This document shows positions 1 to 64,000 of a DNA stretch of 64,000 bases, piece by piece. Each line of letters starts with the position of its first letter. Position 1 is the stretch's first letter. The position numbers were made by a program, and so were the translations under genes. Under the pieces are notes generated by a model, which ran no database searches, was not told where the DNA came from, and saw only the letters and a list, made by a program, of their open reading frames with translations. This DNA is from an uncultured Alphaproteobacteria bacterium (lineage in GTDB: Bacteria; Pseudomonadota; Alphaproteobacteria; Rs-D84): assembly GCA_947646585.1 (NCBI GenBank), contig CANSHD010000002.1, positions 62,001 to 126,000 on the forward strand. The letters are read 5' to 3'.

Positions 1-1
1 T

Positions 2-292
2 ACGTCGGGTTCCAAGGATTATAATTATTCTTTGGGCGGACGCCGTGCAGAGGCGGTTCAGAACATGCTGATTAAGTACGGCATCCCGGCTAGCCAGATT
101 GTCGCCGTTTCCGCGGGCGAGGAAGATTTGGCCGTGCCGACACCGGATGGCACCCCGAATGCGCAAAATCGTCGTGTTCGCGTTGTAAAAGAGGTTTATT
201 CCGAGGATAAACAGCAGTCGGCCGCCCCCGTCGCCATCGAGGTGACCGAGGTTTCCGCCGCCGAATGCGGAATGTACGGTTGCGACCAGTAA
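2..292 (+). CDS. OmpA-like outer-membrane/peptidoglycan-binding protein, 3' end only
   Basis: The window opens inside this gene, so only the last 96 codons are seen. The visible part is the second half of an OmpA/Pal/MotB C-terminal domain: the SLGGRRAEAVQNML helix, the GIPASQI segment, and the NAQNRRVRV strand whose arginines help bind diaminopimelate in the family. The family tethers the outer membrane non-covalently to peptidoglycan. A 30-residue tail after the domain is acidic and ends CGMYGCDQ, with two cysteines. The N-terminal part, possibly a barrel, lies outside the window. The domain call is firm; the name of the full protein cannot be given. Confidence 0.85.
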   Translation, partial: TSGSKDYNYSLGGRRAEAVQNMLIKYGIPASQIVAVSAGEEDLAVPTPDGTPNAQNRRVRVVKEVYSEDKQQSAAPVAIEVTEVSAAECGMYGCDQ

Positions 293-341
293 TTTGTATC
301 GCCGGAATTGTTAAAAATTAACGGCCTGCGTACAATAATAC

Positions 342-368
342 TTGACAAAAAATATTTGTTGGTATAAT
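342..368 (+). promoter_or_regulatory. sigma-70 promoter for the small ORF at 411
   Basis: TTGACA (342-347) and TATAAT (363-368) are both perfect consensus. The 15-bp spacer is short, but the -10 is preceded by TGG, an extended -10 form that can compensate. Confidence 0.7.
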
Positions 369-410
369 CTGGGCGTGTCAGAGAGATGTTTTTTGAAAGA
401 GGCATTGAAA

Positions 411-575
411 ATGACTGATAAGGTAAATGTATTTAACAAAGCTGGCGCCGCGATGCAAAGTGCGGCCGGTTATCGCCGGGGAATGGCCCGCGTATATGAC
501 CTGGCCAAGGCTTTTAAACCGTATGGTATAACGTTTGATGGTTCGGACGGATTTCCGGGTCAGAACGAAAAATAA
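411..575 (+). CDS. small hypothetical protein, 54 aa
   Basis: Not recognised. The 54-residue product starts MTDKVNVFNKAGAAMQ and ends SDGFPGQNEK. It has no signal peptide or membrane segment and looks like a short helical soluble protein. Support for a real gene is positional: a strong promoter lies just upstream, and an intrinsic terminator follows the stop codon. ATG at 411 is preceded by AAAGAGG, a plausible ribosome binding site. No function can be assigned. Confidence 0.55.
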   Translation: MTDKVNVFNKAGAAMQSAAGYRRGMARVYDLAKAFKPYGITFDGSDGFPGQNEK

Positions 576-596
576 ACATCTTGTTCAATTTTTCTG

Positions 597-630
597 CATG
601 GGGCGTTTCGCCCCATGTGTTTTATTTATT
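597..630 (+). terminator. intrinsic terminator
   Basis: A perfect GC-rich stem, CATGGGGCG/CGCCCCATG, with a TTT loop is followed by a T-rich tail. It ends the small transcription unit and reaches the stop codon of the convergent gene. Confidence 0.8.
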
Positions 631-1227
631 GTCGTGATAACTTTTTCCCGAACATGTAAACGTGCCGGTGGAATCACTCATAGGAGTATCGGCCGGCAGG
701 TAACATTGAGTTTTTAGGGTACTGCCCGCGGCGTCGGTGGTGCCATATACGCCGCCTGACGACGGACAGCGTGTGCAGCCGGACGTACCGTTTGTGGAGC
801 TGCCGAAATATCCTTTTGCACAGCGGTATTCCGTTCGTGTGCTTTTTGTTCCGTCGCAGTTGCATGTGGTAACGGTTCGCTTTTCGTATCCGGTGCTGTG
901 GGCGCCCCATGCGCCGGTACTGCCGCTGCAGCTTTTGCATTTTTGATATACGCCGTTTATGCATCCGTATCCGACGGTTCCATAATTCCCCGAGTCCGTG
1001 CATTCGCAGTCAACCGTTATTGACGGCGTGCCCGTTTCATCGGTGTTATAGCAGTCGCATGAGGGCCCGGGACAGTGTCCGTATACTGTACCGTTTTGGT
1101 ATGTGCCGTCTGTCGGACATGTTCCGCCATTCGGATTGCATGTGCCAAAGCCCGGAATGGTTAATGCCGGGGCGGCGTACGGCATGATGACGAATGCCAG
1201 CGCCATACAGGTTAAATATTTCTTCAT
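622..1227 (-). CDS. secreted Cys-rich protein with shared C-terminal tail
   Basis: The 201-aa product has a Sec signal peptide (about residues 1-21, ending AAPA-L) and is rich in Cys, Gly, Ser and Thr. Its C-terminal 50-60 residues carry the RCPSSGGVYGTT block, a later CYLP and a SDSTG motif. The same tail occurs in the products at 26487, 38362 and, more diverged, 59853. Even cysteine spacing suggests disulfide-bonded repeats outside the cytoplasm. The gene follows RNA element E (1254-1493), which has its own promoter, so it is probably controlled by that leader. I do not recognise the family; a surface or adhesion role is only a guess. The start at 1227 has AAGGGAT upstream. Confidence 0.8.
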   Translation of the reverse strand: MKKYLTCMALAFVIMPYAAPALTIPGFGTCNPNGGTCPTDGTYQNGTVYGHCPGPSCDCYNTDETGTPSITVDCECTDSGNYGTVGYGCINGVYQKCKSCSGSTGAWGAHSTGYEKRTVTTCNCDGTKSTRTEYRCAKGYFGSSTNGTSGCTRCPSSGGVYGTTDAAGSTLKTQCYLPADTPMSDSTGTFTCSGKSYHDNK

Positions 1228-1253
1228 GATTTTTATCCCTTGTTTTTGTTAAA

Positions 1254-1493
1254 CAAAAACCACCAATATTTTTGGTGGCCGGGAAGTTCAAAAATCATAA
1301 ATCAAAATGACCCCGCGGCTTTTGGCGTGGCCTTATAACCGCGGCTTCCCGGCGACAAACCGGGATAAAACATGACATGCCACAAACGCATTTATGCGTG
1401 CGGTGCATGTTTTGTGTCGGATATCGGTACGATTTGCTCACACCGTTGATTTATGGGATTTTGAAGTCCCGAATCCACATCCCTGAGGATTCA
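1254..1493 (-). ncRNA. structured leader RNA, copy E (variant subclass)
   Basis: Read on the minus strand. P1 hairpin 1471-1492 has the loop CTCAGGGATGTG. The long-range helix P2 pairs 1446-1455 with 1296-1305, ten perfect base pairs. Strand 1 (1360-1365) pairs with strand 2 (1345-1352, CCGGGAAG), and strand 2 can pair instead with strand 3 (1279-1286, CTTCCCGG). A terminator-like CCACCAA/TTGGTGG hairpin with TTTTTG follows, 27 nt before the start of the Cys-rich gene. The layout matches the other ten copies although the sequence is largely different. With copy F it forms a subclass lacking the GAATATATTGAATA loop. Confidence 0.75.
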
Positions 1494-1498
1494 AGGCC

Positions 1499-1528
1499 AG
1501 TATAGTATTGAGTTGCTTTAAAAACAAG
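1499..1528 (-). promoter_or_regulatory. promoter of RNA element E
   Basis: On the minus strand TTGTTT (1528-1523), an 18-bp spacer and TATACT (1504-1499) place the transcript start at about 1492, at the base of P1. Confidence 0.65.
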
Positions 1529-1547
1529 GATAAAAAGGTGGCGCGGC

Positions 1548-3923
1548 TTACTTTACCACCATGAAACGCACCTCGGTTGCGGCGCCCATTTCATCAACCG
1601 CGCGCAGTACGTGCGCGCCGATTGCAATATCGCGGGCGAATGTTTCGCCGGGCATGCTGGTCCCGATGACATCGCCGTCCAGAAACCAGAATATTTTTGC
1701 GTCCGTCATGTCGGTAACGGCGCGGATTGATATTCGGGCGCTGTCGCGTGCGCTTAATACGACCGTGCGCGTGCCGTCGGCGGGGGAGGTTATAACCGGG
1801 GCGGTGCGCGCGTCGGACACCGTATCCAAATCGCACCCCGGCATATACGGCGGCGGTGTGTGACGGGTGACGCCGGCCCGGCGGAACATGTCAAGATACT
1901 CGGCATCCCAAAATTCATATACCGCCATATGGGTCGTTTCCGGATTGGCCGTGCATGCGCGCAGCCCTGTTTTGTTGTCAATCGGCACCGCGCGGTATAC
2001 CGATGACATTTCAATCGGGGACTTGCCGGGGATAAAATATGCGGCGCGCGGATGCGGGCAATGCGTGCCGGCAATTCCACCGACACTGTCGCACATGTCT
2101 ATGCGTGATATGTTTAAGTCATCGCGCATGAAATTATTGTCGCGCAGTGGTTCGCCACGCCCTGCATAATAATCGCGAACCGCGTCCGCAACGGCGAAAT
2201 ATATCGGGGCGGCGGTCTTGGCGCCGGAAAACGCGTTGTTCGGCCGGCCGTCAAAATTGCCAATCCACACGATTAAAACAAAGTCGCCGAATATTCCCGC
2301 CGTCCATGCGTCGCGGAATGATGATGATGTTCCCGTTTTCCAATAATGGCGCAGCGGTGCCGTCTGTTTTTTTGCGAATGGTATGTTTTGTTGCGGCGTT
2401 TTTTGCTGGCTTAGCATGTCCAGTGTTAAAAAATATGCCTCTGGCGACAACAGGCGGGCCAGTTCCGTGTCGGCGTCGTTCATGTTTGTGCGGATTGCAC
2501 GACGCGTGCCCAAATTCGCCATTGTTGCGTATATGTCGGCCAGTTCCCACATTGATACCTCGGCCCCGCCCAGGGCGACGGATATTCCGTAATATTCCGG
2601 CGACTTTAAATACGACACGCCGGCCCGCGACAGCAGGGCGTGAAAGTCGCGAATGCCGATTTGCCGGACCAGGTTGATTGCCGGAATGTTTCGTGAATGC
2701 GTTAATGCGCTGTGCGCCAGTATGGGGCCGAAAAATTCATTGTCCGCGTTTTCTGGGGCGTATACGCCAAAGTTGACGCGCGCATCTTTTAGCAGCGTCA
2801 TCGAATGTATCAAACCGCGGTCCGTTGCGGCCGCATAAATCAGCGGCTTTAATGTCGAGCCGGGGCTGCGCCGTGCGCGAACGCCGTCGTTTTCGCCGAA
2901 AATGTCTTTGTCGAAATAATCCGCCGAACCAACGTACGCCAATGTTTCCATTGTCTTGTAATTTATCAGCACGGCGGCGCCGTTCGATACGCCGACGGAT
3001 TTGCGCCGCGATATCTGTGTCCGTAATGCGCGCGTGACCGCATCCTGCAGTCCCATGTCCAGCGTTGTCCGGATTTCCGCTTCGTCCGGGCCGATATTAT
3101 GCCGGTATTTTCCGCGGTTTGATATTTCGCGTTCCACAAAATGCGGTGCCAGAAACGGCAGGTCGCGCACCCCGTGCGCCGACAGCGGCATGCCGGCCAT
3201 CGCCTGCAACGCCGGGTCGTCGCCGTACGCCGCGGTCCATCGCCGTACCAAATCGCCCCGCATGTGCATTATGTTTTCCAGACCGTTTTTTGTGGATATG
3301 TTGCGCTTGGTCGGGTTTTGCGGAATCGTTGCCAAAGTGATTGACTCTATTGTCGTCAAATTTTCCGCACGCTTTTGGAAAAATATCAAAGATGCGGCGC
3401 CGACGCCCTCTATATTTCCACCATATGGCGCCAGGTTCAGGTACGCCTCTAATATTTCGCGTTTTGAATGAAAGGCGTCCAGGTAAATTGCCGCGGCAAT
3501 CTGTTTCAGTTTTCCAGCGGGACGCTTGGTGTTCAAATTATATCGCAGGCGTGCAACCTGCATTGTTATTGTGGATGCGCCGGCGGGATGGGAGGCGCCA
3601 CGGAAGTAGCCTGCGGCGGCCTTGGCCAATGACACGGGATTAACCCCCGGGTGCAGGTAAAAGTATTTATCCTCGTACAATATTATTGCGCGTGCGGCAT
3701 CGGGGGCGATTTGGGTCAGCGGGGTGTAAAGTCTGTATTTGTCATCCGCGCTAAGCGTTAATCGCATTAACCGGCCGTTGCGGTCAAAGTATGCGTTTGA
3801 AAAATATGTTCGGGACAATATCGGCGGAATCAGCGTCCAGCGCACAATCAAATACACGGCGGCAATCAAGAATGCCGCCGTCCAGAATTTATGGCGCCGG
3901 ATGAAATCAATCGTTCGATTCAT
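1548..3923 (-). CDS. pbpC: penicillin-binding protein 1C (bifunctional glycosyltransferase/transpeptidase)
   Basis: The 791-aa product has the PBP1C layout: an N-terminal membrane anchor (about residues 13-33), a family 51 glycosyltransferase domain (EDKYFYLHPGVNP and GASTITMQVARL motifs), then a transpeptidase domain with the active-site STLK, SRN and KTGTS motifs. The last 90 residues match the C-terminal domain typical of PBP1C. It builds or repairs peptidoglycan at the inner membrane. Its start lies 17 nt inside the end of the upstream alpha-2-macroglobulin gene, so the two are translationally linked, as in the yfhM-pbpC pair of enterobacteria. Alpha-2-macroglobulin is thought to trap invading proteases while PBP1C repairs the wall. 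Confidence 0.95.
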   Translation of the reverse strand: MNRTIDFIRRHKFWTAAFLIAAVYLIVRWTLIPPILSRTYFSNAYFDRNGRLMRLTLSADDKYRLYTPLTQIAPDAARAIILYEDKYFYLHPGVNPVSLAKAAAGYFRGASHPAGASTITMQVARLRYNLNTKRPAGKLKQIAAAIYLDAFHSKREILEAYLNLAPYGGNIEGVGAASLIFFQKRAENLTTIESITLATIPQNPTKRNISTKNGLENIMHMRGDLVRRWTAAYGDDPALQAMAGMPLSAHGVRDLPFLAPHFVEREISNRGKYRHNIGPDEAEIRTTLDMGLQDAVTRALRTQISRRKSVGVSNGAAVLINYKTMETLAYVGSADYFDKDIFGENDGVRARRSPGSTLKPLIYAAATDRGLIHSMTLLKDARVNFGVYAPENADNEFFGPILAHSALTHSRNIPAINLVRQIGIRDFHALLSRAGVSYLKSPEYYGISVALGGAEVSMWELADIYATMANLGTRRAIRTNMNDADTELARLLSPEAYFLTLDMLSQQKTPQQNIPFAKKQTAPLRHYWKTGTSSSFRDAWTAGIFGDFVLIVWIGNFDGRPNNAFSGAKTAAPIYFAVADAVRDYYAGRGEPLRDNNFMRDDLNISRIDMCDSVGGIAGTHCPHPRAAYFIPGKSPIEMSSVYRAVPIDNKTGLRACTANPETTHMAVYEFWDAEYLDMFRRAGVTRHTPPPYMPGCDLDTVSDARTAPVITSPADGTRTVVLSARDSARISIRAVTDMTDAKIFWFLDGDVIGTSMPGETFARDIAIGAHVLRAVDEMGAATEVRFMVVK

Positions 3924-6900
3924 TTGTAACCGTGAATGTTCCGCCGCGTCCTGTTGCCGTTATAGACGGATTGTACATGGCGGCCGCGTGTATCGGCGCG
4001 ATGGCGAACGTGCCCGCGGCGCCCGCCTGGGCGGTATATGAATATGTTGATTCTTCGCGCGTGACGTCCGCGTATATTACGACGCGGTCCGCACGAACCT
4101 CTGCGAAATTATAGTCGCCGGAAATCGTGTCGCCGTCCGCGATAAAGCCGCCCGGCAGAATATCGACGATAACCGCGCCCGGTACGTTTTTCACATCGCC
4201 GCGCGCACGAACGGATATCTTAACCTGTACCCGGTCGCCCAGACCAGCGTCGGTTATCTTGTTGCCGTCCATGTCGTAATATTCGCGGACAATATCCATG
4301 CCGCGCGCTTGGGCGGATACGGATTTCGGGTATCCCTGGCGCACTGTTGTCCAGTATAAATTCATACTGGAACCGCAATCCGGACATGATATCTCAATCT
4401 TGGCCGCATCCGCGGGCAGGGCGGCGACAAACGGGCCTGATTTCCCGTCGGATGACAGCGGCGCGCCGTCAACGGTGACGGTGACCGCGTCGGATACCTT
4501 GTTTGTGGTACCCATGCCGGCGGCGTTGCCCAGTATAAGCGCAGCGGCGGTGAACGACGAATATTCGCCGGCGTTTATATATTTTATTTGTGCGCGCGAC
4601 GGGGTGGCGGCGCCGTATCCCAAATACTTGGTCGCCAGGTATTGACGCCAGGCGTTGTTGGCGACCGTGTTGTCAAATTCCGACGTATATTTTATCGCGT
4701 CTTCGGTCTTGTATTTTGACGCCAGGGCCGCCGCGCGTTCGTCCTGGTGCATGATGGCGTATGCCGCCGCAATATACTGGCCGGACAGTTTGGATTCCCA
4801 ATCCTTTTGATTGGCGTTGGCCCACTCCTCGAATTGGCCGATATATGCGGTTGTAACGTATTCGTTTGCAGTGATTACGTATATCGCAAATGCATGTGCG
4901 TCCGCGTCCGGTATGTCGTTTATTGTTGTTCCTGCATACGTGCGCAGATAGTCCAGCGCCCGTGCGGTCATTTCGCGCGGAACATCAAACCCGCGGTCGC
5001 GCGCCAGATTTAAAAACTGGACCACATATGCCGTTATGTATGCGGTGCGTGCGTTGTTTTCATTGTCGCGTCCGGTATTTCCGCCGGCCCACATTGCGAA
5101 CGAGCCGTCGTCGTTTTGGCGGTTTTTAAGTGTCGCGATTGTGTCGGCAACTTTTTTCGCCGCCGTGTCGTATGTTATGCCTAAAATGTCGCTGGCCCCG
5201 ATTGCGACGTACGGAATTGCGCGCGACGTCATCTGTTCGGTGCAGGTCCATTCATATTTGTTCAAATATTCGACCAACGGGCGCACCAGAGCGTCGGCGC
5301 CATACGATATGTATAACATGTGTGACGCGTTGTCGGCGTACATGTCTGTGTTTTTCGTGCGAACGGTCGTCTTTTTCTCGTTCAGGGTTCCCATCTGAAT
5401 GTCGGTTGTGAACGGCGTTATCGGACGTACGGACATGTTTGCGATGCCGTTTGCGCCGAACGCACCGTTTGTCGCGTTCACGGAAATGTCGGCCGGGCCC
5501 AGTACGCTGTCGGCGCGCGATGTGATTTTCCACATGCGCTCGGTTGCGTTCGGAACGTTTATTTTTGCGGATGCGTCCGTTTTCAGCGCTATGCCGCCCG
5601 ATGATTTTGCAGTGACGGCAAATTCGGTTTTATCGTCGTCTTCGGTATAGTTGGAAATGACGGCGGCACTGTCGAATACGTCGCCCGGCGCCACGTATGC
5701 CGGGGCGTTCATTGTGACGATAACCGGCCGGCGCACTGTGACGGATGCATCCGCACTGCCGATGCCGTCGTCGCCCGCGGCCACGGCGAACACGCGCAGT
5801 GTGCCGTTGAAAGCCCCGGGAATATTAAACGATACGTCGCCCGCAACGCCCGCGCGTGCGTCGATTATCCCGGAATAAAATGCGACCGGCGCGTCCGTGC
5901 GGCGTGCAAACGGGTTTGCGGCCAGTGCCGCACCACCGTCCATATCGTTATAGTCGCCGCCGCCGGTTTTTGCAAATTCGCGCAATATCTTGTATTCCGG
6001 CAATATCAGCGACAGGATTTGATAGGTTTCAACCTGAAGCGCGGCCTTTTTAAAGAAGTGTGCGACGGGGCGCGGCATTTGATAGCGCGCAACCTGCAGA
6101 ATGCCTTCATCGACGGCGAAAATCATAATGCGTGCGTCGCGGTTGGCTTCATATTTTACGACAAGCGAGTCACCGGTTAATTTTTCCGGCACGGACATCC
6201 TTACATCAATTGTGCGACGGGCCGCGTCGGCGGTAAACGGTGCCACGGCATACGTATATGGCGTGGTGAATATATCGCGGCTGGCGATGTCGCGGACAAA
6301 CGATACGTTGACGTATCCGGTGCCCTCGAATCCGGCGGGAACGGTTATATGTTGTACCGAATTTGTGGTGTTGGTTCGGAACCACTTGTATGCATAAACC
6401 TTGTCGCGTTCAATCGTGATTAAACCGTATCCCGCGTATGGGGCGGTGACGCTGATGGCGATTTCGTCGCCGGGCGCGTATGACGATGCGTTCAGTTTTA
6501 CCTGCAATTCGGCCTGGGTGTCGGATTCCAGGGCGGTATTCTCGTCGCCTGCGACAAAATATTCTATGTTGGCCAGAATTTCCCCGGCCGCATTTATGAT
6601 TTGCAGGCGGTAATTGCCGGGCGCGGTTGTGTTCAGATTTACCGGCATGCCCCGGTCGGTTATGGTTATGTTTTCTTCTGAAACCACATTGTCGCGTGTT
6701 ACTGTCTGGTATTTATAATATCCGGCGCCGTCTTTTATCAGGCTGGTCAAATTTTCACGTTTTATTAAACGCATTTTGACATCGGATGCCGTTGTGCGCG
6801 CCGCCGTATGGTCCACCGCGACCAGGTTGACCGTGCGCGCCGCATCGCGGTTTATGTACGCCAAATCGGAATTTGCGCGCCATCCAATCAAATATTTGGC

Positions 6901-9630
6901 GTTTGAAACGCGTCCGCGCAGGGCGGTTTGGACGCTGCGGCCGGTGCCCGCCTCAAAACCGCGCACGACCAGTGTCATTGAATATGTCGTGTTGTCCGCG
7001 ATGTCGTCGGCCAGGCCTAAGTCCATGACGGCGTTTCCGTCGGCGTCGGTGCGCATGTCGTCGATTTCGCTTGTTATGGCCTTTGCCGCGCCGCCCGCCG
7101 CCAGGCCCGCGCCGGAAATAAAGTTATCCGTGAACTTATATCCGGGGAATTCCTTGAACTCGAACTCCGCCGGGGTCAGGATAATCCGTGCGGAAATGCG
7201 ACGGTCGGGCGCCGGGGTGGCGAACATGTTGTGCAGCGACACCGATGCGCTTAACTTTTCCGGCGCCATCCAGCCCGCGTCATCCGCGCCCGGCACGTTC
7301 AATGTGATTTTCATTGTGTCGGGTGTGAATTCTTCGACACGGAACGAGGAATAGCCCAGGATATCCTGTGTCTTGTTTTTCGCATTCAATGAGTATAACT
7401 GGAAATTATATTCGCCGACCGGTGCGTTTTCAGGAACGGTGTATTTTATGTCGAACATGCCGTCCGCGGTCAAAGAGAATGTTTTTTCAAACGCCATGCG
7501 GCCGCGCGTGTCGCGCATTTCCAGCTTTACCGGAATGCCCGGAATCGGCTTAAAGCTTTTATTCTTTACAATGCCGCCGATTATGACGGTCTCGCCCGGG
7601 CGATATATGCCGCGGTCGGTAAACAGAAACGCGTTAAGTGCGGTCGTGGCCGATGCGTATGTGCCGTCTATGTCAAATTTAGAGTATTCGACGCGGCGGT
7701 CGTATGCGTTGTCGTACGGTATAAACGATACGTCGTTGCCGTTGCGGGCGACAATCGCGACGGGGGCTTTTTCGTTTCTGTATTCATTCCACGGCAGGCT
7801 GGGGATATCGGCGCGGCCGTTGTCGTCCGTGCGGCCGGCCCAAATTGAATTGCCGTTGCGTCCCAGGACATAAACCTCGGTATCGGCGGCGGGAGCGCCC
7901 GATGTCAATGTTGAAAGGAATATTGTTGACGACTGGTCCAGATTAACCTTGCGCACGATTCCCAGGTCCGTTAACAATATCAGGCGACGGTCGCTGTAGT
8001 CGGCCTGGGACTGGGTTGTGCCCGTCTGAACAACAAATATGCCCGTTTTGTCATTGTGGGTGCGGTCCAAATAATCGCCCAAATCAACGGATGCGTAATT
8101 TACAGCCTTCATGGATGTGTCCGCAAATCCGATGCGCTTTTTGAATACGACGGACATGTCGTATGTATCAAAAGACCATGATTTGAATTCCAATGTGCCA
8201 AAGATGTTATAAGTCTGGGAAATCAGATGATTTATTTCCGTGGATTTTATTTTGTAAAGGTTGACGTATGCCGCGTCGGCCCCCCCGCGTGCGGTTATGG
8301 TTAACTTTCTGTCGCCGCCCAGTGCCAGCAACGCGCCGCTGCCGGCGATTTTGACACTGCGTGTGGGATAGGGCACGCGCATGACGCGCGCCGCGCCGTT
8401 TTTCAAATCAAAACCGGCCGCCGACGGAATGCCGGCACGGACCGCGGCGTATATGTATCTGGTGTCTTTTTCTGACACGTCGTACGACATGGCGTACTGA
8501 TAAACGCCGGCCGGGTTTTCAAAGTCCACCGGGACGGCATTAAGTTTTGTTGATTTTTTTATAACCGCATCCGTAATTTCATCGTCCGCCCATTTGTGCG
8601 GGGTGTCTTGGTCGGTATCGTTGTCGCCATGCGCCGGCAACAGGTACAGGTCGATATAATCCATCCATTTTACATTGTGTGCGGCGGCGGCCGTCATGTT
8701 AACCAGTAATAATTGCCGCGGCAGGCCGTCCGTGTCGTCCGCGACGGTTGTTTCCAGCCCCGATATTTTGAAAATATTGTCGGCGGCCTCAATCGTTGTG
8801 TTCGCCGTTATTTTTTTGCTGTGCGTGTCGTCGCCGGCGGCCGGTATGCGGTTTATTTTTATACGCAGTGTTTGCGGCCGGTCGGTGACCTGTATCGGTG
8901 ATGTGGTGATGATGGCGGTTCTGTGAAAGCGGTCGAATTTTACGTCAAAGTCTATCTGGTCGCCGTCCAGACGCACGATTGTGCGGTCCGCAAATTTCTT
9001 GGTTTCGATTGAATAATTAAAGGAGACAACGGCGACGCCGATTATGGATTTTTTTTTGGCCGCCGGATATGTATTGAAAGAATCAACGGTCGCCGTCAGC
9101 GGCTCTGTCTTAAATGTCGCCTGGGTTGTGCCGATGCGGGCGTCCGGGTTTAACACGTCCTTGTCCACTTTTACGGAAAATTTTGTGTCCGCGGGCCAGT
9201 TGTGCGCCGGGCGGAATACCAAGGCGTCCGGCCCGCGTCGCGACCACGTGCCGGCGATTGCGGGGCTGATTTTTATTTTTTTGCCGATATCCGCGTCGTC
9301 TGCGCCCATGCGCAGGGCCGGTACATAATCGCCGGAAACCTGTTCATACATTATTACCAGTTCGCCCGGCGCGCCCAGTTCGCGGTTATTATTAACCTCC
9401 GGCAGGGCGTTCGGACCGACAAAATCCGCGTTTATGTTATTGTCAAATGCGGTCGGGGCGGGTGCGGTGACAGACACCTCAAAACGAGGGGCGTTTTTGG
9501 AATTTGAAAACATGAACCATGCCATGACGGCGCCGGCGATAATAAACAGTGTTCCAAACAGTGCGATTATCTTTGTTCGCATCTTGCCGCGAGAGGCTGT
9601 TTTTTGGGATTGTTTTCTTGAATTTCTCAT
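3907..9630 (-). CDS. bacterial alpha-2-macroglobulin, thioester type
   Basis: The 1907-aa product is of the length expected for YfhM-type bacterial alpha-2-macroglobulins. An N-terminal membrane segment (about 19-41) follows a basic start. It is not followed by a lipobox Cys, so the protein is an anchored periplasmic protein rather than a classical lipoprotein. Beta-sandwich (MG) domains follow, including LFTDRGIYRPGETV at mid-length. The reactive thioester motif is CTEQ with Cys at about residue 1463, preceded by YEWTC. In this family the thioester covalently traps attacking proteases. It is first in a two-gene operon with pbpC, and a promoter lies just upstream. Confidence 0.93.
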   Translation of the reverse strand: MRNSRKQSQKTASRGKMRTKIIALFGTLFIIAGAVMAWFMFSNSKNAPRFEVSVTAPAPTAFDNNINADFVGPNALPEVNNNRELGAPGELVIMYEQVSGDYVPALRMGADDADIGKKIKISPAIAGTWSRRGPDALVFRPAHNWPADTKFSVKVDKDVLNPDARIGTTQATFKTEPLTATVDSFNTYPAAKKKSIIGVAVVSFNYSIETKKFADRTIVRLDGDQIDFDVKFDRFHRTAIITTSPIQVTDRPQTLRIKINRIPAAGDDTHSKKITANTTIEAADNIFKISGLETTVADDTDGLPRQLLLVNMTAAAAHNVKWMDYIDLYLLPAHGDNDTDQDTPHKWADDEITDAVIKKSTKLNAVPVDFENPAGVYQYAMSYDVSEKDTRYIYAAVRAGIPSAAGFDLKNGAARVMRVPYPTRSVKIAGSGALLALGGDRKLTITARGGADAAYVNLYKIKSTEINHLISQTYNIFGTLEFKSWSFDTYDMSVVFKKRIGFADTSMKAVNYASVDLGDYLDRTHNDKTGIFVVQTGTTQSQADYSDRRLILLTDLGIVRKVNLDQSSTIFLSTLTSGAPAADTEVYVLGRNGNSIWAGRTDDNGRADIPSLPWNEYRNEKAPVAIVARNGNDVSFIPYDNAYDRRVEYSKFDIDGTYASATTALNAFLFTDRGIYRPGETVIIGGIVKNKSFKPIPGIPVKLEMRDTRGRMAFEKTFSLTADGMFDIKYTVPENAPVGEYNFQLYSLNAKNKTQDILGYSSFRVEEFTPDTMKITLNVPGADDAGWMAPEKLSASVSLHNMFATPAPDRRISARIILTPAEFEFKEFPGYKFTDNFISGAGLAAGGAAKAITSEIDDMRTDADGNAVMDLGLADDIADNTTYSMTLVVRGFEAGTGRSVQTALRGRVSNAKYLIGWRANSDLAYINRDAARTVNLVAVDHTAARTTASDVKMRLIKRENLTSLIKDGAGYYKYQTVTRDNVVSEENITITDRGMPVNLNTTAPGNYRLQIINAAGEILANIEYFVAGDENTALESDTQAELQVKLNASSYAPGDEIAISVTAPYAGYGLITIERDKVYAYKWFRTNTTNSVQHITVPAGFEGTGYVNVSFVRDIASRDIFTTPYTYAVAPFTADAARRTIDVRMSVPEKLTGDSLVVKYEANRDARIMIFAVDEGILQVARYQMPRPVAHFFKKAALQVETYQILSLILPEYKILREFAKTGGGDYNDMDGGAALAANPFARRTDAPVAFYSGIIDARAGVAGDVSFNIPGAFNGTLRVFAVAAGDDGIGSADASVTVRRPVIVTMNAPAYVAPGDVFDSAAVISNYTEDDDKTEFAVTAKSSGGIALKTDASAKINVPNATERMWKITSRADSVLGPADISVNATNGAFGANGIANMSVRPITPFTTDIQMGTLNEKKTTVRTKNTDMYADNASHMLYISYGADALVRPLVEYLNKYEWTCTEQMTSRAIPYVAIGASDILGITYDTAAKKVADTIATLKNRQNDDGSFAMWAGGNTGRDNENNARTAYITAYVVQFLNLARDRGFDVPREMTARALDYLRTYAGTTINDIPDADAHAFAIYVITANEYVTTAYIGQFEEWANANQKDWESKLSGQYIAAAYAIMHQDERAAALASKYKTEDAIKYTSEFDNTVANNAWRQYLATKYLGYGAATPSRAQIKYINAGEYSSFTAAALILGNAAGMGTTNKVSDAVTVTVDGAPLSSDGKSGPFVAALPADAAKIEISCPDCGSSMNLYWTTVRQGYPKSVSAQARGMDIVREYYDMDGNKITDAGLGDRVQVKISVRARGDVKNVPGAVIVDILPGGFIADGDTISGDYNFAEVRADRVVIYADVTREESTYSYTAQAGAAGTFAIAPIHAAAMYNPSITATGRGGTFTVTNESND

Positions 9631-9654
9631 GTTTCACCCTTCCGTTTGCAAAAT

Positions 9655-9683
9655 ATTTTAAATCGCAAACCGCGGAAATACAA
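9655..9683 (-). promoter_or_regulatory. promoter of the alpha-2-macroglobulin/pbpC operon
   Basis: On the minus strand TTGTAT (9683-9678), a 17-bp spacer and TAAAAT (9660-9655) lie 25 bp before the start codon, with GGAAGGG as ribosome binding site. Confidence 0.65.
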
Positions 9684-9812
9684 GTTTTTTATTGTTTTTT
9701 ATGCAGTTTTCATAAGATTCCTAATTATTTAGTTAAAACAGTGTGTTATAAAGTGACTGTGCGTCGTGTCGGAGGGCTTAGTTTTTATGCCACACACAAA
9801 AGGAATAGTATC

Positions 9813-10427
9813 ATGATATACGGGTATATAAGAGTATCTACGGACCATCAAACCACGGAAAACCAAAGGTTTGAAATCGAGCGTTTTTGTGAAAAGAACG
9901 ATTTAAAAATAGACAGCTGGATAGAAGAAACAATTTCCGCAACAAAGGATTTGAATAAGCGCAAATTGGGGCGCCTGATAAAAAAAGTAAAAAAAGACGA
10001 TTTGATAATAGCGTCCGGGCTGTCGCGCCTTGGGCGAAACCTGTTGCAGATTATGAGTATTTTGCACCATTGCATGGACGTCGGGGCGCGCGTTTGGACG
10101 ATAAAGGACAATTATCGCTTGGGGGCGGACATTACCAGCAAGGTTTTGGCGTTCGCGTTCGGATTGTCGGCGGAAATTGAGCGTAATTTGATTTCACAGC
10201 GAACAAAAGAGGCGTTGGCGCGACTGAAGTCTGAGGGCAAGCGTGTCGGCCGCCCGCGCGGCAGTTCCAATGCGTGCAAGCTGGAGGGGCGCGAGAAATA
10301 CATTTCCAAAAAACTTGGCACCGGCAGCAGCAAGTATGAAATTGCGCGTCGCCTGCGCGTGCATCGCGACACGCTGACAAAGTTTATAGAGGTAAACGGA
10401 ATCCGCCCGGCGGCATCCGGTGCCTAG
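9813..10427 (+). CDS. serine recombinase/DNA invertase of the resolvase family
   Basis: The 204-aa product begins IYGYIRVSTDHQT, where the Ser is the nucleophile. It continues with SGLSRLGRNL and the long E helix (IERNLISQRTKEAL), then a short C-terminal helix-turn-helix (SSKYEIARRLRVHRDTLTKF). This is the size and layout of small invertases and resolvases such as Hin, Gin and the Bacteroides Mpi family. ATG at 9813 follows AAAGGAA and starts the conserved strand. It stands alone, divergent from the alpha-2-macroglobulin gene, and overlaps the convergent protease gene by 4 bp. No transposase, terminal repeats or obvious invertible segment adjoins it. The target sites are unknown. Confidence 0.9.
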   Translation: MIYGYIRVSTDHQTTENQRFEIERFCEKNDLKIDSWIEETISATKDLNKRKLGRLIKKVKKDDLIIASGLSRLGRNLLQIMSILHHCMDVGARVWTIKDNYRLGADITSKVLAFAFGLSAEIERNLISQRTKEALARLKSEGKRVGRPRGSSNACKLEGREKYISKKLGTGSSKYEIARRLRVHRDTLTKFIEVNGIRPAASGA

Positions 10428-12223
10428 AACGCCATTTTGTGTTTGGCAAGGATAAAGATTTCGTCCGTGCCAATCGGGTTGTCAACGAATGCGGCCGTCA
10501 CAAATTTATATGACAGCGAATACTCCACCGCCGCACGCCCGGTTAAAGATGTTTTGGCGTCTTGGAAAATCAGATTCCCGTTCGCCGCACGCCCGATTGG
10601 CATGCGCATGTCCATATCGCCCGCCAGTATTATGTCCGGCACCGCCAGGCCAACGGTCCAATCGCCACGCTGAACACGGGCGGAAAGTGACGCGGTATAT
10701 ATGCCCGAGAATTTTGTAATCATCGAATCCGTGCGGCCGCGCGGGCGCGTCGCGCCGATTTCCGGGCGCAGTAATATTTTATTGTCGCCGGCGTTGAATT
10801 CGTGGTTAAGGGCGATAAAGGTTATTACGTTGCGCTCGTCCGTGCCAAGCAGGCCTTCGGCCGCCAAAAAGTCGCTACGACGAAAACCGAATTCTATTAT
10901 TCCGGCGTGTGCGCTGGTAACGCCGGGGCGCAGGTGTTCGTATCCGCGGCCGTGGTTTTTGATTTTCACATGGTCGCTTAAACGTGTTTCAAACGCGCGT
11001 CCATAATCATCGACAAACGCCAGTTTCAGGTCTGAATTTTTAAGCTTTTGCCCGATTGCGCCTGAGGCGCGCATGGTGTTAAGCGGGGCGGCGCCGCCAC
11101 TTGCCAGCGGGACCAGTTCGGCCCCGACCGGGCGTGTTGCACGTTCCAGGTCCAGCATTCCGTGCCCGTAAACCGCGTCGACGCCCGGCGTGCCCAAATC
11201 GCGCGCGGTTGTGAACAGCAGGTGTGTTATCTGGGGCGCGGTCATGTACGGGAACGCCTCGCGCAGTACCGCGACGGCGGCCGATACGACCGGTGCGGCG
11301 AACGAGGTGCCCGACACCACGCGCGTATCGGTTGCAATGTTTGTGCCGGGGGCGGTTATGCAGTATTCTTTTGTGACGCCGCATGCGTTGCTGTAATCCG
11401 CCAGGGCGCCCGTATTATCGTCCCATGCGACAACATTTATAAAGTGCCCCTGCATTTCCGGCACCACGCGCGGCAGGGCGGACAGCGCCCCGGATTCGGC
11501 GGCCCCCTCGTTCCCGGACGCCCATACGAATATTGTGCCGCCGCGTGCCGCGTTGGAAAGGCTGTCTATAAAATTCTGGTCGGTTAAACCCGCCATCTGG
11601 GCGCGTGTGCGCACGGCGTTTGCGCGCATTTCCGTGTTCCAGCTGGCGTTTATAATATCAGCATGGGCGGCGGCGGCCACAACATCGCCGATTTCGCCGT
11701 ATGATATGAACTTGTTGTTTGCGCCCGCGATGGAATATTTTTCAACCACCGCGTCTGGCGCAATCGGTCCGGCGGCCACGGCCGTAACGGCCGCGCCGTG
11801 CCATGAATTTGCGTCCAGAACGGCGATTGTGGAATTTTTGCCCGTAAATCCGCGCGCCAGCGAGTATGCCAGACGGATGCTGTCATATTGGGCCTGGTTG
11901 CGGCTGTATTTGTCATCGGATGTAACCGCGGCAATGTGCGATGCGCTGACGTCGCCGCCGACATAGTCATATGTGTTCATGGTCGGCATCGGGGCGGCGC
12001 TTGAGCTACCGGAACCGCCGCCGCCACCGCCGCCCAGTGCCATCGCCGCGCCGCCAATCGCGGCGGCGCCGGCCAGGGCCAGCCCGGCGCCGATTGTGCC
12101 CTTGGAAGTTGCCAGGCATTCATACGGATGATTCTTTTTATATATCGGATTTGCACAGTCCGCATATGCCGCGACAGGGGCGGCGGTAACTGCGGCGATT
12201 AAAATCAGGCGTAACGCAAACAT
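10424..12223 (-). CDS. secreted S8 (subtilisin-like) serine protease with compressed catalytic region
   Basis: The 599-aa product starts at ATG 12223, which has AAAGGAAA upstream and begins the signal peptide MFALRLILIAAV. A hydrophobic Ala/Gly segment (about 44-64) and a Gly/Ser linker follow. Catalytic residues appear to be Asp137 (IAVLD), His142 (WHGAAV) and Ser307 (SGTSFAAP), with Asn238 (ASGNEG) in the oxyanion hole. Asp and His are five residues apart, whereas subtilisins usually have about 30 or more. The last 200 residues are beta-rich and end in Phe, which could be a small barrel or a beta-domain; this is uncertain. Substrate unknown. Confidence 0.85.
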   Translation of the reverse strand: MFALRLILIAAVTAAPVAAYADCANPIYKKNHPYECLATSKGTIGAGLALAGAAAIGGAAMALGGGGGGGSGSSSAAPMPTMNTYDYVGGDVSASHIAAVTSDDKYSRNQAQYDSIRLAYSLARGFTGKNSTIAVLDANSWHGAAVTAVAAGPIAPDAVVEKYSIAGANNKFISYGEIGDVVAAAAHADIINASWNTEMRANAVRTRAQMAGLTDQNFIDSLSNAARGGTIFVWASGNEGAAESGALSALPRVVPEMQGHFINVVAWDDNTGALADYSNACGVTKEYCITAPGTNIATDTRVVSGTSFAAPVVSAAVAVLREAFPYMTAPQITHLLFTTARDLGTPGVDAVYGHGMLDLERATRPVGAELVPLASGGAAPLNTMRASGAIGQKLKNSDLKLAFVDDYGRAFETRLSDHVKIKNHGRGYEHLRPGVTSAHAGIIEFGFRRSDFLAAEGLLGTDERNVITFIALNHEFNAGDNKILLRPEIGATRPRGRTDSMITKFSGIYTASLSARVQRGDWTVGLAVPDIILAGDMDMRMPIGRAANGNLIFQDAKTSLTGRAAVEYSLSYKFVTAAFVDNPIGTDEIFILAKHKMAF

Positions 12224-12242
12224 TTTTTCCTTTTCTCTGGTA

Positions 12243-12271
12243 AATATAGACACAAAACGTTATTTTGTCAA
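12243..12271 (-). promoter_or_regulatory. promoter of the S8 protease gene
   Basis: On the minus strand TTGACA (12271-12266), a 17-bp spacer and TATATT (12248-12243), followed by the gene 20 bp on. Confidence 0.75.
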
Positions 12272-12317
12272 TATGTGTACAAAAATTTTTACATATTTTG
12301 CAAATGTCAAAAAATAC

Positions 12318-12346
12318 TTGATTTTCAGCGTCGCCTGCGCTATTAT
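12318..12346 (+). promoter_or_regulatory. promoter of rpsB-tsf
   Basis: TTGATT (12318-12323), a 17-bp spacer and TATTAT (12341-12346). The predicted leader is about 108 nt and could carry S2 autoregulation as in other bacteria, but no conserved element was identified. Confidence 0.65.
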
Positions 12347-12460
12347 CGCGGTACGCATTTTATGCGAAGAACACAACCGTTGTGCCCAAATTTCTGTCCA
12401 GGGTATATCTTTGGTCTGATGCACACGGCGAGGATAACAACAGAAAAAAGGATAAAAATC

Positions 12461-13312
12461 ATGGCATTGCCAACATTTACAATGAAGCAGCTGATGGAAG
12501 CCGGCGTTCATTTCGGTCACCACACACGTCGCTGGAATCCGTTGATGACACCGTATGTTTACGGGGTTAAGGACAAGATTCACATCATCAACCTGAACAA
12601 GACTGCACCGTTGCTGCACCGCAGCTTGGTCGCATTGGAAACAATTGCGGCGGCCGGCGGCAAAATCTTGTTTGTTGCGACCAAGCACCAGGCGAAAGAC
12701 ATTGTCAAAGACGCAGCGGAACGCTGCGGCCAGTACTATGTCAACAACCGCTGGCTGGGTGGTATGCTGACGAACTGGACAACGGTATCGCAGTCCATTC
12801 GCCGTCTGAAAAAGATGGAATCCGACATTGAAAACGCGGACAAGCTGGGCCTGACCAAAAAAGAAGTCGGCGTTATGACCAAAGAAGTTGAAAAACTGCG
12901 TGGCATTTTCGGCGGTATTCTGGAAATGCACGGCACGCCGCAGGCGATGGTCGTAATCGACGTTCCGCGCGAAATGAACGCGGTACGCGAGGCAAAGACT
13001 CTGGACATTCCGACAATCGCAATCTGCGATACGAATGCGAATCCGGAAATGGTTGACTATCCGGTTCCGGGTAACGACGACGCGGCCCGTGCGACACAGC
13101 TGTACTGCGACCTGTTCGTGGACGCGATTCTGTCCGGTATTGAAAAGCGCCTGGGCGGCGTTGCCGGCAAGAAAGTCGAATCCGACATGAAGGCGGCGGC
13201 GGCCGATGATTTCGAAGCGGACGCCAAAGAACGCGCCGCGCATGCGAAATCCAAAATGACCGAGGCCCGCGCCGAACGTCGCGGCAAATTGGCCGAAAAA
13301 GCGGATAAATAA
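12461..13312 (+). CDS. rpsB: 30S ribosomal protein S2
   Basis: The 283-aa product carries the S2 hallmarks GVHFGHHTRRWNP near the N-terminus, NRWLGGMLTNW and the IPTIAICDTNANP segment. It is about 40 residues longer than E. coli S2 because of a charged Ala/Lys-rich C-terminal tail, as in many alphaproteobacteria. ATG at 12461 was chosen because it begins the conserved ALPTFTMKQLMEAG segment and follows AAAAAGGAT; upstream in-frame codons have no family similarity. It lies 80 bp before tsf, the usual order. Confidence 0.98.
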   Translation: MALPTFTMKQLMEAGVHFGHHTRRWNPLMTPYVYGVKDKIHIINLNKTAPLLHRSLVALETIAAAGGKILFVATKHQAKDIVKDAAERCGQYYVNNRWLGGMLTNWTTVSQSIRRLKKMESDIENADKLGLTKKEVGVMTKEVEKLRGIFGGILEMHGTPQAMVVIDVPREMNAVREAKTLDIPTIAICDTNANPEMVDYPVPGNDDAARATQLYCDLFVDAILSGIEKRLGGVAGKKVESDMKAAAADDFEADAKERAAHAKSKMTEARAERRGKLAEKADK

Positions 13313-13392
13313 TCACCATGTGGCGCGCGGGGCGCGAATGCGTCCCGCACTCCGCGGGTAAAACAATTTCAAATCTTTAATGGGAGAAGACA

Positions 13393-14262
13393 ATGGCAGA
13401 AATAACAGCAAAATTGATTCAACAGCTGCGTGAAAAAACATCCGCCGGCATGATGGATTGCAAGAAAGCGTTGACTGAAAACAACGGTGATATCGAAGCG
13501 GCTGCCGATTGGCTGCGCCAGAAAGGTATCGTAAAGGCGGCGTCCAAGGCCGGCCGTGTTGCGGCATCGGGCTTGGTCACGGTTGTAAAGTGCGACGACA
13601 TGGGCTGCGTTGTTGAATTGAATGCGGAAACAGACTTTGTCGCCAAAAATGACAAGTTCCAGAAGCTGGTTGCGGACGTTGCCGCACGTGCATTGGAACT
13701 GAAAGGCGATTTTGACGCGACAATGAACGCGGTCAAAGACGACATCGCCGCAACGATTTCCACAATCGGCGAAAACATGAATCTGCGCCGCATTGCCAAG
13801 GTTTCGGGCGACCACATCTACACATACGTTCACAATGCGATGGTTCCGGGCATGGGCCAGATTGGTGTTGCGGTTGCGATCAACGGCGACGGCGCGGCAA
13901 TCGACGAAATCGGTCCGAAAATCGCGATGCACATTGCTGCGAACAAGCCTGAATTTATGACAATCGCCGATGTCGATCCGGTGGCGGTTGAACGCGAAAA
14001 GAAAGTGTTCATCGAATCGGGCGCGACCGCGGGCAAACCGGAAATGGTTGTTGAAAAGATGGTTTCGGGCCGTATTGCGAAATACTATGCGGAATCCGTT
14101 CTGGAGGAACAGCCGTTCGTTATGGACCCGTCCAAAAAGGTCAAGGACGTTATTGCAGAGGCTGGTGGCAAACTGGCGGGCTTTGCGTTCTATGTCTTGG
14201 GCGAGGGGATTGAAAAGAAAGAAGACAATTTGGCCGACGAAGTCGCCAAAATGTTGGGTTAA
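13393..14262 (+). CDS. tsf: translation elongation factor Ts
   Basis: The 289-aa product is the nucleotide exchange factor for EF-Tu. It starts with the UBA-like domain (LIQQLREKTSAGMMDCKKAL) and contains the ELNAETDFVAKND core motif that contacts EF-Tu. The length matches the family. The ribosome binding site GGGAGA lies 8 nt before ATG 13393. It is second in the rpsB-tsf operon and is followed by an intrinsic terminator. Confidence 0.98.
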   Translation: MAEITAKLIQQLREKTSAGMMDCKKALTENNGDIEAAADWLRQKGIVKAASKAGRVAASGLVTVVKCDDMGCVVELNAETDFVAKNDKFQKLVADVAARALELKGDFDATMNAVKDDIAATISTIGENMNLRRIAKVSGDHIYTYVHNAMVPGMGQIGVAVAINGDGAAIDEIGPKIAMHIAANKPEFMTIADVDPVAVEREKKVFIESGATAGKPEMVVEKMVSGRIAKYYAESVLEEQPFVMDPSKKVKDVIAEAGGKLAGFAFYVLGEGIEKKEDNLADEVAKMLG

Positions 14263-14285
14263 TATAAAGTTTTGTATTAACAGCG

Positions 14286-14314
14286 ATGGAAATCCGGCGT
14301 TTGCCGGATTTCTG
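14286..14314 (+). terminator. terminator after tsf
   Basis: AATCCGGC/GCCGGATT with a GTTT loop and a short T-rich tail. The next gene starts 12 bp later, so some read-through is possible. Confidence 0.6.
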
Positions 14315-14325
14315 TTGCGCGGTAT

Positions 14326-14739
14326 ATGGAAATGGAAAAGTATCAGGTAATTTCAAGCATGCACAGCATTGTTATGCCGGGCATGCAGGATATAGAGATT
14401 GGGCGCGGCGGTCATCTGGCGCATGTGTTGCGTATGCCGATTGACGGGGCCGACCCGCGCGTGGGTGACGATTTTATAATTCATACGGCGCGTTCGGGGG
14501 ATGCGATTGCATATGAATACAGACGCGATTTGTTTTTTGTGGCGCCGCCCCGTGACAGCAAGGACGCGTGGCGCCAGTTTTCACGGATTGCGGGCATTGG
14601 CCATGGCAGCCTGGACAAGATACGGTTTTGTATGGCGCTGTGGGCGGCGTTGCGAAATCGCGGTATGACGCCCCGGATGTCCGTCGCCGGGAACATGGTG
14701 CGCGTTGCGGCCCGCCATGTGACAACAAACGGGAGATAA
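14326..14739 (+). CDS. hypothetical protein, 137 aa, first of a paralogous pair
   Basis: Not recognised. The N-terminal half is probably beta-rich (VISSMHSIVMPGMQD, then VGDDFIIHTARSGDA). The C-terminal half is helical and basic. Its segment SLDKIRFCMALWAALRNRG aligns with SLDSMLFRYALHRSLRKLG in the next gene, followed by MTPR and MMPT. The two genes are therefore diverged tandem paralogues. There is no signal peptide. The start could be 14326 or 14332. The next gene begins 2 bp after the stop, so they are co-transcribed. Confidence 0.65.
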   Translation: MEMEKYQVISSMHSIVMPGMQDIEIGRGGHLAHVLRMPIDGADPRVGDDFIIHTARSGDAIAYEYRRDLFFVAPPRDSKDAWRQFSRIAGIGHGSLDKIRFCMALWAALRNRGMTPRMSVAGNMVRVAARHVTTNGR

Positions 14740-14741
14740 AC

Positions 14742-15140
14742 ATGGAAACGTACAAGGTTGCGGTGACAACGCCGGCAGGCGGCGGGTATTTGGAAATGTG
14801 GACGCGCGACGGGCGCCGTGTTCCAGTGGTGGTGCCACAGTCGTGCGGGTACATGCTGAAAAACGGAACGCGCGTAATGCTTCATCGCAATCGCCGGGGT
14901 GAAGTGGTCGCGTGCAGTTTCGGCGACGCCATGGTTTTGACGCGCTTTCCGACGACGCGCAAAAGCATTACGGAATTTATCGGCGAATTCAAAGATGTCT
15001 ATGAGCTTAGCCTGGACAGCATGTTGTTCCGATATGCACTGCATCGGTCGTTGCGAAAGCTGGGGATGATGCCGACACGCAGTCTGGTTATGGACATGAT
15101 GGCGTATAATTATGTGCATGATATACGGCCCGGCCGCTGA
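14742..15140 (+). CDS. hypothetical protein, 132 aa, second of a paralogous pair
   Basis: Not recognised. Its helical C-terminal third matches the preceding gene (see that entry), and the basic N-terminal region contains RRVPVVVPQSCGYMLKNGT. ATG at 14742 has GGGAGA 6 nt upstream. It is followed by a strong terminator, closing a two-gene unit. A small nucleic-acid-binding role would fit the basic composition but is not shown. Confidence 0.65.
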   Translation: METYKVAVTTPAGGGYLEMWTRDGRRVPVVVPQSCGYMLKNGTRVMLHRNRRGEVVACSFGDAMVLTRFPTTRKSITEFIGEFKDVYELSLDSMLFRYALHRSLRKLGMMPTRSLVMDMMAYNYVHDIRPGR

Positions 15141-15141
15141 T

Positions 15142-15171
15142 AAAAAATCGCCCGTTCGGGCGATTTTTTTT
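15142..15171 (+). terminator. intrinsic terminator
   Basis: AAAAATCGCCC/GGGCGATTTTTTTT with a GTTC loop, immediately after the stop codon of the paralogous pair. Confidence 0.9.
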
Positions 15172-15373
15172 ATGGCAAAATTGCGCGGCAATGCGGCCCG
15201 GCATATCGGGCCAGAGCCGGGGATAGCCGCACCGGGCCATGTTGAAAAATGTTTGAAAAGGGCCGGGTCCGAAGGCCCCCGTTTCTTTGATTGGAGATGA
15301 GAAGACGGAGAAAAAACCGGACCCGGAAAAACCGCAAATAAATGTCGTGACACATGCAGACTATGAAAGACAT
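15172..15373. other. non-coding stretch downstream of RNA element I
   Basis: No convincing gene is seen. A short plus-strand frame (15287-15523) runs through RNA element I and is probably not a gene. On the minus strand, directly downstream of element I, there is no well-supported start codon, so element I has no obvious target here. Confidence 0.4.
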
Positions 15374-15535
15374 AAAAAAGCGGTTGGAGGTAAGAAACTA
15401 CTATCGAAAAATAGCCCAATTGATTTTATATATATTCAAAAGGCCTCCAACCAGATGTGTTGGATTTTTTTATCACACCCCGGTGTGATATTCGATATAG
15501 AGGTTTCTTATGCCTCACACTAGCGTTGCTAATGC
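15374..15535 (-). ncRNA. structured RNA element, copy I (no evident downstream gene)
   Basis: Read on the minus strand. The long-range helix P2 pairs 15510-15491 with 15408-15391, the 5' strand carrying the characteristic extra CCTCT. An internal hairpin ATCACACC/GGTGTGAT follows. Strand 1 (15463-15459) and strand 2 (15452-15444, GGTTGGAGG) form a hairpin, and strand 3 (15390-15382, CCTCCAACC) can pair with strand 2. Strand 3 is followed directly by GCTTTTTT. The AU loop GAATATATATAAAA is a diverged form of the family loop. It lies just downstream of copy J in the same direction. Confidence 0.7.
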
Positions 15536-15541
15536 AAAAGA

Positions 15542-15570
15542 ATAATATCATATATGAGAATAGGGTGCAA
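15542..15570 (-). promoter_or_regulatory. promoter of RNA element I
   Basis: On the minus strand TTGCAC (15570-15565), a 17-bp spacer and TATTAT (15547-15542). Confidence 0.65.
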
Positions 15571-15585
15571 CAAAAAAATAAATGC

Positions 15586-15756
15586 AAAAACCACCACTGA
15601 CAAATGGGAGGTTGGAGAATAAGAACCACTATATCAATGGCCCGGCTTATTCAATATATTCAGCCGGTTCTCCAACCATAATGTCAGAGTTCATCGTACA
15701 AATCGTACAATGATTGATATAGAGGTTCTTATGCCTATATCAGCAATACACTGATA
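15586..15756 (-). ncRNA. structured RNA element, copy J (no evident downstream gene)
   Basis: Read on the minus strand. P1 is TATCAG/CTGATA with the loop TGTATTG. P2 pairs 15732-15713 with 15638-15618 and has the family bulge CCTCT. An internal hairpin CATTGTACGA/TTGTACGATG follows. Strand 2 (15677-15666, GGTTGGAGAACC) is complementary to strand 3 (15619-15610); strand 1 is degenerate here. The conserved loop GAATATATTGAATA sits in a CCGGCT/AGCCGG stem. A weak hairpin with GGTTTTTG ends the element. It is arranged in tandem with copy I. Confidence 0.7.
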
Positions 15757-15764
15757 CATGGGTA

Positions 15765-15793
15765 ATTATACATAAGATAGTGGTGGATTTCAA
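15765..15793 (-). promoter_or_regulatory. promoter of RNA element J
   Basis: On the minus strand TTGAAA (15793-15788), a 17-bp spacer and TATAAT (15770-15765). Confidence 0.7.
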
Positions 15794-15798
15794 TATAT

Positions 15799-15892
15799 TT
15801 TACTGGATTGCCGCGGTCGCTATCGCTCCCTCGCAATGACAGTCGGTCTAGGCTCATTGTCACCGCGAGCGTAGCGTGGCGGTCCAGTAAAT
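15799..15892. repeat. dispersed palindromic repeat, copy 1 (plus a fragment at 15911-15950)
   Basis: An imperfect 94-bp inverted repeat bounded by TTTACTGGATTGCC and GGCGGTCCAGTAAA, with inner arms TCGCAATGACA and TCATTGTCACCGCGAG. A half copy (TTCTGGAATG...CGTAATGACA) follows at 15911-15950. The same unit occurs at 25951, 33969, 36162 and 36292, always between genes. It resembles REP/MITE-type non-coding repeats. Confidence 0.8.
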
Positions 15893-16030
15893 ATGACCAT
15901 CGCCGCATTATTTCTGGAATGTCACGGTCGCCATGCTTCCTCGTAATGACAGTGGTGTGTAATCCTGCGCGGAAAAAGTTGCACGCGTGTGGAAACTTTG
16001 ATATCATTTACACGACAAAGGGATTTATTT

Positions 16031-17245
16031 ATGCAAAACGAATTATTGCGCGAGTTGTCTGCGCGCGGATTTATCAATCAGGTTTCTAATATCGATGCAT
16101 TGAATGATGCGCTGAATGCCGGGAAAATCGCGGCTTATTTGGGCTCCGACCCGACGGCCGATTCTTTGCATGTGGGGCACTTGGTTCCCGTTATGATGAT
16201 GCGTTGGCTGCAAAAATACGGCCACCGGCCGATTATGCTGGTCGGTGGCGCAACCGGGCGCATCGGTGACCCGTCGGGCCGTGATACGGGGCGCCCGATG
16301 ATGACCGAAGAGGTATTGGCCCACAATATCGCGGGGCTGAAAAAATCTTATTCAAAATTCTTTCGTTTCGGCGACGGGCCGTCGGACGCAATCATGGTCG
16401 ATAACTATGATTGGATGAAGACTTATTCGCATCTGGACTTTCTGCGCGATTTTGGAACCGATTTTACCGTGCCGCGCATGCTTAGCATGGAAAGCGTAAA
16501 GCGCCGGTTGGAAACGGGGATGACTTTCCTGGAATTCAATTATATGACCTTTCAGGCGGTGGACTTTTTAACACTGTATAAAAATTATGGCTGTGTTTTA
16601 CAGACCTGTGGCGCAGACCAGTGGGGCAACGCCATTATGGGAATCGAGCTTATCCGCAAAAAGCTGGGTAAAGAGGCGTTTGTTTTATCAACCTCTTTGA
16701 TTACCGATTCCAACGGCAAAAAGATTGGCAAATCGGCCGGCAACGCGATTTGGGTGAACGAGGAAAAGACGTCGCCGTATGAATATTATCAGTACTTCCG
16801 CAACACGCCGGATGATTTGGTGGAAAAATTCTTGAAAATATTTACGGAAATTCCGCTGGATGAAATTGCGCGCCTGTCCGCGCTGCAGGGGGCGGAATTG
16901 AACGAGGCGAAAAAGATTCTGGCGCATGCCGCGACGGAAATCGCGCACGGTACTGCGGCGGCGGATGATGCGGCGGCGGCGGCGGCGGCATTGTTCGGCG
17001 GCGGGGCGTCGGTCGATAATGCGCCGACGGCGGAAATCGAAATGATGGCGGAAATGGGAATCTTGGACTTTTTGTGCGCGGCGGGACTGTTCCCGTCAAA
17101 GTCAGAGGCGCGCCGCATGGTGGAGCAGGGCGGAATTCAAATCGACGGGCAAAAGGTGACCGACCCGCGTGCGACGATTGCGCCGGCCGACAGTGTAATG
17201 CTTCAGAAAGGGAAAAAGACTTTCCTGCGGGTGGTGCGAAAATAA
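16031..17245 (+). CDS. tyrS: tyrosyl-tRNA synthetase
   Basis: The 404-aa class I synthetase charges tRNA-Tyr with tyrosine. Signature motifs are HVGHLVP (HIGH-type), GADQWGN for substrate binding, and KIGKS (KMSKS-type). An Ala-rich linker leads to a C-terminal S4 RNA-binding domain (FPSKSEARRMVEQGGIQIDG). The start at 16031 begins the conserved region and follows AAAGGGA. The stop codon overlaps the start of the next gene in TAATG, so the two are coupled. Confidence 0.97.
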   Translation: MQNELLRELSARGFINQVSNIDALNDALNAGKIAAYLGSDPTADSLHVGHLVPVMMMRWLQKYGHRPIMLVGGATGRIGDPSGRDTGRPMMTEEVLAHNIAGLKKSYSKFFRFGDGPSDAIMVDNYDWMKTYSHLDFLRDFGTDFTVPRMLSMESVKRRLETGMTFLEFNYMTFQAVDFLTLYKNYGCVLQTCGADQWGNAIMGIELIRKKLGKEAFVLSTSLITDSNGKKIGKSAGNAIWVNEEKTSPYEYYQYFRNTPDDLVEKFLKIFTEIPLDEIARLSALQGAELNEAKKILAHAATEIAHGTAAADDAAAAAAALFGGGASVDNAPTAEIEMMAEMGILDFLCAAGLFPSKSEARRMVEQGGIQIDGQKVTDPRATIAPADSVMLQKGKKTFLRVVRK

Positions 17246-18321
17246 TGCGTCGCGCGGTCCTGATTTTTGCAATGGCGATAACGTTGGGCGGCGGCGCCCA
17301 CGGGGCCAGCGAACTGGCAAAAATCAATGCACAGATAAAACAGACCGAGCAGCAGGATAAAAAATTAAGCCAGCAGGTAAAGTCGTCTGAGCGCGATGTG
17401 GCGGCGACAAAAAAGAAACTGGTTCGCGCCGCCGACCAGGTCAGCACCCTGGAAGAGCAGCGCGGCGCAATCGCGAAAAAGATTGCCGAATTGGACGGTC
17501 GTATAGATAAACTGTCGCGGGAAATCGAAGAAAACCGTGGACGTATTGCCGATGCCGCGGCCAGTATATTGTTCGTTGCGTCGCACCCCAGTTTCAATAC
17601 CGAAGACATGCGGCAATATGCGCTGACGTCGGCGGTGCTGTCGGGGGCGGCGGCGCGATTTGACGATGAAATGCAACGGGCCCAGGCGCAGATAAAAGAG
17701 CTGGCCGAGGCGCGCGACGCCCGTGCGATTGAAAAAGAAAAACTGGACCGGACGGCGAAAAAATACGCCGCGGAAAAGACGCAGTTGGACAAGCTGTTGC
17801 GGCAACGCGCGGCCCAGAATGAAAAACTGAAAAATCAACAGGCGGCGGTTCGCAAAAAGCTGCGCGAGTTGTCGGCGCGCGCGAAAAATATTTCCGAACT
17901 GTCCGCGGGTGTGGGGAGCTCTCAAATGTCGGCAGACGCACGTTTTTCCAGACGTAAACTGAATACGCCCGTGCGTGGCCGCCTGGTCGTGCGGTTCGGG
18001 GAAAAGACGGCGTTGGGGCTGAATTCCGACGGGTGGCGCATACGCACGCGCGGCGACGCACTGGTTATGGCGCCGGCCGACGGCGTTGTGAAATTCGCCG
18101 ACAGTTTCAAGGGTTTTGGCAAGGTTATAATCATGTCGCATAAAAACGGGTATAACACCGTTATGACAAATCTGGGCCAGATTGACGCCGTTGTCGGCCA
18201 GGACGTCCTGGGGGGCGAGCCGGTCGGCCGCATGGATCCGAACAAGCCGGAAATGTATCTGGAGGTGCGCCGTGGCAATAAAGCTGTGAACCCAGCGAAC
18301 CTGTTTAAGGAACCAGAGTAA
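17245..18321 (+). CDS. EnvC-like murein hydrolase activator (degenerate LytM/M23 domain)
   Basis: The 358-aa product has a signal peptide (1-22, GGGAHGAS), a long coiled coil (about 23-230) and a C-terminal LytM domain (RGRLVVRFGEK to the end). Zinc ligands expected in active M23 peptidases are missing: the GxDx position reads WRIRTRG and the HxE position reads MYLEVRRG. This matches EnvC-type proteins, which activate amidases at the septum rather than cutting peptidoglycan. It starts within the TAATG at the end of tyrS. EnvC-like function is the best inference. Confidence 0.85.
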   Translation: MRRAVLIFAMAITLGGGAHGASELAKINAQIKQTEQQDKKLSQQVKSSERDVAATKKKLVRAADQVSTLEEQRGAIAKKIAELDGRIDKLSREIEENRGRIADAAASILFVASHPSFNTEDMRQYALTSAVLSGAAARFDDEMQRAQAQIKELAEARDARAIEKEKLDRTAKKYAAEKTQLDKLLRQRAAQNEKLKNQQAAVRKKLRELSARAKNISELSAGVGSSQMSADARFSRRKLNTPVRGRLVVRFGEKTALGLNSDGWRIRTRGDALVMAPADGVVKFADSFKGFGKVIIMSHKNGYNTVMTNLGQIDAVVGQDVLGGEPVGRMDPNKPEMYLEVRRGNKAVNPANLFKEPE

Positions 18322-18325
18322 TTAT

Positions 18326-18354
18326 TTGACAAAACATAATTTTTGTGTTATATT
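18326..18354 (+). promoter_or_regulatory. promoter of the phosphotransferase gene
   Basis: TTGACA (18326-18331), a 17-bp spacer and TATATT (18349-18354). Confidence 0.75.
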
Positions 18355-18389
18355 TTTTGTATAAAGCATAAATTCGGAGGCTATGCGTC

Positions 18390-19304
18390 ATGAAAAGCAT
18401 TGGTGATTTACCGCATGGACGTGAAAGTTACGTCTCTTATTACGGCGAATATGTTTTAAAGCGGCCGCTGCCGACGCTGGGGGCGGATGCGCGCGAAAAA
18501 TGGCTGGCGAAACAGCACAAGACAAAAGACGCCATTGATTCCATACGCGCGGTTGGAAATCCTATTTATAACGTGCCGGAAATGGCATACATCAATGACG
18601 AGGAATATCAGATTCTGGAACGGCGCGCGATGGGCACGCCCCTGACGGCACAGGTGTTCAATGCGCTGACCCGGCGTCAAAAAGTTGAAATTGTGAACGG
18701 CGTCGCCAGCTTTCTGGTGGATATGAATGAATCGCGCCCGGTAAAGGAATGGACCCAGCACAAGATTGCGGACGAGCTGAAATTTTCCCGCCTGTATAAT
18801 TTTGTCGGCGGCAAGATGGCGCGCTGGTTCGCGCCGGACGAAATCCGCTTTATGGAAAAGGTCTGTTATGAAATCGGCGCGTTCGAGTATGAAACGCGCC
18901 CCGTTTGGTCGCACTGTGATTTAAACCCGGGGAACGTGCTGTATGATGCGAATAGCAGCCGTCTGTCGTTTATTGACTTTGCGGAGGCGGATTATCGTTT
19001 CATATATCGCGATATATTCTCAACCCTGGCGGTGGAATTGGGAATCTGTCCCCGTGTGTACGAGGCTTATCATGAAATTCACAATTCCGATTTGTATGAT
19101 ATTCCCGACCCGAATACCGAAAATATGCGCAAGATTATGAAGTATCGTTTGATGACGGTGCTGTTGCGGCGCTTTATCAAGGCGTCTGACGATTTGCGCG
19201 CGAATCCGGCGAATGAAAAAAGCGTTCAGAACAATATTGGGAAAATTGCGTTCATGCGCGAGGTTATTCGCCAGCTAAAAGAGGTTGACGCGGCAATTAA
19301 ATAA
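18390..19304 (+). CDS. choline/aminoglycoside kinase-like phosphotransferase
   Basis: The 304-aa product has the protein-kinase-like APH/choline kinase fold. The catalytic loop is HCDLNPGN (His175, Asp177, Asn182) and the metal-binding Asp is in FIDFAEADYR, as in choline kinase and LicA-type enzymes. LicA-type enzymes supply phosphocholine for surface decoration, but the substrate here is unknown. ATG at 18390 is preceded by GGAGG at about 14 nt, and its own promoter lies upstream. A terminator shared with the convergent Fic gene follows. The complete catalytic residues contrast with the altered homologue at 48588. Confidence 0.75.
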   Translation: MKSIGDLPHGRESYVSYYGEYVLKRPLPTLGADAREKWLAKQHKTKDAIDSIRAVGNPIYNVPEMAYINDEEYQILERRAMGTPLTAQVFNALTRRQKVEIVNGVASFLVDMNESRPVKEWTQHKIADELKFSRLYNFVGGKMARWFAPDEIRFMEKVCYEIGAFEYETRPVWSHCDLNPGNVLYDANSSRLSFIDFAEADYRFIYRDIFSTLAVELGICPRVYEAYHEIHNSDLYDIPDPNTENMRKIMKYRLMTVLLRRFIKASDDLRANPANEKSVQNNIGKIAFMREVIRQLKEVDAAIK

Positions 19305-19325
19305 ACCGCGGTGCGATATGATAAC

Positions 19326-19357
19326 GGCCGGCAAATCGCCGGCCGAATTTTTTTTGT
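19326..19357 (+). terminator. terminator between convergent genes
   Basis: GGCCGGC/GCCGGCC with an AAATC loop and a run of eight T residues. Confidence 0.85.
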
Positions 19358-19367
19358 TTTTTGGGTC

Positions 19368-20078
19368 TTATTTGCGACGCACGCGCTCTGACGTCTTAAT
19401 CTGTATCAGGCGGTTTTCAATATTGTTCTGGGTGCGGCGCATAACCTCCAAAAATATCTGTTCGTAGTAATTCTTTTGCTCTTTGTTCTTAATCGCGTCG
19501 ATATACAGTTCGCGGTCGCCCGGTTCGGTAAAGAATATCGGGGTCAGGCCGTTCTGAATCAGATATCCGTTCATTATCGTGCGTGCGGTGCGCTTGTTAA
19601 AATCGGAAAACGGCTGAATCGCGACAATCTCGTAATGAATCTGGAGCGCCGTGCGCAACGGGTCGTCCGACGGCCGACCCAACGTGTAATACACGTTGTC
19701 CATGCGTTCATAGATTTGATTGAACTCCGGCACTTCGATATTCAGCGTGCTTAAATCGACCGGACGCGTACGCATCGCGCCGCCCGGAACGTCGGTCCCG
19801 CGGCAGATTAACTGATGTATTGTGCGGACTGTGGCGGCGTCAAACGTTTCGTTGTTGTGCAACAAAATGTAGTCCATTGCGCGCGCCAGGCAATTCTTGC
19901 GCATCTTGTTTTCATTGCTGTGCAGAAAATATTCGTTCGATTTCGGGCAAAGTGCCTGATTCTCGCGGACTAACTGACTTTTCAAAAATTGAGGATAGGC
20001 CAGCCAGTACACCGGACTGCTTAAAGTCTCGTATATGTCGCGGCTGCTGGTCTTGATTCTTGCTTTGAGTTTTCTCAT
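19368..20078 (-). CDS. Fic-fold protein with altered catalytic motif
   Basis: The 236-aa product has the Fic fold: MRTRPVDL precedes the core and the motif region reads QPFSDFNKRTAR (residues 155-166). In active Fic AMPylases this is HPFx(D/E)GN(G/K)RxxR, so the catalytic His is Gln155 and the conserved Gly is Phe160. The helices and the Arg residues that hold the nucleotide phosphates are kept. It may bind nucleotide without AMPylating, use other chemistry as some Fic relatives do, or be in decay. It stands alone with its own promoter and no adjacent antitoxin-like gene. Confidence 0.8.
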   Translation of the reverse strand: MRKLKARIKTSSRDIYETLSSPVYWLAYPQFLKSQLVRENQALCPKSNEYFLHSNENKMRKNCLARAMDYILLHNNETFDAATVRTIHQLICRGTDVPGGAMRTRPVDLSTLNIEVPEFNQIYERMDNVYYTLGRPSDDPLRTALQIHYEIVAIQPFSDFNKRTARTIMNGYLIQNGLTPIFFTEPGDRELYIDAIKNKEQKNYYEQIFLEVMRRTQNNIENRLIQIKTSERVRRK

Positions 20079-20103
20079 GGGCTACCTCGTTATTTATACT
20101 AAA

Positions 20104-20131
20104 ATTATAGTCCAAAAATATATTTTGTCAA
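20104..20131 (-). promoter_or_regulatory. promoter of the Fic-like gene
   Basis: On the minus strand TTGACA (20131-20126), a 16-bp spacer and TATAAT (20109-20104). Confidence 0.75.
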
Positions 20132-20234
20132 TATTTTTTGTGAAAAACGCACTTGCGGTGTTTTTGATTTTGTTCTATGCTGAAACCAATATATATTCGC
20201 GCGCACGCGCAGTGGGAAAAGGTAAGGGAAAACA

Positions 20235-21701
20235 ATGCTTAAAAAGTTGCTGGTTTTGATGATTATGGCCGCGCCTGTGGCCGGAATTTGCGCCCCCGGC
20301 GGAAACAAGAAAAAGGAAGAGCCGGTTGTTCACTTAACGGATGAGCAGATTTATGAAGAGCTGAAAAAATTAGCCCTGGTGTTTGAGGTGGCGCGCGACA
20401 ATTTCGTAGAGGAAGCGGACGAGAAAAAAATGCTGGAAGGGGCCATGAACGGCATGCTGGGGGCGCTGGACCCGCATTCGTCTTACCTGTCGGCCGATGA
20501 TTTCAAGGACTTTAACGACAAATCGCACGGCGAATTCGGGGGACTGGGGATTCAGATTACCAGTGACCGTGGCGCGGTGCGCGTAATTGCGCCCATTGAC
20601 GATACGCCGGCGGAAAAGGCGGGCATAAAGGCCGGCGACTATATCACGCACATCGACGACGAACAGGTGTTTGATTTAACCCTGAACCAGGCGGTTCAGA
20701 AAATGAAAGGGCGCCCGGGTACCAAGGTAAAGCTGACCGTAATATCCGATGGGGAGGAGCCGCGCACAATAACCCTGAAACGTGCGATTATCAAAGTCAA
20801 ATCAGTTAAGTATGAGGATAAAAAACTGGCGGATGATGATTCGGAAAATCCGGATAAAATCGGCTATATCCGCATATCCGACTTTGGCGCGACCACCACG
20901 CGTGAGTTAAAAGAGGCGATTGACGCATTGGAAAAGAAAGACGTAATCGGATACGTCTTGGACGTCCGCAACAATCCTGGCGGATATTTAACGGCAGCCA
21001 TCGACGTGTCGGACGCGTTTTTGGACGGCGGTGAAATCGTATCCACCCGCGGCAAGGGCAAGACCGATATAGAGCGCAGCTTTGCCAAGCCGGGCGACCG
21101 CACCAACGGCAAACCGATTGTCGTCTTGATTAACCATGGTTCGGCGTCGGCCTCCGAAATCGTGGCGGGTGCGTTACAGGACAACGGCCGCGCGCTGGTC
21201 ATGGGGTCGCAGTCTTTTGGCAAGGGCAGCGTTCAGCAGCAAAAGCCGCTGGGCGACGGCACGGCGATACACATTACGATTGCGCGTTATTACACGCCGT
21301 CGGGCCGCTCTATCCAGAACGAGGGGATTACCCCGGATATAGAGGTTTTGCAGAGCAAAGTTGAGGTTCTGGAAAAGAAAGAAAGCATGTATTCCGAGGC
21401 CTCGTTTAAAAATTCTTTGAAAAATGAAGAGGCAAAAAAGAAAGCCGATAAAAAGTCGTCCGACAAGGATGCGGACAAGGACGATGAAAAAGAACTGACG
21501 GACGAGGAGAAAGATGCGCTGGATTACCAGTTGCAGCGTGGCATGGACATGGTTCGCGCCATGGCGAAAATGAAGTCGCGCGCAGCCGCAATGCCTGTGA
21601 CGCCGGGTGCGGACGAAGACGGTGCGGGTGCGGAAAGCAAATCCAGCCCAGAGGACGATATTCGTGCGGAAAATACGGATTCGGCGCCAAAGAAAAAATA
21701 A
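20235..21701 (+). CDS. ctpA: C-terminal processing protease, S41 family
   Basis: The 488-aa product has a signal peptide (MLKKLLVLMIMAAPVAGICA), a PDZ domain (GGLGIQITSDRGAVRVIAP) and the S41 catalytic domain with the serine in NHGSASASEIV and the lysine in SFGKGSVQQ. These periplasmic enzymes trim proteins from their C-termini and often control murein hydrolases. The last 110 residues are a low-complexity Lys/Asp/Glu-rich tail, longer than in E. coli relatives. The ribosome binding site AAGGGAA precedes ATG 20235. A strong terminator follows. Confidence 0.95.
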   Translation: MLKKLLVLMIMAAPVAGICAPGGNKKKEEPVVHLTDEQIYEELKKLALVFEVARDNFVEEADEKKMLEGAMNGMLGALDPHSSYLSADDFKDFNDKSHGEFGGLGIQITSDRGAVRVIAPIDDTPAEKAGIKAGDYITHIDDEQVFDLTLNQAVQKMKGRPGTKVKLTVISDGEEPRTITLKRAIIKVKSVKYEDKKLADDDSENPDKIGYIRISDFGATTTRELKEAIDALEKKDVIGYVLDVRNNPGGYLTAAIDVSDAFLDGGEIVSTRGKGKTDIERSFAKPGDRTNGKPIVVLINHGSASASEIVAGALQDNGRALVMGSQSFGKGSVQQQKPLGDGTAIHITIARYYTPSGRSIQNEGITPDIEVLQSKVEVLEKKESMYSEASFKNSLKNEEAKKKADKKSSDKDADKDDEKELTDEEKDALDYQLQRGMDMVRAMAKMKSRAAAMPVTPGADEDGAGAESKSSPEDDIRAENTDSAPKKK

Positions 21702-21727
21702 AAAAACGGGGAATTTCCCCGTTTTTT
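21702..21727 (+). terminator. terminator shared by ctpA and the convergent gene
   Basis: AAAACGGGG/CCCCGTTTTTT stem with a short AATTT-type loop; it is functional in either direction. Confidence 0.9.
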
Positions 21728-22259
21728 ATCGTGTTTTAATTTCGCCGTTATTTAGAAAGATGAAATCGCACAAGTTTTTTGCCAGTGCGTCATCCGGTGA
21801 AATAATAATCTTGCGCGGCACAGTTTCATATTTTTTTGTTTCCGGGTTGTATGTTTGCGGATAATAAAAATGATATGCCGTTTCATAGAGATTACGAAAT
21901 CCCAGTGTCGCCGTTTCGCGTATAAAGCGCCCGACCCAGCTGTTCAGGCATACCGGTTCCAAAACGTTTGTTTCCAAAACGATGCCGTGTTTTGCGGCCC
22001 ATTTCATTAAAAGAAAGAAACGCTCGGACTGTTTGGGATACGGTTTTTCATCCGGACATGCCAGATTTATGCGAATTATGGGCATGTTTGCGATATTGCC
22101 GTTCGCCCGCAGCGCCGCGGCCATTCTTATTTTCTGCGAAATCATTTCTTCTATCGCGTTATAAAAACGATATCTGTTCGTATAATTTATCGTGTCCATG
22201 ACGTCGATATTGTCGTACAGAACATCGTTTTTATTTGTTTTGTCCAATGGGCGTTTCAT
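21726..22259 (-). CDS. hypothetical protein, 177 aa
   Basis: Not recognised. The product starts KRPLDKTNKNDVLYDNIDV and has a central helix (AIEEMISQKIRMAAAL), then NMPIIRINLACPDE and a C-terminal part ending FLNNGEIKTR. It is soluble with no signal peptide. ATG at 22259 was chosen because AAAGGC lies upstream; an upstream TTG would add six residues. It has its own consensus promoter. Base composition is more AT-rich than its neighbours, which could mean horizontal origin. Confidence 0.7.
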   Translation of the reverse strand: MKRPLDKTNKNDVLYDNIDVMDTINYTNRYRFYNAIEEMISQKIRMAAALRANGNIANMPIIRINLACPDEKPYPKQSERFFLLMKWAAKHGIVLETNVLEPVCLNSWVGRFIRETATLGFRNLYETAYHFYYPQTYNPETKKYETVPRKIIISPDDALAKNLCDFIFLNNGEIKTR

Positions 22260-22286
22260 ATTTTTGCCTTTATTCAATATAAATAT

Positions 22287-22314
22287 ATTATATTACAAAA
22301 AATATGTTTGTCAA
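22287..22314 (-). promoter_or_regulatory. promoter of the 177-aa hypothetical gene
   Basis: On the minus strand TTGACA (22314-22309), a 16-bp spacer and TATAAT (22292-22287). Confidence 0.75.
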
Positions 22315-22399
22315 TATATGAATGCTAACAATTTCTTGCCTTGGGGGTAATTTGGGGGTATCATTTGGGCAGCTATAAATTAAACGGTAAGGAAGAAAT

Positions 22400-25300
22400 A
22401 TGTCAAAACTGATAGCAGACGGAAACTGGGCGGCGGCCGACGTCGCGTACAGATGCGTTGATTTTGCGGCGATTTACCCCATTACCCCCAGCAGTACCAT
22501 GGGCGAGCTGGCAGATGAATGGTCGTTTCAGCACAAGAAGAATATCTGGGGGGCGGTTCCGCAGATAATAGAGATGCAGTCCGAGGCCGGGGCCGCCGGC
22601 GCAATGCACGGCGCGTTGCAGATGGGCTCTTTGGCGACGACGTTCACCGCGTCCCAGGGATTGCTGCTGATGATTCCGAACATGTATAAAATCGCGGGCG
22701 AGCAGACGCCGTTTGTCATGCATGTTGCGGCGCGCGCCCTGGCGACACACGCATTGTCAATCTTTGGCGACCACAGCGACGTTATGGCCGTTCGCCAGAC
22801 GGGTTTTGCGCTGCTGTCCAGCCATAATGTTCAACAGGCGTCCGATATGGCGGCAATCGCGCATGCCTCGACGCTGCGGGCACGCGTTCCGTTTCTGCAT
22901 TTCTTTGACGGTTTCCGCACCAGTCACGAGGAATCGCGTTTAATACGCGTCCCAGACGAGGTGCTGCATGAAATGATTCCGGACGAGCTCGTTCTGGAAA
23001 ACCGTGCGCGCGGAATGACGCCGGACAGCCCTACAATCCGCGGTACCGCGCAAAACCCCGACGTTTATTTCCAGGGACGCGAGGCGGCCAACCCCCTGTA
23101 CGACAAGACGCCGGAAATAGTTCAGGCGCAAATGGACAAATTTGCCGAATTAACCGGCCGCCAGTATCATCTGGTGGATTATGTCGGCGATAAAAACGCA
23201 GAAAATGTCATTGTCGCCATGGGCAGTGCGGTTGACACGATAGAGGAAACGTTGGCGCACCTGCCGGCGGGACTGGGGCTGGTAAAGATTCATTTGTATC
23301 GTCCGTTCCCGCGCGACGCGTTTCTGGCGGCGCTGCCAAAGACGGTGAAACGCATTGCGGTGCTGGACCGGACCAAGGAACCGGGCGCCCTGGGCGAACC
23401 GCTGTACCAGGATGTAAAGACCGTTGTTGGCGACGCGGCGGCGGTATTTGGCGGGCGCTATGGTCTGGGCAGTAAAGAGTTCAAACCGCGCGATGTCAAG
23501 GCGGTGTATGAAAATTTAATGCGCGGAACGCTGCAGCATAACTTTACCGTCGGCATTGACGACGATTTGACGGGATTGTCGCTGAAGACGGACCCGGCGT
23601 TTGCGGTCGAAGACCCGAATTTCAAAACGGCAATTTTATACGGTATCGGGTCCGACGGAACGGTTGGCGCGGTTAAAAACATTGTTAAAATCGTCGGGGA
23701 AAATTCCGACCTGTATCCGCAGTCGTACGCGGTATATGACTCTAAAAAGTCCGGTGGATTAACCGCGTCGCATATTCGTTTTTCAGACGCGCCGATCAAA
23801 AGCCAGTATTTGATAGAGGTTGCGGATTTCATTAGCGTTTCAAACTTTATGATTGCCCAGCGTTTTGACGTGTTCCGCGGTCTGCGGGCGGGCGGAACCG
23901 TGATGATAAATACGTCCATGGCGCCGGACGTTGCGTTTGCAAACCTGCCGCGCGACGCACAGGAGCATTTGATAAGAATGCGTGCAAAGGTCTATTTCCT
24001 GGACGCGAACGCGGCGGCGCGCGAACTGGGGCTGGGGAACCGCATCAATACGTTTATCATGCTGAATTTCTTTAATTTGACGCATGTAATCGACCCGGCG
24101 GTTGCCGCAAAATCGGCCAAGGTCGCGATTGAAAAAACGTACAAGAAAAAAGGCATGGATGTCGTAGAGGCCAACTGGGCCGCGGTTGACAGGGCGTCGG
24201 AATTCTTGCACGAGTACACCTTGCCGTCATCGGTTTCAAATTTTGCACCCGATTTCGTGCCCGCCATGACGGCGGACGCCCCGGCCGAGATTGCCGGAAC
24301 CCTGGGCGAGATTGCGGCCCAGAGGGGCGATGCCATCCCTGTGTCGCGGTTCCGTATTGACGGACAATTCGGTGGCGGCCAGTATCCGGTCGGCACCGCG
24401 AAATATGAAAAGCGCGCGATATCGGAAATGGTTGCGACATGCGATTTGGACAAGTGTATCCAGTGCGGCAAGTGCGCGATGCTGTGTCCGCATGCGGCCA
24501 TTCGCATCAAGGCCATGACCGCGGCCGAGGCGGAACAGGCCCGCGCCGAAGGGATAATCGTCGTTCCGATGAAGACACCGGAACTGGGGCCGGATATGTA
24601 CTTTACGTTGAACATATCGGCGGCGGATTGCACGGGATGCAATATCTGCGTGAACAACTGCCCGGTCAAGGCGCTGGCGCTGAAGTCCGCGCGCGAGGTT
24701 GGGGCGGTCAATCAGGCGCGTTTTGACGCGGCCGAAAAATTCCCGGATATTCCGCGCGAAAAATTAAATCTGAACATTCCAAAACATGTAGAGCTGCTGC
24801 CGCATTATTTTGAATTCCCGGGCGCATGCGCGGGATGCGGTGAAACGCCGTATGTGCGCATGCTGGCCAGTCTGTTCGGCGACCGCATGGTTGTTGCGAA
24901 TGCGACGGGCTGCTCGTCCATTTACGGGGCGAATTTGCCGACAACACCTTGGACAACGGATGCGAACGGCCGCGGGCCGGCATGGTCGAACTCGCTGTTT
25001 GAAGACAATGCGGAATACGGTCTGGGTATGCGGTTGGCGCTGAACCAGAAACGCGATACGCTTAAGTCCTTGTTGTTTGAACTGGGCTTTGAAAACGTGG
25101 AGGAAATGTTTGACGCGAACAGCGAAAACGCCCGCAAGATAGAGGCCGAGGTTCGCGAAAAACTGGCCAAAATTGACGGTCCCCGCGCCCGCATGGCGGA
25201 AAGTCTGATTGGCGAGATTGTGGACAAATCCGTATGGATTATCGGCGGCGACGGATGGGCGTACGATATCGGATACGGCGGTCTGGACCATATCCTGCAC

Positions 25301-25906
25301 AGTGGCGAAAACGTGAATATTTTGGTTTTGGACACCGAGGGGTATTCAAACACCGGCGGCCAGCAATCAAAATCCACACCGTTCGGTGCCAGTATGAAAT
25401 TCGCCATCGGCGGAAAAGAGCATGCCAAAAAAGACCTGGGCATGATTGCGATGATGTCGGGCGCATATGTTGCGCAAATCGCCATGGGCGCGAATCAGGC
25501 CCAGGCGGTCCGTGCCCTGCGCGAGGCGGAAAGCTATCCGGGCCCCTCAATCATTCTGGCGTATGCGCCGTGTATCGCGCACGGATACGCGCTGCAGAAC
25601 GGCCCGCAGCACCAGGCGGACATGGTAAACACCGGCGCATGGCCGCTGTATCGCTTTGACCCGCGCCGCATAGAGCAGGGCGAGAATCCGTTAATGATGG
25701 ATTCCCCGACGGCGACGACGGTGGCGCTGGAAGATTTCCTGAAAACGGAATCTCGTTTCAAGGCAGCCAGTGCAAACAACCCGCACTTTGACGCGCTGGT
25801 TGAAATGGCAAAGGCAAACAATCAGTACAAGACTGAGCTGAAAAAATACATTGCCCAGTTTGCGATGCATGACATGCCGGCCAAGAAAGAAAACGGCCAG
25901 GGGTAA
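22400..25906 (+). CDS. nifJ: pyruvate:ferredoxin (flavodoxin) oxidoreductase
   Basis: The 1168-aa single chain converts pyruvate and CoA to acetyl-CoA, CO2 and reduced ferredoxin or flavodoxin. Domains in order are: pyrimidine-binding domain (IYPITPSSTMGE), transketolase-C-like domain, gamma-type domain, two 4Fe-4S clusters (CIQCGKCAMLCP near 681, CTGCNICVNNCP near 740), the proximal cluster Cys (CAGCGETPY, near 809) and the thiamine-diphosphate domain (GGDGWAYDIGYGG, ending in GYSNTGGQQSK). Length and motifs match the oxygen-sensitive enzyme of anaerobes, implying fermentative or microaerobic metabolism. The ribosome binding site AAGGAAG precedes ATG 22400. Confidence 0.97.
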   Translation: MSKLIADGNWAAADVAYRCVDFAAIYPITPSSTMGELADEWSFQHKKNIWGAVPQIIEMQSEAGAAGAMHGALQMGSLATTFTASQGLLLMIPNMYKIAGEQTPFVMHVAARALATHALSIFGDHSDVMAVRQTGFALLSSHNVQQASDMAAIAHASTLRARVPFLHFFDGFRTSHEESRLIRVPDEVLHEMIPDELVLENRARGMTPDSPTIRGTAQNPDVYFQGREAANPLYDKTPEIVQAQMDKFAELTGRQYHLVDYVGDKNAENVIVAMGSAVDTIEETLAHLPAGLGLVKIHLYRPFPRDAFLAALPKTVKRIAVLDRTKEPGALGEPLYQDVKTVVGDAAAVFGGRYGLGSKEFKPRDVKAVYENLMRGTLQHNFTVGIDDDLTGLSLKTDPAFAVEDPNFKTAILYGIGSDGTVGAVKNIVKIVGENSDLYPQSYAVYDSKKSGGLTASHIRFSDAPIKSQYLIEVADFISVSNFMIAQRFDVFRGLRAGGTVMINTSMAPDVAFANLPRDAQEHLIRMRAKVYFLDANAAARELGLGNRINTFIMLNFFNLTHVIDPAVAAKSAKVAIEKTYKKKGMDVVEANWAAVDRASEFLHEYTLPSSVSNFAPDFVPAMTADAPAEIAGTLGEIAAQRGDAIPVSRFRIDGQFGGGQYPVGTAKYEKRAISEMVATCDLDKCIQCGKCAMLCPHAAIRIKAMTAAEAEQARAEGIIVVPMKTPELGPDMYFTLNISAADCTGCNICVNNCPVKALALKSAREVGAVNQARFDAAEKFPDIPREKLNLNIPKHVELLPHYFEFPGACAGCGETPYVRMLASLFGDRMVVANATGCSSIYGANLPTTPWTTDANGRGPAWSNSLFEDNAEYGLGMRLALNQKRDTLKSLLFELGFENVEEMFDANSENARKIEAEVREKLAKIDGPRARMAESLIGEIVDKSVWIIGGDGWAYDIGYGGLDHILHSGENVNILVLDTEGYSNTGGQQSKSTPFGASMKFAIGGKEHAKKDLGMIAMMSGAYVAQIAMGANQAQAVRALREAESYPGPSIILAYAPCIAHGYALQNGPQHQADMVNTGAWPLYRFDPRRIEQGENPLMMDSPTATTVALEDFLKTESRFKAASANNPHFDALVEMAKANNQYKTELKKYIAQFAMHDMPAKKENGQG

Positions 25907-25914
25907 CTGCGCCT

Positions 25915-25942
25915 AAAAATCCCCCAATCGGGGGATTTTTTA
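25915..25942 (+). terminator. terminator after nifJ
   Basis: AAAAATCCCCC/GGGGGATTTTTT with an AATC loop. Confidence 0.9.
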
Positions 25943-25950
25943 GGTGTTTT

Positions 25951-26041
25951 TCTGGATTGCTTCGCATGCGCTCGCAATGACAATGAGCTCAGCACACGAC
26001 TGTCATTGCGAGACCCAACGGGGCGTGGCAATCCAGTAAAT
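25951..26041. repeat. dispersed palindromic repeat, copy 2
   Basis: Bounded by TCTGGATTGC and GCAATCCAGTAAA, with internal CTCGCAATGACA and TGTCATTGCGAG arms. It lies between the nifJ terminator and the promoter of RNA element K. Confidence 0.8.
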
Positions 26042-26043
26042 AT

Positions 26044-26071
26044 TTGCAAATCCCAACTTTTCTGATATAAT
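26044..26071 (+). promoter_or_regulatory. promoter of RNA element K
   Basis: TTGCAA (26044-26049), a 16-bp spacer and perfect TATAAT (26066-26071). The predicted start at about 26078 falls 5 nt before hairpin P1. Confidence 0.75.
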
Positions 26072-26082
26072 TCACAATGCAT

Positions 26083-26224
26083 CGGGTGATTCCCGGTGTG
26101 AGGTTTCATACCCTCATATGTCAAATTCTCCAACACGGTTGGAGGGCTGTGAATAATCAATAAACGGCACTATTACATAATAGGTATGAACCTCCAACCG
26201 CCCTTCATCACGGCGGTGTTTTTA
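26083..26224 (+). ncRNA. structured leader RNA, copy K
   Basis: The smallest copy. P1 is CGGGTGATTCCCGG (26083-26096). P2 pairs CATACC...ATATG (26107-26120) with 26176-26188. Strand 1 is CTCCAAC (26128-26134), strand 2 is GGTTGGAGG (26137-26145) and strand 3 is CCTCCAACC (26191-26199). The AU loop GAATAATCAATA sits in a GCTGT/AACGGC stem. The terminator hairpin CCGCC/GGCGG (26198-26216) with TGTTTTT follows, and its 5' arm overlaps the end of strand 3, so pairing of strands 2 and 3 would directly compete with it. The gene at 26248 follows. Confidence 0.75.
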
Positions 26225-26247
26225 ATTAAAAAACAGTGGAGGAAAAA

Positions 26248-26460
26248 ATGGTTCTGGTTGATGCAAAATACTATGGCAACGCAATGCGTTTGGCGCGCAA
26301 GTTTCTGCGCATAACCACGCCGGAGGCGGCGGCGTTACTGCGTATGTCAAAGGAGCAATACAAACGTTGTGAAATTGGGAAAGATGTCTTTCCCGAAGAC
26401 GTGATGCGTCGTCTGATGAATGCGGCGTTTTCGTTGTTGGCCTATAAGTCACGCAAATAA
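26248..26460 (+). CDS. small helix-turn-helix-like protein, 70 aa
   Basis: The product resembles a minimal Cro/C1-type DNA-binding domain: LARKFLRITTPEAAALLRMSKE would be the helix-turn-helix and YKRCEIGKDVFPEDVM the following helix. It has no other domain. ATG at 26248 has GGAGGA 6 nt upstream; an in-frame GTG at 26236 is less likely. It lies directly behind RNA element K and before a terminator, so it appears to be the only gene controlled by that element. The function is probably regulatory, but no target is known. Confidence 0.65.
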   Translation: MVLVDAKYYGNAMRLARKFLRITTPEAAALLRMSKEQYKRCEIGKDVFPEDVMRRLMNAAFSLLAYKSRK

Positions 26461-26488
26461 AAAATCCCGCCAAACGGCGGGGATTTTT
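26461..26488 (+). terminator. terminator between convergent genes
   Basis: AAAATCCCGCC/GGCGGGGATTTTT with an AAAC loop. Confidence 0.9.
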
Positions 26489-27092
26489 AATTTGTGTAAT
26501 AACAGTTTCTGGTATATGTGCCACTGCCGGTGGAATCGCTGAACGCGGTGCCGGACGGCAAATAGCACGATGTTATACTGCTTGAACCGGCATTCGCGGT
26601 TGTGCCGTACACGCCGCCGGACGACGGGCAACGGTTGCAGCCGGATGTGCCGTTCGCTGATGCGCCGTAATATCCGACAGCGCATCGGTATTGCGTTTCG
26701 CTTTCGCATGTATTGCAATCACATGTTCGCGTGGTTAATTTTTGATACCCGGTGCCATGTGACGACCATGTTGTGTCGCTGGTACAGTTTGTGCAGCCGG
26801 TGCAGTCCCGTTCGCATATTTTATAACTGATTATACACCTGGAATTTGACGGGTGCGTTTCCGTGCGTGTTACCAATTTGTACCCTGATGCGCAAGAGGT
26901 GCAGTTGTTGACATAATATTCGTCATAGTATTGTTCTGTGCTGAACAGGCATTCGTCAGAGGTTCCGCCGATATCCGTGCAGTCGGAGTACATGCACATT
27001 GTTCCCGTTGATACACAGGCGCTAACGCCGTATGCTTTATAAACAGGCCATACGGTTGCCGCCGTGGCCAAAAGCAATATATATTTGTTCAT
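26487..27092 (-). CDS. secreted Cys-rich protein with shared C-terminal tail
   Basis: The 201-aa product has a signal peptide (about 1-23) and more than 20 cysteines in repeated spacing (CTSCASGYK, CERDCTGCTNC, CDCNTCESETQYRC). The C-terminal tail contains GYYG, RCPSSGGVYGTT, CYLP and SDSTGSGTYT, ending CYYTN, nearly the same as the tail of the protein at 38362. It probably acts outside the cytoplasm, folded by disulfides. It lies behind RNA element C and its promoter. The family is not recognised. Confidence 0.8.
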   Translation of the reverse strand: MNKYILLLATAATVWPVYKAYGVSACVSTGTMCMYSDCTDIGGTSDECLFSTEQYYDEYYVNNCTSCASGYKLVTRTETHPSNSRCIISYKICERDCTGCTNCTSDTTWSSHGTGYQKLTTRTCDCNTCESETQYRCAVGYYGASANGTSGCNRCPSSGGVYGTTANAGSSSITSCYLPSGTAFSDSTGSGTYTRNCYYTN

Positions 27093-27115
27093 GGTTTAAT
27101 CTCCTGATGTGTTAA

Positions 27116-27331
27116 AACAAAAACCACCAAAATCTTGGTGGTCAGGAGGTTAACGACAATTGTTGGAATTGTGCCGCTTATTCAATATATTCACGAGCCC
27201 TCCTGACCCGAATGGACCCAGGAGTTATTTTCCGTCCGAATATTAAAAACCGGCGCAAACGCGCGCCTTAAGTTTCTATTCCGACGCCAACATAGAGGTC
27301 GTTACACCCCATCGGCGAAACTCTCGCCGAC
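27116..27331 (-). ncRNA. structured leader RNA, copy C
   Basis: Read on the minus strand. P1 is GGCGAGAGTTTCGCC (27328-27313). P2 pairs AACGAC (27303-27298) and ATGTTGG (27293-27287) with 27166-27152, leaving a CTCT bulge. The internal hairpin is GGCGCGCG...TGCGCC inside a GTCGGAATA/ATTCGGAC helix. Strand 1 (27224-27214), strand 2 (27209-27198) and strand 3 (27151-27140) are mutually complementary. The conserved loop GAATATATTGAATA is present. The terminator hairpin CCACCAAGATTTTGGTGG (27141-27124) with TTTTTG lies about 25 nt before the gene. Confidence 0.8.
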
Positions 27332-27338
27332 ATAAAAT

Positions 27339-27367
27339 ATTATATCGTTGTAATCGCGTGATTGCAA
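27339..27367 (-). promoter_or_regulatory. promoter of RNA element C
   Basis: On the minus strand TTGCAA (27367-27362), a 17-bp spacer and TATAAT (27344-27339), with the start predicted at the base of P1. Confidence 0.75.
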
Positions 27368-27371
27368 TATT

Positions 27372-27400
27372 AAAAACGGCCCCGTTTCGGGGCCGTTTTG
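27372..27400 (-). terminator. terminator of the autotransporter gene
   Basis: AAAACGGCCCC/GGGGCCGTTTTT with a short loop, directly after the autotransporter stop codon. The -35 of the next promoter lies just beyond it. Confidence 0.85.
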
Positions 27401-27401
27401 T

Positions 27402-30400
27402 TTAGAAGCGGTATGAGCCGGACAATTTAATCTTGTGCATCTGGATATCCGCATTGTACTGATAGCGGTAATCCAAGCCCACCTGAACCCCGGTCGCCGA
27501 CAGGAATTCCATACCGCCACCGATATTCGCCCACAGCGGGTCGATTTCGATATCGTAGTCGGTAAAGTGTTTCGCGGCCGCAAATTTATACTTTGCCTTG
27601 TCCGGTGCGCCCAGAACATCGTATTCCACGCCAATCGATGCATACGGGCGGATTTGGAACCACGCGGACGGATAGATGCGCTTTTGTGCAATTAGGCTGT
27701 ATCCCGGTGTCAGGATGAAATAACCGTCTGATTTCAGCTTCATATAATCGTCGCCGCCGGCCTTTTCCGTGACCGAGAATCCAAAGTTGTATCCGACGCG
27801 TGCATATACGTTGCCGACAATGTACTGATTCAGCCAGTCGTGCATCAGGCCCCATTCGGAAATTAAACTGAACGATGTGCCGTCGCCATCAATTGATGAC
27901 ATGTATGTCTGTTTGCGCGATACATCCAGCCAGTGCAGGTCCAGGAACGCGTTTCCGTATGCACGCATCTTGGTTCCCAGATTTTGCAACAGGTACGCGC
28001 CGATGCCAAAGTTCGTGTCGGCGACATCGATATCAATGCTGCCCGCAATGGGGGTGCCCGGTTTATAGCCCAAATCCATATGGTCGTCGTTACTGCCCGA
28101 CATATGGGACACGCGGCCCGCCAGACCCAAAATCAACGTCTCGTTCTCTTGCCAGTCATAGCCACCGGTAAAGCTGAACCGGTTGCCGTCGGCGTGGTGG
28201 CCGTCCGCTTCGCGCTGGCTGAACATGCCGAAATCAAATTCGCCCCATGCCTTGCGCAGATTGCGGTTACGGTTCCAGATGAATTCGTCCAGCATATGGT
28301 CTTCGAAATCACGGAACGACGTGTGCTCGTTCAACGCGATGCTGCCCGCCATCTGTTCAATCTCGCGTGCCTGGAACAGGCGGCTGAAGCGGGACAGGGC
28401 GGCGCCGTCACGCGTCTGGTCGTAATATTCCATACGGTCATAGAGCTGGTTCGCCATCTGTTCCATATTCGTGCCCTTGAATATGACCGGAATGGCGTCA
28501 ATCGGCGTACGGTTGTTGAATTTCATATCCTGCAGCTGGCCCGCAATCAGGTCGTCCAACGCACCGGCGGATACATATTCACCCTTTGTGTGTGTCGGGT
28601 CGCGGCCGACGACCGGCTGAATCTTGAACATTGCCAGGGGGCCGCCAAAGCGCGGGTCAAACACGATGAACATGTCGTTCATTGTGCCGGTGCCGTCCGT
28701 GTCGCGCACTGTCAAATACGCCGGCAGGTCTTCGTCTGCGCCGTTGAACACCTCGGCATTGCCATAATAGTCAAAGCATTTCGTGCCGTCCGCATTACAG
28801 AACTGAACATTCAGATTGCGTATTTTTGTCGCCAGTTCTTCGATGCCGCCCTCCGCGTGCAGCAGCCATATCGCCGTGCCCTGGTCAATCATGTCGAATA
28901 TTCTGATGCCCATCTGGCCGGTTTTTGCCGTCGCTCCACCCAGATTCAAAATATCCGTATGCAGGTCGGTTATGAACTTGCCCCCGACGGAAATCAAAGG
29001 CTCGCCATCAACGGGCTTGGTTATTTTGCCCAGATTGTTTCCTTCATCCGTGTTGACGGTGGCCCAATAGTTCTGGGTTGTTCCGCCGGTTGTCGCAAAC
29101 GGCAGTATTGCGGCGACCAATCCACTGTTGTCATTGAAGGTATAGTTGCCGCCAATGCTCATGTGTTTCAGGTTTTCAAAGCGTGTATTGCCGGAAACAT
29201 TGCCGCCAACGCCGACATTCAGCCATTTGTCCGCGCCCGGGCCCACCACGCGCAGGCCGGTCGCATCAATGTTTTCGGCCACGTCAAGGCTTTCCGTGTT
29301 CAATATCATTTGTCCCGATGTCTGGGTGATGCCCGTTACATCAACATAAGACGCGGTGATTGTGTAATTGTTTGATTTTACGTTTACGTCGCGGTTTGAC
29401 AGCATGCCGGTATAATTTTGATACAGCATGCGCTGCTCAAACGCGCTGCCCGTTTTTAAGCCCGCACCGGCCAGAACGGTCGTTCCGGTCCAGTCAATCG
29501 CGTTTGCGGTTGTCAGGCCTGTGCCGGAATCCAGTGTCAATGCGCCGGTGGACTTAATCGTTTCCGTTATGTCGATTCCCGTGCGCGCGACCAGTGACAG
29601 CGTGGCGTCGTTTGTGACGCTTTTCGCACTGATTTTGCCGGAATTTGAACCGATATACGCCATGCCGCTGTTTGCGATGATATTGCCGGTAATCGTGGCA
29701 TTGTTGGTCATGTTATAGGTGTTCATGTTGCCGTTCGCGATAAAGTCGCCATTTACCGTCAGCGAATCGGCGGACATGTTGCCGGAACGTGTGATATTCA
29801 GCGCACCGACATTGGCGTTGTCGTCCTGAACCATGTTGCCGTTTACCGTGACGGGGCCGCGGATTACCGTGTCATCGGCCGCGATATTGACAACTGCGCC
29901 GTTGGCAATGTCCATCGCACCGTTTGCGGTCAGCGAATCGGCCGCCGTGATATCCATTGTGCCGGCCGCGGCGTTCAGGGCGCCGGTTGTTATATTTGTT
30001 GCAACCAATTCCGCGCTGTTGTTGTTGGTCAAATCCGACATTTGTATGGTTGCGGCGTCTATCTTCAAGGCACCGGTTGTCGCGACGGTAACCGCATTGT
30101 AAACATATGCCGTGCCGGCGGCGGTCATGTTTAACGTACCGTTGTCGGTGATTGTGCCGCTGACCGTGATATCACGACCGGACGTCAGATTCAGCGTGTT
30201 CACCGATGCCAGGTTGATTGCGCCGGCGGCAATGTCGCCGTTTTCATGCGTCGTTTTTAATGTCAATGTGTTGGTGTCTTTGACAATCAGGCCGGTTGCC
30301 GGGTCCACGGCGGGGTTGTTGAACCAGATTGTGTCGGCGATATTTATTCCATTTTTATTTGTCGCGGTAATCAGGTTGCCGTGCGTTATGAACTGGCCGT

Positions 30401-32573
30401 TGCCGGACAGGCTGCCGACGGTTGTTTCAGCGCCGTAAAATTCGATGGAGCCTGTATTGTTGCCGGTATCTTTCTTTGCCGTAACATCGCCTTTAATCGT
30501 TGTGGCATTATTTACATTGTCGCCGAATATCAGATGGCCCAGGCCCATGGCGTCAACATTTCCGTTAACCGTTATGATGTTGTTGCCGCTAATAAACTGG
30601 GCTGTGCGTGAGAAGTCGCTTTGCGTGGCATTGACGTCGCCGCCAATTAACAGGCCGTTCGCCGATGTTAATACAAAGTTTTGCACGCCTGCGCCGCCGA
30701 TATTGACCGCGCCCGCGGCCAGTACCGGTGTCGCGGACAGCGTTACGTCGCCGTTAATCTGGGTTTCGCCGTCAACGGTTATGTTTGTTGTGGAGAGGCC
30801 GATATTCAGGCAGCCCCCGGTGACGCGCATGTCGCCGTTAATGTCAATCAATCCGATTAAAGAATTCAATTCGGTTATGCCGCCGGCCGCGTACAGCGCA
30901 CCCAACGACACCTCGCCCGAATTTTTATCGGAACCCAATATCGACATTGTGCCGTCGTTGTTCGTGATTGTGCCGGTAATATCGATTTCGCGCGAATCGA
31001 TAAGCATGTTGCCGCCATTGTTTGTGACGGTGCCGTTGACCGTTACCTTGCCGGTTGTCGAGGTCAGCGATGAAATATGCATTTCGCCGGAATTGGTAAC
31101 CGATGCCGGTGTCGCGGCGGTGCCGATTGTCACGCCGCCTTCGCCGGATATTGTTGTTGTCGCGCCCGACGCGTTAACGACCGCGCCGCCGATATCCATT
31201 GTGCCGGCCGCCGCCAATGTGGTTGTGCCGGAATTTGCCGTAACGCCGTTTGCTATCGCGATATTGCCGCCGGTTGTTCCGTTCGCGGTAATATTTAAAT
31301 TCACGCCGGAGTTTGTTACGGAATTTGCGGTTAAAGTCCGGGCGGTGATGTTCATGTTGGCATTTGTGTTTGAAACACCGTCAGACTGGCCGTTTATTAT
31401 GTCCGTCGCCAAGTTTAATCCGCCATTGCGCACCGTTACATTAAATGTGTTCAGCTTGTTCGAGAACAGCTGTAGCCAGTTGTCATCGCTGCCGACGTCC
31501 AATGTACCCGTAGTCAGGTCGAATTTGTTTTTGATGTCCATGGCACTGGTGTCGAATCCGTTTGCCAGGGTTAGGGCGCCGGTTATGTTCAGTGTCAAAT
31601 CGCCGCTGTTGACAAAAGATGCGTTGCGATGTGCATAGGTGCCGTCGTCTTTGGTTGATGAATCCGTTCCGTTCACGGTAAGGTTTTCGGCCGTGATAAC
31701 CATATTTCCGCCTTCGTTTGTCATGGCGCCCGCCACGGTAATGTCGCCGGCGGTGTTAATCTTCATAGAAGTGCCACCTTTGTTTTCGATAACGCCGGCG
31801 GACGTCAGGTTGCCCGACAAATTGATGTTCATTGCGCCGGCGTTGTTCTGAATGTTGCCGGATTGCAGCGTGCTGGCCGCGATATCCGTTTGCGTTGCAT
31901 TGTCGGACGATATAATCGTGCCGCCGTTTGTGTTCAGGCCGCCGGTCATTATAATATTGCCGTCCGCATCCAGATGGCCGATTGTCATCGTGCCGCCCAT
32001 ATTGGCGATAGAGCCGGTTGACATCGATTCGGCGTTTATATCCATGGATGTCGCGTTGGTGTTGTTGCGAATCGTTCCGGTTGTGGTAAATGCGCCGATA
32101 TTTGTCAAATCCAGGCGCCCGCTGTTATCCAGTGCGATATTGTCCGCCGCGCCGATTGTCATGGATGTTGTGTTGCCGCCGGTTTGGCCGATTTTCAAGT
32201 AATTTCCGTTTTCAACCTGTAACATGGCGCCGATGCTAATCGGGCCGGCGGATGTGATTGTAAATCCGTCCGCGGTGCCGGCGGTCGTCTCATTTAATAT
32301 AAATATCCAGCCTGTTTCCGTACCGGCATTGCGACCGACAATCAGACCGCCCGTAATATCAATGCCGTTATTGTCCACCGTCAAGGATTTTGCGGGCTGT
32401 TCCCGGTCGGGATTGTTCATTATTACGACACTGTTGTCCGACGCCGTCAGATGCAGTGTTGTATCCGTGACGTTGATTATTCCGTTATTGTCGGACGGAA
32501 ATAAATCAGTGGTGGCTGCCATCGCGCCAATCGGAGTCAGGCAGAAAATAAAAGAAAATAGCTTTTTTATCAT
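27402..32573 (-). CDS. large autotransporter (type Va) adhesin-like protein
   Basis: The 1723-aa product starts at ATG 32573 with the signal peptide MIKKLFSFIFCLTPIGAMAA. Residues of about 25-1150 are a repetitive beta-helix-like passenger built on short motifs such as NNGTMNITA and SGEVSLGAL, rich in Asn, Thr, Gly and Ala and almost free of Cys. A linker is followed by a C-terminal autotransporter barrel of about 280 residues (from about FRDFEDHMLDEFIWNRNRN), ending LSGSYRF with the terminal aromatic expected for barrel assembly. It would expose the passenger at the cell surface. It is monocistronic with its own terminator. Confidence 0.93.
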   Translation of the reverse strand: MIKKLFSFIFCLTPIGAMAATTDLFPSDNNGIINVTDTTLHLTASDNSVVIMNNPDREQPAKSLTVDNNGIDITGGLIVGRNAGTETGWIFILNETTAGTADGFTITSAGPISIGAMLQVENGNYLKIGQTGGNTTSMTIGAADNIALDNSGRLDLTNIGAFTTTGTIRNNTNATSMDINAESMSTGSIANMGGTMTIGHLDADGNIIMTGGLNTNGGTIISSDNATQTDIAASTLQSGNIQNNAGAMNINLSGNLTSAGVIENKGGTSMKINTAGDITVAGAMTNEGGNMVITAENLTVNGTDSSTKDDGTYAHRNASFVNSGDLTLNITGALTLANGFDTSAMDIKNKFDLTTGTLDVGSDDNWLQLFSNKLNTFNVTVRNGGLNLATDIINGQSDGVSNTNANMNITARTLTANSVTNSGVNLNITANGTTGGNIAIANGVTANSGTTTLAAAGTMDIGGAVVNASGATTTISGEGGVTIGTAATPASVTNSGEMHISSLTSTTGKVTVNGTVTNNGGNMLIDSREIDITGTITNNDGTMSILGSDKNSGEVSLGALYAAGGITELNSLIGLIDINGDMRVTGGCLNIGLSTTNITVDGETQINGDVTLSATPVLAAGAVNIGGAGVQNFVLTSANGLLIGGDVNATQSDFSRTAQFISGNNIITVNGNVDAMGLGHLIFGDNVNNATTIKGDVTAKKDTGNNTGSIEFYGAETTVGSLSGNGQFITHGNLITATNKNGINIADTIWFNNPAVDPATGLIVKDTNTLTLKTTHENGDIAAGAINLASVNTLNLTSGRDITVSGTITDNGTLNMTAAGTAYVYNAVTVATTGALKIDAATIQMSDLTNNNSAELVATNITTGALNAAAGTMDITAADSLTANGAMDIANGAVVNIAADDTVIRGPVTVNGNMVQDDNANVGALNITRSGNMSADSLTVNGDFIANGNMNTYNMTNNATITGNIIANSGMAYIGSNSGKISAKSVTNDATLSLVARTGIDITETIKSTGALTLDSGTGLTTANAIDWTGTTVLAGAGLKTGSAFEQRMLYQNYTGMLSNRDVNVKSNNYTITASYVDVTGITQTSGQMILNTESLDVAENIDATGLRVVGPGADKWLNVGVGGNVSGNTRFENLKHMSIGGNYTFNDNSGLVAAILPFATTGGTTQNYWATVNTDEGNNLGKITKPVDGEPLISVGGKFITDLHTDILNLGGATAKTGQMGIRIFDMIDQGTAIWLLHAEGGIEELATKIRNLNVQFCNADGTKCFDYYGNAEVFNGADEDLPAYLTVRDTDGTGTMNDMFIVFDPRFGGPLAMFKIQPVVGRDPTHTKGEYVSAGALDDLIAGQLQDMKFNNRTPIDAIPVIFKGTNMEQMANQLYDRMEYYDQTRDGAALSRFSRLFQAREIEQMAGSIALNEHTSFRDFEDHMLDEFIWNRNRNLRKAWGEFDFGMFSQREADGHHADGNRFSFTGGYDWQENETLILGLAGRVSHMSGSNDDHMDLGYKPGTPIAGSIDIDVADTNFGIGAYLLQNLGTKMRAYGNAFLDLHWLDVSRKQTYMSSIDGDGTSFSLISEWGLMHDWLNQYIVGNVYARVGYNFGFSVTEKAGGDDYMKLKSDGYFILTPGYSLIAQKRIYPSAWFQIRPYASIGVEYDVLGAPDKAKYKFAAAKHFTDYDIEIDPLWANIGGGMEFLSATGVQVGLDYRYQYNADIQMHKIKLSGSYRF

Positions 32574-32660
32574 ATTTTTTTGTTTATTTTTGATTCTGAT
32601 TGTGCTCTTATTGTTCAACAAATTGGTAAGGTAAGGCAAGTCAAAAAATACGATTTGTAA

Positions 32661-33953
<1,293 letters not shown>

Positions 33954-33968
33954 AGCGGCAGGTCTTAT

Positions 33969-34060
33969 TGACTGGATTGCTTCGGCATTCGCCTCGCAAT
34001 GACAATGATTCTAGAACGACTGTCATTGCGAGGGGCCCCGGCCCCGTGGCAATCCAGAAA
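33969..34060. repeat. dispersed palindromic repeat, copy 3
   Basis: Bounded by ACTGGATTGCTTCGG and GTGGCAATCCAGAAA, with inner TCGCAATGACA/TGTCATTGCGA arms. Confidence 0.8.
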
Positions 34061-34082
34061 AGGAAAGAAGAAAGGAAAGCAC

Positions 34083-34289
34083 GTGCAGATATCGCCGGAC
34101 ATTTTGCTGTATGCAAAATATGCGGGTGCCGCAATGATACTGCTCATCATTGGTCTGGCGCCGGCATGGCTGGCGCGCCAGACCAAAAAGGATAAATGGG
34201 ATATGGGTCTGATACGCGTGGCCAGCTGGCTGTTCGGATGGACCGGTGTCGGTTGGCTGTGGGCGCTGTATTGGGCGGTACGTAAATAA
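34083..34289 (+). CDS. small membrane protein, superinfection-immunity-like
   Basis: The 68-aa product has two predicted membrane helices (about 10-28 and 45-63) and the C-terminal pattern GWTGVGWLWALYWAV. That pattern is typical of the superinfection immunity (Imm) protein family, in which similar tandem Trp/Gly helices are found. GTG at 34083 was chosen because AAAGGAAA lies 8 nt upstream; an ATG upstream lies inside the palindromic repeat. Proteins of this type also occur in bacterial genomes outside prophages with unknown roles, so phage exclusion is not established. Confidence 0.6.
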   Translation: MQISPDILLYAKYAGAAMILLIIGLAPAWLARQTKKDKWDMGLIRVASWLFGWTGVGWLWALYWAVRK

Positions 34290-34316
34290 AAAATCCCGGA
34301 AATTCCGGGATTTTTT
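34287..34316 (+). terminator. terminator between convergent genes
   Basis: AAAAATCCCGG/CCGGGATTTTTT with an AAATT loop. Confidence 0.9.
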
Positions 34317-34599
34317 ATTTCAGTTCACATATCTCGGTAAAAACGTATTCCCCGGTCGTGTCTGAAAATGTTGTATTTGCTGGGGCGTACATCATGCAGG
34401 ACCCCTCTGGTGATGGCATCAGGCAAGAGGTCGTTGAATTTATTGCCACATATCCCGCCGGACATGTGCTGTTTGCGATTTGTATCATCGGTTCAACAAT
34501 TGTTGTATATCCGCTGGGGCATGTGGTGGCGGGTGAGGCGGCACGTAATGATAATGGCATTACAATCAGTGACAGTATTATAATAAATTGTTTTTTCAT
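34315..34599 (-). CDS. small secreted protein, 94 aa
   Basis: The product has a signal peptide (MKKQFIIILSLIVMPLSLRA-A) and six mature-region cysteines. Its end (TFSDTTGEYVFTE) resembles the FSDSTGSGTYT element of the shared Cys-rich tail, so it may be a reduced family member. It lies 13 bp downstream of the secreted gene at 34613 and shares its operon and RNA leader D. Not recognised beyond this. Confidence 0.7.
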   Translation of the reverse strand: MKKQFIIILSLIVMPLSLRAASPATTCPSGYTTIVEPMIQIANSTCPAGYVAINSTTSCLMPSPEGSCMMYAPANTTFSDTTGEYVFTEICELK

Positions 34600-34612
34600 A
34601 ATATTCTCCGGT

Positions 34613-35038
34613 TTAGTCGGTTAGATTTGAAAACATGGCTGCCCGAACGGTTGGGTTGCCAACAATGATTTGGCAGTTGTTTACGCAATCGTGCATACAT
34701 TGTTGCGTGGTTTGTCGTGCGGCCCCATGAACCCATTTTGATACAGCGGGTGATACCATTTTGCACCAGCATTCGGTATTGGCGCTGAAGTCGGAGGATG
34801 ATATTTCTATATCATCGGATACGTCGGCTAGATTACCTTCGGTACTACCGCATATTGCCACGCCTTTTACTGCTGTTTCGCCACATGTGCCAGACCAATT
34901 GGTTTTATTGTATATACTGGCACTACTGGGATTATATGTTGTCGATGATGATAATTTTACGCATTTGGTTGCAGATAGCGTTGGTCTGGTTGCCATAATA
35001 AGTAATGCGGTGGTGGTCAATAATATCGTATTTTTCAT
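34613..35038 (-). CDS. secreted Cys-containing protein, 141 aa
   Basis: The product has a signal peptide (about 1-22, RPTLSA-T), a Ser/Thr-rich middle and a C-terminal cluster of cysteines (CWCK, CMHDCVNNC). It is not recognised and lacks the RCPSSGG tail. It is first in a two-gene unit with the 94-aa secreted protein and lies 28 bp behind the terminator-like hairpin of RNA element D. ATG at 35038 follows AGGAGAC. Confidence 0.75.
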   Translation of the reverse strand: MKNTILLTTTALLIMATRPTLSATKCVKLSSSTTYNPSSASIYNKTNWSGTCGETAVKGVAICGSTEGNLADVSDDIEISSSDFSANTECWCKMVSPAVSKWVHGAARQTTQQCMHDCVNNCQIIVGNPTVRAAMFSNLTD

Positions 35039-35065
35039 TTTTTGTGTCTCCTGTCTTTTTCAAAA

Positions 35066-35273
35066 TGAAAAACCACCAAATTTTGGTGGTCAGGAGGTTG
35101 AGAACAATTGTACGAATTGTGTCGCGTATTGAATATTCCGCGAACCCTCCTGACCAGCGGTCAGGAGTTTGTTTTTCGTCTTAATAGTAAAATTGGCGCA
35201 AATGCGCGCCCATAGGTTTCTATTCCGACGCGTACACCGGGTTCTCACACCCCATTGGCAGAACACCTGCCAA
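35066..35273 (-). ncRNA. structured leader RNA, copy D
   Basis: Read on the minus strand. P1 is TTGGCAGGTGTTCTGCCAA (35273-35255). P2 pairs TGAGAAC (35247-35241) and TGTACG (35236-35231) with 35115-35099. Strand 1 (35167-35159) and strand 2 (35155-35143) form a perfect nine-pair stem, and strand 3 (35099-35088) can pair with strand 2. The AU loop GAATATTCAATA closes on a perfect TCGCG/CGCGA stem, a compensatory change from the other copies. The terminator hairpin CCACCAAAATTTGGTGG with TTTTTC follows. Confidence 0.8.
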
Positions 35274-35280
35274 CGTGTCT

Positions 35281-35309
35281 ATTATATGAGAGATAATATG
35301 AAAATACAA
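35281..35309 (-). promoter_or_regulatory. promoter of RNA element D
   Basis: On the minus strand TTGTAT (35309-35304), a 17-bp spacer and TATAAT (35286-35281). Confidence 0.75.
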
Positions 35310-35334
35310 ATGAAAAAAGCCGGATTTTTTTATG

Positions 35335-35688
35335 CTATTCGCCGCCGGTCATGTATGTCGCGACAGTGCATAAACATTTGCGCTGGGGTGCGGTCATTTT
35401 AGCGTACATTATATTTATCGTCTTGGCGATATGCGGGTCCTGCATGTACGGTGCGGTGGCGCCGTCAACCAGTTGGCCCACCGTCATTTCAAATGCGGTG
35501 GCGATTTTATGCAGCGCGCCGGCGGCAATTCGATTGTCGGCCGATTCGTATTTCTGTATTTGCTGAAACGTGACGCCGGTGACGCGGGCCAGGTCTTTTT
35601 GGGACATTCCCATTTTTGTGCGTTGCATCGCGATAATACGCCCCAGGCGCCTGTCAAAATCATCGGCAATATGTTTACGTCCGCTCAT
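35335..35688 (-). CDS. XRE-family transcriptional regulator, 117 aa
   Basis: The product has a Cro/C1-type helix-turn-helix (MGMSQKDLARVTGVTFQQIQ with QKYESADNRIAAG) at about residues 28-65, the standard layout of alphaproteobacterial XRE regulators. A short helical C-terminal part contains two cysteines. It follows RNA element G, and element H lies further upstream in the same direction, so two elements in series precede this gene. Targets unknown; autoregulation or regulation of surface genes is possible. Confidence 0.88.
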   Translation of the reverse strand: MSGRKHIADDFDRRLGRIIAMQRTKMGMSQKDLARVTGVTFQQIQKYESADNRIAAGALHKIATAFEMTVGQLVDGATAPYMQDPHIAKTINIMYAKMTAPQRKCLCTVATYMTGGE

Positions 35689-35712
35689 TCCCGGTTTCCC
35701 CCGTTTTTAATA

Positions 35713-35895
35713 ATAAAAAACCACATGAAAAGTTCAGGTGGTTGGGGTTAAGAAACAATACAAAAGAAATTGCCCCGTTTATTCAATATATTCACGGGCC
35801 CCCAACCAAAGGGTTGGCAGTTTTTACGCCCACGCAGGCAACTTTTGTATTAAAGAGGTTTCTTAGTCCCCTATAACGGAATAATACCGGTTATG
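35713..35895 (-). ncRNA. structured leader RNA, copy G
   Basis: Read on the minus strand. P1 is ATAACCGG...CCGTTAT (35894-35873). P2 pairs TAAGAAAC (35865-35858) and AATACAAAAG (35851-35842) with 35766-35749, with a CTCTT bulge. Strand 1 CCAACC (35817-35812), strand 2 GGTTGGGG (35807-35800) and strand 3 CCCCAACC (35747-35740) differ in sequence from copies A-D but stay complementary. The loop GAATATATTGAATA is in a CCCGT/AACGGG stem. Terminator arms CCAC/GTGG with TTTTTT (35741-35713) follow, before the XRE gene. Confidence 0.8.
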
Positions 35896-35900
35896 CGTCC

Positions 35901-35928
35901 ATTATATCATTGCGATGCCTGATTTCCA
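35901..35928 (-). promoter_or_regulatory. promoter of RNA element G
   Basis: On the minus strand TATAAT (35906-35901) is perfect; the -35 is weak (TGGAAA, 16-bp spacer). Confidence 0.55.
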
Positions 35929-35953
35929 CCAAAAAACAGCGCAATAAAAATAT

Positions 35954-36122
35954 AAAAAACCATCACAGGAAAGACGGGTTGGAGGTTAGCATTGGCATAC
36001 CAAGATGCGCGACCGCTTATTTATGTATATCACGGCCTCCAACCCAGTTGGGTTGGATTTTTCGCCCGCGTGGGCGCTTGGTACCGAGATGCTACTCCCG
36101 CATAACGGCAAAACACCGTTAC
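35954..36122 (-). ncRNA. structured RNA element, copy H (tandem, upstream of G)
   Basis: Read on the minus strand. P1 is GTAACGG...CCGTTAT (36122-36102). P2 pairs TAGCAT (36094-36089) and TACCAAG (36083-36077) with 36004-35987, leaving a CTCGG bulge. The internal hairpin is CGCCCACGCGGGCG. Strand 1 CCAACCC (36056-36050), strand 2 GGGTTGGAGG (36045-36036) and strand 3 CCTCCAACCC (35985-35976) are complementary. The AU loop is diverged (GATATACATAAATA). A weak hairpin with TTTTTT ends it about 25 bp before the promoter of copy G. No gene lies between. Confidence 0.72.
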
Positions 36123-36129
36123 AATATGT

Positions 36130-36158
36130 ACTATATCCTAAAAATGTGCTGAATGCAA
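36130..36158 (-). promoter_or_regulatory. promoter of RNA element H
   Basis: On the minus strand TTGCAT (36158-36153), a 17-bp spacer and TATAGT (36135-36130). Confidence 0.65.
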
Positions 36159-36161
36159 ATA

Positions 36162-36272
36162 ATTACTGGATTGCCACGTCGGCGCAGGCGCCTCCTCGCA
36201 ATGACAATGAAGTGTAATTGTGTACTTCCTCCCCATTGTCATTGCGAGCGTATGCGAAGCAATCCAGTAAAT
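36162..36272. repeat. dispersed palindromic repeat, copy 4
   Basis: Bounded by ATTACTGGATTGCCACG and GAAGCAATCCAGTAAAT, with inner TCGCAATGACAATG/CATTGTCATTGCGA arms. It directly abuts the promoter of RNA element H. Confidence 0.8.
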
Positions 36273-36291
36273 AATGAACATAACCGCTTTG

Positions 36292-36390
36292 TTCTGGATT
36301 GCCACGTCGGTGCAGGCGCCTCCTCGCAATGACAGTCGGCCCAGACACGTTGTCATTGCGAGGGAACGTAGTGACCGCTGCAATCCATAA
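36292..36390. repeat. dispersed palindromic repeat, copy 5
   Basis: Bounded by TTCTGGATTGCCACG and GCTGCAATCCATAA. Its left half is almost identical to copy 4, 20 bp away, so the two form a tandem pair. Confidence 0.8.
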
Positions 36391-36417
36391 AAAAAACGCC
36401 CCAAACGGGGCGTTTTG
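36389..36417 (-). terminator. terminator of ssb
   Basis: On the minus strand AAAACGCCCC/GGGGCGTTTTTT. Confidence 0.9.
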
Positions 36418-36435
36418 AAATATTTCATTATTCCA

Positions 36436-36897
36436 TTAAAATGGAATGTCGTCGCCGATTTCGGCAACGGATATTTCCTCTCGCGGGGCAGGGGCCGCCG
36501 CCGGTGCGCCGTAATCGCCGCCCGGCATGCCGCCGTCCATCGCCTTTACACCGCCCAGAATTACCATCTGGCCCGCGAACGGGTTTAACACAACCTCGGT
36601 CGTGTAGACATCCATCCCTTGCTGGTTCTGCCATTTGCGGGTTTTCAGCGCCCCTTCCAGGTACAGTTTTGTTCCCTTTTGCAGCATGCGTTCGGCAACA
36701 TCAACCAAGTTCGGGTTGAATATTACAACGCGATGCCATTCGGTCTGTTCTTTCTGTTCGCCTGTCTGGCGGTCGCGCCAGCGCTCGGATGTCGCCAGTG
36801 AAAAGCTGACCACTTTCTGGCCGCTGTTCATTGTGCGAACCTGTGGGTCCTGGCCCACGTTGCCAACCAGTATGACTTTGTTTATGCTGCCTGCCAT
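36436..36897 (-). CDS. ssb: single-stranded DNA-binding protein
   Basis: The 153-aa product has the OB-fold core ([18 protein letters not shown], then WHRVVIFN) and the acidic C-terminal tip ending EIGDDIPF that recruits replication and repair partners. The linker is Gly/Ala/Pro-rich. Length and both ends match the family. It is divergent from rho and is followed by a terminator. Confidence 0.97.
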
Positions 36898-36985
36898 ATC
36901 TTCTTCCTTTGTTATTTTTTCCTATGATTGATTTGAGCAGGAAAACGGACAAAAAGCAAGGGGAAACATGTGCTATCCCGGGAAC

Positions 36986-37014
36986 TTGACTTTTGCGGCG
37001 TTTTGTGCTATTAT
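36986..37014 (+). promoter_or_regulatory. promoter of rho
   Basis: TTGACT (36986-36991), a 17-bp spacer and TATTAT (37009-37014). The leader of about 50 nt carries AAAAGGA before the start codon. Confidence 0.7.
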
Positions 37015-37068
37015 ATACGGCATATGGGGCGTGGTTCTGCGTACCCCTTTCCCACAAAAGGATTTTAT

Positions 37069-38337
37069 ATGCATATCAATGAACTGAAGGCGAAATCGCC
37101 AAAGCAATTATTGAAAATGGCCGAAGACATGGGTATTGAAAACCCGTCGCAGTTAAATGTTCAGCAGCTGCGCTTTGCCGTTATGCGCGTGTTTGCCGCC
37201 GATAAAAAGGTAACGCTGATTGGCGACGGCGTTCTGGAACGCATGCAGGATGGGTTTGGTTTCCTGCGCGCGCCGGAAAGCAATTATCTGGCCGGGCCGG
37301 ACGATTTGTATGTTGCGCCCGCGCTGATTAAAAAATATGGATTAAAGACCGGCGATTATGTCGAGGGGCAGATTCAGGCGCCGCAGAACGAATCGGAACG
37401 CTATTTCGCGCTGGAAACGATAGAGCGCGTTAACGGCGGAAATCCGGAACAGTTGCGCCACCGTGTGTCGTTTGACGATATGACGCCGCTGTACCCGGAC
37501 GAGCAGTTAAAGATGGAGGTCGAAGGCGACAAGGACAAGGGACGCAGCCTGTCCGCGCGTGTTATCGATTTGATATCTCCGACGGGCAAGGGCCAGCGCA
37601 GCCTGATTGTTGCGCCGCCGCGCACCGGTAAGACGGTTATGCTGCAGAACATTGCGCATTCCATCGCGACAAATTATCCGGATGTAAAATTGATAGTTCT
37701 GTTGATTGACGAACGCCCCGAAGAGGTTACCGACATGCAGCGCAGCGTCAAGGGCGAGGTTATATCGTCCACATTTGACGAGCCGGCCGCGCGTCATATT
37801 CAGGTTGCCGAAATGGTAATCGAAAAGGCCAAGCGTTTGGTAGAGGCAGGCCAGGACGTTGTTATCTTGCTTGATTCCATTACCAGACTCGGTCGTGCGT
37901 ACAATACGGTTGTCCCAAGCAGCGGCAAGGTTTTGACCGGTGGTGTCGATGCGTACGCGCTGCAGCGGCCGAAACGCTTTTTCGGTGCGGCTCGTAATAT
38001 AGAGGGCGGCGGCAGTTTAACCATTATTGCGACGGCGCTGGTCGATACGGGCTCCAAAATGGACGAGGTTATTTTTGAAGAGTTCAAGGGAACCGGCAAC
38101 AGCGAAATTATTCTGGACCGCAAGCTGTCCGACAAGCGCGTATATCCGGCGATTGACATTACAAAATCCGGCACGCGCAAGGAAGACCTGTTGGTGGGCA
38201 AGGAATTGCTGTCGAAAATGTATGTGCTGCGTCGCATTATAAATCCGATGGGCACGCTGGAGGCGATGGAGTTCCTGTTGGACAAATTGCGTTTGACAAA
38301 GACGAATGCGGACTTTTTCGGTTCCATGAATCAGTAA
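37069..38337 (+). CDS. rho: transcription termination factor Rho
   Basis: The 422-aa hexameric RNA helicase ends transcription of untranslated RNA. Visible are the N-terminal helical domain, the cold-shock-like RNA-binding domain ([24 protein letters not shown]), Walker A ([11 protein letters not shown]), Walker B ([16 protein letters not shown]) and the Q-loop region ([14 protein letters not shown]). Length is typical (E. coli 419). ATG at 37069 begins the conserved [14 protein letters not shown]. Rho could also act on the untranslated RNA elements of this genome. Confidence 0.98.
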
Positions 38338-38338
38338 A

Positions 38339-38364
38339 CAAAAACGCCCGTCCGGGCGTTTTTA
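38339..38364 (+). terminator. terminator between rho and the convergent secreted gene
   Basis: AAAACGCCCG/CGGGCGTTTTT. Confidence 0.85.
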
Positions 38365-38931
38365 ATTTTTGTAGTAACAATCACCGGTGTATGTGCCGCT
38401 GCCGCTGGTGTCGCTGAACGCCGTGCCCGCCGGGATATAGCATTCGGTGATTGCGGTTGCGCCCGCGCCCGCGGTTGTGCCATATACGCCGCCCGACGAG
38501 GGGCATCGCGTGCATGATTTGTCGGTGCCGTAATATCCCTGTTTGCATCGATATGCGCATGACGGGTTTAATAGTGTGCCGCCGCATATTGTTTGATAGT
38601 TTGTGCCCGAAACGTCCGACCAGGCCAGACGGTCGGGGCATTCCGACGGGCATTCGCCGCCGATGGGTTCAAAACTTAACGGACAGTCGTTGTACGTGAT
38701 TGTTTCATATGATGAAATCTTTACGGATTTCTCCGTGGGGGTCGAACCGTCTTTGCATGTTTTGCAATCGTAGTACTTGGCGGAACCGCATGTGATTAAG
38801 CGGTTTATTATTGCACAATTACCGGTGTCTGATGGCGACGGGTTATAGAAGCATGATGTCGGCGTCGTGGTAATCGCATATGCCGATGCCGTCAATGTCG
38901 TAATAAATATACATACTAGGTATTTGCGCAT
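38362..38931 (-). CDS. secreted Cys-rich protein with shared C-terminal tail
   Basis: The 189-aa product starts at ATG 38931 with the signal peptide MRKYLVCIFITTLTASAYA. Its mature part has repeated cysteine pairs (CKTCKDG, CPSECPDR, CAYRCKQGYYG). The tail reads CTRCPSSGGVYGTT, CYIP, SDTSGSGTYT and ends CYYKN, almost identical to the tail at 26487. Unlike its relatives it has no recognisable RNA element upstream; the leader has only a GGTGGTTTTAAAACCACC palindrome. A longer in-frame start at 39057 is unlikely because it would bury the signal peptide. Confidence 0.8.
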   Translation of the reverse strand: MRKYLVCIFITTLTASAYAITTTPTSCFYNPSPSDTGNCAIINRLITCGSAKYYDCKTCKDGSTPTEKSVKISSYETITYNDCPLSFEPIGGECPSECPDRLAWSDVSGTNYQTICGGTLLNPSCAYRCKQGYYGTDKSCTRCPSSGGVYGTTAGAGATAITECYIPAGTAFSDTSGSGTYTGDCYYKN

Positions 38932-39132
38932 GATTTTATCCTCCGTTGGTGGTTTTAAAACCACCGTTTTATTTCGGCATTTTTTAGTGTTGACAATGGC
39001 TTGTTTCCCGGGATAAAATGAATGCAGACAAGCGATTAGGAAAACGGTCCCTTGCATTAGGCATGGGATTTTTTTGTATAACCGATTAAATTAAGTCAAA
39101 AAATTCACATATAAAATTCACGGGATTTTGAA
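38932..39132. other. non-coding leader without a family RNA element
   Basis: A palindrome GGTGGTTTTAAAACCACC (about 38948-38966) lies just before the secreted gene, and CCCGGGATAAAATGAATG-type sequence follows. No strand 1/2/3 set or AU loop was found, so this is not counted as a copy of the RNA family; it could be a remnant. Confidence 0.4.
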
Positions 39133-39372
39133 ATGAGGGCGCTTTATCTGTTTGGCGGCGTGGCGGCGGCGATTTTGTTTGCATATTTTGCGGGGCGGGC
39201 GGTGGGTACGGCCGAATGCCGGGCACGAGTTGCCGCACAAAATGCGGATGCGGTTGCCGCGGCGCATACGGTGATTATTGAAAAAGAGAGAAAAATAGAT
39301 GCAGAAACATATCGTATGGGTGCTGGCGATATTCGTCGCGTCCTGCGCGAAAAATACACCATTGCCGAATAA
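39133..39372 (+). CDS. inner-membrane spanin-like (Rz-like) protein, 79 aa
   Basis: The product has one N-terminal membrane helix (about 4-22, LYLFGGVAAAILFAYFAG) followed by a helical Ala/Glu/Lys-rich periplasmic segment (CRARVAAQNADAVAAAHTVI). This is the layout of phage i-spanins (Rz) but shorter. A lipoprotein gene starts inside it in another frame at 39299 and runs past its end, the overlapping arrangement typical of Rz/Rz1. No other phage genes are near. The assignment rests on layout, not on sequence identity. Confidence 0.5.
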   Translation: MRALYLFGGVAAAILFAYFAGRAVGTAECRARVAAQNADAVAAAHTVIIEKERKIDAETYRMGAGDIRRVLREKYTIAE

Positions 39373-39496
39373 TGTGTGCGCCCCGGCCAGATGCGCGCCA
39401 ATATACGGGCGCGCGGCGGACTGGGGCATTATCAGCGATGAATTGGCGCGCAATATCTATCGACATAACAAAATGTGTGAAGAGATAAATAGGTAA
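39299..39496 (+). CDS. outer-membrane spanin-like (Rz1-like) lipoprotein, 65 aa
   Basis: The product has a short signal sequence with a lipobox-like VASC (Cys16) and a mature part with CAPARCAPIYG and the end DELARNIYRHNKMCEEIN. Phage o-spanins often have this pattern: a small lipoprotein ending in a helix with an I..HN..W/C motif. It overlaps the Rz-like gene by 74 bp in another frame. Together they could form a spanin complex fusing inner and outer membranes in lysis, or a domesticated remnant. Confidence 0.5.
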   Translation: MQKHIVWVLAIFVASCAKNTPLPNNVCAPARCAPIYGRAADWGIISDELARNIYRHNKMCEEINR

Positions 39497-39524
39497 TTGA
39501 CAATTTATTTGTTTTGTCTATAAT
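39497..39524 (+). promoter_or_regulatory. promoter giving a leaderless or near-leaderless mRNA
   Basis: TTGACA (39497-39502), a 16-bp spacer and TATAAT (39519-39524). The expected transcript start, 6-7 nt downstream, coincides with ATG 39531. Confidence 0.7.
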
Positions 39525-39530
39525 CCTCGC

Positions 39531-40469
39531 ATGGAATCGAACATGCATGCTTTTTCATCTGTTGAATTTCGGCCAAAGCATCGGGCGCTGACAAATCTGA
39601 TGCGGCGCAACTGGGAACGCGGGCCGGCGTGGTGGCAAAAAATTTTATCAAAATGCACGATTGCGCCGTATCTTGGCGCGTTGCCGCCAGAGCTGCGTGC
39701 GCGTGTGACAAAGGAAAATCTGTCGGCCGTCACGCATCAATTTCGCATGATTTTGGAAGATTTTCTAATCGCCAACATTCGTGATATTCAGGCCGCGACC
39801 GACGGGCCCATGTATGAATTGCCTGAAATGGGGCGGCTGTTTGGCGCGTCTTGTGTTTTGGAGTTCGGGCCCATAAATTTCGCGGGCTTTCGCATATGGT
39901 CGGGATGGGCCGGGATTGTGTGCAAAATGTCTTTTCCGGAAATAAACGCCCAATATGCGCTGAAAATATTTGATTCGCGCAGGGATGACTATTACGACCA
40001 TGGCGCCAGCTGTGAAATCCCGACCGCATTTGCCGCCGCGCACGCCGAGCCGCGTGACAATTCCCGCGTATATATGGCGTCGGTTATATACGAGCCGTAT
40101 CTGCTGTCGCGCTGGGAAGGGGATGTCGTGGACGGCCGCGTTCGCAAAAATGAAAACGAGATTTTTGTAACGTCGTCAAAGGAATCCGAGTCCCGTAACT
40201 ATCGCCGCGGACGTCGTATCGATTACGGCGAAACGTACCGCACCGCATATGGCGCGGCCAGCTATCGTGTGCGTAAAATGTGCCGTACCATAATGAATGC
40301 GGCGAAAAGAAACGATTTGGACAGCCTGCGCCGCCTGGCGCAGGACGCGTCCGTCGCCGCGCCGGCCGCGCATGACGATTTTTGCAAAGCCATGGATTTG
40401 GCGGCCGGCACAATGTGCATTGATATTTATGGAATGATTAAAAATTCCGTCGGGTCAAAAAGCTATTGA
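39531..40469 (+). CDS. unknown protein, 312 aa, with possible kinase-like core
   Basis: Not recognised. No signal peptide or membrane helix is seen. A segment around residues 119-148 (GWAGIVCKMSFPE then QYALKIFDSR) resembles the Gly-rich loop and VAIK lysine of protein kinases. No clear HRD or DFG motif follows, so this is only a weak hint. The C-terminal part is basic (RNYRRGRRIDYGETYR). The promoter suggests a leaderless message from ATG 39531; an internal ATG at 39543 lacks a clear ribosome binding site. It overlaps the convergent arginase-family gene by 7 bp. Confidence 0.65.
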   Translation: MESNMHAFSSVEFRPKHRALTNLMRRNWERGPAWWQKILSKCTIAPYLGALPPELRARVTKENLSAVTHQFRMILEDFLIANIRDIQAATDGPMYELPEMGRLFGASCVLEFGPINFAGFRIWSGWAGIVCKMSFPEINAQYALKIFDSRRDDYYDHGASCEIPTAFAAAHAEPRDNSRVYMASVIYEPYLLSRWEGDVVDGRVRKNENEIFVTSSKESESRNYRRGRRIDYGETYRTAYGAASYRVRKMCRTIMNAAKRNDLDSLRRLAQDASVAAPAAHDDFCKAMDLAAGTMCIDIYGMIKNSVGSKSY

Positions 40470-41299
40470 TTCGCGGCAATGCCAACCAGTTCACGCACGG
40501 CGTTCGCCGATGTCTCGTCGCCGCTGGGGGCGTATTCAACAAACTCAAAACTGTGTGCGTCGGCAAATTCCCGTGTCAAACGGCGCGCCGCATACATGCT
40601 GATGCCGCCGGATTCCGGGACCAGAACGTCTTTGAAATACATCGGGTCTATGGCGTCAAAGTCAAACGACACGACAAACGGGCGGCCGTCCAGGCGTCGG
40701 CGGATTTCGGTTATTGCGTCGTCCAAATCGCCGTCTGTCTGTAATTCGTCGTCGGCGCGCATGAATATGCCGTTTTCACGAACAAAATTTATTTCCGCCG
40801 GTTCATAGGAACGACTGCCCAGATAGAACAGGTTTTCCGGTTTCAGTGCGGGGAACTTTTTCTGCAGCGACAGCCAGCGCGCGTCACCCTGGCCCAGGTT
40901 GGCGCGAACGTTTGTTCCGTGCGGTGCGCCGGACGCTTCTTCGGCAGAGCTTTCCGGGGTATGAATATCCAAATGCGCGTCAATGTACACCAGGCACAAA
41001 TCCTCGTCCGGCATCTGGTCGGCAATGGCGGCAAAGTGACCGAAATTCACGCTGTGGTCGCCGCCGATAAAAATGTGGCGGCCGGCCGGTGTCGCGACAT
41101 AAATTTTTTTGTGAATTTCAAATGCGTCGCCAAAGCGGTCCGCCATGCATTCATCGGCCGATACCGGGTCCGCCGACACAATCGTCCAGCGGCCGCCGGG
41201 GAACATTTCACGTACCGCCGCCGGCGCCAGGGCGGGGCCCCCCTCTACGATTTTTGCGGTTGCGCCGCGACCGTATTCAATACCTAAAAAACTAGTCAC
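40463..41299 (-). CDS. arginase/agmatinase-family hydrolase
   Basis: The 278-aa ureohydrolase has the binuclear manganese motifs GGDHS, DAHLDIHTP and SFDFDAIDP, and the active-site loop SGAPHGTNV. Family members hydrolyse arginine, agmatine, guanidinobutyrate or formiminoglutamate; the substrate here cannot be fixed from sequence. Length is slightly below the typical 300. It overlaps the upstream secreted-protein gene by 8 bp and is probably co-transcribed with it. Confidence 0.9.
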   Translation of the reverse strand: MTSFLGIEYGRGATAKIVEGGPALAPAAVREMFPGGRWTIVSADPVSADECMADRFGDAFEIHKKIYVATPAGRHIFIGGDHSVNFGHFAAIADQMPDEDLCLVYIDAHLDIHTPESSAEEASGAPHGTNVRANLGQGDARWLSLQKKFPALKPENLFYLGSRSYEPAEINFVRENGIFMRADDELQTDGDLDDAITEIRRRLDGRPFVVSFDFDAIDPMYFKDVLVPESGGISMYAARRLTREFADAHSFEFVEYAPSGDETSANAVRELVGIAANQ

Positions 41300-42332
41300 T
41301 GTAACTCTCCACTATGCTTTCGGCGGCGTTCTTTATTTTTGCCAATCCGGATTCGTATGTCGCGCAGTCGCGGGCAATCTCGGACCGGTATGCGTCGCGC
41401 ATGTTGGTCGCCATGTATCCGCATCCGCGCAGATGCTGAACGCAATAATCATGACCTGTGGCAAATGTCTGCTGGCCGCGGACGCGGCTTTCCGTGCCGG
41501 CCCAGTTTATGTTCAGCGCATTCTCCAATTTTACCCATGAATTATCGCCGGTGTATTTCCCGATTGTTTCATCCCAGTATTCGTTCATTTCTGCATCCGA
41601 CCACGTGTTTGAACTTTGCAGTCGCAGTATTTGCTGAATCAAATTATCAATGGCGGGCTGGTATTCGGCGTCTATCTGGGCCAGTTTCGCACTGCAATAG
41701 CAACGGTCGTATGCGGTCTTTTCACGGCGGCAATATCCGTTCATGCATTCCGTATAATCGGCCAAGCACCGCGCCGACGGCAAAGTCTCGGTCGTGTTCA
41801 GGGCCGCGGCGGCAACGGCATTTTGTGCCGCGGTGTTTGTTTGGGAACCGTCGCCGTGGTTTGTGTTGCCTATCACCGAGCTGTAACCGCGCGCAGAACG
41901 GGCCGCCATTCTTTGTGCGGTGTTTGTTCCGGCGCGCGCAACGACGCGGCGGCCGGTTGTATTGTTTGCGGACGTGGCCGCAGATGTGGTTGCCACGCGT
42001 GCCGATGACGCGGCGGTATTGGCGGATGTCGAACCGGCCGTCGTGCGCGTCGCGGAGCGCGACACGACACGGCGCGGCGCCGACAGCTGCTCTGTTTTGG
42101 TAATTACGTTTATTGGATTGGAACCCTGATTTGGCGTGACGCCCGGATTTAAATCGGTGCGCATCTGGTTGTTAAGATACGGGTACATATAGTTGTAATT
42201 ATACGCCGCATTCGGTGATGCGGTCGCACTGCGTGCGCCGGTGTTGCGCGTTGTGACCGCACCGGCCGGCATGGCCGCGGCCAGTAATATAACAAACATA
42301 CAAACAGCGCGTTGCATAATCATTACTTTCAT
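41292..42332 (-). CDS. secreted hypothetical protein with Cys-rich central region
   Basis: The product of about 346 aa has a signal peptide (FVILLAAAMPAGA). A long Ala/Thr/Ser-rich low-complexity stretch with RVVSRSATR-like repeats (about 50-150) follows. Next comes a Cys-containing helical domain (ADYTECMNGYCRREKTAYDRCYC) and a C-terminal helical part. Several start codons are possible between 42332 and 42317; none has a strong ribosome binding site. Not recognised. It overlaps the arginase-family gene, so a joint transcript is likely. Confidence 0.7.
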   Translation of the reverse strand: MKVMIMQRAVCMFVILLAAAMPAGAVTTRNTGARSATASPNAAYNYNYMYPYLNNQMRTDLNPGVTPNQGSNPINVITKTEQLSAPRRVVSRSATRTTAGSTSANTAASSARVATTSAATSANNTTGRRVVARAGTNTAQRMAARSARGYSSVIGNTNHGDGSQTNTAAQNAVAAAALNTTETLPSARCLADYTECMNGYCRREKTAYDRCYCSAKLAQIDAEYQPAIDNLIQQILRLQSSNTWSDAEMNEYWDETIGKYTGDNSWVKLENALNINWAGTESRVRGQQTFATGHDYCVQHLRGCGYMATNMRDAYRSEIARDCATYESGLAKIKNAAESIVESYSD

Positions 42333-42369
42333 TGTAGAAATTTTAAGGATTTTAGACAAGCACAAAAAT

Positions 42370-42398
42370 TTGCAATTAGGAAAAAGGGTTGTTATACT
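42370..42398 (+). promoter_or_regulatory. promoter of tRNA-Pro
   Basis: TTGCAA (42370-42375), a 17-bp spacer and TATACT (42393-42398), 12 bp before the tRNA. Confidence 0.7.
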
Positions 42399-42410
42399 GG
42401 CGCATGTAAT

Positions 42411-42487
42411 CGGGGCGTAGCTCAGTCTGGTAGAGTGCTTGCTTTGGGAGCAAGATGTCGCATGTTCGAATCATGTCGCCCCGACCA
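42411..42487 (+). tRNA. tRNA-Pro (anticodon TGG)
   Basis: 77 nt with a perfect acceptor stem CGGGGCG/CGCCCCG, an encoded CCA end, D-arm GTAGCTCAGTCTGGTAGAG, anticodon loop TTTGGGA closed by CTTGC/GCAAG, and T-arm with GTTCGAATC. The anticodon reads TGG. Confidence 0.97.
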
Positions 42488-42641
42488 TTGGAATTCTAGG
42501 TCGTGCGGTAGTGCGGCGTTTTGTTTTTAGTGCGATTTTTTTCTGGGTTATTATTCTTGTATTGCGGGCTTGAATTTTTATTAAAAAATGTAATAATTAT
42601 GAAACGACAATAATCCTAAATTTATACCCCAGGAGAGAGGA

Positions 42642-43457
42642 ATGCCAAAAGCAAAAAAACAGGATAAATCGCCGGTTGTTGCGTCGGCTGTGATGGATGC
42701 GGATGTGGCAAAGAAAAAGAAAGCGCGCCGCATGGCTTTTATCGTCGGTGGTGTGGCGGCGGTATGCGTCGGTGCGGTTATATTAAAGCATGTTTTGACG
42801 TCGGGGCCCTTTATGTATGCGGGTACGCTGGAGACGACAAAGGTTGTCGTCGCGGCGCGTGTCGCGTCCGACATATCCGATGTCTATGTGGCCGAGGGGG
42901 ATGCGGTTGTTCGCGGCCAGCCGTTAATGGAGCTTAGCTGTGACACGTATAAAATCTTGGCGACGCAGATTGACAACGATTACAGCCGCGCACAGGCCCT
43001 GTCGGAGCGCGGGCACATGTCCCAGGCGGAATTTGATGTTTTGACCCGCAACAAGCAGGACAACGATTTAAAGCTGCAATGGTGCCGCGTTTCGGCGCCG
43101 ATGGACGGCGTTGTGATTACAAAGTTCCGCGAGCCGGGCGAGGTTGTGGCGCCGGGAACCGCGCTGATATCATTGGCGAACCCGTATGAGATATGGGCGT
43201 ATTTTTATGTGCCGTACACCATGCTGCACCGGCTGCATGTCGGCCAGACGGTTGAAGGCATTTTGCCGGAGGCGGACAACAGACAATTTACCGGGAAAAT
43301 TGTAAAGATAAGTGAAGAGGCGGAATTTACGCCAAAGAATGTTCAGACGCGCGAGGAGCGTACGCGACTGGTTTACGGCGTAAAGGTTATGTTTGACAAC
43401 CCCGATTTGACGCTTAAGGCCGGAATGACAATAGAGAGCGCCCTGGTAAATGAATAA
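42642..43457 (+). CDS. HlyD-type periplasmic adaptor protein of an ABC exporter
   Basis: The 271-aa product has one N-terminal membrane anchor (about 30-49), a lipoyl/beta-barrel core (VVVAARVASDISDVYVAEGD, then RVSAPMDGVVITKFREPGEVV) and a short helical hairpin. This is the layout of membrane fusion proteins such as YbhG. It would join the inner-membrane transporter to the TolC-like channel at 47311. It is first of six tightly packed export genes and overlaps the next by 8 bp. Confidence 0.92.
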   Translation: MPKAKKQDKSPVVASAVMDADVAKKKKARRMAFIVGGVAAVCVGAVILKHVLTSGPFMYAGTLETTKVVVAARVASDISDVYVAEGDAVVRGQPLMELSCDTYKILATQIDNDYSRAQALSERGHMSQAEFDVLTRNKQDNDLKLQWCRVSAPMDGVVITKFREPGEVVAPGTALISLANPYEIWAYFYVPYTMLHRLHVGQTVEGILPEADNRQFTGKIVKISEEAEFTPKNVQTREERTRLVYGVKVMFDNPDLTLKAGMTIESALVNE

Positions 43458-44178
43458 GGTTGAAATCAATATTTCAAACGTCTCGAAAAAGTTCAAGGAA
43501 GTGAATGCTTTGGACGACGTGTCGATGCGGTTCGAGACGGGAAAGCTGTACGGGGTAATCGGACCGGCGGGCGCGGGAAAAACGACGCTGTTTCGGTTGA
43601 TGCTGCAACTGATGCGCGGTGACGCGGGAAATATAGAATTTATTGCCGACGGACGGTCTGTAAAGTTTGCGGATTTCGCCCAGCATATCGCGTACATGCC
43701 GCAAAGCCAGAGCCTGTATGCGGATTTGTCGATAGACGAGCATTTGGATTTCTTTAAGAAACTCTATGGCATCGGCGACGCGGAATATGCGAAGAAAAAG
43801 CAGGAGCTGGTGCATCTGGCGCGGTTGGATAAATTTTTGGACCGAACGGCCGGGAATCTGTCGGGCGGAATGTATAAAAAACTGGGGCTGATGTGTGCAC
43901 TGTTGCGTTCGCCAAAGGTTATGCTGCTGGACGAGCCGACGAACGGCGTCGACCCGATAAGCCGTCGCGAATTCTGGAGCCTGTTGCATGCGTCGCTGGC
44001 GCAGGGGATTCTGGTTATCATGACCACCGCGTACATGGACGAGGCCGAACGCTGCAGCGAGGTTGTTTTGATGGAACAGGGGCGCGTTCTGGCGGCGGGC
44101 GAGCCGCGTGATTTGTTGAGCCGTTACAAATGTGCAAACTTTGATGAATTTTTCCTGAAGCGCGGGGGTGAAAAATGA
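43450..44178 (+). CDS. ABC transporter ATPase
   Basis: The 242-aa nucleotide-binding protein has Walker A GPAGAGKTT, signature LSGGMYKK and Walker B VMLLDEPTNGVDP. It is one of two separate ATPases where YbhF-type systems often have one fused protein. It overlaps both neighbours by a few bases, indicating coupled translation. Confidence 0.95.
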   Translation: MNKVEINISNVSKKFKEVNALDDVSMRFETGKLYGVIGPAGAGKTTLFRLMLQLMRGDAGNIEFIADGRSVKFADFAQHIAYMPQSQSLYADLSIDEHLDFFKKLYGIGDAEYAKKKQELVHLARLDKFLDRTAGNLSGGMYKKLGLMCALLRSPKVMLLDEPTNGVDPISRREFWSLLHASLAQGILVIMTTAYMDEAERCSEVVLMEQGRVLAAGEPRDLLSRYKCANFDEFFLKRGGEK

Positions 44179-45086
44179 CTGCGCCGATTGTTGACGTTCA
44201 AAATTTATCGGTTATATTCGGCGACTTTTTCGCGGTGCGCGACGTGTCGTTTCGTGTGGCCCCGGGCGAGATTTTCGGATTCCTGGGGGCGAACGGAGCG
44301 GGCAAGACGACAACGATACGCGTGTTGTGCGGTCTGCTGCCGGGCAGTCGCGGCCGCGTCATAATAGACGGGGCGGAATTTGTCGCCGGGCGCGAGAATA
44401 TCATAAAGCAAAAAGTCGGCTATATGTCTCAGCGCTTTACGCTGTACGACGGGCTGTCGGTAAAGGAAAATTTTGATTTTGCGGCGTCTTTACGTGGACT
44501 GGGGCGGTCGGAATATCTGGCAAACCGCGGGCGGCTGCTTGACTTTATTGGGTTTGATGCAGACTTGAACACGGTGGTAAAAGATTTGCCGGGCGGAATA
44601 AAGCAAGAGGTTGCGCTGTGCGTATCGCTGTTGCACGACCCGAAAATCGTATTTCTGGATGAGCCGACGGCCGGCGTCGCGCCGGTGGCGCGCAATCGCT
44701 TTTGGCGCTTGATTAAAGATTTGGCCGCGTCGGGCAAGACTGTGTTCGTGACGACGCATTATATGGACGAGGCGGAAAACTGTAACCGCATTGCGCTGAT
44801 GCGGGCGGGCGAGCTGATTGCGGTGGACACGCCGGCGGCGCTGAAGCGCGCGACATTTGGCGACACGCTGTATAATTTTACGCCGCGCGGGAATGTTCAG
44901 ATACTGGCCCATTCCCCAGATATGGAGATATGCGAGCCGTACGGTCGCCACTGGCATGTGAAATTCAAAGACGGTGTGAATGCAGCGGCGGCGCTGCGAC
45001 GCTATAAATCCGATTTTGATATAGAGAGAATACAGCCGTCGCTGGAGGACGTTTTTATCAGATTGGTTGAGGGGCAGAACAGATGA
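44175..45086 (+). CDS. ABC transporter ATPase, second subunit
   Basis: The 303-aa protein has Walker A GANGAGKTT, signature LPGGIKQE (Ser to Pro change) and Walker B IVFLDEPTAGVAP. A C-terminal extension of about 70 residues may regulate activity. The altered signature suggests it forms an asymmetric pair with the ATPase upstream. Confidence 0.95.
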   Translation: MTAPIVDVQNLSVIFGDFFAVRDVSFRVAPGEIFGFLGANGAGKTTTIRVLCGLLPGSRGRVIIDGAEFVAGRENIIKQKVGYMSQRFTLYDGLSVKENFDFAASLRGLGRSEYLANRGRLLDFIGFDADLNTVVKDLPGGIKQEVALCVSLLHDPKIVFLDEPTAGVAPVARNRFWRLIKDLAASGKTVFVTTHYMDEAENCNRIALMRAGELIAVDTPAALKRATFGDTLYNFTPRGNVQILAHSPDMEICEPYGRHWHVKFKDGVNAAAALRRYKSDFDIERIQPSLEDVFIRLVEGQNR

Positions 45087-46207
45087 AGCGCTTTTCCATG
45101 CGTCGAATGGGCGCCATTTTTTCCAAGGAATTCAAACATATATTTCGCGACCCGTTTACGCTGCTGATGGCGTTGATGCTGCCGCTGGCGATTGTCTTGA
45201 TATTGGGAAATTCAATCGAATTTAACGTGAAATCCATAAACATGGCGTATCATGACGCGGACCGGACGGAAAGTTCGCGCAGGCTGCTGGAAACATTCGC
45301 CAGTTCAAATTATTTTCGCCCGTTTTCAATAGACAATCCGGAGCAGGGCTTTGCGGACATTGTCGATGAACGTGCGCGCGTCATGGTGTCCGTTGCGCCG
45401 GACTTTGAACGGAATGTGCTGGGCGGCGGTACGGGGCATGTTCAGATATTGCTGGACGGGGCGGACAATTCGTCCGTTATGGCGGTCGTGAACTATTTGA
45501 ACACGATAAATCAAAAGGCGTATCTTAAAATTTTGGACATGCCGCAGAGCATGGCGGCGCAAAATTTGTCTTTCAAGACAAGGTATCTGTTTAATCCCGA
45601 ACTTAATTCGCGATGGTTTTCCGTGCCGGGATTGTCGGCGGTTATAATTGCGCTGGTTGCGATTATGTTAACGACGCTGACCATATGCCGCGAATGGGAG
45701 CGGGGGTCGATGGAAATGCTGCTGTCAACGCCGGCGACGTCATTGGAGATTATTCTGGGCAAGGTGTTGCCGTATGCGATACTTAGTTTTGTCGGGTTTG
45801 TCTTGGTGTTCGTTGTGGCGCGCGTCGTGTTCGGCGTGCCGTTTGCAGGGCATTATATGACACTGATACTGGGGACGCTGCTGTTTATATTGGGGTATCT
45901 GGCAATCGGGCTGTTCATATCCGTATCCACGCACAAGCAGGAGGTTGCGATTCAGTTCGCGTGCATAATCGGGCTGCTGCCGACGGTGGTGCTGTCGGGG
46001 TTTGTGTTTCCGGTTGAATATATGAGCCGCGGGTACCAGGTGTTCTCGTCACTGTTTCCGGCGCGCTTTTACATGGACATAACCCGCGACCAGTTTTTAA
46101 AGGGCAGTTCCATTGTCGATTTGTGGGTGCTGTTCGCGCTGCTGGGGCTGCAGGCGGTGGTGCTGATGGCGGCATGCCTGGCGCGTTTCAAAAGGACGTT
46201 GGAATGA
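45083..46207 (+). CDS. ABC-2 type permease
   Basis: The 374-aa membrane protein has an N-terminal helix, a periplasmic domain of about 140 residues and five clustered C-terminal helices. It includes the ABC-2 motif ICREWERGSMEMLLSTP. It resembles YbhS/YbhR-type exporters of small molecules. It overlaps the ATPase upstream and the second permease downstream. Confidence 0.93.
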   Translation: MKRFSMRRMGAIFSKEFKHIFRDPFTLLMALMLPLAIVLILGNSIEFNVKSINMAYHDADRTESSRRLLETFASSNYFRPFSIDNPEQGFADIVDERARVMVSVAPDFERNVLGGGTGHVQILLDGADNSSVMAVVNYLNTINQKAYLKILDMPQSMAAQNLSFKTRYLFNPELNSRWFSVPGLSAVIIALVAIMLTTLTICREWERGSMEMLLSTPATSLEIILGKVLPYAILSFVGFVLVFVVARVVFGVPFAGHYMTLILGTLLFILGYLAIGLFISVSTHKQEVAIQFACIIGLLPTVVLSGFVFPVEYMSRGYQVFSSLFPARFYMDITRDQFLKGSSIVDLWVLFALLGLQAVVLMAACLARFKRTLE

Positions 46208-47295
46208 ACAGATTCTGGGGATTTTTTAAGAAGGAAATCATCGGCCTGTTGCGCGACCCGGTATTGCTGGTGGCGGTAATGGTTATGCCGGCGGTACAGC
46301 TGGTCGTGCTTAGTGGGGCGATAACGCTGGAGGCAAAGAATCTGCGTCTGGCGGTGGATGCCGGCACCGGCGATGTAATGATGGAAAAGATTTACAATCA
46401 TGCAATCGGGTCGGGCTGGTTCGTGCGCGCGCCGGACATGGACAAGGACCCGGTCGCCGCGGTGCAAAGCGGACGCGCCGACGTCGCGATTGTGGCGCCT
46501 GACGGGGGATTGACGCGTGCGCTGGTGCGGGGCGAGGGCGAGATTCAGATTCTAATAGATTCGATGAACATATTAAAGGCCCAGAGCATAGAGGCCTATC
46601 TGCAGGGCGTTGTCGTGCGCGCCGCCAAAGAGGCCGGATACAATCTGCCGGCGTCGCCGATTGCGTTTGATTTGCGGATACTGTTCAACCCGCAATTAAA
46701 CACAAAGTGGTTCATGGTGCCGTCGCTGATTGCGGTTTTGGTGTTTATATCGCTGCTGGTTTTAATTACGATTTCCATCGCAAAAGAAAAGGAAACGGGA
46801 ACGATAGAAACGCTGATATCGGCGCCGGTGTCAAAGTACGACATTATCATCGGCAAGGTTGTGCCGTACATTCTGGTGTCGTTTTTGATAATGCTGTCGA
46901 TTCTGGTAATAGGGCTGATGGTGTTCGGAATACCGTTCGTTGGGTCGGGGCTGATGTTCGTGCTGGGGTTCCTGGTGTTCTGCGTGCCGGGGGCGGCGAT
47001 TGCGGTGCTGTTGGCGAATTTTACCCGAAACCAGCAACAGGCCCTGCTTGGGATTGTGATTGTGGCGTTTATGGCGCTGATGCTGTCGGGGGCTTTGATT
47101 CCGACTGAAAACATGCCGACAATGTTGCAGTATATCAGTTATATAAACCCGCTTAGCCATTATTCGTACATGGTGCGCAGTATTATTTTAAAGGGCCCCG
47201 ACTGGTCTTATTTCGCCCAGCATTCGCTGGCGATGATTGCGGTCGGAATACTGATATGGGTTATCGCGATTAAAAAGTTTAAAACCACGCTGTAA
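46204..47295 (+). CDS. ABC-2 type permease, second subunit
   Basis: The 363-aa permease starts at ATG 46204, which overlaps the preceding stop codon (ATGA). It has the same topology as its neighbour and the motif AKEKETGTIETLISAPVS. The two permeases probably form a heterodimer with the two ATPases. Substrate unknown; drugs or lipids are common for this group. Confidence 0.93.
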   Translation: MNRFWGFFKKEIIGLLRDPVLLVAVMVMPAVQLVVLSGAITLEAKNLRLAVDAGTGDVMMEKIYNHAIGSGWFVRAPDMDKDPVAAVQSGRADVAIVAPDGGLTRALVRGEGEIQILIDSMNILKAQSIEAYLQGVVVRAAKEAGYNLPASPIAFDLRILFNPQLNTKWFMVPSLIAVLVFISLLVLITISIAKEKETGTIETLISAPVSKYDIIIGKVVPYILVSFLIMLSILVIGLMVFGIPFVGSGLMFVLGFLVFCVPGAAIAVLLANFTRNQQQALLGIVIVAFMALMLSGALIPTENMPTMLQYISYINPLSHYSYMVRSIILKGPDWSYFAQHSLAMIAVGILIWVIAIKKFKTTL

Positions 47296-47310
47296 TGAAA
47301 AGGAAGAAAG

Positions 47311-48591
47311 ATGAAGTGCGTATTTTATTTTAGCATGGCTGTATTGCTGGCGACGATTGGTGCGGCGCGCGCGGACGTTTATTTCGCGCTGCAGGGCGTC
47401 TATGACACGAACCCCGTGATTGCAGAGGCGCGGTCGGCGGTCGGTGTCGCGACCAGCGAACTGGACGCGGCCCGTACGGAGACGAAACCGTATCTGGGCA
47501 TCAATGCGAACGCGGGGCTGGCGCGGACCAAGTTCATGGACCAGACGTTTGACACCACGCCGACCGAAATAGGGGCCACGTTTCAGCAGAATGTATTTCA
47601 GGGCTTTTCCACCATGGCGAAAATAAAGGGCGCAAAGGGCATTGTCGCGGCGCGCCAGGCATCGCTGTATGCGACGCAGCAGGACGTGTTCTTAGAGGCG
47701 ATAAACGCATATGTAAATGTTTTAAACGCGGACGAGGTTTTAAAGCTTAAAAAGAACAACCAGCGCGTTTTACAGGAATATTACGACCTGTGCCGTCAAA
47801 AGCAGGAGGTGGGCGTATTAACCGCAACCGATGTCGCCCAGGCGTCCGCCCGCCTTGAGGGGGCCAAGTATCAGACGACCCAGGCTCAGGCGGAATATGA
47901 CAACGCCCAGGAAACATTTCGCCGCATATACGGCCGGGCCGAAGACAAATATACGGACGTGTCGCTGGAGCGCGTAAAACACCTGTTCCCCGCATCCGTT
48001 GACGAGGCCGAAGAATACGCGATGCGCAACCATCCGCTGATTGTTGCGCTGAATGCGCAAGAGGCGGCGGCGCGTGAAAACATAACGGTTGCGCGCAAAT
48101 CGCGTCTGCCGTCGGTTGATATCAAGGCGTCCGCGATGCAGTTAAACGACATTCCGGTAATTGACGATGTCCGCGACGGCCGTGTCGGTGTGTATTTCAG
48201 CATGCCGTTGTATGACAAGGGGAACGCGTCTGCAAACGTTGAAAAGGTGCGCCATACCGTTGCCGGTATTCAGGACCGCACGGTGGACGCCCGTCGCGGA
48301 ATAGTTGAACATTTGCGCCAGGCGTGGAATACTTATGACGCCCAGACATATGCGATAACCGCGGCCCAGGCGGCGGTTAAGGCGAATCAGCTGGCGCTGG
48401 ACGGTACGCGCGAAGAGCAGGCGCGTGGTCGCCGTACTGTTTTGGACGTATTGAACGCCGAACAGGAACTGCTGAACTCGCGCGTGTCGTTAAGCCAGGC
48501 CCGCCATGGCAAGGTATCCGCTTACTTTGCCGTTTTGGCCGCCACGGGAAAATTAAGCGCCGAAAATTTGGGTATAAAGATTAAAGAATGA
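47311..48591 (+). CDS. TolC-family outer-membrane channel
   Basis: The 426-aa product has a signal peptide (about 1-21, GAARA-D) and two homologous outer-membrane-efflux halves with typical motifs (GVLTATDVAQASARLEGA and RRTVLDVLNAEQELLN). It would complete the three-part exporter encoded just upstream. ATG at 47311 follows AAAAGGAAG. Confidence 0.95.
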   Translation: MKCVFYFSMAVLLATIGAARADVYFALQGVYDTNPVIAEARSAVGVATSELDAARTETKPYLGINANAGLARTKFMDQTFDTTPTEIGATFQQNVFQGFSTMAKIKGAKGIVAARQASLYATQQDVFLEAINAYVNVLNADEVLKLKKNNQRVLQEYYDLCRQKQEVGVLTATDVAQASARLEGAKYQTTQAQAEYDNAQETFRRIYGRAEDKYTDVSLERVKHLFPASVDEAEEYAMRNHPLIVALNAQEAAARENITVARKSRLPSVDIKASAMQLNDIPVIDDVRDGRVGVYFSMPLYDKGNASANVEKVRHTVAGIQDRTVDARRGIVEHLRQAWNTYDAQTYAITAAQAAVKANQLALDGTREEQARGRRTVLDVLNAEQELLNSRVSLSQARHGKVSAYFAVLAATGKLSAENLGIKIKE

Positions 48592-49541
48592 AAAAGGGTT
48601 GCGGTATGAGCAAAGAAGAAATACAGGCGTATCTTGAGAAAAAGTTCCCCGGCGAAAAGGTGAAATACGTCGGCGCCGGAACCGATTCCACCGCGTTCAA
48701 GGTCGGCGGTAAAATATGCCGCTTTCCGCATAACAGCGCCGATGTCTATAAGATGGAGGCCGCGCTGTGCGATTTTATCCGCCCGAACATATCCGTCGCG
48801 ATTCCAAAGGTTACGATAGTGAACGACGGCGAATATACCTTTGCCGTGCATGAAATGATAATGGGTGGCAAATGGTCGTGGCATAAGTTTTCATGGTCGC
48901 CGCGACGCCAGCGGAACCTGTCACGGACATACGCGCGCTTTCTGGCCGAATTGCATGGTGTGGATACCGCTGGGTTGCGCCGTGCGGTGCCGGAAATGGC
49001 GGCCACGGTGCCGTATTGCAATCTGGACGAGATATCGGATTTTTTAAGCCGTTTTATGACGCCCGGCCAGATGCGCTGTTTCCGTAAAAATTACGAACGC
49101 ATAGTCGGCGCATTGGTAAAGGACGAAGACATTGTTTTTGTGCATATGGGATTAAAGGGCGCAAATTCCGTCGTCGCCGATGACGGCGCGCTGTGCGGCG
49201 TGTTTGATTTTTGCAGCGGCGGCCTGTACGAGCGCGGGCGTGATTTTGTGTTAAGTTATCTGGGGCGCAACGCCGGGATGTTTCGCGCGGTTCTGCGCGA
49301 ATACAATAAATTGACCGGCGGCCGCGCCCCAAGCGCCGCGCGCGTCAAAGATTTGGCGGTGATTGAATTTCTGTGGCGGCGCAGGCTGTTCCCGAACGGC
49401 GTGTTCCAGCCCCGCAACGACCATTTCATAATGAAAAATATCGCGGTTGCGCTGGCGCGGTTTCACCGGCTGCCAAAGCCGCTGTACTGGGTCATTTACG
49501 CACGCATGCTGCGTCGCCTGCGCCGCGGAATAAGTGCCTAA
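48588..49541 (+). CDS. APH/choline kinase-like protein with altered catalytic Asp
   Basis: The 317-aa product is related to aminoglycoside/choline phosphotransferases: an N-terminal ATP-binding lobe (YVGAGTDSTAFKVGGK), a catalytic-loop equivalent HMGLKGAN (His186) and a metal-binding VFDFCSGG. In active members the loop is HxDxxxxN; here the Asp position is Gly188. It may be inactive or use different chemistry. It overlaps the tolC-like stop codon, so it belongs to the export operon; the start could also be 48606, which has a better ribosome binding site. Confidence 0.7.
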   Translation: MKKGCGMSKEEIQAYLEKKFPGEKVKYVGAGTDSTAFKVGGKICRFPHNSADVYKMEAALCDFIRPNISVAIPKVTIVNDGEYTFAVHEMIMGGKWSWHKFSWSPRRQRNLSRTYARFLAELHGVDTAGLRRAVPEMAATVPYCNLDEISDFLSRFMTPGQMRCFRKNYERIVGALVKDEDIVFVHMGLKGANSVVADDGALCGVFDFCSGGLYERGRDFVLSYLGRNAGMFRAVLREYNKLTGGRAPSAARVKDLAVIEFLWRRRLFPNGVFQPRNDHFIMKNIAVALARFHRLPKPLYWVIYARMLRRLRRGISA

Positions 49542-49559
49542 GGGAAAATGCGTGCCGTG

Positions 49560-49568
49560 TGGTATAAT
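49560..49568 (+). promoter_or_regulatory. extended -10 promoter
   Basis: TGGTATAAT with no good -35, 35 bp before the DUF308-like gene. The same motif precedes the TspO-like gene at 52189. Confidence 0.55.
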
Positions 49569-49602
49569 ATGGACAAATAAGAGAAGAAAGGGGGATTTTT
49601 TT

Positions 49603-50232
49603 ATGCCAAGAACGAAGGAAACAAAAAATACAAAAAGCGCGTCCGCGCGTCGCACGTCGTCAAATCCGATGTTCGCGTATATTCAGGATTTATATAACCG
49701 CAGTGCGCCGTTGCTGATATGCGAGGCGGCCCTGCTGGGCTTCGCGGCGATATTGATAATATTTCGGCCGGTCGCGATGCTGTCGATGATGACGTTCATT
49801 GTCGGCGTCGCGTTGATTCTGTTCGGACTGTACCGCACGATTGCCGGATTTATGGTGTCGCGTGCGCCGGGCGGCGGATGGATTGACGTGATATTCGGAC
49901 TGGTAAATATCATATTGGGCGTGCTGTTTTGCGCATATCCGGTCGATTCGTTTATGGGAATCGTATATGTGTTTATCGCGCTGCTGCTGTTCAAGGCGAT
50001 AAAGGCGCTGATATTTGCGATAAACATGGCGCGTGCGCGCGTTGGGCACTATGCCATGGATTTGACGGTTGCGGCGGTGCTGTTCCTGTTGGCGATACTG
50101 CTGATGTTCTATCCGATTGTGGGCGCCATTACCATGATATATATTCTGGCGATAATACTGCTGCTGTACGCCGCGTCCGACATATATATGTTTATAGAAC
50201 TGGTGCATTTAAAAAATCAGATAAAAGAATAA
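49603..50232 (+). CDS. HdeD/DUF308-type membrane protein, 209 aa
   Basis: The product has a basic N-terminus (about 1-28) and six predicted membrane helices in three hairpins, containing the repeated GxxxIxxGxxF and YP pattern of the HdeD/DUF308 family (LIIFRPVAMLSM, LFCAYPVDSF, LLMFYPIVGAI). In enterobacteria HdeD is linked to acid resistance, but most members are uncharacterised. ATG at 49603 follows AAAGGGGG. Confidence 0.85.
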   Translation: MPRTKETKNTKSASARRTSSNPMFAYIQDLYNRSAPLLICEAALLGFAAILIIFRPVAMLSMMTFIVGVALILFGLYRTIAGFMVSRAPGGGWIDVIFGLVNIILGVLFCAYPVDSFMGIVYVFIALLLFKAIKALIFAINMARARVGHYAMDLTVAAVLFLLAILLMFYPIVGAITMIYILAIILLLYAASDIYMFIELVHLKNQIKE

Positions 50233-50262
50233 AAACGGGCCCGTCGGGGCCTGTTTTTATTC
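50233..50262 (+). terminator. terminator between convergent genes
   Basis: AAAAACGGGCCC/GGGGCCTGTTTTT with a GTC-type loop and one mismatch. Confidence 0.75.
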
Positions 50263-51045
50263 CAAATGGCACTGCTTTTTTATGTCCTTCCAGTTTGTTA
50301 TCGCAAAGCCGCGCTGGTCTGACGGTTTGTTCATTTCTTTGACACAATCGTTATAAACCGATGACGGACAGCGCCAGCATTCTTTCATTGTGTCTTTGGC
50401 GTATTGTTTAAGCGTGCTCTTTTTTATGCATTTTTTTGTCTGGCGGTTAAAAAATTCGGTGTACGGGTCGCACTGGATACAGCTGTTTTGGTCCTCGGCG
50501 GGGCCCTGGTAAACAGTTCTTTCGCACTTGATGCATGTGTTTGAGGCTGCGTCGGCAAATACCTCGTCCGCATTGCATGGCTTTATGCATTCTTTGTTGC
50601 GCAGTATCAATCCCGTATTGCAAGTATCCGGTTCTGTGCATTCCACAACATGTGTCCCGCCGCATGCATCCGTTTTTATTTGCTTGTTGCATGTGCCGCC
50701 GGCAACGCTCATGCGTTCGGTTTCCGTGTTGACAATCCATGTGTCGGACCGTACGTACATGCCCGACTTCTCGCCGTTGCCGCCACAGCAGAAGTATGTT
50801 TCATGCGGCTCTGTTTGAAATGTGAACCCTTCGCCATGAGATTGCCAGAATACAGTATCGTGGCCCTTTGACTTTTTGCCGTCACACCGGGCGGACTGGG
50901 CGCCGCAGTAATAATATGCCCATCCGCTGCCCGGATATTTGCTGTCGCGCCAGCATTCGTTCCCGCCGCCATGCTTGTGGTCCGCCTTTGCGGCGGGTGT
51001 GACGCATATTGCAATCAGTGCGGCAATGCAAATCTGTATTTTCAT
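50257..51045 (-). CDS. secreted Cys-rich protein, 262 aa
   Basis: The product has a signal peptide (MKIQICIAALIAICVTPAAKA) and about 27 cysteines in EGF-like or knot-like spacing (CNTGLILRNKECIKPC, CIKCERTVYQ, CIQCDPYTEFF). It includes a short CWRCPSS block that resembles the RCPSSGG tail of the family at 26487. A His-rich stretch (ADHKHGGG) opens the mature part. It lies behind RNA element F, in the same relation as the other secreted Cys-rich genes. No known family recognised. Confidence 0.8.
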   Translation of the reverse strand: MKIQICIAALIAICVTPAAKADHKHGGGNECWRDSKYPGSGWAYYYCGAQSARCDGKKSKGHDTVFWQSHGEGFTFQTEPHETYFCCGGNGEKSGMYVRSDTWIVNTETERMSVAGGTCNKQIKTDACGGTHVVECTEPDTCNTGLILRNKECIKPCNADEVFADAASNTCIKCERTVYQGPAEDQNSCIQCDPYTEFFNRQTKKCIKKSTLKQYAKDTMKECWRCPSSVYNDCVKEMNKPSDQRGFAITNWKDIKKQCHLE

Positions 51046-51069
51046 GTTCAATCCCCATTTTTGTGTATA

Positions 51070-51288
51070 TAAAAACCACCAAACGGAATTGGTGGTCGGG
51101 GGGTTAGAAAAATCAGTTCATTAACGATTCCCGTCGCTTTTGGATAACCCTATTGTATAACGACAGCCCCCCGACACATACTCGGGGATATAACGGCGCA
51201 AAAGCACCGCAATGCGGAATAACGATGCGTTTGCACCGAATGAACTGGGCTTTCTACGGCCCCGAACCACATCCCTGCGGTTCGGTTA
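51070..51288 (-). ncRNA. structured leader RNA, copy F (variant subclass)
   Basis: Read on the minus strand. P1 is CCGAACC/GGTTCGG (51285-51262) with the loop GCAGGGATGT, nearly the same as copy E. P2 pairs 51247-51239 with 51122-51114 (nine perfect pairs). Strand 1 CCCCGA (51187-51182), strand 2 TCGGGGGG (51174-51167) and strand 3 CCCCCCGA (51103-51096) are mutually complementary. The terminator hairpin CCACCAATTCCGTTTGGTGG (51095-51076) with TTTTT precedes the gene. The AU loop of the main class is absent. Confidence 0.75.
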
Positions 51289-51290
51289 CC

Positions 51291-51319
51291 AGTGTATGAG
51301 AAATGCGATAGTTTGTCAA
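51291..51319 (-). promoter_or_regulatory. promoter of RNA element F
   Basis: On the minus strand TTGACA (51319-51314), a 17-bp spacer and TACACT (51296-51291). It is back to back with the tRNA-Arg promoter. Confidence 0.7.
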
Positions 51320-51324
51320 TCGGC

Positions 51325-51353
51325 TTGAATTTAATAATTTTTTATTATAATAT
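51325..51353 (+). promoter_or_regulatory. promoter of tRNA-Arg
   Basis: TTGAAT (51325-51330) and an AT-rich -10 (TATAAT at 51346 with a 15-bp spacer, or TAATAT at 51348 with 17). Confidence 0.55.
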
Positions 51354-51362
51354 AGGCTCTGT

Positions 51363-51439
51363 GCGCCCTTAGCCCAGCTGGATAGAGCATCGGATTTCTA
51401 ATCCGCAGGTCGCAGGTTCGAATCCTGCAGGGCGCGCCA
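51363..51439 (+). tRNA. tRNA-Arg (anticodon TCT)
   Basis: 77 nt with acceptor stem GCGCCCT/AGGGCGC, an encoded CCA, D-arm TAGCCCAGCTGGATAGAGCA, anticodon loop TTTCTAA (anticodon TCT) and T-arm GTTCGAATC. Confidence 0.97.
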
Positions 51440-51614
51440 AGTTTTTCAGGCCTTGTTTCTTATAAAATAGTTGTTGCGGCGTTGTTTTTTTCGGATTAGA
51501 ATGAACTTAACTCAAGTGATTTCCCGCATCAAAGGCTTTTGTGGCGGATACGCGATGCGGCAAAAAGCCGGGGTCTTGGTTGTTCGTTATCTAAATGGAA
51601 AAAAGGAGAAAATA

Positions 51615-51980
51615 ATGAAAAAATTGTTTGTTTTGCCGATGCTGTGCGGCGCACTGTTGGCCGGTTGCGGTACAAAGGATAATTCTGTTGAAATTTTGGG
51701 CCAGAAATGCGAAAAAATCGCCACCGGCGACCAGGGCGATTTCTTGGTAAAATGCCCGGTTGTTCCGGAATTGGACGCGGTTCGCAATGCTGAAAAGAAT
51801 GCGACGTTCCTGTCCGTTGTTCCAAGCGAAGAAGTTATCGCGGACGTTGAAAGCGTATATATCGACGTTGTTCCGGCCGGCACGGTTGAGGGTATCGAAG
51901 CGGTATGCTATCGCTTCTTGGGCGTAAACCCGACCGTTGACGGCGAAGCAATGTATGCGGTAGAGGTTTGCGAACAGTAA
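51615..51980 (+). CDS. small lipoprotein, 121 aa
   Basis: The product has a lipoprotein signal with lipobox LLAGC (Cys18) and a mature domain with three further cysteines and an acidic, beta-rich character. ATG at 51615 follows AAAAGGAGA; a longer frame from 51471 has no support. Codon usage matches that of highly expressed genes here. It is followed by a strong terminator. Not recognised. Confidence 0.75.
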   Translation: MKKLFVLPMLCGALLAGCGTKDNSVEILGQKCEKIATGDQGDFLVKCPVVPELDAVRNAEKNATFLSVVPSEEVIADVESVYIDVVPAGTVEGIEAVCYRFLGVNPTVDGEAMYAVEVCEQ

Positions 51981-52000
51981 AATCTGAAACCGTACATATA

Positions 52001-52030
52001 AAAGACCGCCCGGACGGGCGGTCTTTCTTT
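52001..52030 (+). terminator. intrinsic terminator
   Basis: AAAGACCGCCC/GGGCGGTCTTTCTTT with a GGAC-type loop. Confidence 0.9.
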
Positions 52031-52188
52031 ACGGAAAAACGAACCCGGCCCGAAATATGGGCCGGCCTGTGCGTCTTCTCAACTCCGTGTGTATTATTAC
52101 AGAAATTATTTGATTTTTCTAATGTTTTTTTGCAAAGCGTGGCACAAATGCGCCGAAAAGGTTCCTGTGTGTGTTAATGCGCCCCGGA

Positions 52189-52197
52189 TGGTATAAT
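52189..52197 (+). promoter_or_regulatory. extended -10 promoter of the TspO-like gene
   Basis: TGGTATAAT, 25 bp before ATG 52223, with no good -35. Confidence 0.5.
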
Positions 52198-52222
52198 GTG
52201 TGGGAAATCAGAGGTAAAAGAT

Positions 52223-52699
52223 ATGAAAAAAATATTAAAGTTTTTGGCGGCGATGATATTGGCTTTTCTGCCTGGTTTTATCGGTGTGATGTTTACCCCC
52301 AGCGGTGCGTCCGACGCATGGTATAACGCGCTTAACAAGTCTGCTTTGACGCCCGACGGCTGGGTTTTCGGCGTGGCGTGGACCGTGCTGTATGCGATGA
52401 CGGGGCTGGCGCTGTTTTTGGTTATGAACACGTCGCAGCGCGGAGCGTCCGGCAAGGGGCGCTCGTACGCATTGTTCGGCGCCCAGATGGTTCTGAACGC
52501 GCTGTGGACTTATCTGTTCTTTGGGGCGCATATGGCGGGCGTCGCATTTGCGGTGATTATTGCGCTGATTGTGGTTGCGGTGTGGATGATGCGGTCGTTT
52601 TTCTCGATTAACCGCAGTGCGGCATATTTGCTGATTCCGTATGTTGCGTGGCTGATATTTGCGGCGTATTTGAACGGAGCGATACTGTATCTGAACTGA
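52223..52699 (+). CDS. TspO/MBR family membrane protein
   Basis: The 158-aa product has five membrane helices and TspO/peripheral benzodiazepine receptor motifs (WYNALNKSALTPDGWVFGVAWTVLY and LNALWTYLFFG). Members bind porphyrins and related ligands in the membrane and respond to stress. ATG at 52223 follows AGAGGTAAAAG. The length and five-helix layout match. Confidence 0.88.
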   Translation: MKKILKFLAAMILAFLPGFIGVMFTPSGASDAWYNALNKSALTPDGWVFGVAWTVLYAMTGLALFLVMNTSQRGASGKGRSYALFGAQMVLNALWTYLFFGAHMAGVAFAVIIALIVVAVWMMRSFFSINRSAAYLLIPYVAWLIFAAYLNGAILYLN

Positions 52700-53035
52700 T
52701 TATAACTTAAGAATTTTAAAGTTCGCATCCCCGACGTTCAGGTATTTCAGCCCCAGTTCCTGAATGTAATCGGGGCTGTATTCCTGAATAAGCTCGATAT
52801 GGCAGGCCAGGGTGGCCATCTTTTGCTGCTCTGCGTCCAGCTGCTGCTGCTCGGTATTCAGGCGCCATATGTTTATGATGAATTTTTGAACATTCACCTC
52901 GCCCCAGAATATGCGGACGAACATAAAGGCGGCAAACACCGCAAACAGGATTCCGATTTTACCGCGAATACTGCCGGACCAAGCGCGGCCCAGAAAGCCA
53001 AATAAATTTTTGATTTTTTCCCACATGTTTGCCAT
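52700..53035 (-). CDS. FtsB/DivIC-like septum formation protein
   Basis: The 111-aa product has a short cytoplasmic part, one membrane helix (about 27-44), a coiled coil (NTEQQQLDAEQQKMATL) and the C-terminal pattern YSPDYIQELGLKYLNVG, which matches the FtsB-family PDYIEELARxxLG motif. FtsB joins FtsL and FtsQ at the division site. The start may be 53035 or 53026. It is divergent from the dus gene by 10 bp. Confidence 0.75.
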   Translation of the reverse strand: MANMWEKIKNLFGFLGRAWSGSIRGKIGILFAVFAAFMFVRIFWGEVNVQKFIINIWRLNTEQQQLDAEQQKMATLACHIELIQEYSPDYIQELGLKYLNVGDANFKILKL

Positions 53036-53045
53036 TATATCACAA

Positions 53046-53966
53046 ATGTTTAACGATAAGCAAATTTTTGCAGCGCCCCTGGCGGGCGTCACCGACCGGC
53101 CTTTTCGGCGCATAATTCGTGAGTTTGCGCCCAACGCCCCGATTGTGACAGAGATGATTTCCTGCCATTCGCTGGTGGGCGGACATAAAAACTGTCTGCG
53201 TAATTTCGACAGATATGATGACGAAGGGGCCGTCGGAGCTCAGATTTTTGGCGCCGATGTCGCATTGATGGCCGATGCCGCCCGCATATTACAAGACGCG
53301 GGTGCAAAATGGATTGATATCAACATGGGCTGTCCGGTGCCAAAGGTTGCCACGCGCGCCGGCGCCGGGGCGTTTTTGATGCGCGACCACCGTTTGGCGG
53401 GCGCGATAATGGATGCGGTGGTTCGTGCGGTTCAGATTCCGGTGTCTGTAAAAACGCGCCTGGGATGGGATGATAATCACAAGGATTGGCGTGATTTAAT
53501 AAATATTGCCGCGGATTGCGGGGTACGGTTTGCCGCACTGCACGGGCGTACGCGCGCGCAATTATATCTGGGGCCGGCCGTATGGCCCGATGTGCATGGC
53601 ACGCCGATACCGATTATTGCGAACGGCGATGTCCGCGGGGCGGACGATTTGGCACGCGCGGCCGATTTGGGGTACGGCGGCGTTATGGTCGGGCGCGCAA
53701 TGCTGGGGCGGCCGTGGATTATTGGCCAGCTGTCGGGCGGTTCGGCGCCGGCGAATGTCGGGTCGGTCGTTCTGCGGCATTTGGAGTATGCGCTGGAATA
53801 TTACGGTGCGCGCACCGCGGTGCCAATGTTTCGCAAGCATGCCGCGTGGTACAGCGCCGGGATGCAAAATTCCGCGGATTTTCGTATTCGTGTGAATCAA
53901 ATGACCGATGCTGATGAATTGCGCGCGGCAATTGGTAAATTTTGGGGTTGCGATTTGACGGCATAG
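53046..53966 (+). CDS. dusB: tRNA-dihydrouridine synthase
   Basis: The 306-aa flavoprotein reduces uridine in tRNA to dihydrouridine. Seen are the APLAGVTDRPFR start, MGCPVPKVATRAGAGAF (catalytic Cys in NMGCP), PVSVKTRLGWDD and HGRTRAQLY. This fits the DusB/NifR3 group. ATG at 53046 begins the FMN-barrel domain; in-frame codons upstream overlap the divergent gene. The gene symbol is the most likely member of the family. Confidence 0.88.
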   Translation: MFNDKQIFAAPLAGVTDRPFRRIIREFAPNAPIVTEMISCHSLVGGHKNCLRNFDRYDDEGAVGAQIFGADVALMADAARILQDAGAKWIDINMGCPVPKVATRAGAGAFLMRDHRLAGAIMDAVVRAVQIPVSVKTRLGWDDNHKDWRDLINIAADCGVRFAALHGRTRAQLYLGPAVWPDVHGTPIPIIANGDVRGADDLARAADLGYGGVMVGRAMLGRPWIIGQLSGGSAPANVGSVVLRHLEYALEYYGARTAVPMFRKHAAWYSAGMQNSADFRIRVNQMTDADELRAAIGKFWGCDLTA

Positions 53967-54004
53967 ATTCTATGATTGAAAACAACAGCAGGGGACATAC
54001 AGAT

Positions 54005-54871
54005 ATGAATGACAATATTACCAATGAAACAGAAGTGCAGAATGTTGAAATGACGGCCGGCGAAATGTTGCGCAACGCCCGTACGACGGGGCGCCGCAAG
54101 CGTGAGATTCCGACCATTGCGAAACAGCTGTGCATTCGTGAAGAGTTTTTACAGGCGCTGGAGGACGGCGATTATTCCGTCATACCCGAGCCGGTATATA
54201 TTTTGGGCTTTGCGCGTAATTACGCGATGGAATTGGGACTGAACCCGGACGAGGTTGTGGCCAAGATTAAGCGTGAAATGGGCCTGTCGGCCGATTGCGC
54301 GGTCGACAGTGACGCGGCGGATAATTCGGCATGCGCGGCGCCGGGCGCGGCCGGGGTCGGTTTTGCCGCACGCGCGGGCGCGTTTGTTCGTCGCAAATGG
54401 AAATGGTTTGCGGGCGGCGCGGCGGTTCTGGTTGTGCTGATTGTAGGAATTGCCGTTTTGGTGGCGGCGCTGCGCGGCGGTGATACGCAAAATCCGACGG
54501 ATGTTGTTGCGGTGGAAACAGCGCCCGTTGTGACGGAGCCGGCATATTCCAAGGAAGTGCGTGAACGCTTTGGTACGGAAAACCGTGAAAAGGCAAATGT
54601 CGTTTTGCAGGCGATTCAGGACGGCTGGGTGAAAATTGAAGATGCGCGCGGAAATACGGTATTCAGCCGCGTTCTGGTATCCGGCGACGTTTATTATGTG
54701 CCGGAGGGTAACGGTTACAAGGCGATATTCGGCAATGCCGGCGGCATCGATATCTGGGCCAACGGCGTGCTGATGGAAAAGGCAGGGCCGGCCCATACGC
54801 GTAAGGCGGGGATATCGCTGAACCCTGAAAACTTAAAGCCGGCGGCGCCGGCCCCCTCGGATGCGGAATAA
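54005..54871 (+). CDS. rodZ: RodZ-like cell-shape protein
   Basis: The 288-aa product has an N-terminal helix-turn-helix domain (GEMLRNARTTGRRKREIPTI), one membrane helix (about 124-145) and a C-terminal DUF4115 domain (WVKIEDARGNTVFSRVL, then DIWANG). RodZ links the MreB cytoskeleton to the wall machinery. ATG at 54005 has AGGGGA upstream and begins just before the domain; 53972 would add 11 residues without a ribosome binding site. It is followed by a terminator. Confidence 0.85.
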   Translation: MNDNITNETEVQNVEMTAGEMLRNARTTGRRKREIPTIAKQLCIREEFLQALEDGDYSVIPEPVYILGFARNYAMELGLNPDEVVAKIKREMGLSADCAVDSDAADNSACAAPGAAGVGFAARAGAFVRRKWKWFAGGAAVLVVLIVGIAVLVAALRGGDTQNPTDVVAVETAPVVTEPAYSKEVRERFGTENREKANVVLQAIQDGWVKIEDARGNTVFSRVLVSGDVYYVPEGNGYKAIFGNAGGIDIWANGVLMEKAGPAHTRKAGISLNPENLKPAAPAPSDAE

Positions 54872-54898
54872 AAAAGCCCCCCTGTGCGGGGCTTTTTT
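54871..54898 (+). terminator. terminator after rodZ
   Basis: AAAAAGCCCC/GGGGCTTTTTT with a CCTGTGC loop. Confidence 0.85.
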
Positions 54899-54982
54899 AT
54901 TTGTATTTTTGCGGTCGGTGCACAGGATTGCTCCGCGGATTATAAATCGCCGCGCGGGGCACAAGAAAAAATGCCCTTTGAC

Positions 54983-55010
54983 TTGAAATTTTGAATATTT
55001 CAGCTATATT
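54983..55010 (+). promoter_or_regulatory. promoter of uvrA
   Basis: TTGAAA (54983-54988), a 16-bp spacer and TATATT (55005-55010). It is close to the start codon, leaving a leader of about 5-10 nt. Confidence 0.55.
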
Positions 55011-55020
55011 TGAAGGTACT

Positions 55021-57900
55021 ATGGCTGGAACTATAAAAATTCGCGGTGCGCGCGAAAATAATCTTAAAAATATTGATCTGGACTTACCAAAAAACAAATT
55101 GGTGGTCTTTACAGGCGTGTCCGGTTCGGGAAAATCGTCGCTGGCATTTAATACGATTTATGCCGAGGGCCAGCGCAGATATGTGGAATCCCTGTCGTCT
55201 TATGCGCGCCAGTTCCTGGATATGCAGAAAAAGCCCGATGTCGATTTGATAGAGGGGCTGGCGCCCGCGATTTCAATAGAACAGAAAACAACATCCAAAA
55301 ATCCGCGTTCCACTGTCGGCACCGTGACCGAGATTTATGATTACCTGCGACTACTGTGGGCGCGTATCGGTGTGCCGCATTCGCCGGTAACGGGCCTGCC
55401 GATTAAGTCGCAGTCGATATCGGAAATGGTTGACTGGACCATGAAAATACCGGCCGGGACAAAGATTTTCGTTATGGCGCCGCTGGTCCGTGACCGCAAG
55501 GGCGAGTATCGCAAGGAATTGGCGTTTCTGGTAAAGCAGGGGTACCAGCGCGCGATTATCGACGGCGAACTGTATGATTTGTCTGCAGTGGGGCCGCTGG
55601 ATAAAAATAAAAAGCATAATATTTTTGTAATTGTTGACCGTTTGGTAATCCCGGCGGCGGATGCGGCGGACATTGATGAATTTCGTTCGCGTCTGTATTC
55701 GTCGTTTGAGGGGGCGCTGCGTCTGGTGCCGGGCTCCGTTCTGGTGCGCCGTCTGGATACGAATGAAGACGTGTTGTATTCCCAGAATTATGCATGCCCG
55801 GTCAGCGGATTTACAGTGCCAAAGATAGAGCCGCGCCTATTCTCGTTTAATGCGCCGGCGGGTGCGTGTCCGACGTGCGACGGCTTGGGGGTTCAGCTGA
55901 ACATGTCGCCGGACTTGGTCGTGCCGGATCCGTCAAAGTCTATTTTGGACGGTGCGATTGCGCCGTGGTCGCGCGGCGGGATGCTGAGCCAGTTTGAGCA
56001 TCTGCTTAGCGCACTGCACAAGAAATACAAAATTCCGATGACAAAGCCGTGGCATACTTTGACAGAGGAGCAGAAAAACTTAATTTTATACGGCAGCGGG
56101 GACGAGCCTATTAAGATAAACTGGAACGGTTTTGTTTATGAAAAACCGTACGAGGGCGTGATTCCGAATATAGAGCGCCGCTGGCGTGAATCCGATTCAG
56201 AGGCGATGCGGGCGGAACTGGCAAAGTACCAGTCTGAAAAGCCGTGTCCGATGTGCCACGGGAAACGCCTGAATATTCAGGCGCTGTGCGTAAAGATTAA
56301 CGGCGCGGACATTATGGACGTTTGTGAAATGTCTGTGGACGACGCGTTGTGCTGGTTCGAGGATTTGCCAAATCACTTGACCCAGAAAGAAAACGATATC
56401 GGCCGCATTGTGCTGCGCGAGATTACCAGCCGTCTGCAGTTCTTGAAAAACGTGGGGCTGGGGTATTTAACCATGTCGCGCATGGCGGGAACCCTGTCCG
56501 GTGGCGAGGCCCAGCGCATACGTCTGGCGTCGCAGATTGGCAGCGGCCTGTCCGGTGTTTTGTATGTGTTGGACGAGCCGTCAATCGGTCTGCACCAAAG
56601 CGATAATGACAAACTGCTGGAAACATTGAAAATGCTGCGCGACAAGGACAACACTGTTATCGTTGTCGAGCATGACGAGGACGCCATGCGCGCGGCGGAT
56701 TATCTGGTTGATATCGGTAAAAACGCCGGCGTGAACGGCGGGCGCGTTATCGCCGCGGGCACACCGGCCCAGGTTATCAAGAATCCCGATTCTTTGACGG
56801 GTCAGTATTTGTCGGGCAAAAAGAAAATCGCCGTGCCAAAGGTTCGCCGTCCCGGCAACGGCCAGGTAATATCGGTTCACGGTGCGCGCGGCCATAATCT
56901 GAAGAACATAGACGTTGATTTCCCGCTGGGGAAATTCATTGCGCTGACGGGGGTGTCGGGGTCCGGGAAATCCACGCTGCTGCTGGGGACGCTGTATCCG
57001 GCGCTGATGCGCGCGCTGTACAATTCCAAAATGGAAACGGCGACGCACGACATTATCCGCGGCATGGAAAACGTGGACAAGGTTGTCGATATAGACCAGT
57101 CGCCAATCGGCCGCACGCCGCGCAGTAATCCGGCCACATATACCGGCGTGTTTTCAAACATTCGCGATTTCTTTGCCGGCCTGCCTGAGGCCAAGGCCCG
57201 CGGATATACGTCGGGACGCTTTTCATTCAATGTCAAGGGCGGCCGGTGCGAGGCATGCCAGGGCGACGGCCAGATAAAGATAGAAATGAATTTCCTGGCG
57301 GACGTGTATGTTGAATGCGACAAGTGCCACGGCGCGCGTTACAACGAGGAGACGCTGGCGGTAAAGTACAAGGGCAAATCGATTGCGGACGTTCTGGACA
57401 TGACCGTGGACGAAGCGTATCGATTCTTTATAAACGTTCCCCAGATTGCGCGAAAGCTGGAATTGTTAAAGCGCGTGGGGCTGGATTACATAAAATTGGG
57501 GCAGAGCTCTTTGGACTTGTCCGGCGGCGAGGCCCAGCGCATAAAGCTGTCCAAGGAATTGGCGGCACGCAGCACGGGCCAGACGCTGTATATTCTGGAC
57601 GAGCCGACAACCGGTCTGCATTTTGAGGATATCAAGATGCTGCTGTCGGTGTTGCATGAGCTGGTCGAGCAGGGCAATACCGTAATCGTTATCGAGCATA
57701 ATCTGGAGGTTATAAAGACCGCGGACTGGATAATCGATTTGGGACCGACCGGCGGCGCCGGCGGCGGCCAGGTTATCGCGACCGGCACGCCGGAGCAGGT
57801 TGCGGCAACGCCGGAATCCGCCACGGGCCGCTATTTAAAGAAATATTTGACGCCGTCGCGTACGGTTAAATCACAGGCTTTAAAAAAGGAGAAAGCATAA
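55021..57900 (+). CDS. uvrA: UvrA, excinuclease ABC subunit A
   Basis: The 959-aa DNA-damage recognition ATPase has two Walker A motifs ([11 protein letters not shown] near the N-terminus and [13 protein letters not shown] in the second half), two signature loops ([12 protein letters not shown] and [12 protein letters not shown]) and zinc modules ([25 protein letters not shown]). ATG at 55021 begins the conserved [17 protein letters not shown]; the ribosome binding site is GAAGGT. It is longer than E. coli UvrA (940). Its stop codon overlaps the next start (TAATG). Confidence 0.97.
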
Positions 57901-58412
57901 TGTTTGGTTTTGGAAAAAAGAAAGAAAAAGAAACCGTATCGGCCGCCGCGTCGGCGACACCGTCGTTGGACGATGCAAAAATCCCAAGCGGAATGAAAGA
58001 AACCGCGGCCCGCATGATGTCGGGGGAATTTAATCTGAACGACATGCTGGCGCAGTTGAAGCAAATTAAGAAAATGGGGAACTTTAGCGGATTGTTAAAG
58101 ATGGTGCCGGGTATGTCCGGTGCGGTTGCCGCGATGAAGGAAAAGATAAAGGACGGCAGTGTCGACGCTCAGATAAAGATACTGGAGGCGATGACACCCG
58201 AAGAACGCGCAAATCCGGAAAAGATATTCGCCAACGCCAAGGCGCGTATTGCCGAGACGGCCGGATGCACGGTTCGTGACGTTGAGCACATCATCAAACA
58301 GCACGCCAAAATGAAACAGCAGATGGCGATGATACAGCGCATGGGCGGCATGGAGGCCGTGATGCAGAGAATGCAGGCCGCACAGTCCGGCACGCCTGCA
58401 GGTGTTAAATAA
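57900..58412 (+). CDS. stand-alone SRP54/Ffh M-domain protein
   Basis: The 170-aa product matches the methionine-rich M domain of the signal recognition particle protein Ffh: FNLNDMLAQLKQIKKMGNFS (residues 44-63), a Met-rich helix, MTPEERANPEKI (about 99-110) and the RNA-binding helix region KARIAETAGCTVRDVEHII. The NG GTPase domain is absent. The canonical SRKxRIAxGSG motif is altered to NAKARIAETAG, so 4.5S RNA binding may be weakened. It overlaps uvrA by 1 bp and is followed by rlmE. A full Ffh may exist elsewhere in the genome. Confidence 0.8.
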   Translation: MFGFGKKKEKETVSAAASATPSLDDAKIPSGMKETAARMMSGEFNLNDMLAQLKQIKKMGNFSGLLKMVPGMSGAVAAMKEKIKDGSVDAQIKILEAMTPEERANPEKIFANAKARIAETAGCTVRDVEHIIKQHAKMKQQMAMIQRMGGMEAVMQRMQAAQSGTPAGVK

Positions 58413-58413
58413 G

Positions 58414-59073
58414 ATGAAAATACTTAACAAAAAAATTGCGGCAAAGAAATCGTCCGTCGCGTGGCTGCAGCGCCAGGCGGCGGATCCGTATGTCGCGCGC
58501 GCGCAGCGTGAGGGGTATCGCGCGCGCGCGGCGTACAAGTTGATTGAAATGAATGAAAAATTTCATTTCTTAAAAAACGGCCAGGTTGTCGTTGATTTGG
58601 GGGCGGCGCCGGGCTCTTGGACGCAGTATGTAATGCGTGATTTCCCGCGCAGCAAGGTTTTTGCAATGGACTTGCTGGAGATAAAGCCGATTCCGGGGGT
58701 GGAGTTTTATCAGGGTGACTTTACCACGGACGAGGCGCTGGAATGGCTGGTGGAAAAACTGCAGCTGCCGGCGGACGCCGCGCAGCACGGCAGCGTGGAT
58801 GTCGTTTTGTCCGATATGGCGCCTAATACCGTGGGACACAAAAAGACCGACCATATCCGCCAGATGGTTCTGCTGGAATATGCGTTTGATTTTGCGCTGC
58901 GTGCGTTGAAACCGGGCGGCGTATTTGTTGCAAAGTCTTTTACCGGCGGCACGACAAACGAATTGCTGAAACAAATCAAGGAAAAATTCGAATCGGTTCA
59001 TCATATAAAGCCGCCGTCCTCGCGCAAGGACAGTGTTGAAATGTTTATTGTGGCAATTGGTTTTAAAGGTTGA
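58414..59073 (+). CDS. rlmE: 23S rRNA 2'-O-ribose methyltransferase RlmE (FtsJ)
   Basis: The 219-aa SAM-dependent enzyme methylates U2552 of 23S rRNA. The K-D-K-E tetrad is visible: Lys in RARAAYKLIEMNEKF, SAM motif VVDLGAAPGSWTQYV, Asp in SDMAPNTVG and Lys in FVAKSFTGG. ATG at 58414 was chosen over an upstream GTG. It ends the unit that starts with uvrA. Confidence 0.95.
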   Translation: MKILNKKIAAKKSSVAWLQRQAADPYVARAQREGYRARAAYKLIEMNEKFHFLKNGQVVVDLGAAPGSWTQYVMRDFPRSKVFAMDLLEIKPIPGVEFYQGDFTTDEALEWLVEKLQLPADAAQHGSVDVVLSDMAPNTVGHKKTDHIRQMVLLEYAFDFALRALKPGGVFVAKSFTGGTTNELLKQIKEKFESVHHIKPPSSRKDSVEMFIVAIGFKG

Positions 59074-59098
59074 CAAAATAAAATATTTGTATTATATT
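59070..59098 (+). promoter_or_regulatory. promoter of the 138-aa gene
   Basis: TTGACA (59070-59075) overlaps the rlmE stop codon; a 17-bp spacer leads to TATATT (59093-59098). Confidence 0.75.
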
Positions 59099-59126
59099 TT
59101 GTATAACCAAGTACCAAGGATGTATT

Positions 59127-59543
59127 ATGAAATTCAAAAATATCAATTTGTCCAAAGAAACCATTGCGGTGTTGATTGCGCTGGGGGTAATTATCGGGAT
59201 TGACCGCGGCTGCTCGTCCCACGAGAAGGTGGACACGACCGAATTAAAGAAAGAAATTGCGGCGGCGAAGACATCGCTGGATTCCGTTGCAGCCCTGCAC
59301 AAAGAAGCGGCGGCAAAGCGCGACATGTATCAGCACAAGTGCGATTCGCTGTGTCCGGTTGTCGGCGTTTATGAAAACCCGTCGGTGCGCGCGCGCAAGA
59401 ATGTGGAATGGCGCCAGTATCGCGATTCCGTATCCAAATACCGCGACGAGGCGACAGTTCAGGAAATTGCGCGCGGATGGGCCCAGTTGCGCGTGGATAC
59501 GCTGGAATCGAATTTGAGAGTAATAAATCTGCGTTCCCGCTAA
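59127..59543 (+). CDS. membrane-anchored coiled-coil protein, 138 aa
   Basis: The product has one membrane helix (about 10-27), then a heptad-rich segment (TTELKKEIAAAKTSLDSVAAL) and a charged C-terminal part. It contains three cysteines including CDSLCPVVG. It resembles small envelope-spanning proteins but is not recognised. Its own promoter and terminator make it monocistronic. Confidence 0.7.
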   Translation: MKFKNINLSKETIAVLIALGVIIGIDRGCSSHEKVDTTELKKEIAAAKTSLDSVAALHKEAAAKRDMYQHKCDSLCPVVGVYENPSVRARKNVEWRQYRDSVSKYRDEATVQEIARGWAQLRVDTLESNLRVINLRSR

Positions 59544-59550
59544 ATAATAA

Positions 59551-59576
59551 AAAAACACCGCGTTGGCGGTGTTTTT
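59551..59576 (+). terminator. intrinsic terminator
   Basis: AAAAACACCGC/GCGGTGTTTTT with a GTTG loop, 6 bp before the promoter of RNA element A. Confidence 0.9.
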
Positions 59577-59582
59577 ATTTTC

Positions 59583-59611
59583 TTGTTTTTCTGTTTGGCG
59601 GTACATATAAT
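59583..59611 (+). promoter_or_regulatory. promoter of RNA element A
   Basis: TTGTTT (59583-59588), a 17-bp spacer and TATAAT (59606-59611). The start is predicted at about 59618, 2 nt before P1. Confidence 0.75.
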
Positions 59612-59619
59612 TACCGTGT

Positions 59620-59827
59620 CACCGAGAGTTTCGGTGATGGGGTGTGAAGACCTCTGCGTAAGCGTCGGAATATGTACCTGTGGCGCGCAAGTTTGCGCCG
59701 TTTTTACTATTCGGGCGAAAAATAAAACTCCTGACCGGGTCAGGAGGGTTGCGAATATATTGAATAAGCACACAATTCTTACGATTGTCTTCAACCTCCT
59801 GGCCACCAAATGTTTTGGTGGTTTTTC
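59620..59827 (+). ncRNA. structured leader RNA, copy A (reference copy)
   Basis: P1 is CACCGAGAGTTTCGGTG (59620-59636), followed by the conserved ATGGGGTGTGA. P2 pairs GAAGAC (59646-59651) and CGTAAG (59657-59662) with 59778-59792, leaving the bulge CTCTG. The internal helix GTCGGAATA/TATTCGGGC holds the hairpin GGCGCGCAAGTTTGCGCC. Strand 1 is CTCCTGACC (59728-59736), strand 2 is GGTCAGGAGGGTT (59738-59750) and strand 3 is AACCTCCTGGCC (59793-59804). The conserved AU loop GAATATATTGAATA is at 59752-59765. The terminator hairpin CCACCAAATGTTTTGGTGG (59803-59821) with TTTTTC lies 26 nt before the gene. Confidence 0.82.
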
Positions 59828-59852
59828 ATTTCGAAAGATAGGAGTTGGGAAG

Positions 59853-60506
59853 ATGAAAAAATTATGTGTTTTGGCGGCGCTGGCACTGGTGCCGGGCGCG
59901 GTCGGGGCGGCGGAGATGTATCTTGGAAATAGCGGGAGCAATTTGGGCAATACAATGCCGGGGGGAGCCGGTGGCTATTATAAGTGTCAGAACAGTGTAT
60001 CGTTCAGTTGTCAGTCGGATTATATAAAAATTACTTACACCGGCCAGTCCGGCGGCAATGGAACATCCGTGTCGCCGTATATTTTGACCGGGTGCTCTTT
60101 TGTCAGCTGTGCATGCGGATATAACCGTTATTTGTCGGGTGGAAAATCTTGCACAAGCTGCTCGAATAATGCATTGGCGGCGCCGGATTATAATACTCAT
60201 CACACAAATACGTCGTGCCAGTATTGTGGCAGTACTTCTCTTATGACAAAGCCCGCCGCCGGTGTGGTTGTATGCAGTGCCTGTCCGGCAAACGGTACCT
60301 GTGACGGCACAACCACTTTGAAATGCGACAAGGGGTATTATGGAACGTCAACATGCACGCGGTGCCCGGGTATTGTCGGCACGCCTTCTACCACCAAGGC
60401 TGCCGGTGCCAAGTATAAAACCGAATGTTATATTCCAAAGGACGGAACGTTTTATGATGAGAGTGGCGGCGGCGTTTTTACAGACGACTGTTATTACACA
60501 AATTAA
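59853..60506 (+). CDS. secreted Cys-rich protein with diverged C-terminal tail
   Basis: The 217-aa product has a signal peptide (about 1-20, GAVGA-A), a Gly/Ser-rich N-terminal part and Cys-rich repeats (CSFVSCACGYNRY, CTSCSNNALA, CSACPANGTCDG). The tail (GYYGTSTCTRCPG, then TECYIPKDGTF and CYYTN) is a diverged form of the shared family tail. It lies behind RNA element A. ATG at 59853 follows AGGAG. Confidence 0.8.
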   Translation: MKKLCVLAALALVPGAVGAAEMYLGNSGSNLGNTMPGGAGGYYKCQNSVSFSCQSDYIKITYTGQSGGNGTSVSPYILTGCSFVSCACGYNRYLSGGKSCTSCSNNALAAPDYNTHHTNTSCQYCGSTSLMTKPAAGVVVCSACPANGTCDGTTTLKCDKGYYGTSTCTRCPGIVGTPSTTKAAGAKYKTECYIPKDGTFYDESGGGVFTDDCYYTN

Positions 60507-60533
60507 AAAAATGCCCCGTTCGGGGCGTTTTTA
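60505..60533 (+). terminator. terminator between convergent genes
   Basis: AAAAATGCCCCG/CGGGGCGTTTTT type stem with a short TT loop. Confidence 0.85.
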
Positions 60534-60959
60534 TTTCAGACTTTCCGCGGCGGTTCGCGCCAGGGTGTCGCAGCGTTCGTTTAATTCCTCGCCAGCATGC
60601 CCTTTTACCCAATGCCAGTGAATTTTTGTGTTCTGGGTCGCCGCATCCAGCGCTGCCCACAGGTCCTGGTTCTTGACCGGCTTTTTGTCCGCCGTGCGCC
60701 AGTTGTTGCGTTTCCAGTTTTTCAGCCACGACTGCATGCCGTTTTTTACGTACTGGCTGTCGGTGTGGATTTCAATCTCGGCATGGCGATGAGCCGCGGT
60801 GACCGCACGCAGAACCGCCATCAATTCCATGCGGTTGTTTGTCGTGTCGTTTTCGCAGCCAAATTTCTCTGCGGTATGTATTCCGTCTGTGGCCACAAAC
60901 GCCCAGCCACCGGGGCCTGGGTTGCCAAGACAGCTGCCGTCGGTCCATATTTTTAACAT
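60531..60959 (-). CDS. rnhA: ribonuclease HI
   Basis: The 142-aa enzyme cuts RNA in RNA-DNA hybrids. The catalytic DEDD set is visible: Asp in IWTDGSCLGNPG, Glu in NNRMELMAVL, Asp in EIHTDSQYVKNG and the C-terminal Asp in RCDTLA. Length is slightly shorter than E. coli (155). It is divergent from the transketolase gene by 36 bp. Confidence 0.96.
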   Translation of the reverse strand: MLKIWTDGSCLGNPGPGGWAFVATDGIHTAEKFGCENDTTNNRMELMAVLRAVTAAHRHAEIEIHTDSQYVKNGMQSWLKNWKRNNWRTADKKPVKNQDLWAALDAATQNTKIHWHWVKGHAGEELNERCDTLARTAAESLK

Positions 60960-60981
60960 TTTTTAACCATCCTTTTTGTGA

Positions 60982-60987
60982 TATAAT
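60982..60987 (+). promoter_or_regulatory. -10 element of the transketolase gene, near-leaderless
   Basis: TATAAT at 60982-60987, with no good -35. The predicted transcript start (about 60994) leaves at most 2 nt before ATG 60996, and no ribosome binding site is seen. Confidence 0.5.
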
Positions 60988-60995
60988 ATCACATT

Positions 60996-62792
60996 ATGAA
61001 GTACGATTCCAAAGATTTACAAGAAATGGCGTCGGCTGTACGCAGTGCGGCGTTGAAGTCCATAATTTCCGCGCGCAGCGGGCATGTCGGCATTGTGTTG
61101 GGCGCGGCCGATATTGTGACGGATATCTTTGCTAATTTTTTGCGCCGCGGTACGGACCGATTTGTATTGTCCGCCGGGCATGGCAGTGCGCTGTTGTATT
61201 CCGTGCTGAGTTTGGCTGGGTATGAATTGCCGCCGCTGGACAGTTTTCGCAAAATCGGCGGTCTGCCGGGGCATCCGGAATTCGGTATTCCGGGCGTGTT
61301 TGCAACGACGGGGCCGCTCGGCCAGGGGATTGGCAATGCGGCGGGTCTGGCACTGGCCGAAAAAATACAAAAAACGGACGGACGCGTTTTCTGCCTGTGC
61401 AGTGATGGTGACCTGATGGAGGGCGTAGCCCAAGAATCGATTTCTTTTGCGGGTCGCTATAAATTAAACAACTTGGTTGTTGTGTGGGACGACAACGGCG
61501 TCAGCATTGACGGTGCGGCCCAGACCGATATTGATATGCCGGCGCGAATGCTGGCGGCGGGATGGCGCGTTATAACGACCGACGGACATGATTTTGATGA
61601 GATTACGCGTGCGCTGAATGCGGCGATGCGTGGCAAGGCACCGGTGTTTATTCAGGCGAAAACCGTAATCGGGCGCGGTTCGTCCGCGGCGGGGACGTCG
61701 CGTGCGCACGGGCTAGGGCTGAGTATGGGGGAGCTGGAGAAATTGGCCGCCGATTTATGGTCGGAACGCGGAATGGAATTATGGTCGGAATTTGCATCCG
61801 AATCAGCGAATGCCGCCGATGCCATGCCGGCCTGGAGTGCGCCCGACTTGTCGAATATAAACGTTACGTGGGATATGGACACGGATGCGGCGACGCGTGA
61901 ATTGTCCGGAATATTCTTGTCGCGATTGATGGATGAAAATCCGAACTTAATCGTGGGCAGTGCGGATTTGGGCGGCAGCACGAATGTTAAGAACGCCGCC
62001 GCGCGTGACATAATGCCGGGTGAATTTGTCGGAAATTATATAAATTATGGCGTGCGCGAGCATGCAATGGGCGCGGTTATGAACGGCTTGGCGGCGGCGG
62101 GATTGCGGCCGGTGGGTTCTACATTTTTGGTATTCTCCGATTACATGCGTCCGTCCGTTCGTCTGGCGGCGCTGTCCGGATTGCCGGTAATATATGTGTT
62201 CACGCACGACAGTGTCGCCGTCGGCGAAGACGGTCCCACGCATCAGCCGATAGAGCAGTTGCCGTCGTTGCGGTTGATGCCGAACTTAAACGTATTTCGT
62301 CCCTGCAACGGGCCGGAGGTTGCGGCCGCATGGACGTTCGCACTGTCGGATACGGCGCGTCCGTCATGCATTGTTTTATCGCGTCAGAAGGTGCGCCAGA
62401 TTGCGACGCCATCCGATACAGACTTGTCACGTGGTGCGTATATAATTCGCCCGGCGCGCGGTGGGCGCGTGCGCGCAACGCTGATTGCGACGGGGACAGA
62501 GGTGCCGCTGGCGGTGGCGACGGCGGAAAAAATGGGCGCCGGGGTTCAGGTTGTATCAATGCCGTGCGTGTCAATGTTCCGTGCGCAAAGTGATGCGTTT
62601 AAAAAGGAAATTCTGCGCGGATATGTCGTGGCGATAGAGGCCGCGGCCGCCGCGCCGTGGTTTGAATTTGCGGATGCGGTTGTCGGAATCGATGAGTTCG
62701 GCGCGTCCGGCGACGGCACCGCCGTGTATGAAAAATACGGCTTTGACGCCGATATAATCGTCCGCCAGATAGAGAAAAACATAAAGAAATAA
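60996..62792 (+). CDS. tkt: transketolase
   Basis: The 598-aa thiamine-diphosphate enzyme moves two-carbon units between sugar phosphates. Seen are GHGSALLY (His near the active site), GPLGQGIGNAAG, the ThDP motif SDGDLMEGVAQES and the C-terminal GEDGPTHQPIEQL. It is about 60 residues shorter than E. coli TktA, close to the short archaeal and firmicute forms, but all core motifs are present. It overlaps the following metallopeptidase gene (TAATG). Confidence 0.93.
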   Translation: MKYDSKDLQEMASAVRSAALKSIISARSGHVGIVLGAADIVTDIFANFLRRGTDRFVLSAGHGSALLYSVLSLAGYELPPLDSFRKIGGLPGHPEFGIPGVFATTGPLGQGIGNAAGLALAEKIQKTDGRVFCLCSDGDLMEGVAQESISFAGRYKLNNLVVVWDDNGVSIDGAAQTDIDMPARMLAAGWRVITTDGHDFDEITRALNAAMRGKAPVFIQAKTVIGRGSSAAGTSRAHGLGLSMGELEKLAADLWSERGMELWSEFASESANAADAMPAWSAPDLSNINVTWDMDTDAATRELSGIFLSRLMDENPNLIVGSADLGGSTNVKNAAARDIMPGEFVGNYINYGVREHAMGAVMNGLAAAGLRPVGSTFLVFSDYMRPSVRLAALSGLPVIYVFTHDSVAVGEDGPTHQPIEQLPSLRLMPNLNVFRPCNGPEVAAAWTFALSDTARPSCIVLSRQKVRQIATPSDTDLSRGAYIIRPARGGRVRATLIATGTEVPLAVATAEKMGAGVQVVSMPCVSMFRAQSDAFKKEILRGYVVAIEAAAAAPWFEFADAVVGIDEFGASGDGTAVYEKYGFDADIIVRQIEKNIKK

Positions 62793-63496
62793 TGGTGGAT
62801 TCCGAATACGTTTTTACGACCGCGCGCGGCGAGGATATACGTGTTGTTATTTCGACGCGCCGGGGTCTGCGCAATATAACGTTGCGGCCGAAAACGCGGC
62901 CGGCGCGCGAAATTCATATTTCAAAGCCGTGGCTGGTGCGCGACCGGGCGGCCTTGGATTTTCTGGAAAGCAAGCGCCGCTGGGTCGAGCGTATTTTTGA
63001 CCGGGCGCCGGCCAAAGAATGCGCGGCACCGGGCATGTGCATCGAATTTCTGGGGCGCAGCGTTGTTGTTGTGCACGACCCGGCGCGCCACTCGAACGGA
63101 TACAGCGATGACGGCGCGCGGTTGATTATCGGGGGCGGGGCGGACATGTTTGAGCGCCGCCTGCGGGATTTTATAAAGAAAGAATTTCTGGCCGAGGTAA
63201 AACGCATGATTCACACGTGCCCGCGTGAGCTGTGGCCGGCGCGTATTGCGGTGCGTGACACAACCAGCCGCTGGGGCAGCTGTTCTTCGACCGGGACAAT
63301 GTCTTTTTCGTGGCGTCTGGCGTTTGCGCCGACGGACGTTATGCGATATGTCGTTATGCATGAAATGGCGCATCGCGTGCACATGGACCATTCGCCCGCA
63401 TTTTGGGCGACCGTGTCGGAACTGTACGGATTCGGGGTAGAACGTGCAAAACGCTGGCTGAACACCCATGGCGGCGAATTGCACAAATATTTGTAA
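62792..63496 (+). CDS. YgjP-like (M48-related) metallopeptidase
   Basis: The 234-aa product belongs to the YgjP/DUF45 family: TSRWGSCSSTGTMSFSWRL precedes the zinc motif HEMAH, and the third ligand lies in HMDHSPAFW. The family is widespread with uncertain function. It overlaps the transketolase stop codon by 1 bp. No signal peptide. Confidence 0.88.
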   Translation: MVDSEYVFTTARGEDIRVVISTRRGLRNITLRPKTRPAREIHISKPWLVRDRAALDFLESKRRWVERIFDRAPAKECAAPGMCIEFLGRSVVVVHDPARHSNGYSDDGARLIIGGGADMFERRLRDFIKKEFLAEVKRMIHTCPRELWPARIAVRDTTSRWGSCSSTGTMSFSWRLAFAPTDVMRYVVMHEMAHRVHMDHSPAFWATVSELYGFGVERAKRWLNTHGGELHKYL

Positions 63497-63503
63497 TATT
63501 ATC

Positions 63504-63531
63504 TTGCTTATTTAAATCCGGTCTGTAAAAT
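63504..63531 (+). promoter_or_regulatory. promoter of RNA element B
   Basis: TTGCTT (63504-63509), a 16-bp spacer and TAAAAT (63526-63531). Confidence 0.6.
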
Positions 63532-63539
63532 GAAAATGT

Positions 63540-63746
63540 CCGCGGGTGTTCCGTGGATGGGGTGTGGAAACCCCTTGTGATTGCGTCGGAATATGTACTT
63601 ATGGGCGCGCAATTGTGCCGTTTGTATTATTCAGATGATAAAAACTCCTGACCCGGTCAGGAGGGTTGTGAATATATTGAATAAACAACACAATACAATC
63701 ACATTGTTTCCAACCTCCTGGCCACCAAATGATTGGTGGTGTTTTT
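63540..63746 (+). ncRNA. structured leader RNA, copy B
   Basis: Very close to copy A. P1 is CGCGGGTGTTCCGTG, followed by GATGGGGTGTGG. P2 pairs TGGAAAC (63565-63571) and GTGATTG (63577-63583) with 63696-63712, with bulge CCCTT. Strand 1 (63645-63653), strand 2 (63655-63667) and strand 3 (63712-63723) are complementary. The loop GAATATATTGAATA is in a GTTGT/AACAAC stem. The terminator hairpin CCACCAAATGATTGGTGG (63722-63739) with TGTTTTT lies 25 nt before the outer-membrane protein gene. Confidence 0.82.
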
Positions 63747-63771
63747 GTTTAATCAAAAAAAGGAAGAAGCA

Positions 63772-64000
63772 ATGAAAAAAGTATTATGTGGTTCTGTGTT
63801 TGCTTTAATCGCCACCGGTGCAATGGCGGACGGTTTCTATATAAGTCCAAGGGTGGCGTACGGTATAACATCGGCGGATGAATCGCGCGTGGAACATGCC
63901 GCCGTTGACGGTGTGTGGAGCGAGTTTGACGGCAACAAGCATGAGTCTTGGGATGATAAAAACCGTGAATTCGCACCCCAGATGGCCGTCGGATATGATT
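63772..64000 (+). CDS. outer-membrane beta-barrel protein, 5' end only
   Basis: The window ends 76 codons into the gene. It begins with a signal peptide (MKKVLCGSVFALIATGAMA-D), then the first strands of a barrel (GFYISPRVAYGITS, later FAPQMAVGYD), the pattern of OmpA- or opacity-type barrels. ATG at 63772 follows AGGAAG. It lies behind RNA element B, extending the leader family to a surface protein that is not Cys-rich. Confidence 0.8.
   Translation, partial: MKKVLCGSVFALIATGAMADGFYISPRVAYGITSADESRVEHAAVDGVWSEFDGNKHESWDDKNREFAPQMAVGYD

What the first reader, a model, noticed from the sequence alone, without database searches (positions are those of the whole stretch)
1254..63746. Eleven-copy family of structured RNA elements in 64 kb
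The same secondary-structure layout occurs at 1254 (E), 15374 (I), 15586 (J), 26083 (K), 27116 (C), 35066 (D), 35713 (G), 35954 (H), 51070 (F), 59620 (A) and 63540 (B), on both strands. Each copy has a P1 hairpin, a long-range helix, an internal hairpin, a three-strand complementary set and (except E, F) an AU-rich GAATATATTGAATA-type loop. Most end in a terminator-like hairpin before a gene. Sequence differs widely between copies while the pairing is kept. I know of no named RNA family with this layout, but could not search Rfam.
Basis: partly seen in the sequence, partly recalled or inferred. Interest (0 to 1): 0.95.

Follow-up and report, generated by a model that had tools for sequence, protein, structure and literature searches.

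The report
Phage-type antisense RNA leaders, sixty-fold
A gut bacterium with a tiny genome carries about sixty copies of an RNA element laid out like the leader that temperate phages use to keep a gene switched off, most of them directly in front of a gene, often one for a secreted or DNA-binding protein; each copy is predicted to release its own small antisense RNA with a largely private pairing code that would silence its own unit.

Summary
In detail: all eleven copies exist, and a covariance model trained on six of them plus eight genome copies recovers the other five. The 0.97-Mb genome holds at least 64, and 45 of 59 genomes searched (own plus relatives) have matches. The long-range pairing covaries strongly: in 28 aligned copies the two specificity helices pair in every cell, with nine of 13 pairs changed on both sides. 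"No named family" is only half right. The 3' half is a remote relative of Rfam sRNA-Xcc1 (RF02221; best 48.3 bits, cut-off 53). RF02221 loci elsewhere, often before phage antirepressor or symE genes, share the same 5' half, and the layout (target X1-X2, then folded antisense RNA X2'-X1') is that of phage P1's annotated a1 b1 - C4 unit. Three differences: the third target copy at the start codon (20 of 26 outside loci) is not detectable here; a strong predicted terminator stands right before the gene; and the element is amplified with diversified codes (17 codes in 17 similar copies). Likely mechanism: C4/CI-type antisense attenuation, mainly of secreted cysteine-rich protein and HTH genes. Layout, covariation and homology are shown; processing, trans action and sign of regulation are inferred.

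The parts
59620..59826 (+). copy A, whole element (P1 to terminator)
   Evidence: R1 98.4 bits at 59738-59826; anatomy
59645..59651 (+). A: X1 TGAAGAC (like a1), in the loop of hairpin SL2 (GGGG..CCTC; last base shared with the stem)
   Evidence: pairs with X1' in 28 of 28 aligned copies; place
59657..59662 (+). A: X2 CGTAAG (like b1)
59680..59705 (+). A: P3 hairpin GGCGC..GCGCC with T-run, terminator-like
   Evidence: 21 of 56 located genome copies have one, letter shuffles 0.6%
59728..59736 (+). A: S1, rival partner of S2
   Evidence: helix 3
59738..59747 (+). A: S2, 5' strand of the C4-like outer stem; starts GGT (predicted RNase P site)
59748..59771 (+). A: P4 hairpin with GAATATATTGAATA loop
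59778..59783 (+). A: X2' in the loop of hairpin P5 (like b')
59787..59793 (+). A: X1' in the linker between P5 and S3 (like a')
59795..59804 (+). A: S3, 3' strand of the outer stem, followed by ACCA
59801..59826 (+). A: predicted intrinsic terminator T2; its 5' strand shares GGCC with S3
59853..60506 (+). gene after A: 217-aa cysteine-rich protein with signal-like start
63540..63746 (+). copy B, before an outer-membrane beta-barrel protein gene (start 63772)
   Evidence: R1 96.6 bits; PF13505
27119..27331 (-). copy C, before a Cys-rich secreted-type protein gene (26487-27092)
   Evidence: R1 96.1 bits
35068..35274 (-). copy D, before a protein gene with signal-like start (34613-35038)
   Evidence: R1 83.1 bits
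35715..35894 (-). copy G, before an HTH gene (35335-35688)
   Evidence: R1 70.3 bits; PF01381
35954..36121 (-). copy H, in tandem before G
   Evidence: R1 38.4 bits, not in training
15585..15756 (-). copy J, in tandem before I
   Evidence: R1 66.1 bits
15374..15531 (-). copy I; no separate T2, S2:S3 runs straight into the T-run; no convincing gene after it
   Evidence: R1 31.4 bits, not in training
26080..26223 (+). copy K, compact form without P3, before a 70-aa HTH-like gene (26248-26460)
   Evidence: R1 59.4 bits, not in training
1255..1492 (-). copy E, sRNA-Xcc1-like type, before a Cys-rich secreted-type protein gene (622-1227)
   Evidence: R1 45.6 bits, not in training; RF02221 30.1 bits
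51071..51283 (-). copy F, sRNA-Xcc1-like type, before a 262-aa Cys-rich protein gene with signal-like start (50257-51045)
   Evidence: R1 37.3 bits, not in training; RF02221 38.3 bits, E 2.5e-5 in 401 b

Best explanation
Each copy is laid out like the antisense-control leaders of temperate phages (P1's C4 unit, and Rfam's sRNA-Xcc1, the one it is related to in sequence): a two-part target X1-X2, then a three-stem RNA carrying the complement X2'-X1', then in nearly all a predicted terminator and in most a gene right behind it, and it is predicted to release a small antisense RNA that would pair with the X1-X2 of its own newly made leader and so likely keep transcription from reaching the gene. 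Shown: the layout, the covariation, the code diversity, the sequence relation to RF02221, and the position before genes. Inferred: a promoter just upstream; cutting by RNase P at the GG that opens S2; action in trans; silencing rather than activation; and that S2:S3 and T2, which share bases, are the switching parts. Because X codes differ between most loci but agree in some tandem copies, each unit is expected to answer mainly to its own RNA, as the P1 and P7 heteroimmunity by C4 suggests.
For: (1) RF02221 hits own copies, best 48.3 bits, no broken pair; R1 hits 9 of 26 RF02221-type loci outside at E<0.01: 6 of 22 loci from genomes and 3 of 4 phage loci, the latter all over the RF02221 cut-off. 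(2) Outside loci carry the same 5' half: cognate X1+X2 of 13 or more in 21 of 26 against 17 of 650. (3) The P1 record annotates a1, b1, C4, a2, b2, icd in this order, and C4 has the same fold: outer stem, two hairpins, one paired loop, paired linker. (4) Of 20 genes tested behind RF02221 loci, 9 have Bro-N, KilA-N, P22_AR_N or Rha domains (phage antirepressor-type; that label is recalled) and 2 SymE, above cut-off; four phage records inspected have Ant, antirepressor or KilA-N genes there. (5) Own type: the X1 and X2 helices are paired in every cell with 102 double-changed cells; with S2:S3 the score is 0.456 against 0.118 shuffled and at most 0.067 slid; the code test on copies from other records gives 84 of 95. 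(6) 47 of 63 copies have an ORF start 22-38 nt behind the model hit; in other records 89 of 95 have an ATG ORF within 60 nt of the T-run; 29 of 36 matches to the Cys-rich family lie within 500 nt behind a copy. (7) S2 starts GG in 60 of 63 and RCC follows S3 in 36 of 63; in A. baumannii, C4-like RNAs show high read coverage starting at GGW, all but two (PMC5320573 section 16); RNase P RNA is present.
Against: The third target (a2 b2 over the ribosome-binding site), by which P1 C4 represses, is not found: own copies 1 of 63 at 13 or more, permutation p 0.15; 3 of 95 in other records, p 0.63. In longer windows there is at most a weak excess (0-90 nt 240 of 5000 permutations as good, 60-150 nt 421 of 5000 with 4 of 63 at 12 or more against 1.6%; further out nothing). 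C4 and c4-a1b1 models do not match the genome at E 1, and R1 does not find P1 C4. No own RF02221 hit reaches the cut-off. Only 21 of 56 located copies have a P3 terminator, so how pairing at X1-X2 would cause termination is not shown. Folding lets S2:S3 and T2 largely coexist. No transcript data. No Hfq found. 22 of 63 antisenses also match a foreign, non-tandem leader at 13 or more.
Confidence: 0.6

Rival explanations
1. Cis-only folding switch: X1-X2 pairs only with X2'-X1' of the same molecule and chooses between S1:S2 with a full terminator and S2:S3 with a weakened one; no free small RNA acts.
For: S3 and the 5' strand of T2 overlap in 50 of 62 copies; S1:S2 is a conserved rival of S2:S3; the third target is not found.
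Against: 17 similar copies have 17 codes (X2 core identity 0.43, S2 0.99), more variation than a purely internal helix needs; the relatives RF02221 and C4 exist as free RNAs (PMC2996969, passages and section 8, Northern blot and RACE; PMC5320573, section 16).
Confidence: 0.2
2. Same parts, opposite sign: a short X1-X2 RNA ending at P3 frees the long transcript, as short IsrK does in Gifsy-1, so the unit activates itself.
For: IsrK precedent (PMC4825925, abstract and sections 12 and 21 read); the P1 a1b1 region also matches isrK, 35.1 bits, below its cut-off 50; terminator-like P3 in 21 of 56.
Against: Compact copies such as K have no P3; IsrK works through a translated upstream ORF, not looked for here.
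Confidence: 0.12
3. Free-standing small RNA genes with targets elsewhere; the gene behind is incidental.
For: A -10-like box in 53 of 56 located copies (letter shuffles 0.50) and a terminator-like hairpin in 60 of 63; tandem copies without a gene between them.
Against: Same strand and 22-38 nt spacing to a start in 47 of 63, and the like in other records.
Confidence: 0.08
4. A dispersed mobile element or DNA hairpin site (attC-like, MITE) whose structure is kept as DNA.
For: Many dispersed and tandem copies, variable number between relatives; sRNA-Xcc1 itself travels in integron cassettes (PMC12444791, passages).
Against: Fixed orientation and spacing to genes, promoter-like box and terminator, and a code that pairs outside the hairpins. 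Flanking duplications were not looked for.
Confidence: 0.03

Closest known systems
sRNA-Xcc1 (Rfam RF02221)
   Same: Same outer stem, P4 and P5 hairpins, paired loop and linker, remote sequence similarity both ways; same 5' half upstream of the Rfam model. The Rfam model covers only the 3' domain.
   Different: Own copies are below the gathering score; most have a GAATATATTGAATA-type loop instead of AAUACAA..GAAA; no detectable third target at the start codon; a strong predicted terminator before the gene; at least 62 R1 matches in the genome, while one search shows at most 9 RF02221 matches per genome (it scored only ten candidates per genome, so those are lower bounds).
C4 antisense RNA and a1b1 target of phages P1/P7 (RF01695, RF03163)
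   Same: Order a1 b1 - antisense RNA - gene; outer stem with GG start and ACC end, two hairpins, b' in a loop and a' in the linker.
   Different: No model match; no detectable a2 b2; P1 has a UUCG tetraloop where these have the AU-rich loop.
Phage P4 CI RNA with seqA and seqC; Gifsy-1 IsrK / STnc1160
   Same: An RNA processed from a leader that pairs with leader targets and stops transcription (P4), or a short and a long form of one leader (IsrK) (PMC4825925, section 21).
   Different: No seqC counterpart found; no sequence comparison with P4 was made; no upstream ORF of the orf45 kind was looked for.
Acinetobacter baumannii Group 1 sRNAs
   Same: C4-like RNAs multiplied in one genome with variable a' (21 similar sequences, 15 full-length; PMC5320573, section 16).
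   Different: There a' is the only variable region and targets are only proposed; here X1 and X2 both vary together with their complements, and most copies sit before a gene.

Membership tests
sRNA-Xcc1 (RF02221) | covariance score at or above 53 bits | tested here: not met
   15 matches at E<=1 in the genome, best 48.3 bits
sRNA-Xcc1 (RF02221) | whole consensus structure kept | tested here: met
   L009: model 1-87, no broken pair; F has four marked positions and A several, so met for the best copy, not for all
sRNA-Xcc1 (RF02221) | AAUACAA..GAAA loop of P4 | tested here: inconclusive
   a related loop in the six E/F-type copies aligned, replaced in the type I copies
C4 antisense RNA (RF01695) with a1b1 (RF03163) | match to the Rfam models | tested here: not met
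   none at E 1 in the genome; one 21.6-bit RF03163 hit (cut-off 46.7) over SL2 of A in a small search, taken as chance
C4-type unit (as layout) | two-part target upstream, complementary loop and linker in a three-stem RNA | tested here: met
C4-type unit (as layout) | second target a2 b2 at the ribosome-binding site | tested here: not met
C4-type unit (as layout) | RNase P cut at the 5' end of the outer stem | not testable with these tools
   GG start 60 of 63, RCC end 36 of 63 fit but do not show it
C4-type unit (as layout) | antisense repression in trans | not testable with these tools
   needs experiments
Integron attC site | AAC..GTT core boxes in attC order | not tested
   by eye the order here is GTT..AAC; motif recalled, from no call

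The most novel reading that the evidence does not exclude
A reduced gut bacterium has turned a phage immunity RNA into a library of about sixty private on/off codes: each secreted or surface protein gene is silenced by its own antisense RNA, diversified so that units do not cross-talk, which could allow independent, heritable or one-at-a-time expression of a cysteine-rich secreted protein family without Hfq or dedicated repressors.
Probability: 0.25. Interest if true: 0.87.

Novelty: new variant of a known kind. Interest (0 to 1): 0.7.

Why it matters
It links three things filed apart (sRNA-Xcc1, phage C4/CI immunity RNAs, and an unannotated repeat family of gut Alphaproteobacteria) into one architecture, predicts what sRNA-Xcc1 does (antisense control of the antirepressor or symE gene behind it), and offers a natural set of dozens of paralogous antisense codes in one genome for testing how RNA regulators stay specific. 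Many of the genes concerned belong to a secreted-type cysteine-rich family: three of the four Cys-rich products tested have no Pfam match over cut-off, and the fourth (behind F) has a borderline Ephrin_rec_like match.

Tried and rejected
A named riboswitch or other Rfam family: gathering and permissive scans of the window gave only tRNA, sub-threshold RF02221 and hits that I take as chance. attC site: considered because sRNA-Xcc1 lies in integron cassettes, set aside because the copies have fixed orientation and spacing to genes; not tested formally. A downstream second target in own copies: tested with duplex energies (p 0.31), with the two-helix score and in windows out to 420 nt; only a weak, uncorrected excess in the first two windows. 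A longest-helix test was useless because G-T pairs make chance helices long (88.6% of non-cognate pairings reached 6); it was replaced by Watson-Crick two-helix scoring. The c4-a1b1 hit was not seen genome-wide and was dropped. Competition of S2:S3 with T2 by folding: median probabilities 0.88 and 0.73, so a strict switch is not shown. The script that finds S3 misplaced it in at least five of 63 copies (C1:338089, C1:658403, C2:418, C2:10910, C2:97716); they stayed in the counts, as misses or low scores in the pairing tests, but their S2:S3, RCC and overlap entries are unreliable. Rows dropped: 7 of 63 and 4 of 26 copies with score below 12; 13 of 108 pattern matches; 4 of 30 outside loci too near a contig end. 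The shuffles keep letters only, not dinucleotides. Leaders of eight Cys-rich family matches without a copy were fetched late (with two others; one of the eight lies in the window); R1 then found one more copy, C1:13960-14064, 30.3 bits, and none at E<0.01 in the others; it is not part of the 63.
Full report
CHECKING THE OBSERVATION. I read all eleven places on both strands. A, B and K lie on the + strand, the others on the - strand. In reading direction the fullest copies have a promoter-like -10 box, a short hairpin P1, a hairpin SL2 (GGGG/GAGG..CCTC) whose loop holds X1, a segment X2, in many copies a GC-rich hairpin P3, then S1, S2, hairpin P4 with the AU-rich loop, hairpin P5 whose loop holds X2', the linker X1', S3, and a predicted intrinsic terminator T2 (absent as a separate hairpin in I). 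A covariance model of the 3' domain (R1; 14 sequences, six of them from the window) finds these eleven places and no further copy in the window; five of the eleven were not in the training set. In the whole genome (968 kb, 2 contigs) R1 gives 62 matches at E below 0.01 (which scored 150 of 469 candidates, so this is a lower bound); with one more seen only by RF02221 I worked with 63. A later look at fetched leaders found a 64th (C1:13960-14064, 30.3 bits).

IS THE PAIRING REAL? For every copy I asked how well its antisense segment pairs, in order, with the 150 nt upstream of it, and compared this with all wrong combinations. At 13 or more Watson-Crick pairs: 54 of 63 right combinations, 50 of 3906 wrong ones, 0 of 10000 permutations as good. 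The same in 95 of 108 pattern matches from public genome contigs (13 dropped because they were too near an end or had no recognisable S3): 84 of 95 against 125 of 8930. In an alignment of 28 full-length type I copies (17 own, 11 from relatives) the X1, X2 and S2:S3 helices are paired in 644 of 644 cells, with 104 double-changed cells, 102 of them in X1 and X2 (shuffles 25.9, sd 3.9), and a covariation score of 0.456 (shuffled 0.118, slid at most 0.067); the number of further pair types does not exceed the shuffles (27 against 26.0). The nested helices P1, SL2, S1:S2, P4, P5 and T2 reach 95.2% paired cells and 0.294 against 0.141 shuffled and at most 0.103 slid; P5 itself hardly varies. The shuffles ignore kinship, so these numbers are not probabilities; the slid controls keep it. 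R-scape was not available.

WHAT IT IS RELATED TO. No Rfam family reaches its cut-off in the window except two tRNAs. RF02221, sRNA-Xcc1, appears below cut-off in F, A and E and 15 times at E up to 1 in the genome, best 48.3 bits against 53, without a broken pair. RF02221 occurs in 58 of 398 genomes drawn from the phylum, 39 of them over cut-off (ten candidates scored per genome). I looked at the 30 loci fetched there and tested 26; four lay too near a contig end. The 5' half with X1 and X2 is there too (21 of 26 at 13 or more, wrong combinations 17 of 650), and a third copy of X1-X2 lies just before the start codon (20 of 26 at 11 or more, wrong combinations 26 of 650). R1 finds 6 of 22 of these loci and 3 of 4 phage loci at E below 0.01, and not P1 C4. 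The genes behind RF02221 loci (20 tested; start picked by script) are Bro-N (4, and one below cut-off), KilA-N (1), P22_AR_N (1), Rha (3) and SymE (2); eight had no Pfam match. Two similarity searches listed 13 and 7 phage records; in the four that I inspected an Ant, antirepressor or KilA-N gene follows, and all four carry RF02221 over cut-off (62.5 to 86.1 bits), one of them twice. In print, sRNA-Xcc1 is known as an 88-nt RNA of Xanthomonas with mapped ends (PMC2996969, passages and section 8) that lies upstream of symE in integron cassettes (PMC12444791, passages).

THE C4 ARCHITECTURE. The P1 record (AF234172) annotates target sites a1 and b1, the C4 RNA, target sites a2 and b2, then icd and ant1. 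Rfam's C4 fold is an outer stem, a tetraloop hairpin, a second hairpin and a linker; by complementarity to the annotated sites b' lies in the second loop and a' in the linker. Unconstrained folding of copies A, F and K gives the same topology as P1 C4; an outside locus, L079, folded alone does not show it clearly. By section 16 of PMC5320573, C4 is cut by RNase P at the 5' end of its outer stem (a GGW motif), b' covers a ribosome-binding site and a' gives specificity, and A. baumannii has 21 similar C4-like RNAs in one genome. Section 21 of PMC4825925 describes P4 CI with seqA and seqC as causing transcription termination, and seqA as a structural homologue of IsrK. The Rfam C4 and c4-a1b1 models do not match the genome, so I do not file these copies as C4. 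One paper in the held library names both sRNA-Xcc1 and C4 antisense RNA; the passages I saw list them as separate table entries.

WHAT IS DIFFERENT HERE. First, no third target is detectable: own copies 1 of 63 at 13 or more, permutation p 0.15; 3 of 95 in other records; windows out to 420 nt show at most a weak excess near the start. Second, a terminator-like T2 in 60 of 63, whose 5' strand shares bases with S3 in 50 of 62. Third, amplification: 34 of 35 genomes of the genus (own included) and 11 of 18 others of the order have matches, some of them weak, and 0 of 6 others of the class, with 1 to 60 matches per positive genome under the stricter filters used there. Fourth, code diversity: 17 own type I copies have 17 different codes; mean pairwise identity is 0.43 in the X2 core and 0.62 in the X1 core against 0.99 in S2 and 0.86 in the rest of the 3' domain; 41 of 63 antisenses have no non-tandem foreign leader at 13 or more, 22 have one. 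Four tandem neighbour pairs share or nearly share a code; others do not. A pattern scan of genome contigs found type I copies in 104 stretches; of the 80 titles shown nearly all are uncultured Alphaproteobacteria or proteobacteria, many from ruminant guts, with Candidatus Enterousia among them, one Rickettsiales and one Prevotella bin. PMC12306168 (passages) describes Enterousia (order Rs-D84) genomes of about 0.75-1.0 Mb. That the window belongs to this genus is my inference.

THE GENES. 47 of 63 copies have an ORF start 22-38 nt behind the model hit (51 of 63 by the looser rule of the script). 36 of these 51 ORFs have a crude signal-peptide-like start (one is probably spurious) and 31 have at least 5% cysteine. 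Of the 12 copies without an ORF, nine are upstream members of tandem arrays. In other records 54 of 89 ORFs are signal-like and 39 of 89 have at least 5% cysteine. A profile of five cysteine-rich products matches 36 places in the genome; 28 lie within 500 nt behind a copy on the same strand, 29 with the 64th copy; one gene is counted twice and a few matches may lie in a second ORF. Other products: HTH proteins (PF01381 over cut-off for the gene after G; HTH_31 below cut-off for two others), an OMP_b-brl barrel after B, and a 117-aa family without a Pfam match.

MECHANISM. Shown: layout, covariation, sequence relation, spacing. Inferred: promoter (a -10-like box in 53 of 56 against 0.50 in letter shuffles); RNase P cutting at the GG of S2 (GG 60 of 63, RCC after S3 36 of 63; RNase P RNA present); trans action on X1-X2 of the own leader; termination at P3 (21 of 56) or T2 before the gene. 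No Hfq was found. Without a2 b2, direct blocking of the ribosome-binding site as in P1 is unlikely here, so I favour the P4-like, transcriptional version. The sign of regulation is open, since IsrK shows that the same parts can activate. Competition between the C4-like fold and T2 is suggested by the shared bases but not proved by folding.

Noticed in passing
L076-L105 (RF02221 loci of other Proteobacteria): sRNA-Xcc1 loci carry an upstream target, a terminator-like hairpin in 10 of 22 located copies and a third target at the start codon, often of antirepressor or symE genes; I found this described in none of the listings and passages seen.
   Followed up: yes
window 38362-39057 (-): A member of the Cys-rich family without a copy of the element; its leader instead has a CGGTGGTTTTAAAACCACC palindrome right before the start.
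   Followed up: no
window 15800-15900, 26000-26060, 36160-36350: Dispersed TCATTGCGAG..GCAATCCAGTAA repeats directly upstream of several copies.
   Followed up: no
G000 C1:482485, 504828, 545078: A 117-aa protein family (77-85% identical, no Pfam match in the one tested) behind single or tandem copies.
   Followed up: partly
window 26248-26460 and G000 C1:434735: Two loci encode identical 70-aa HTH-like proteins behind copies with different X codes.
   Followed up: no
G000 C2:185-910: Contig 2 begins with a tandem array of four copies; the last two share a code.
   Followed up: partly
L107, E. coli phage PhiR5_2, 300-388 and 837-922: Two RF02221 elements over cut-off, each followed by its own antirepressor gene.
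   Followed up: partly
L217:561-665 (G000 C1:13960-14064): A 64th copy (30.3 bits) before a Cys-rich family match that the genome-wide search had not listed.
   Followed up: partly
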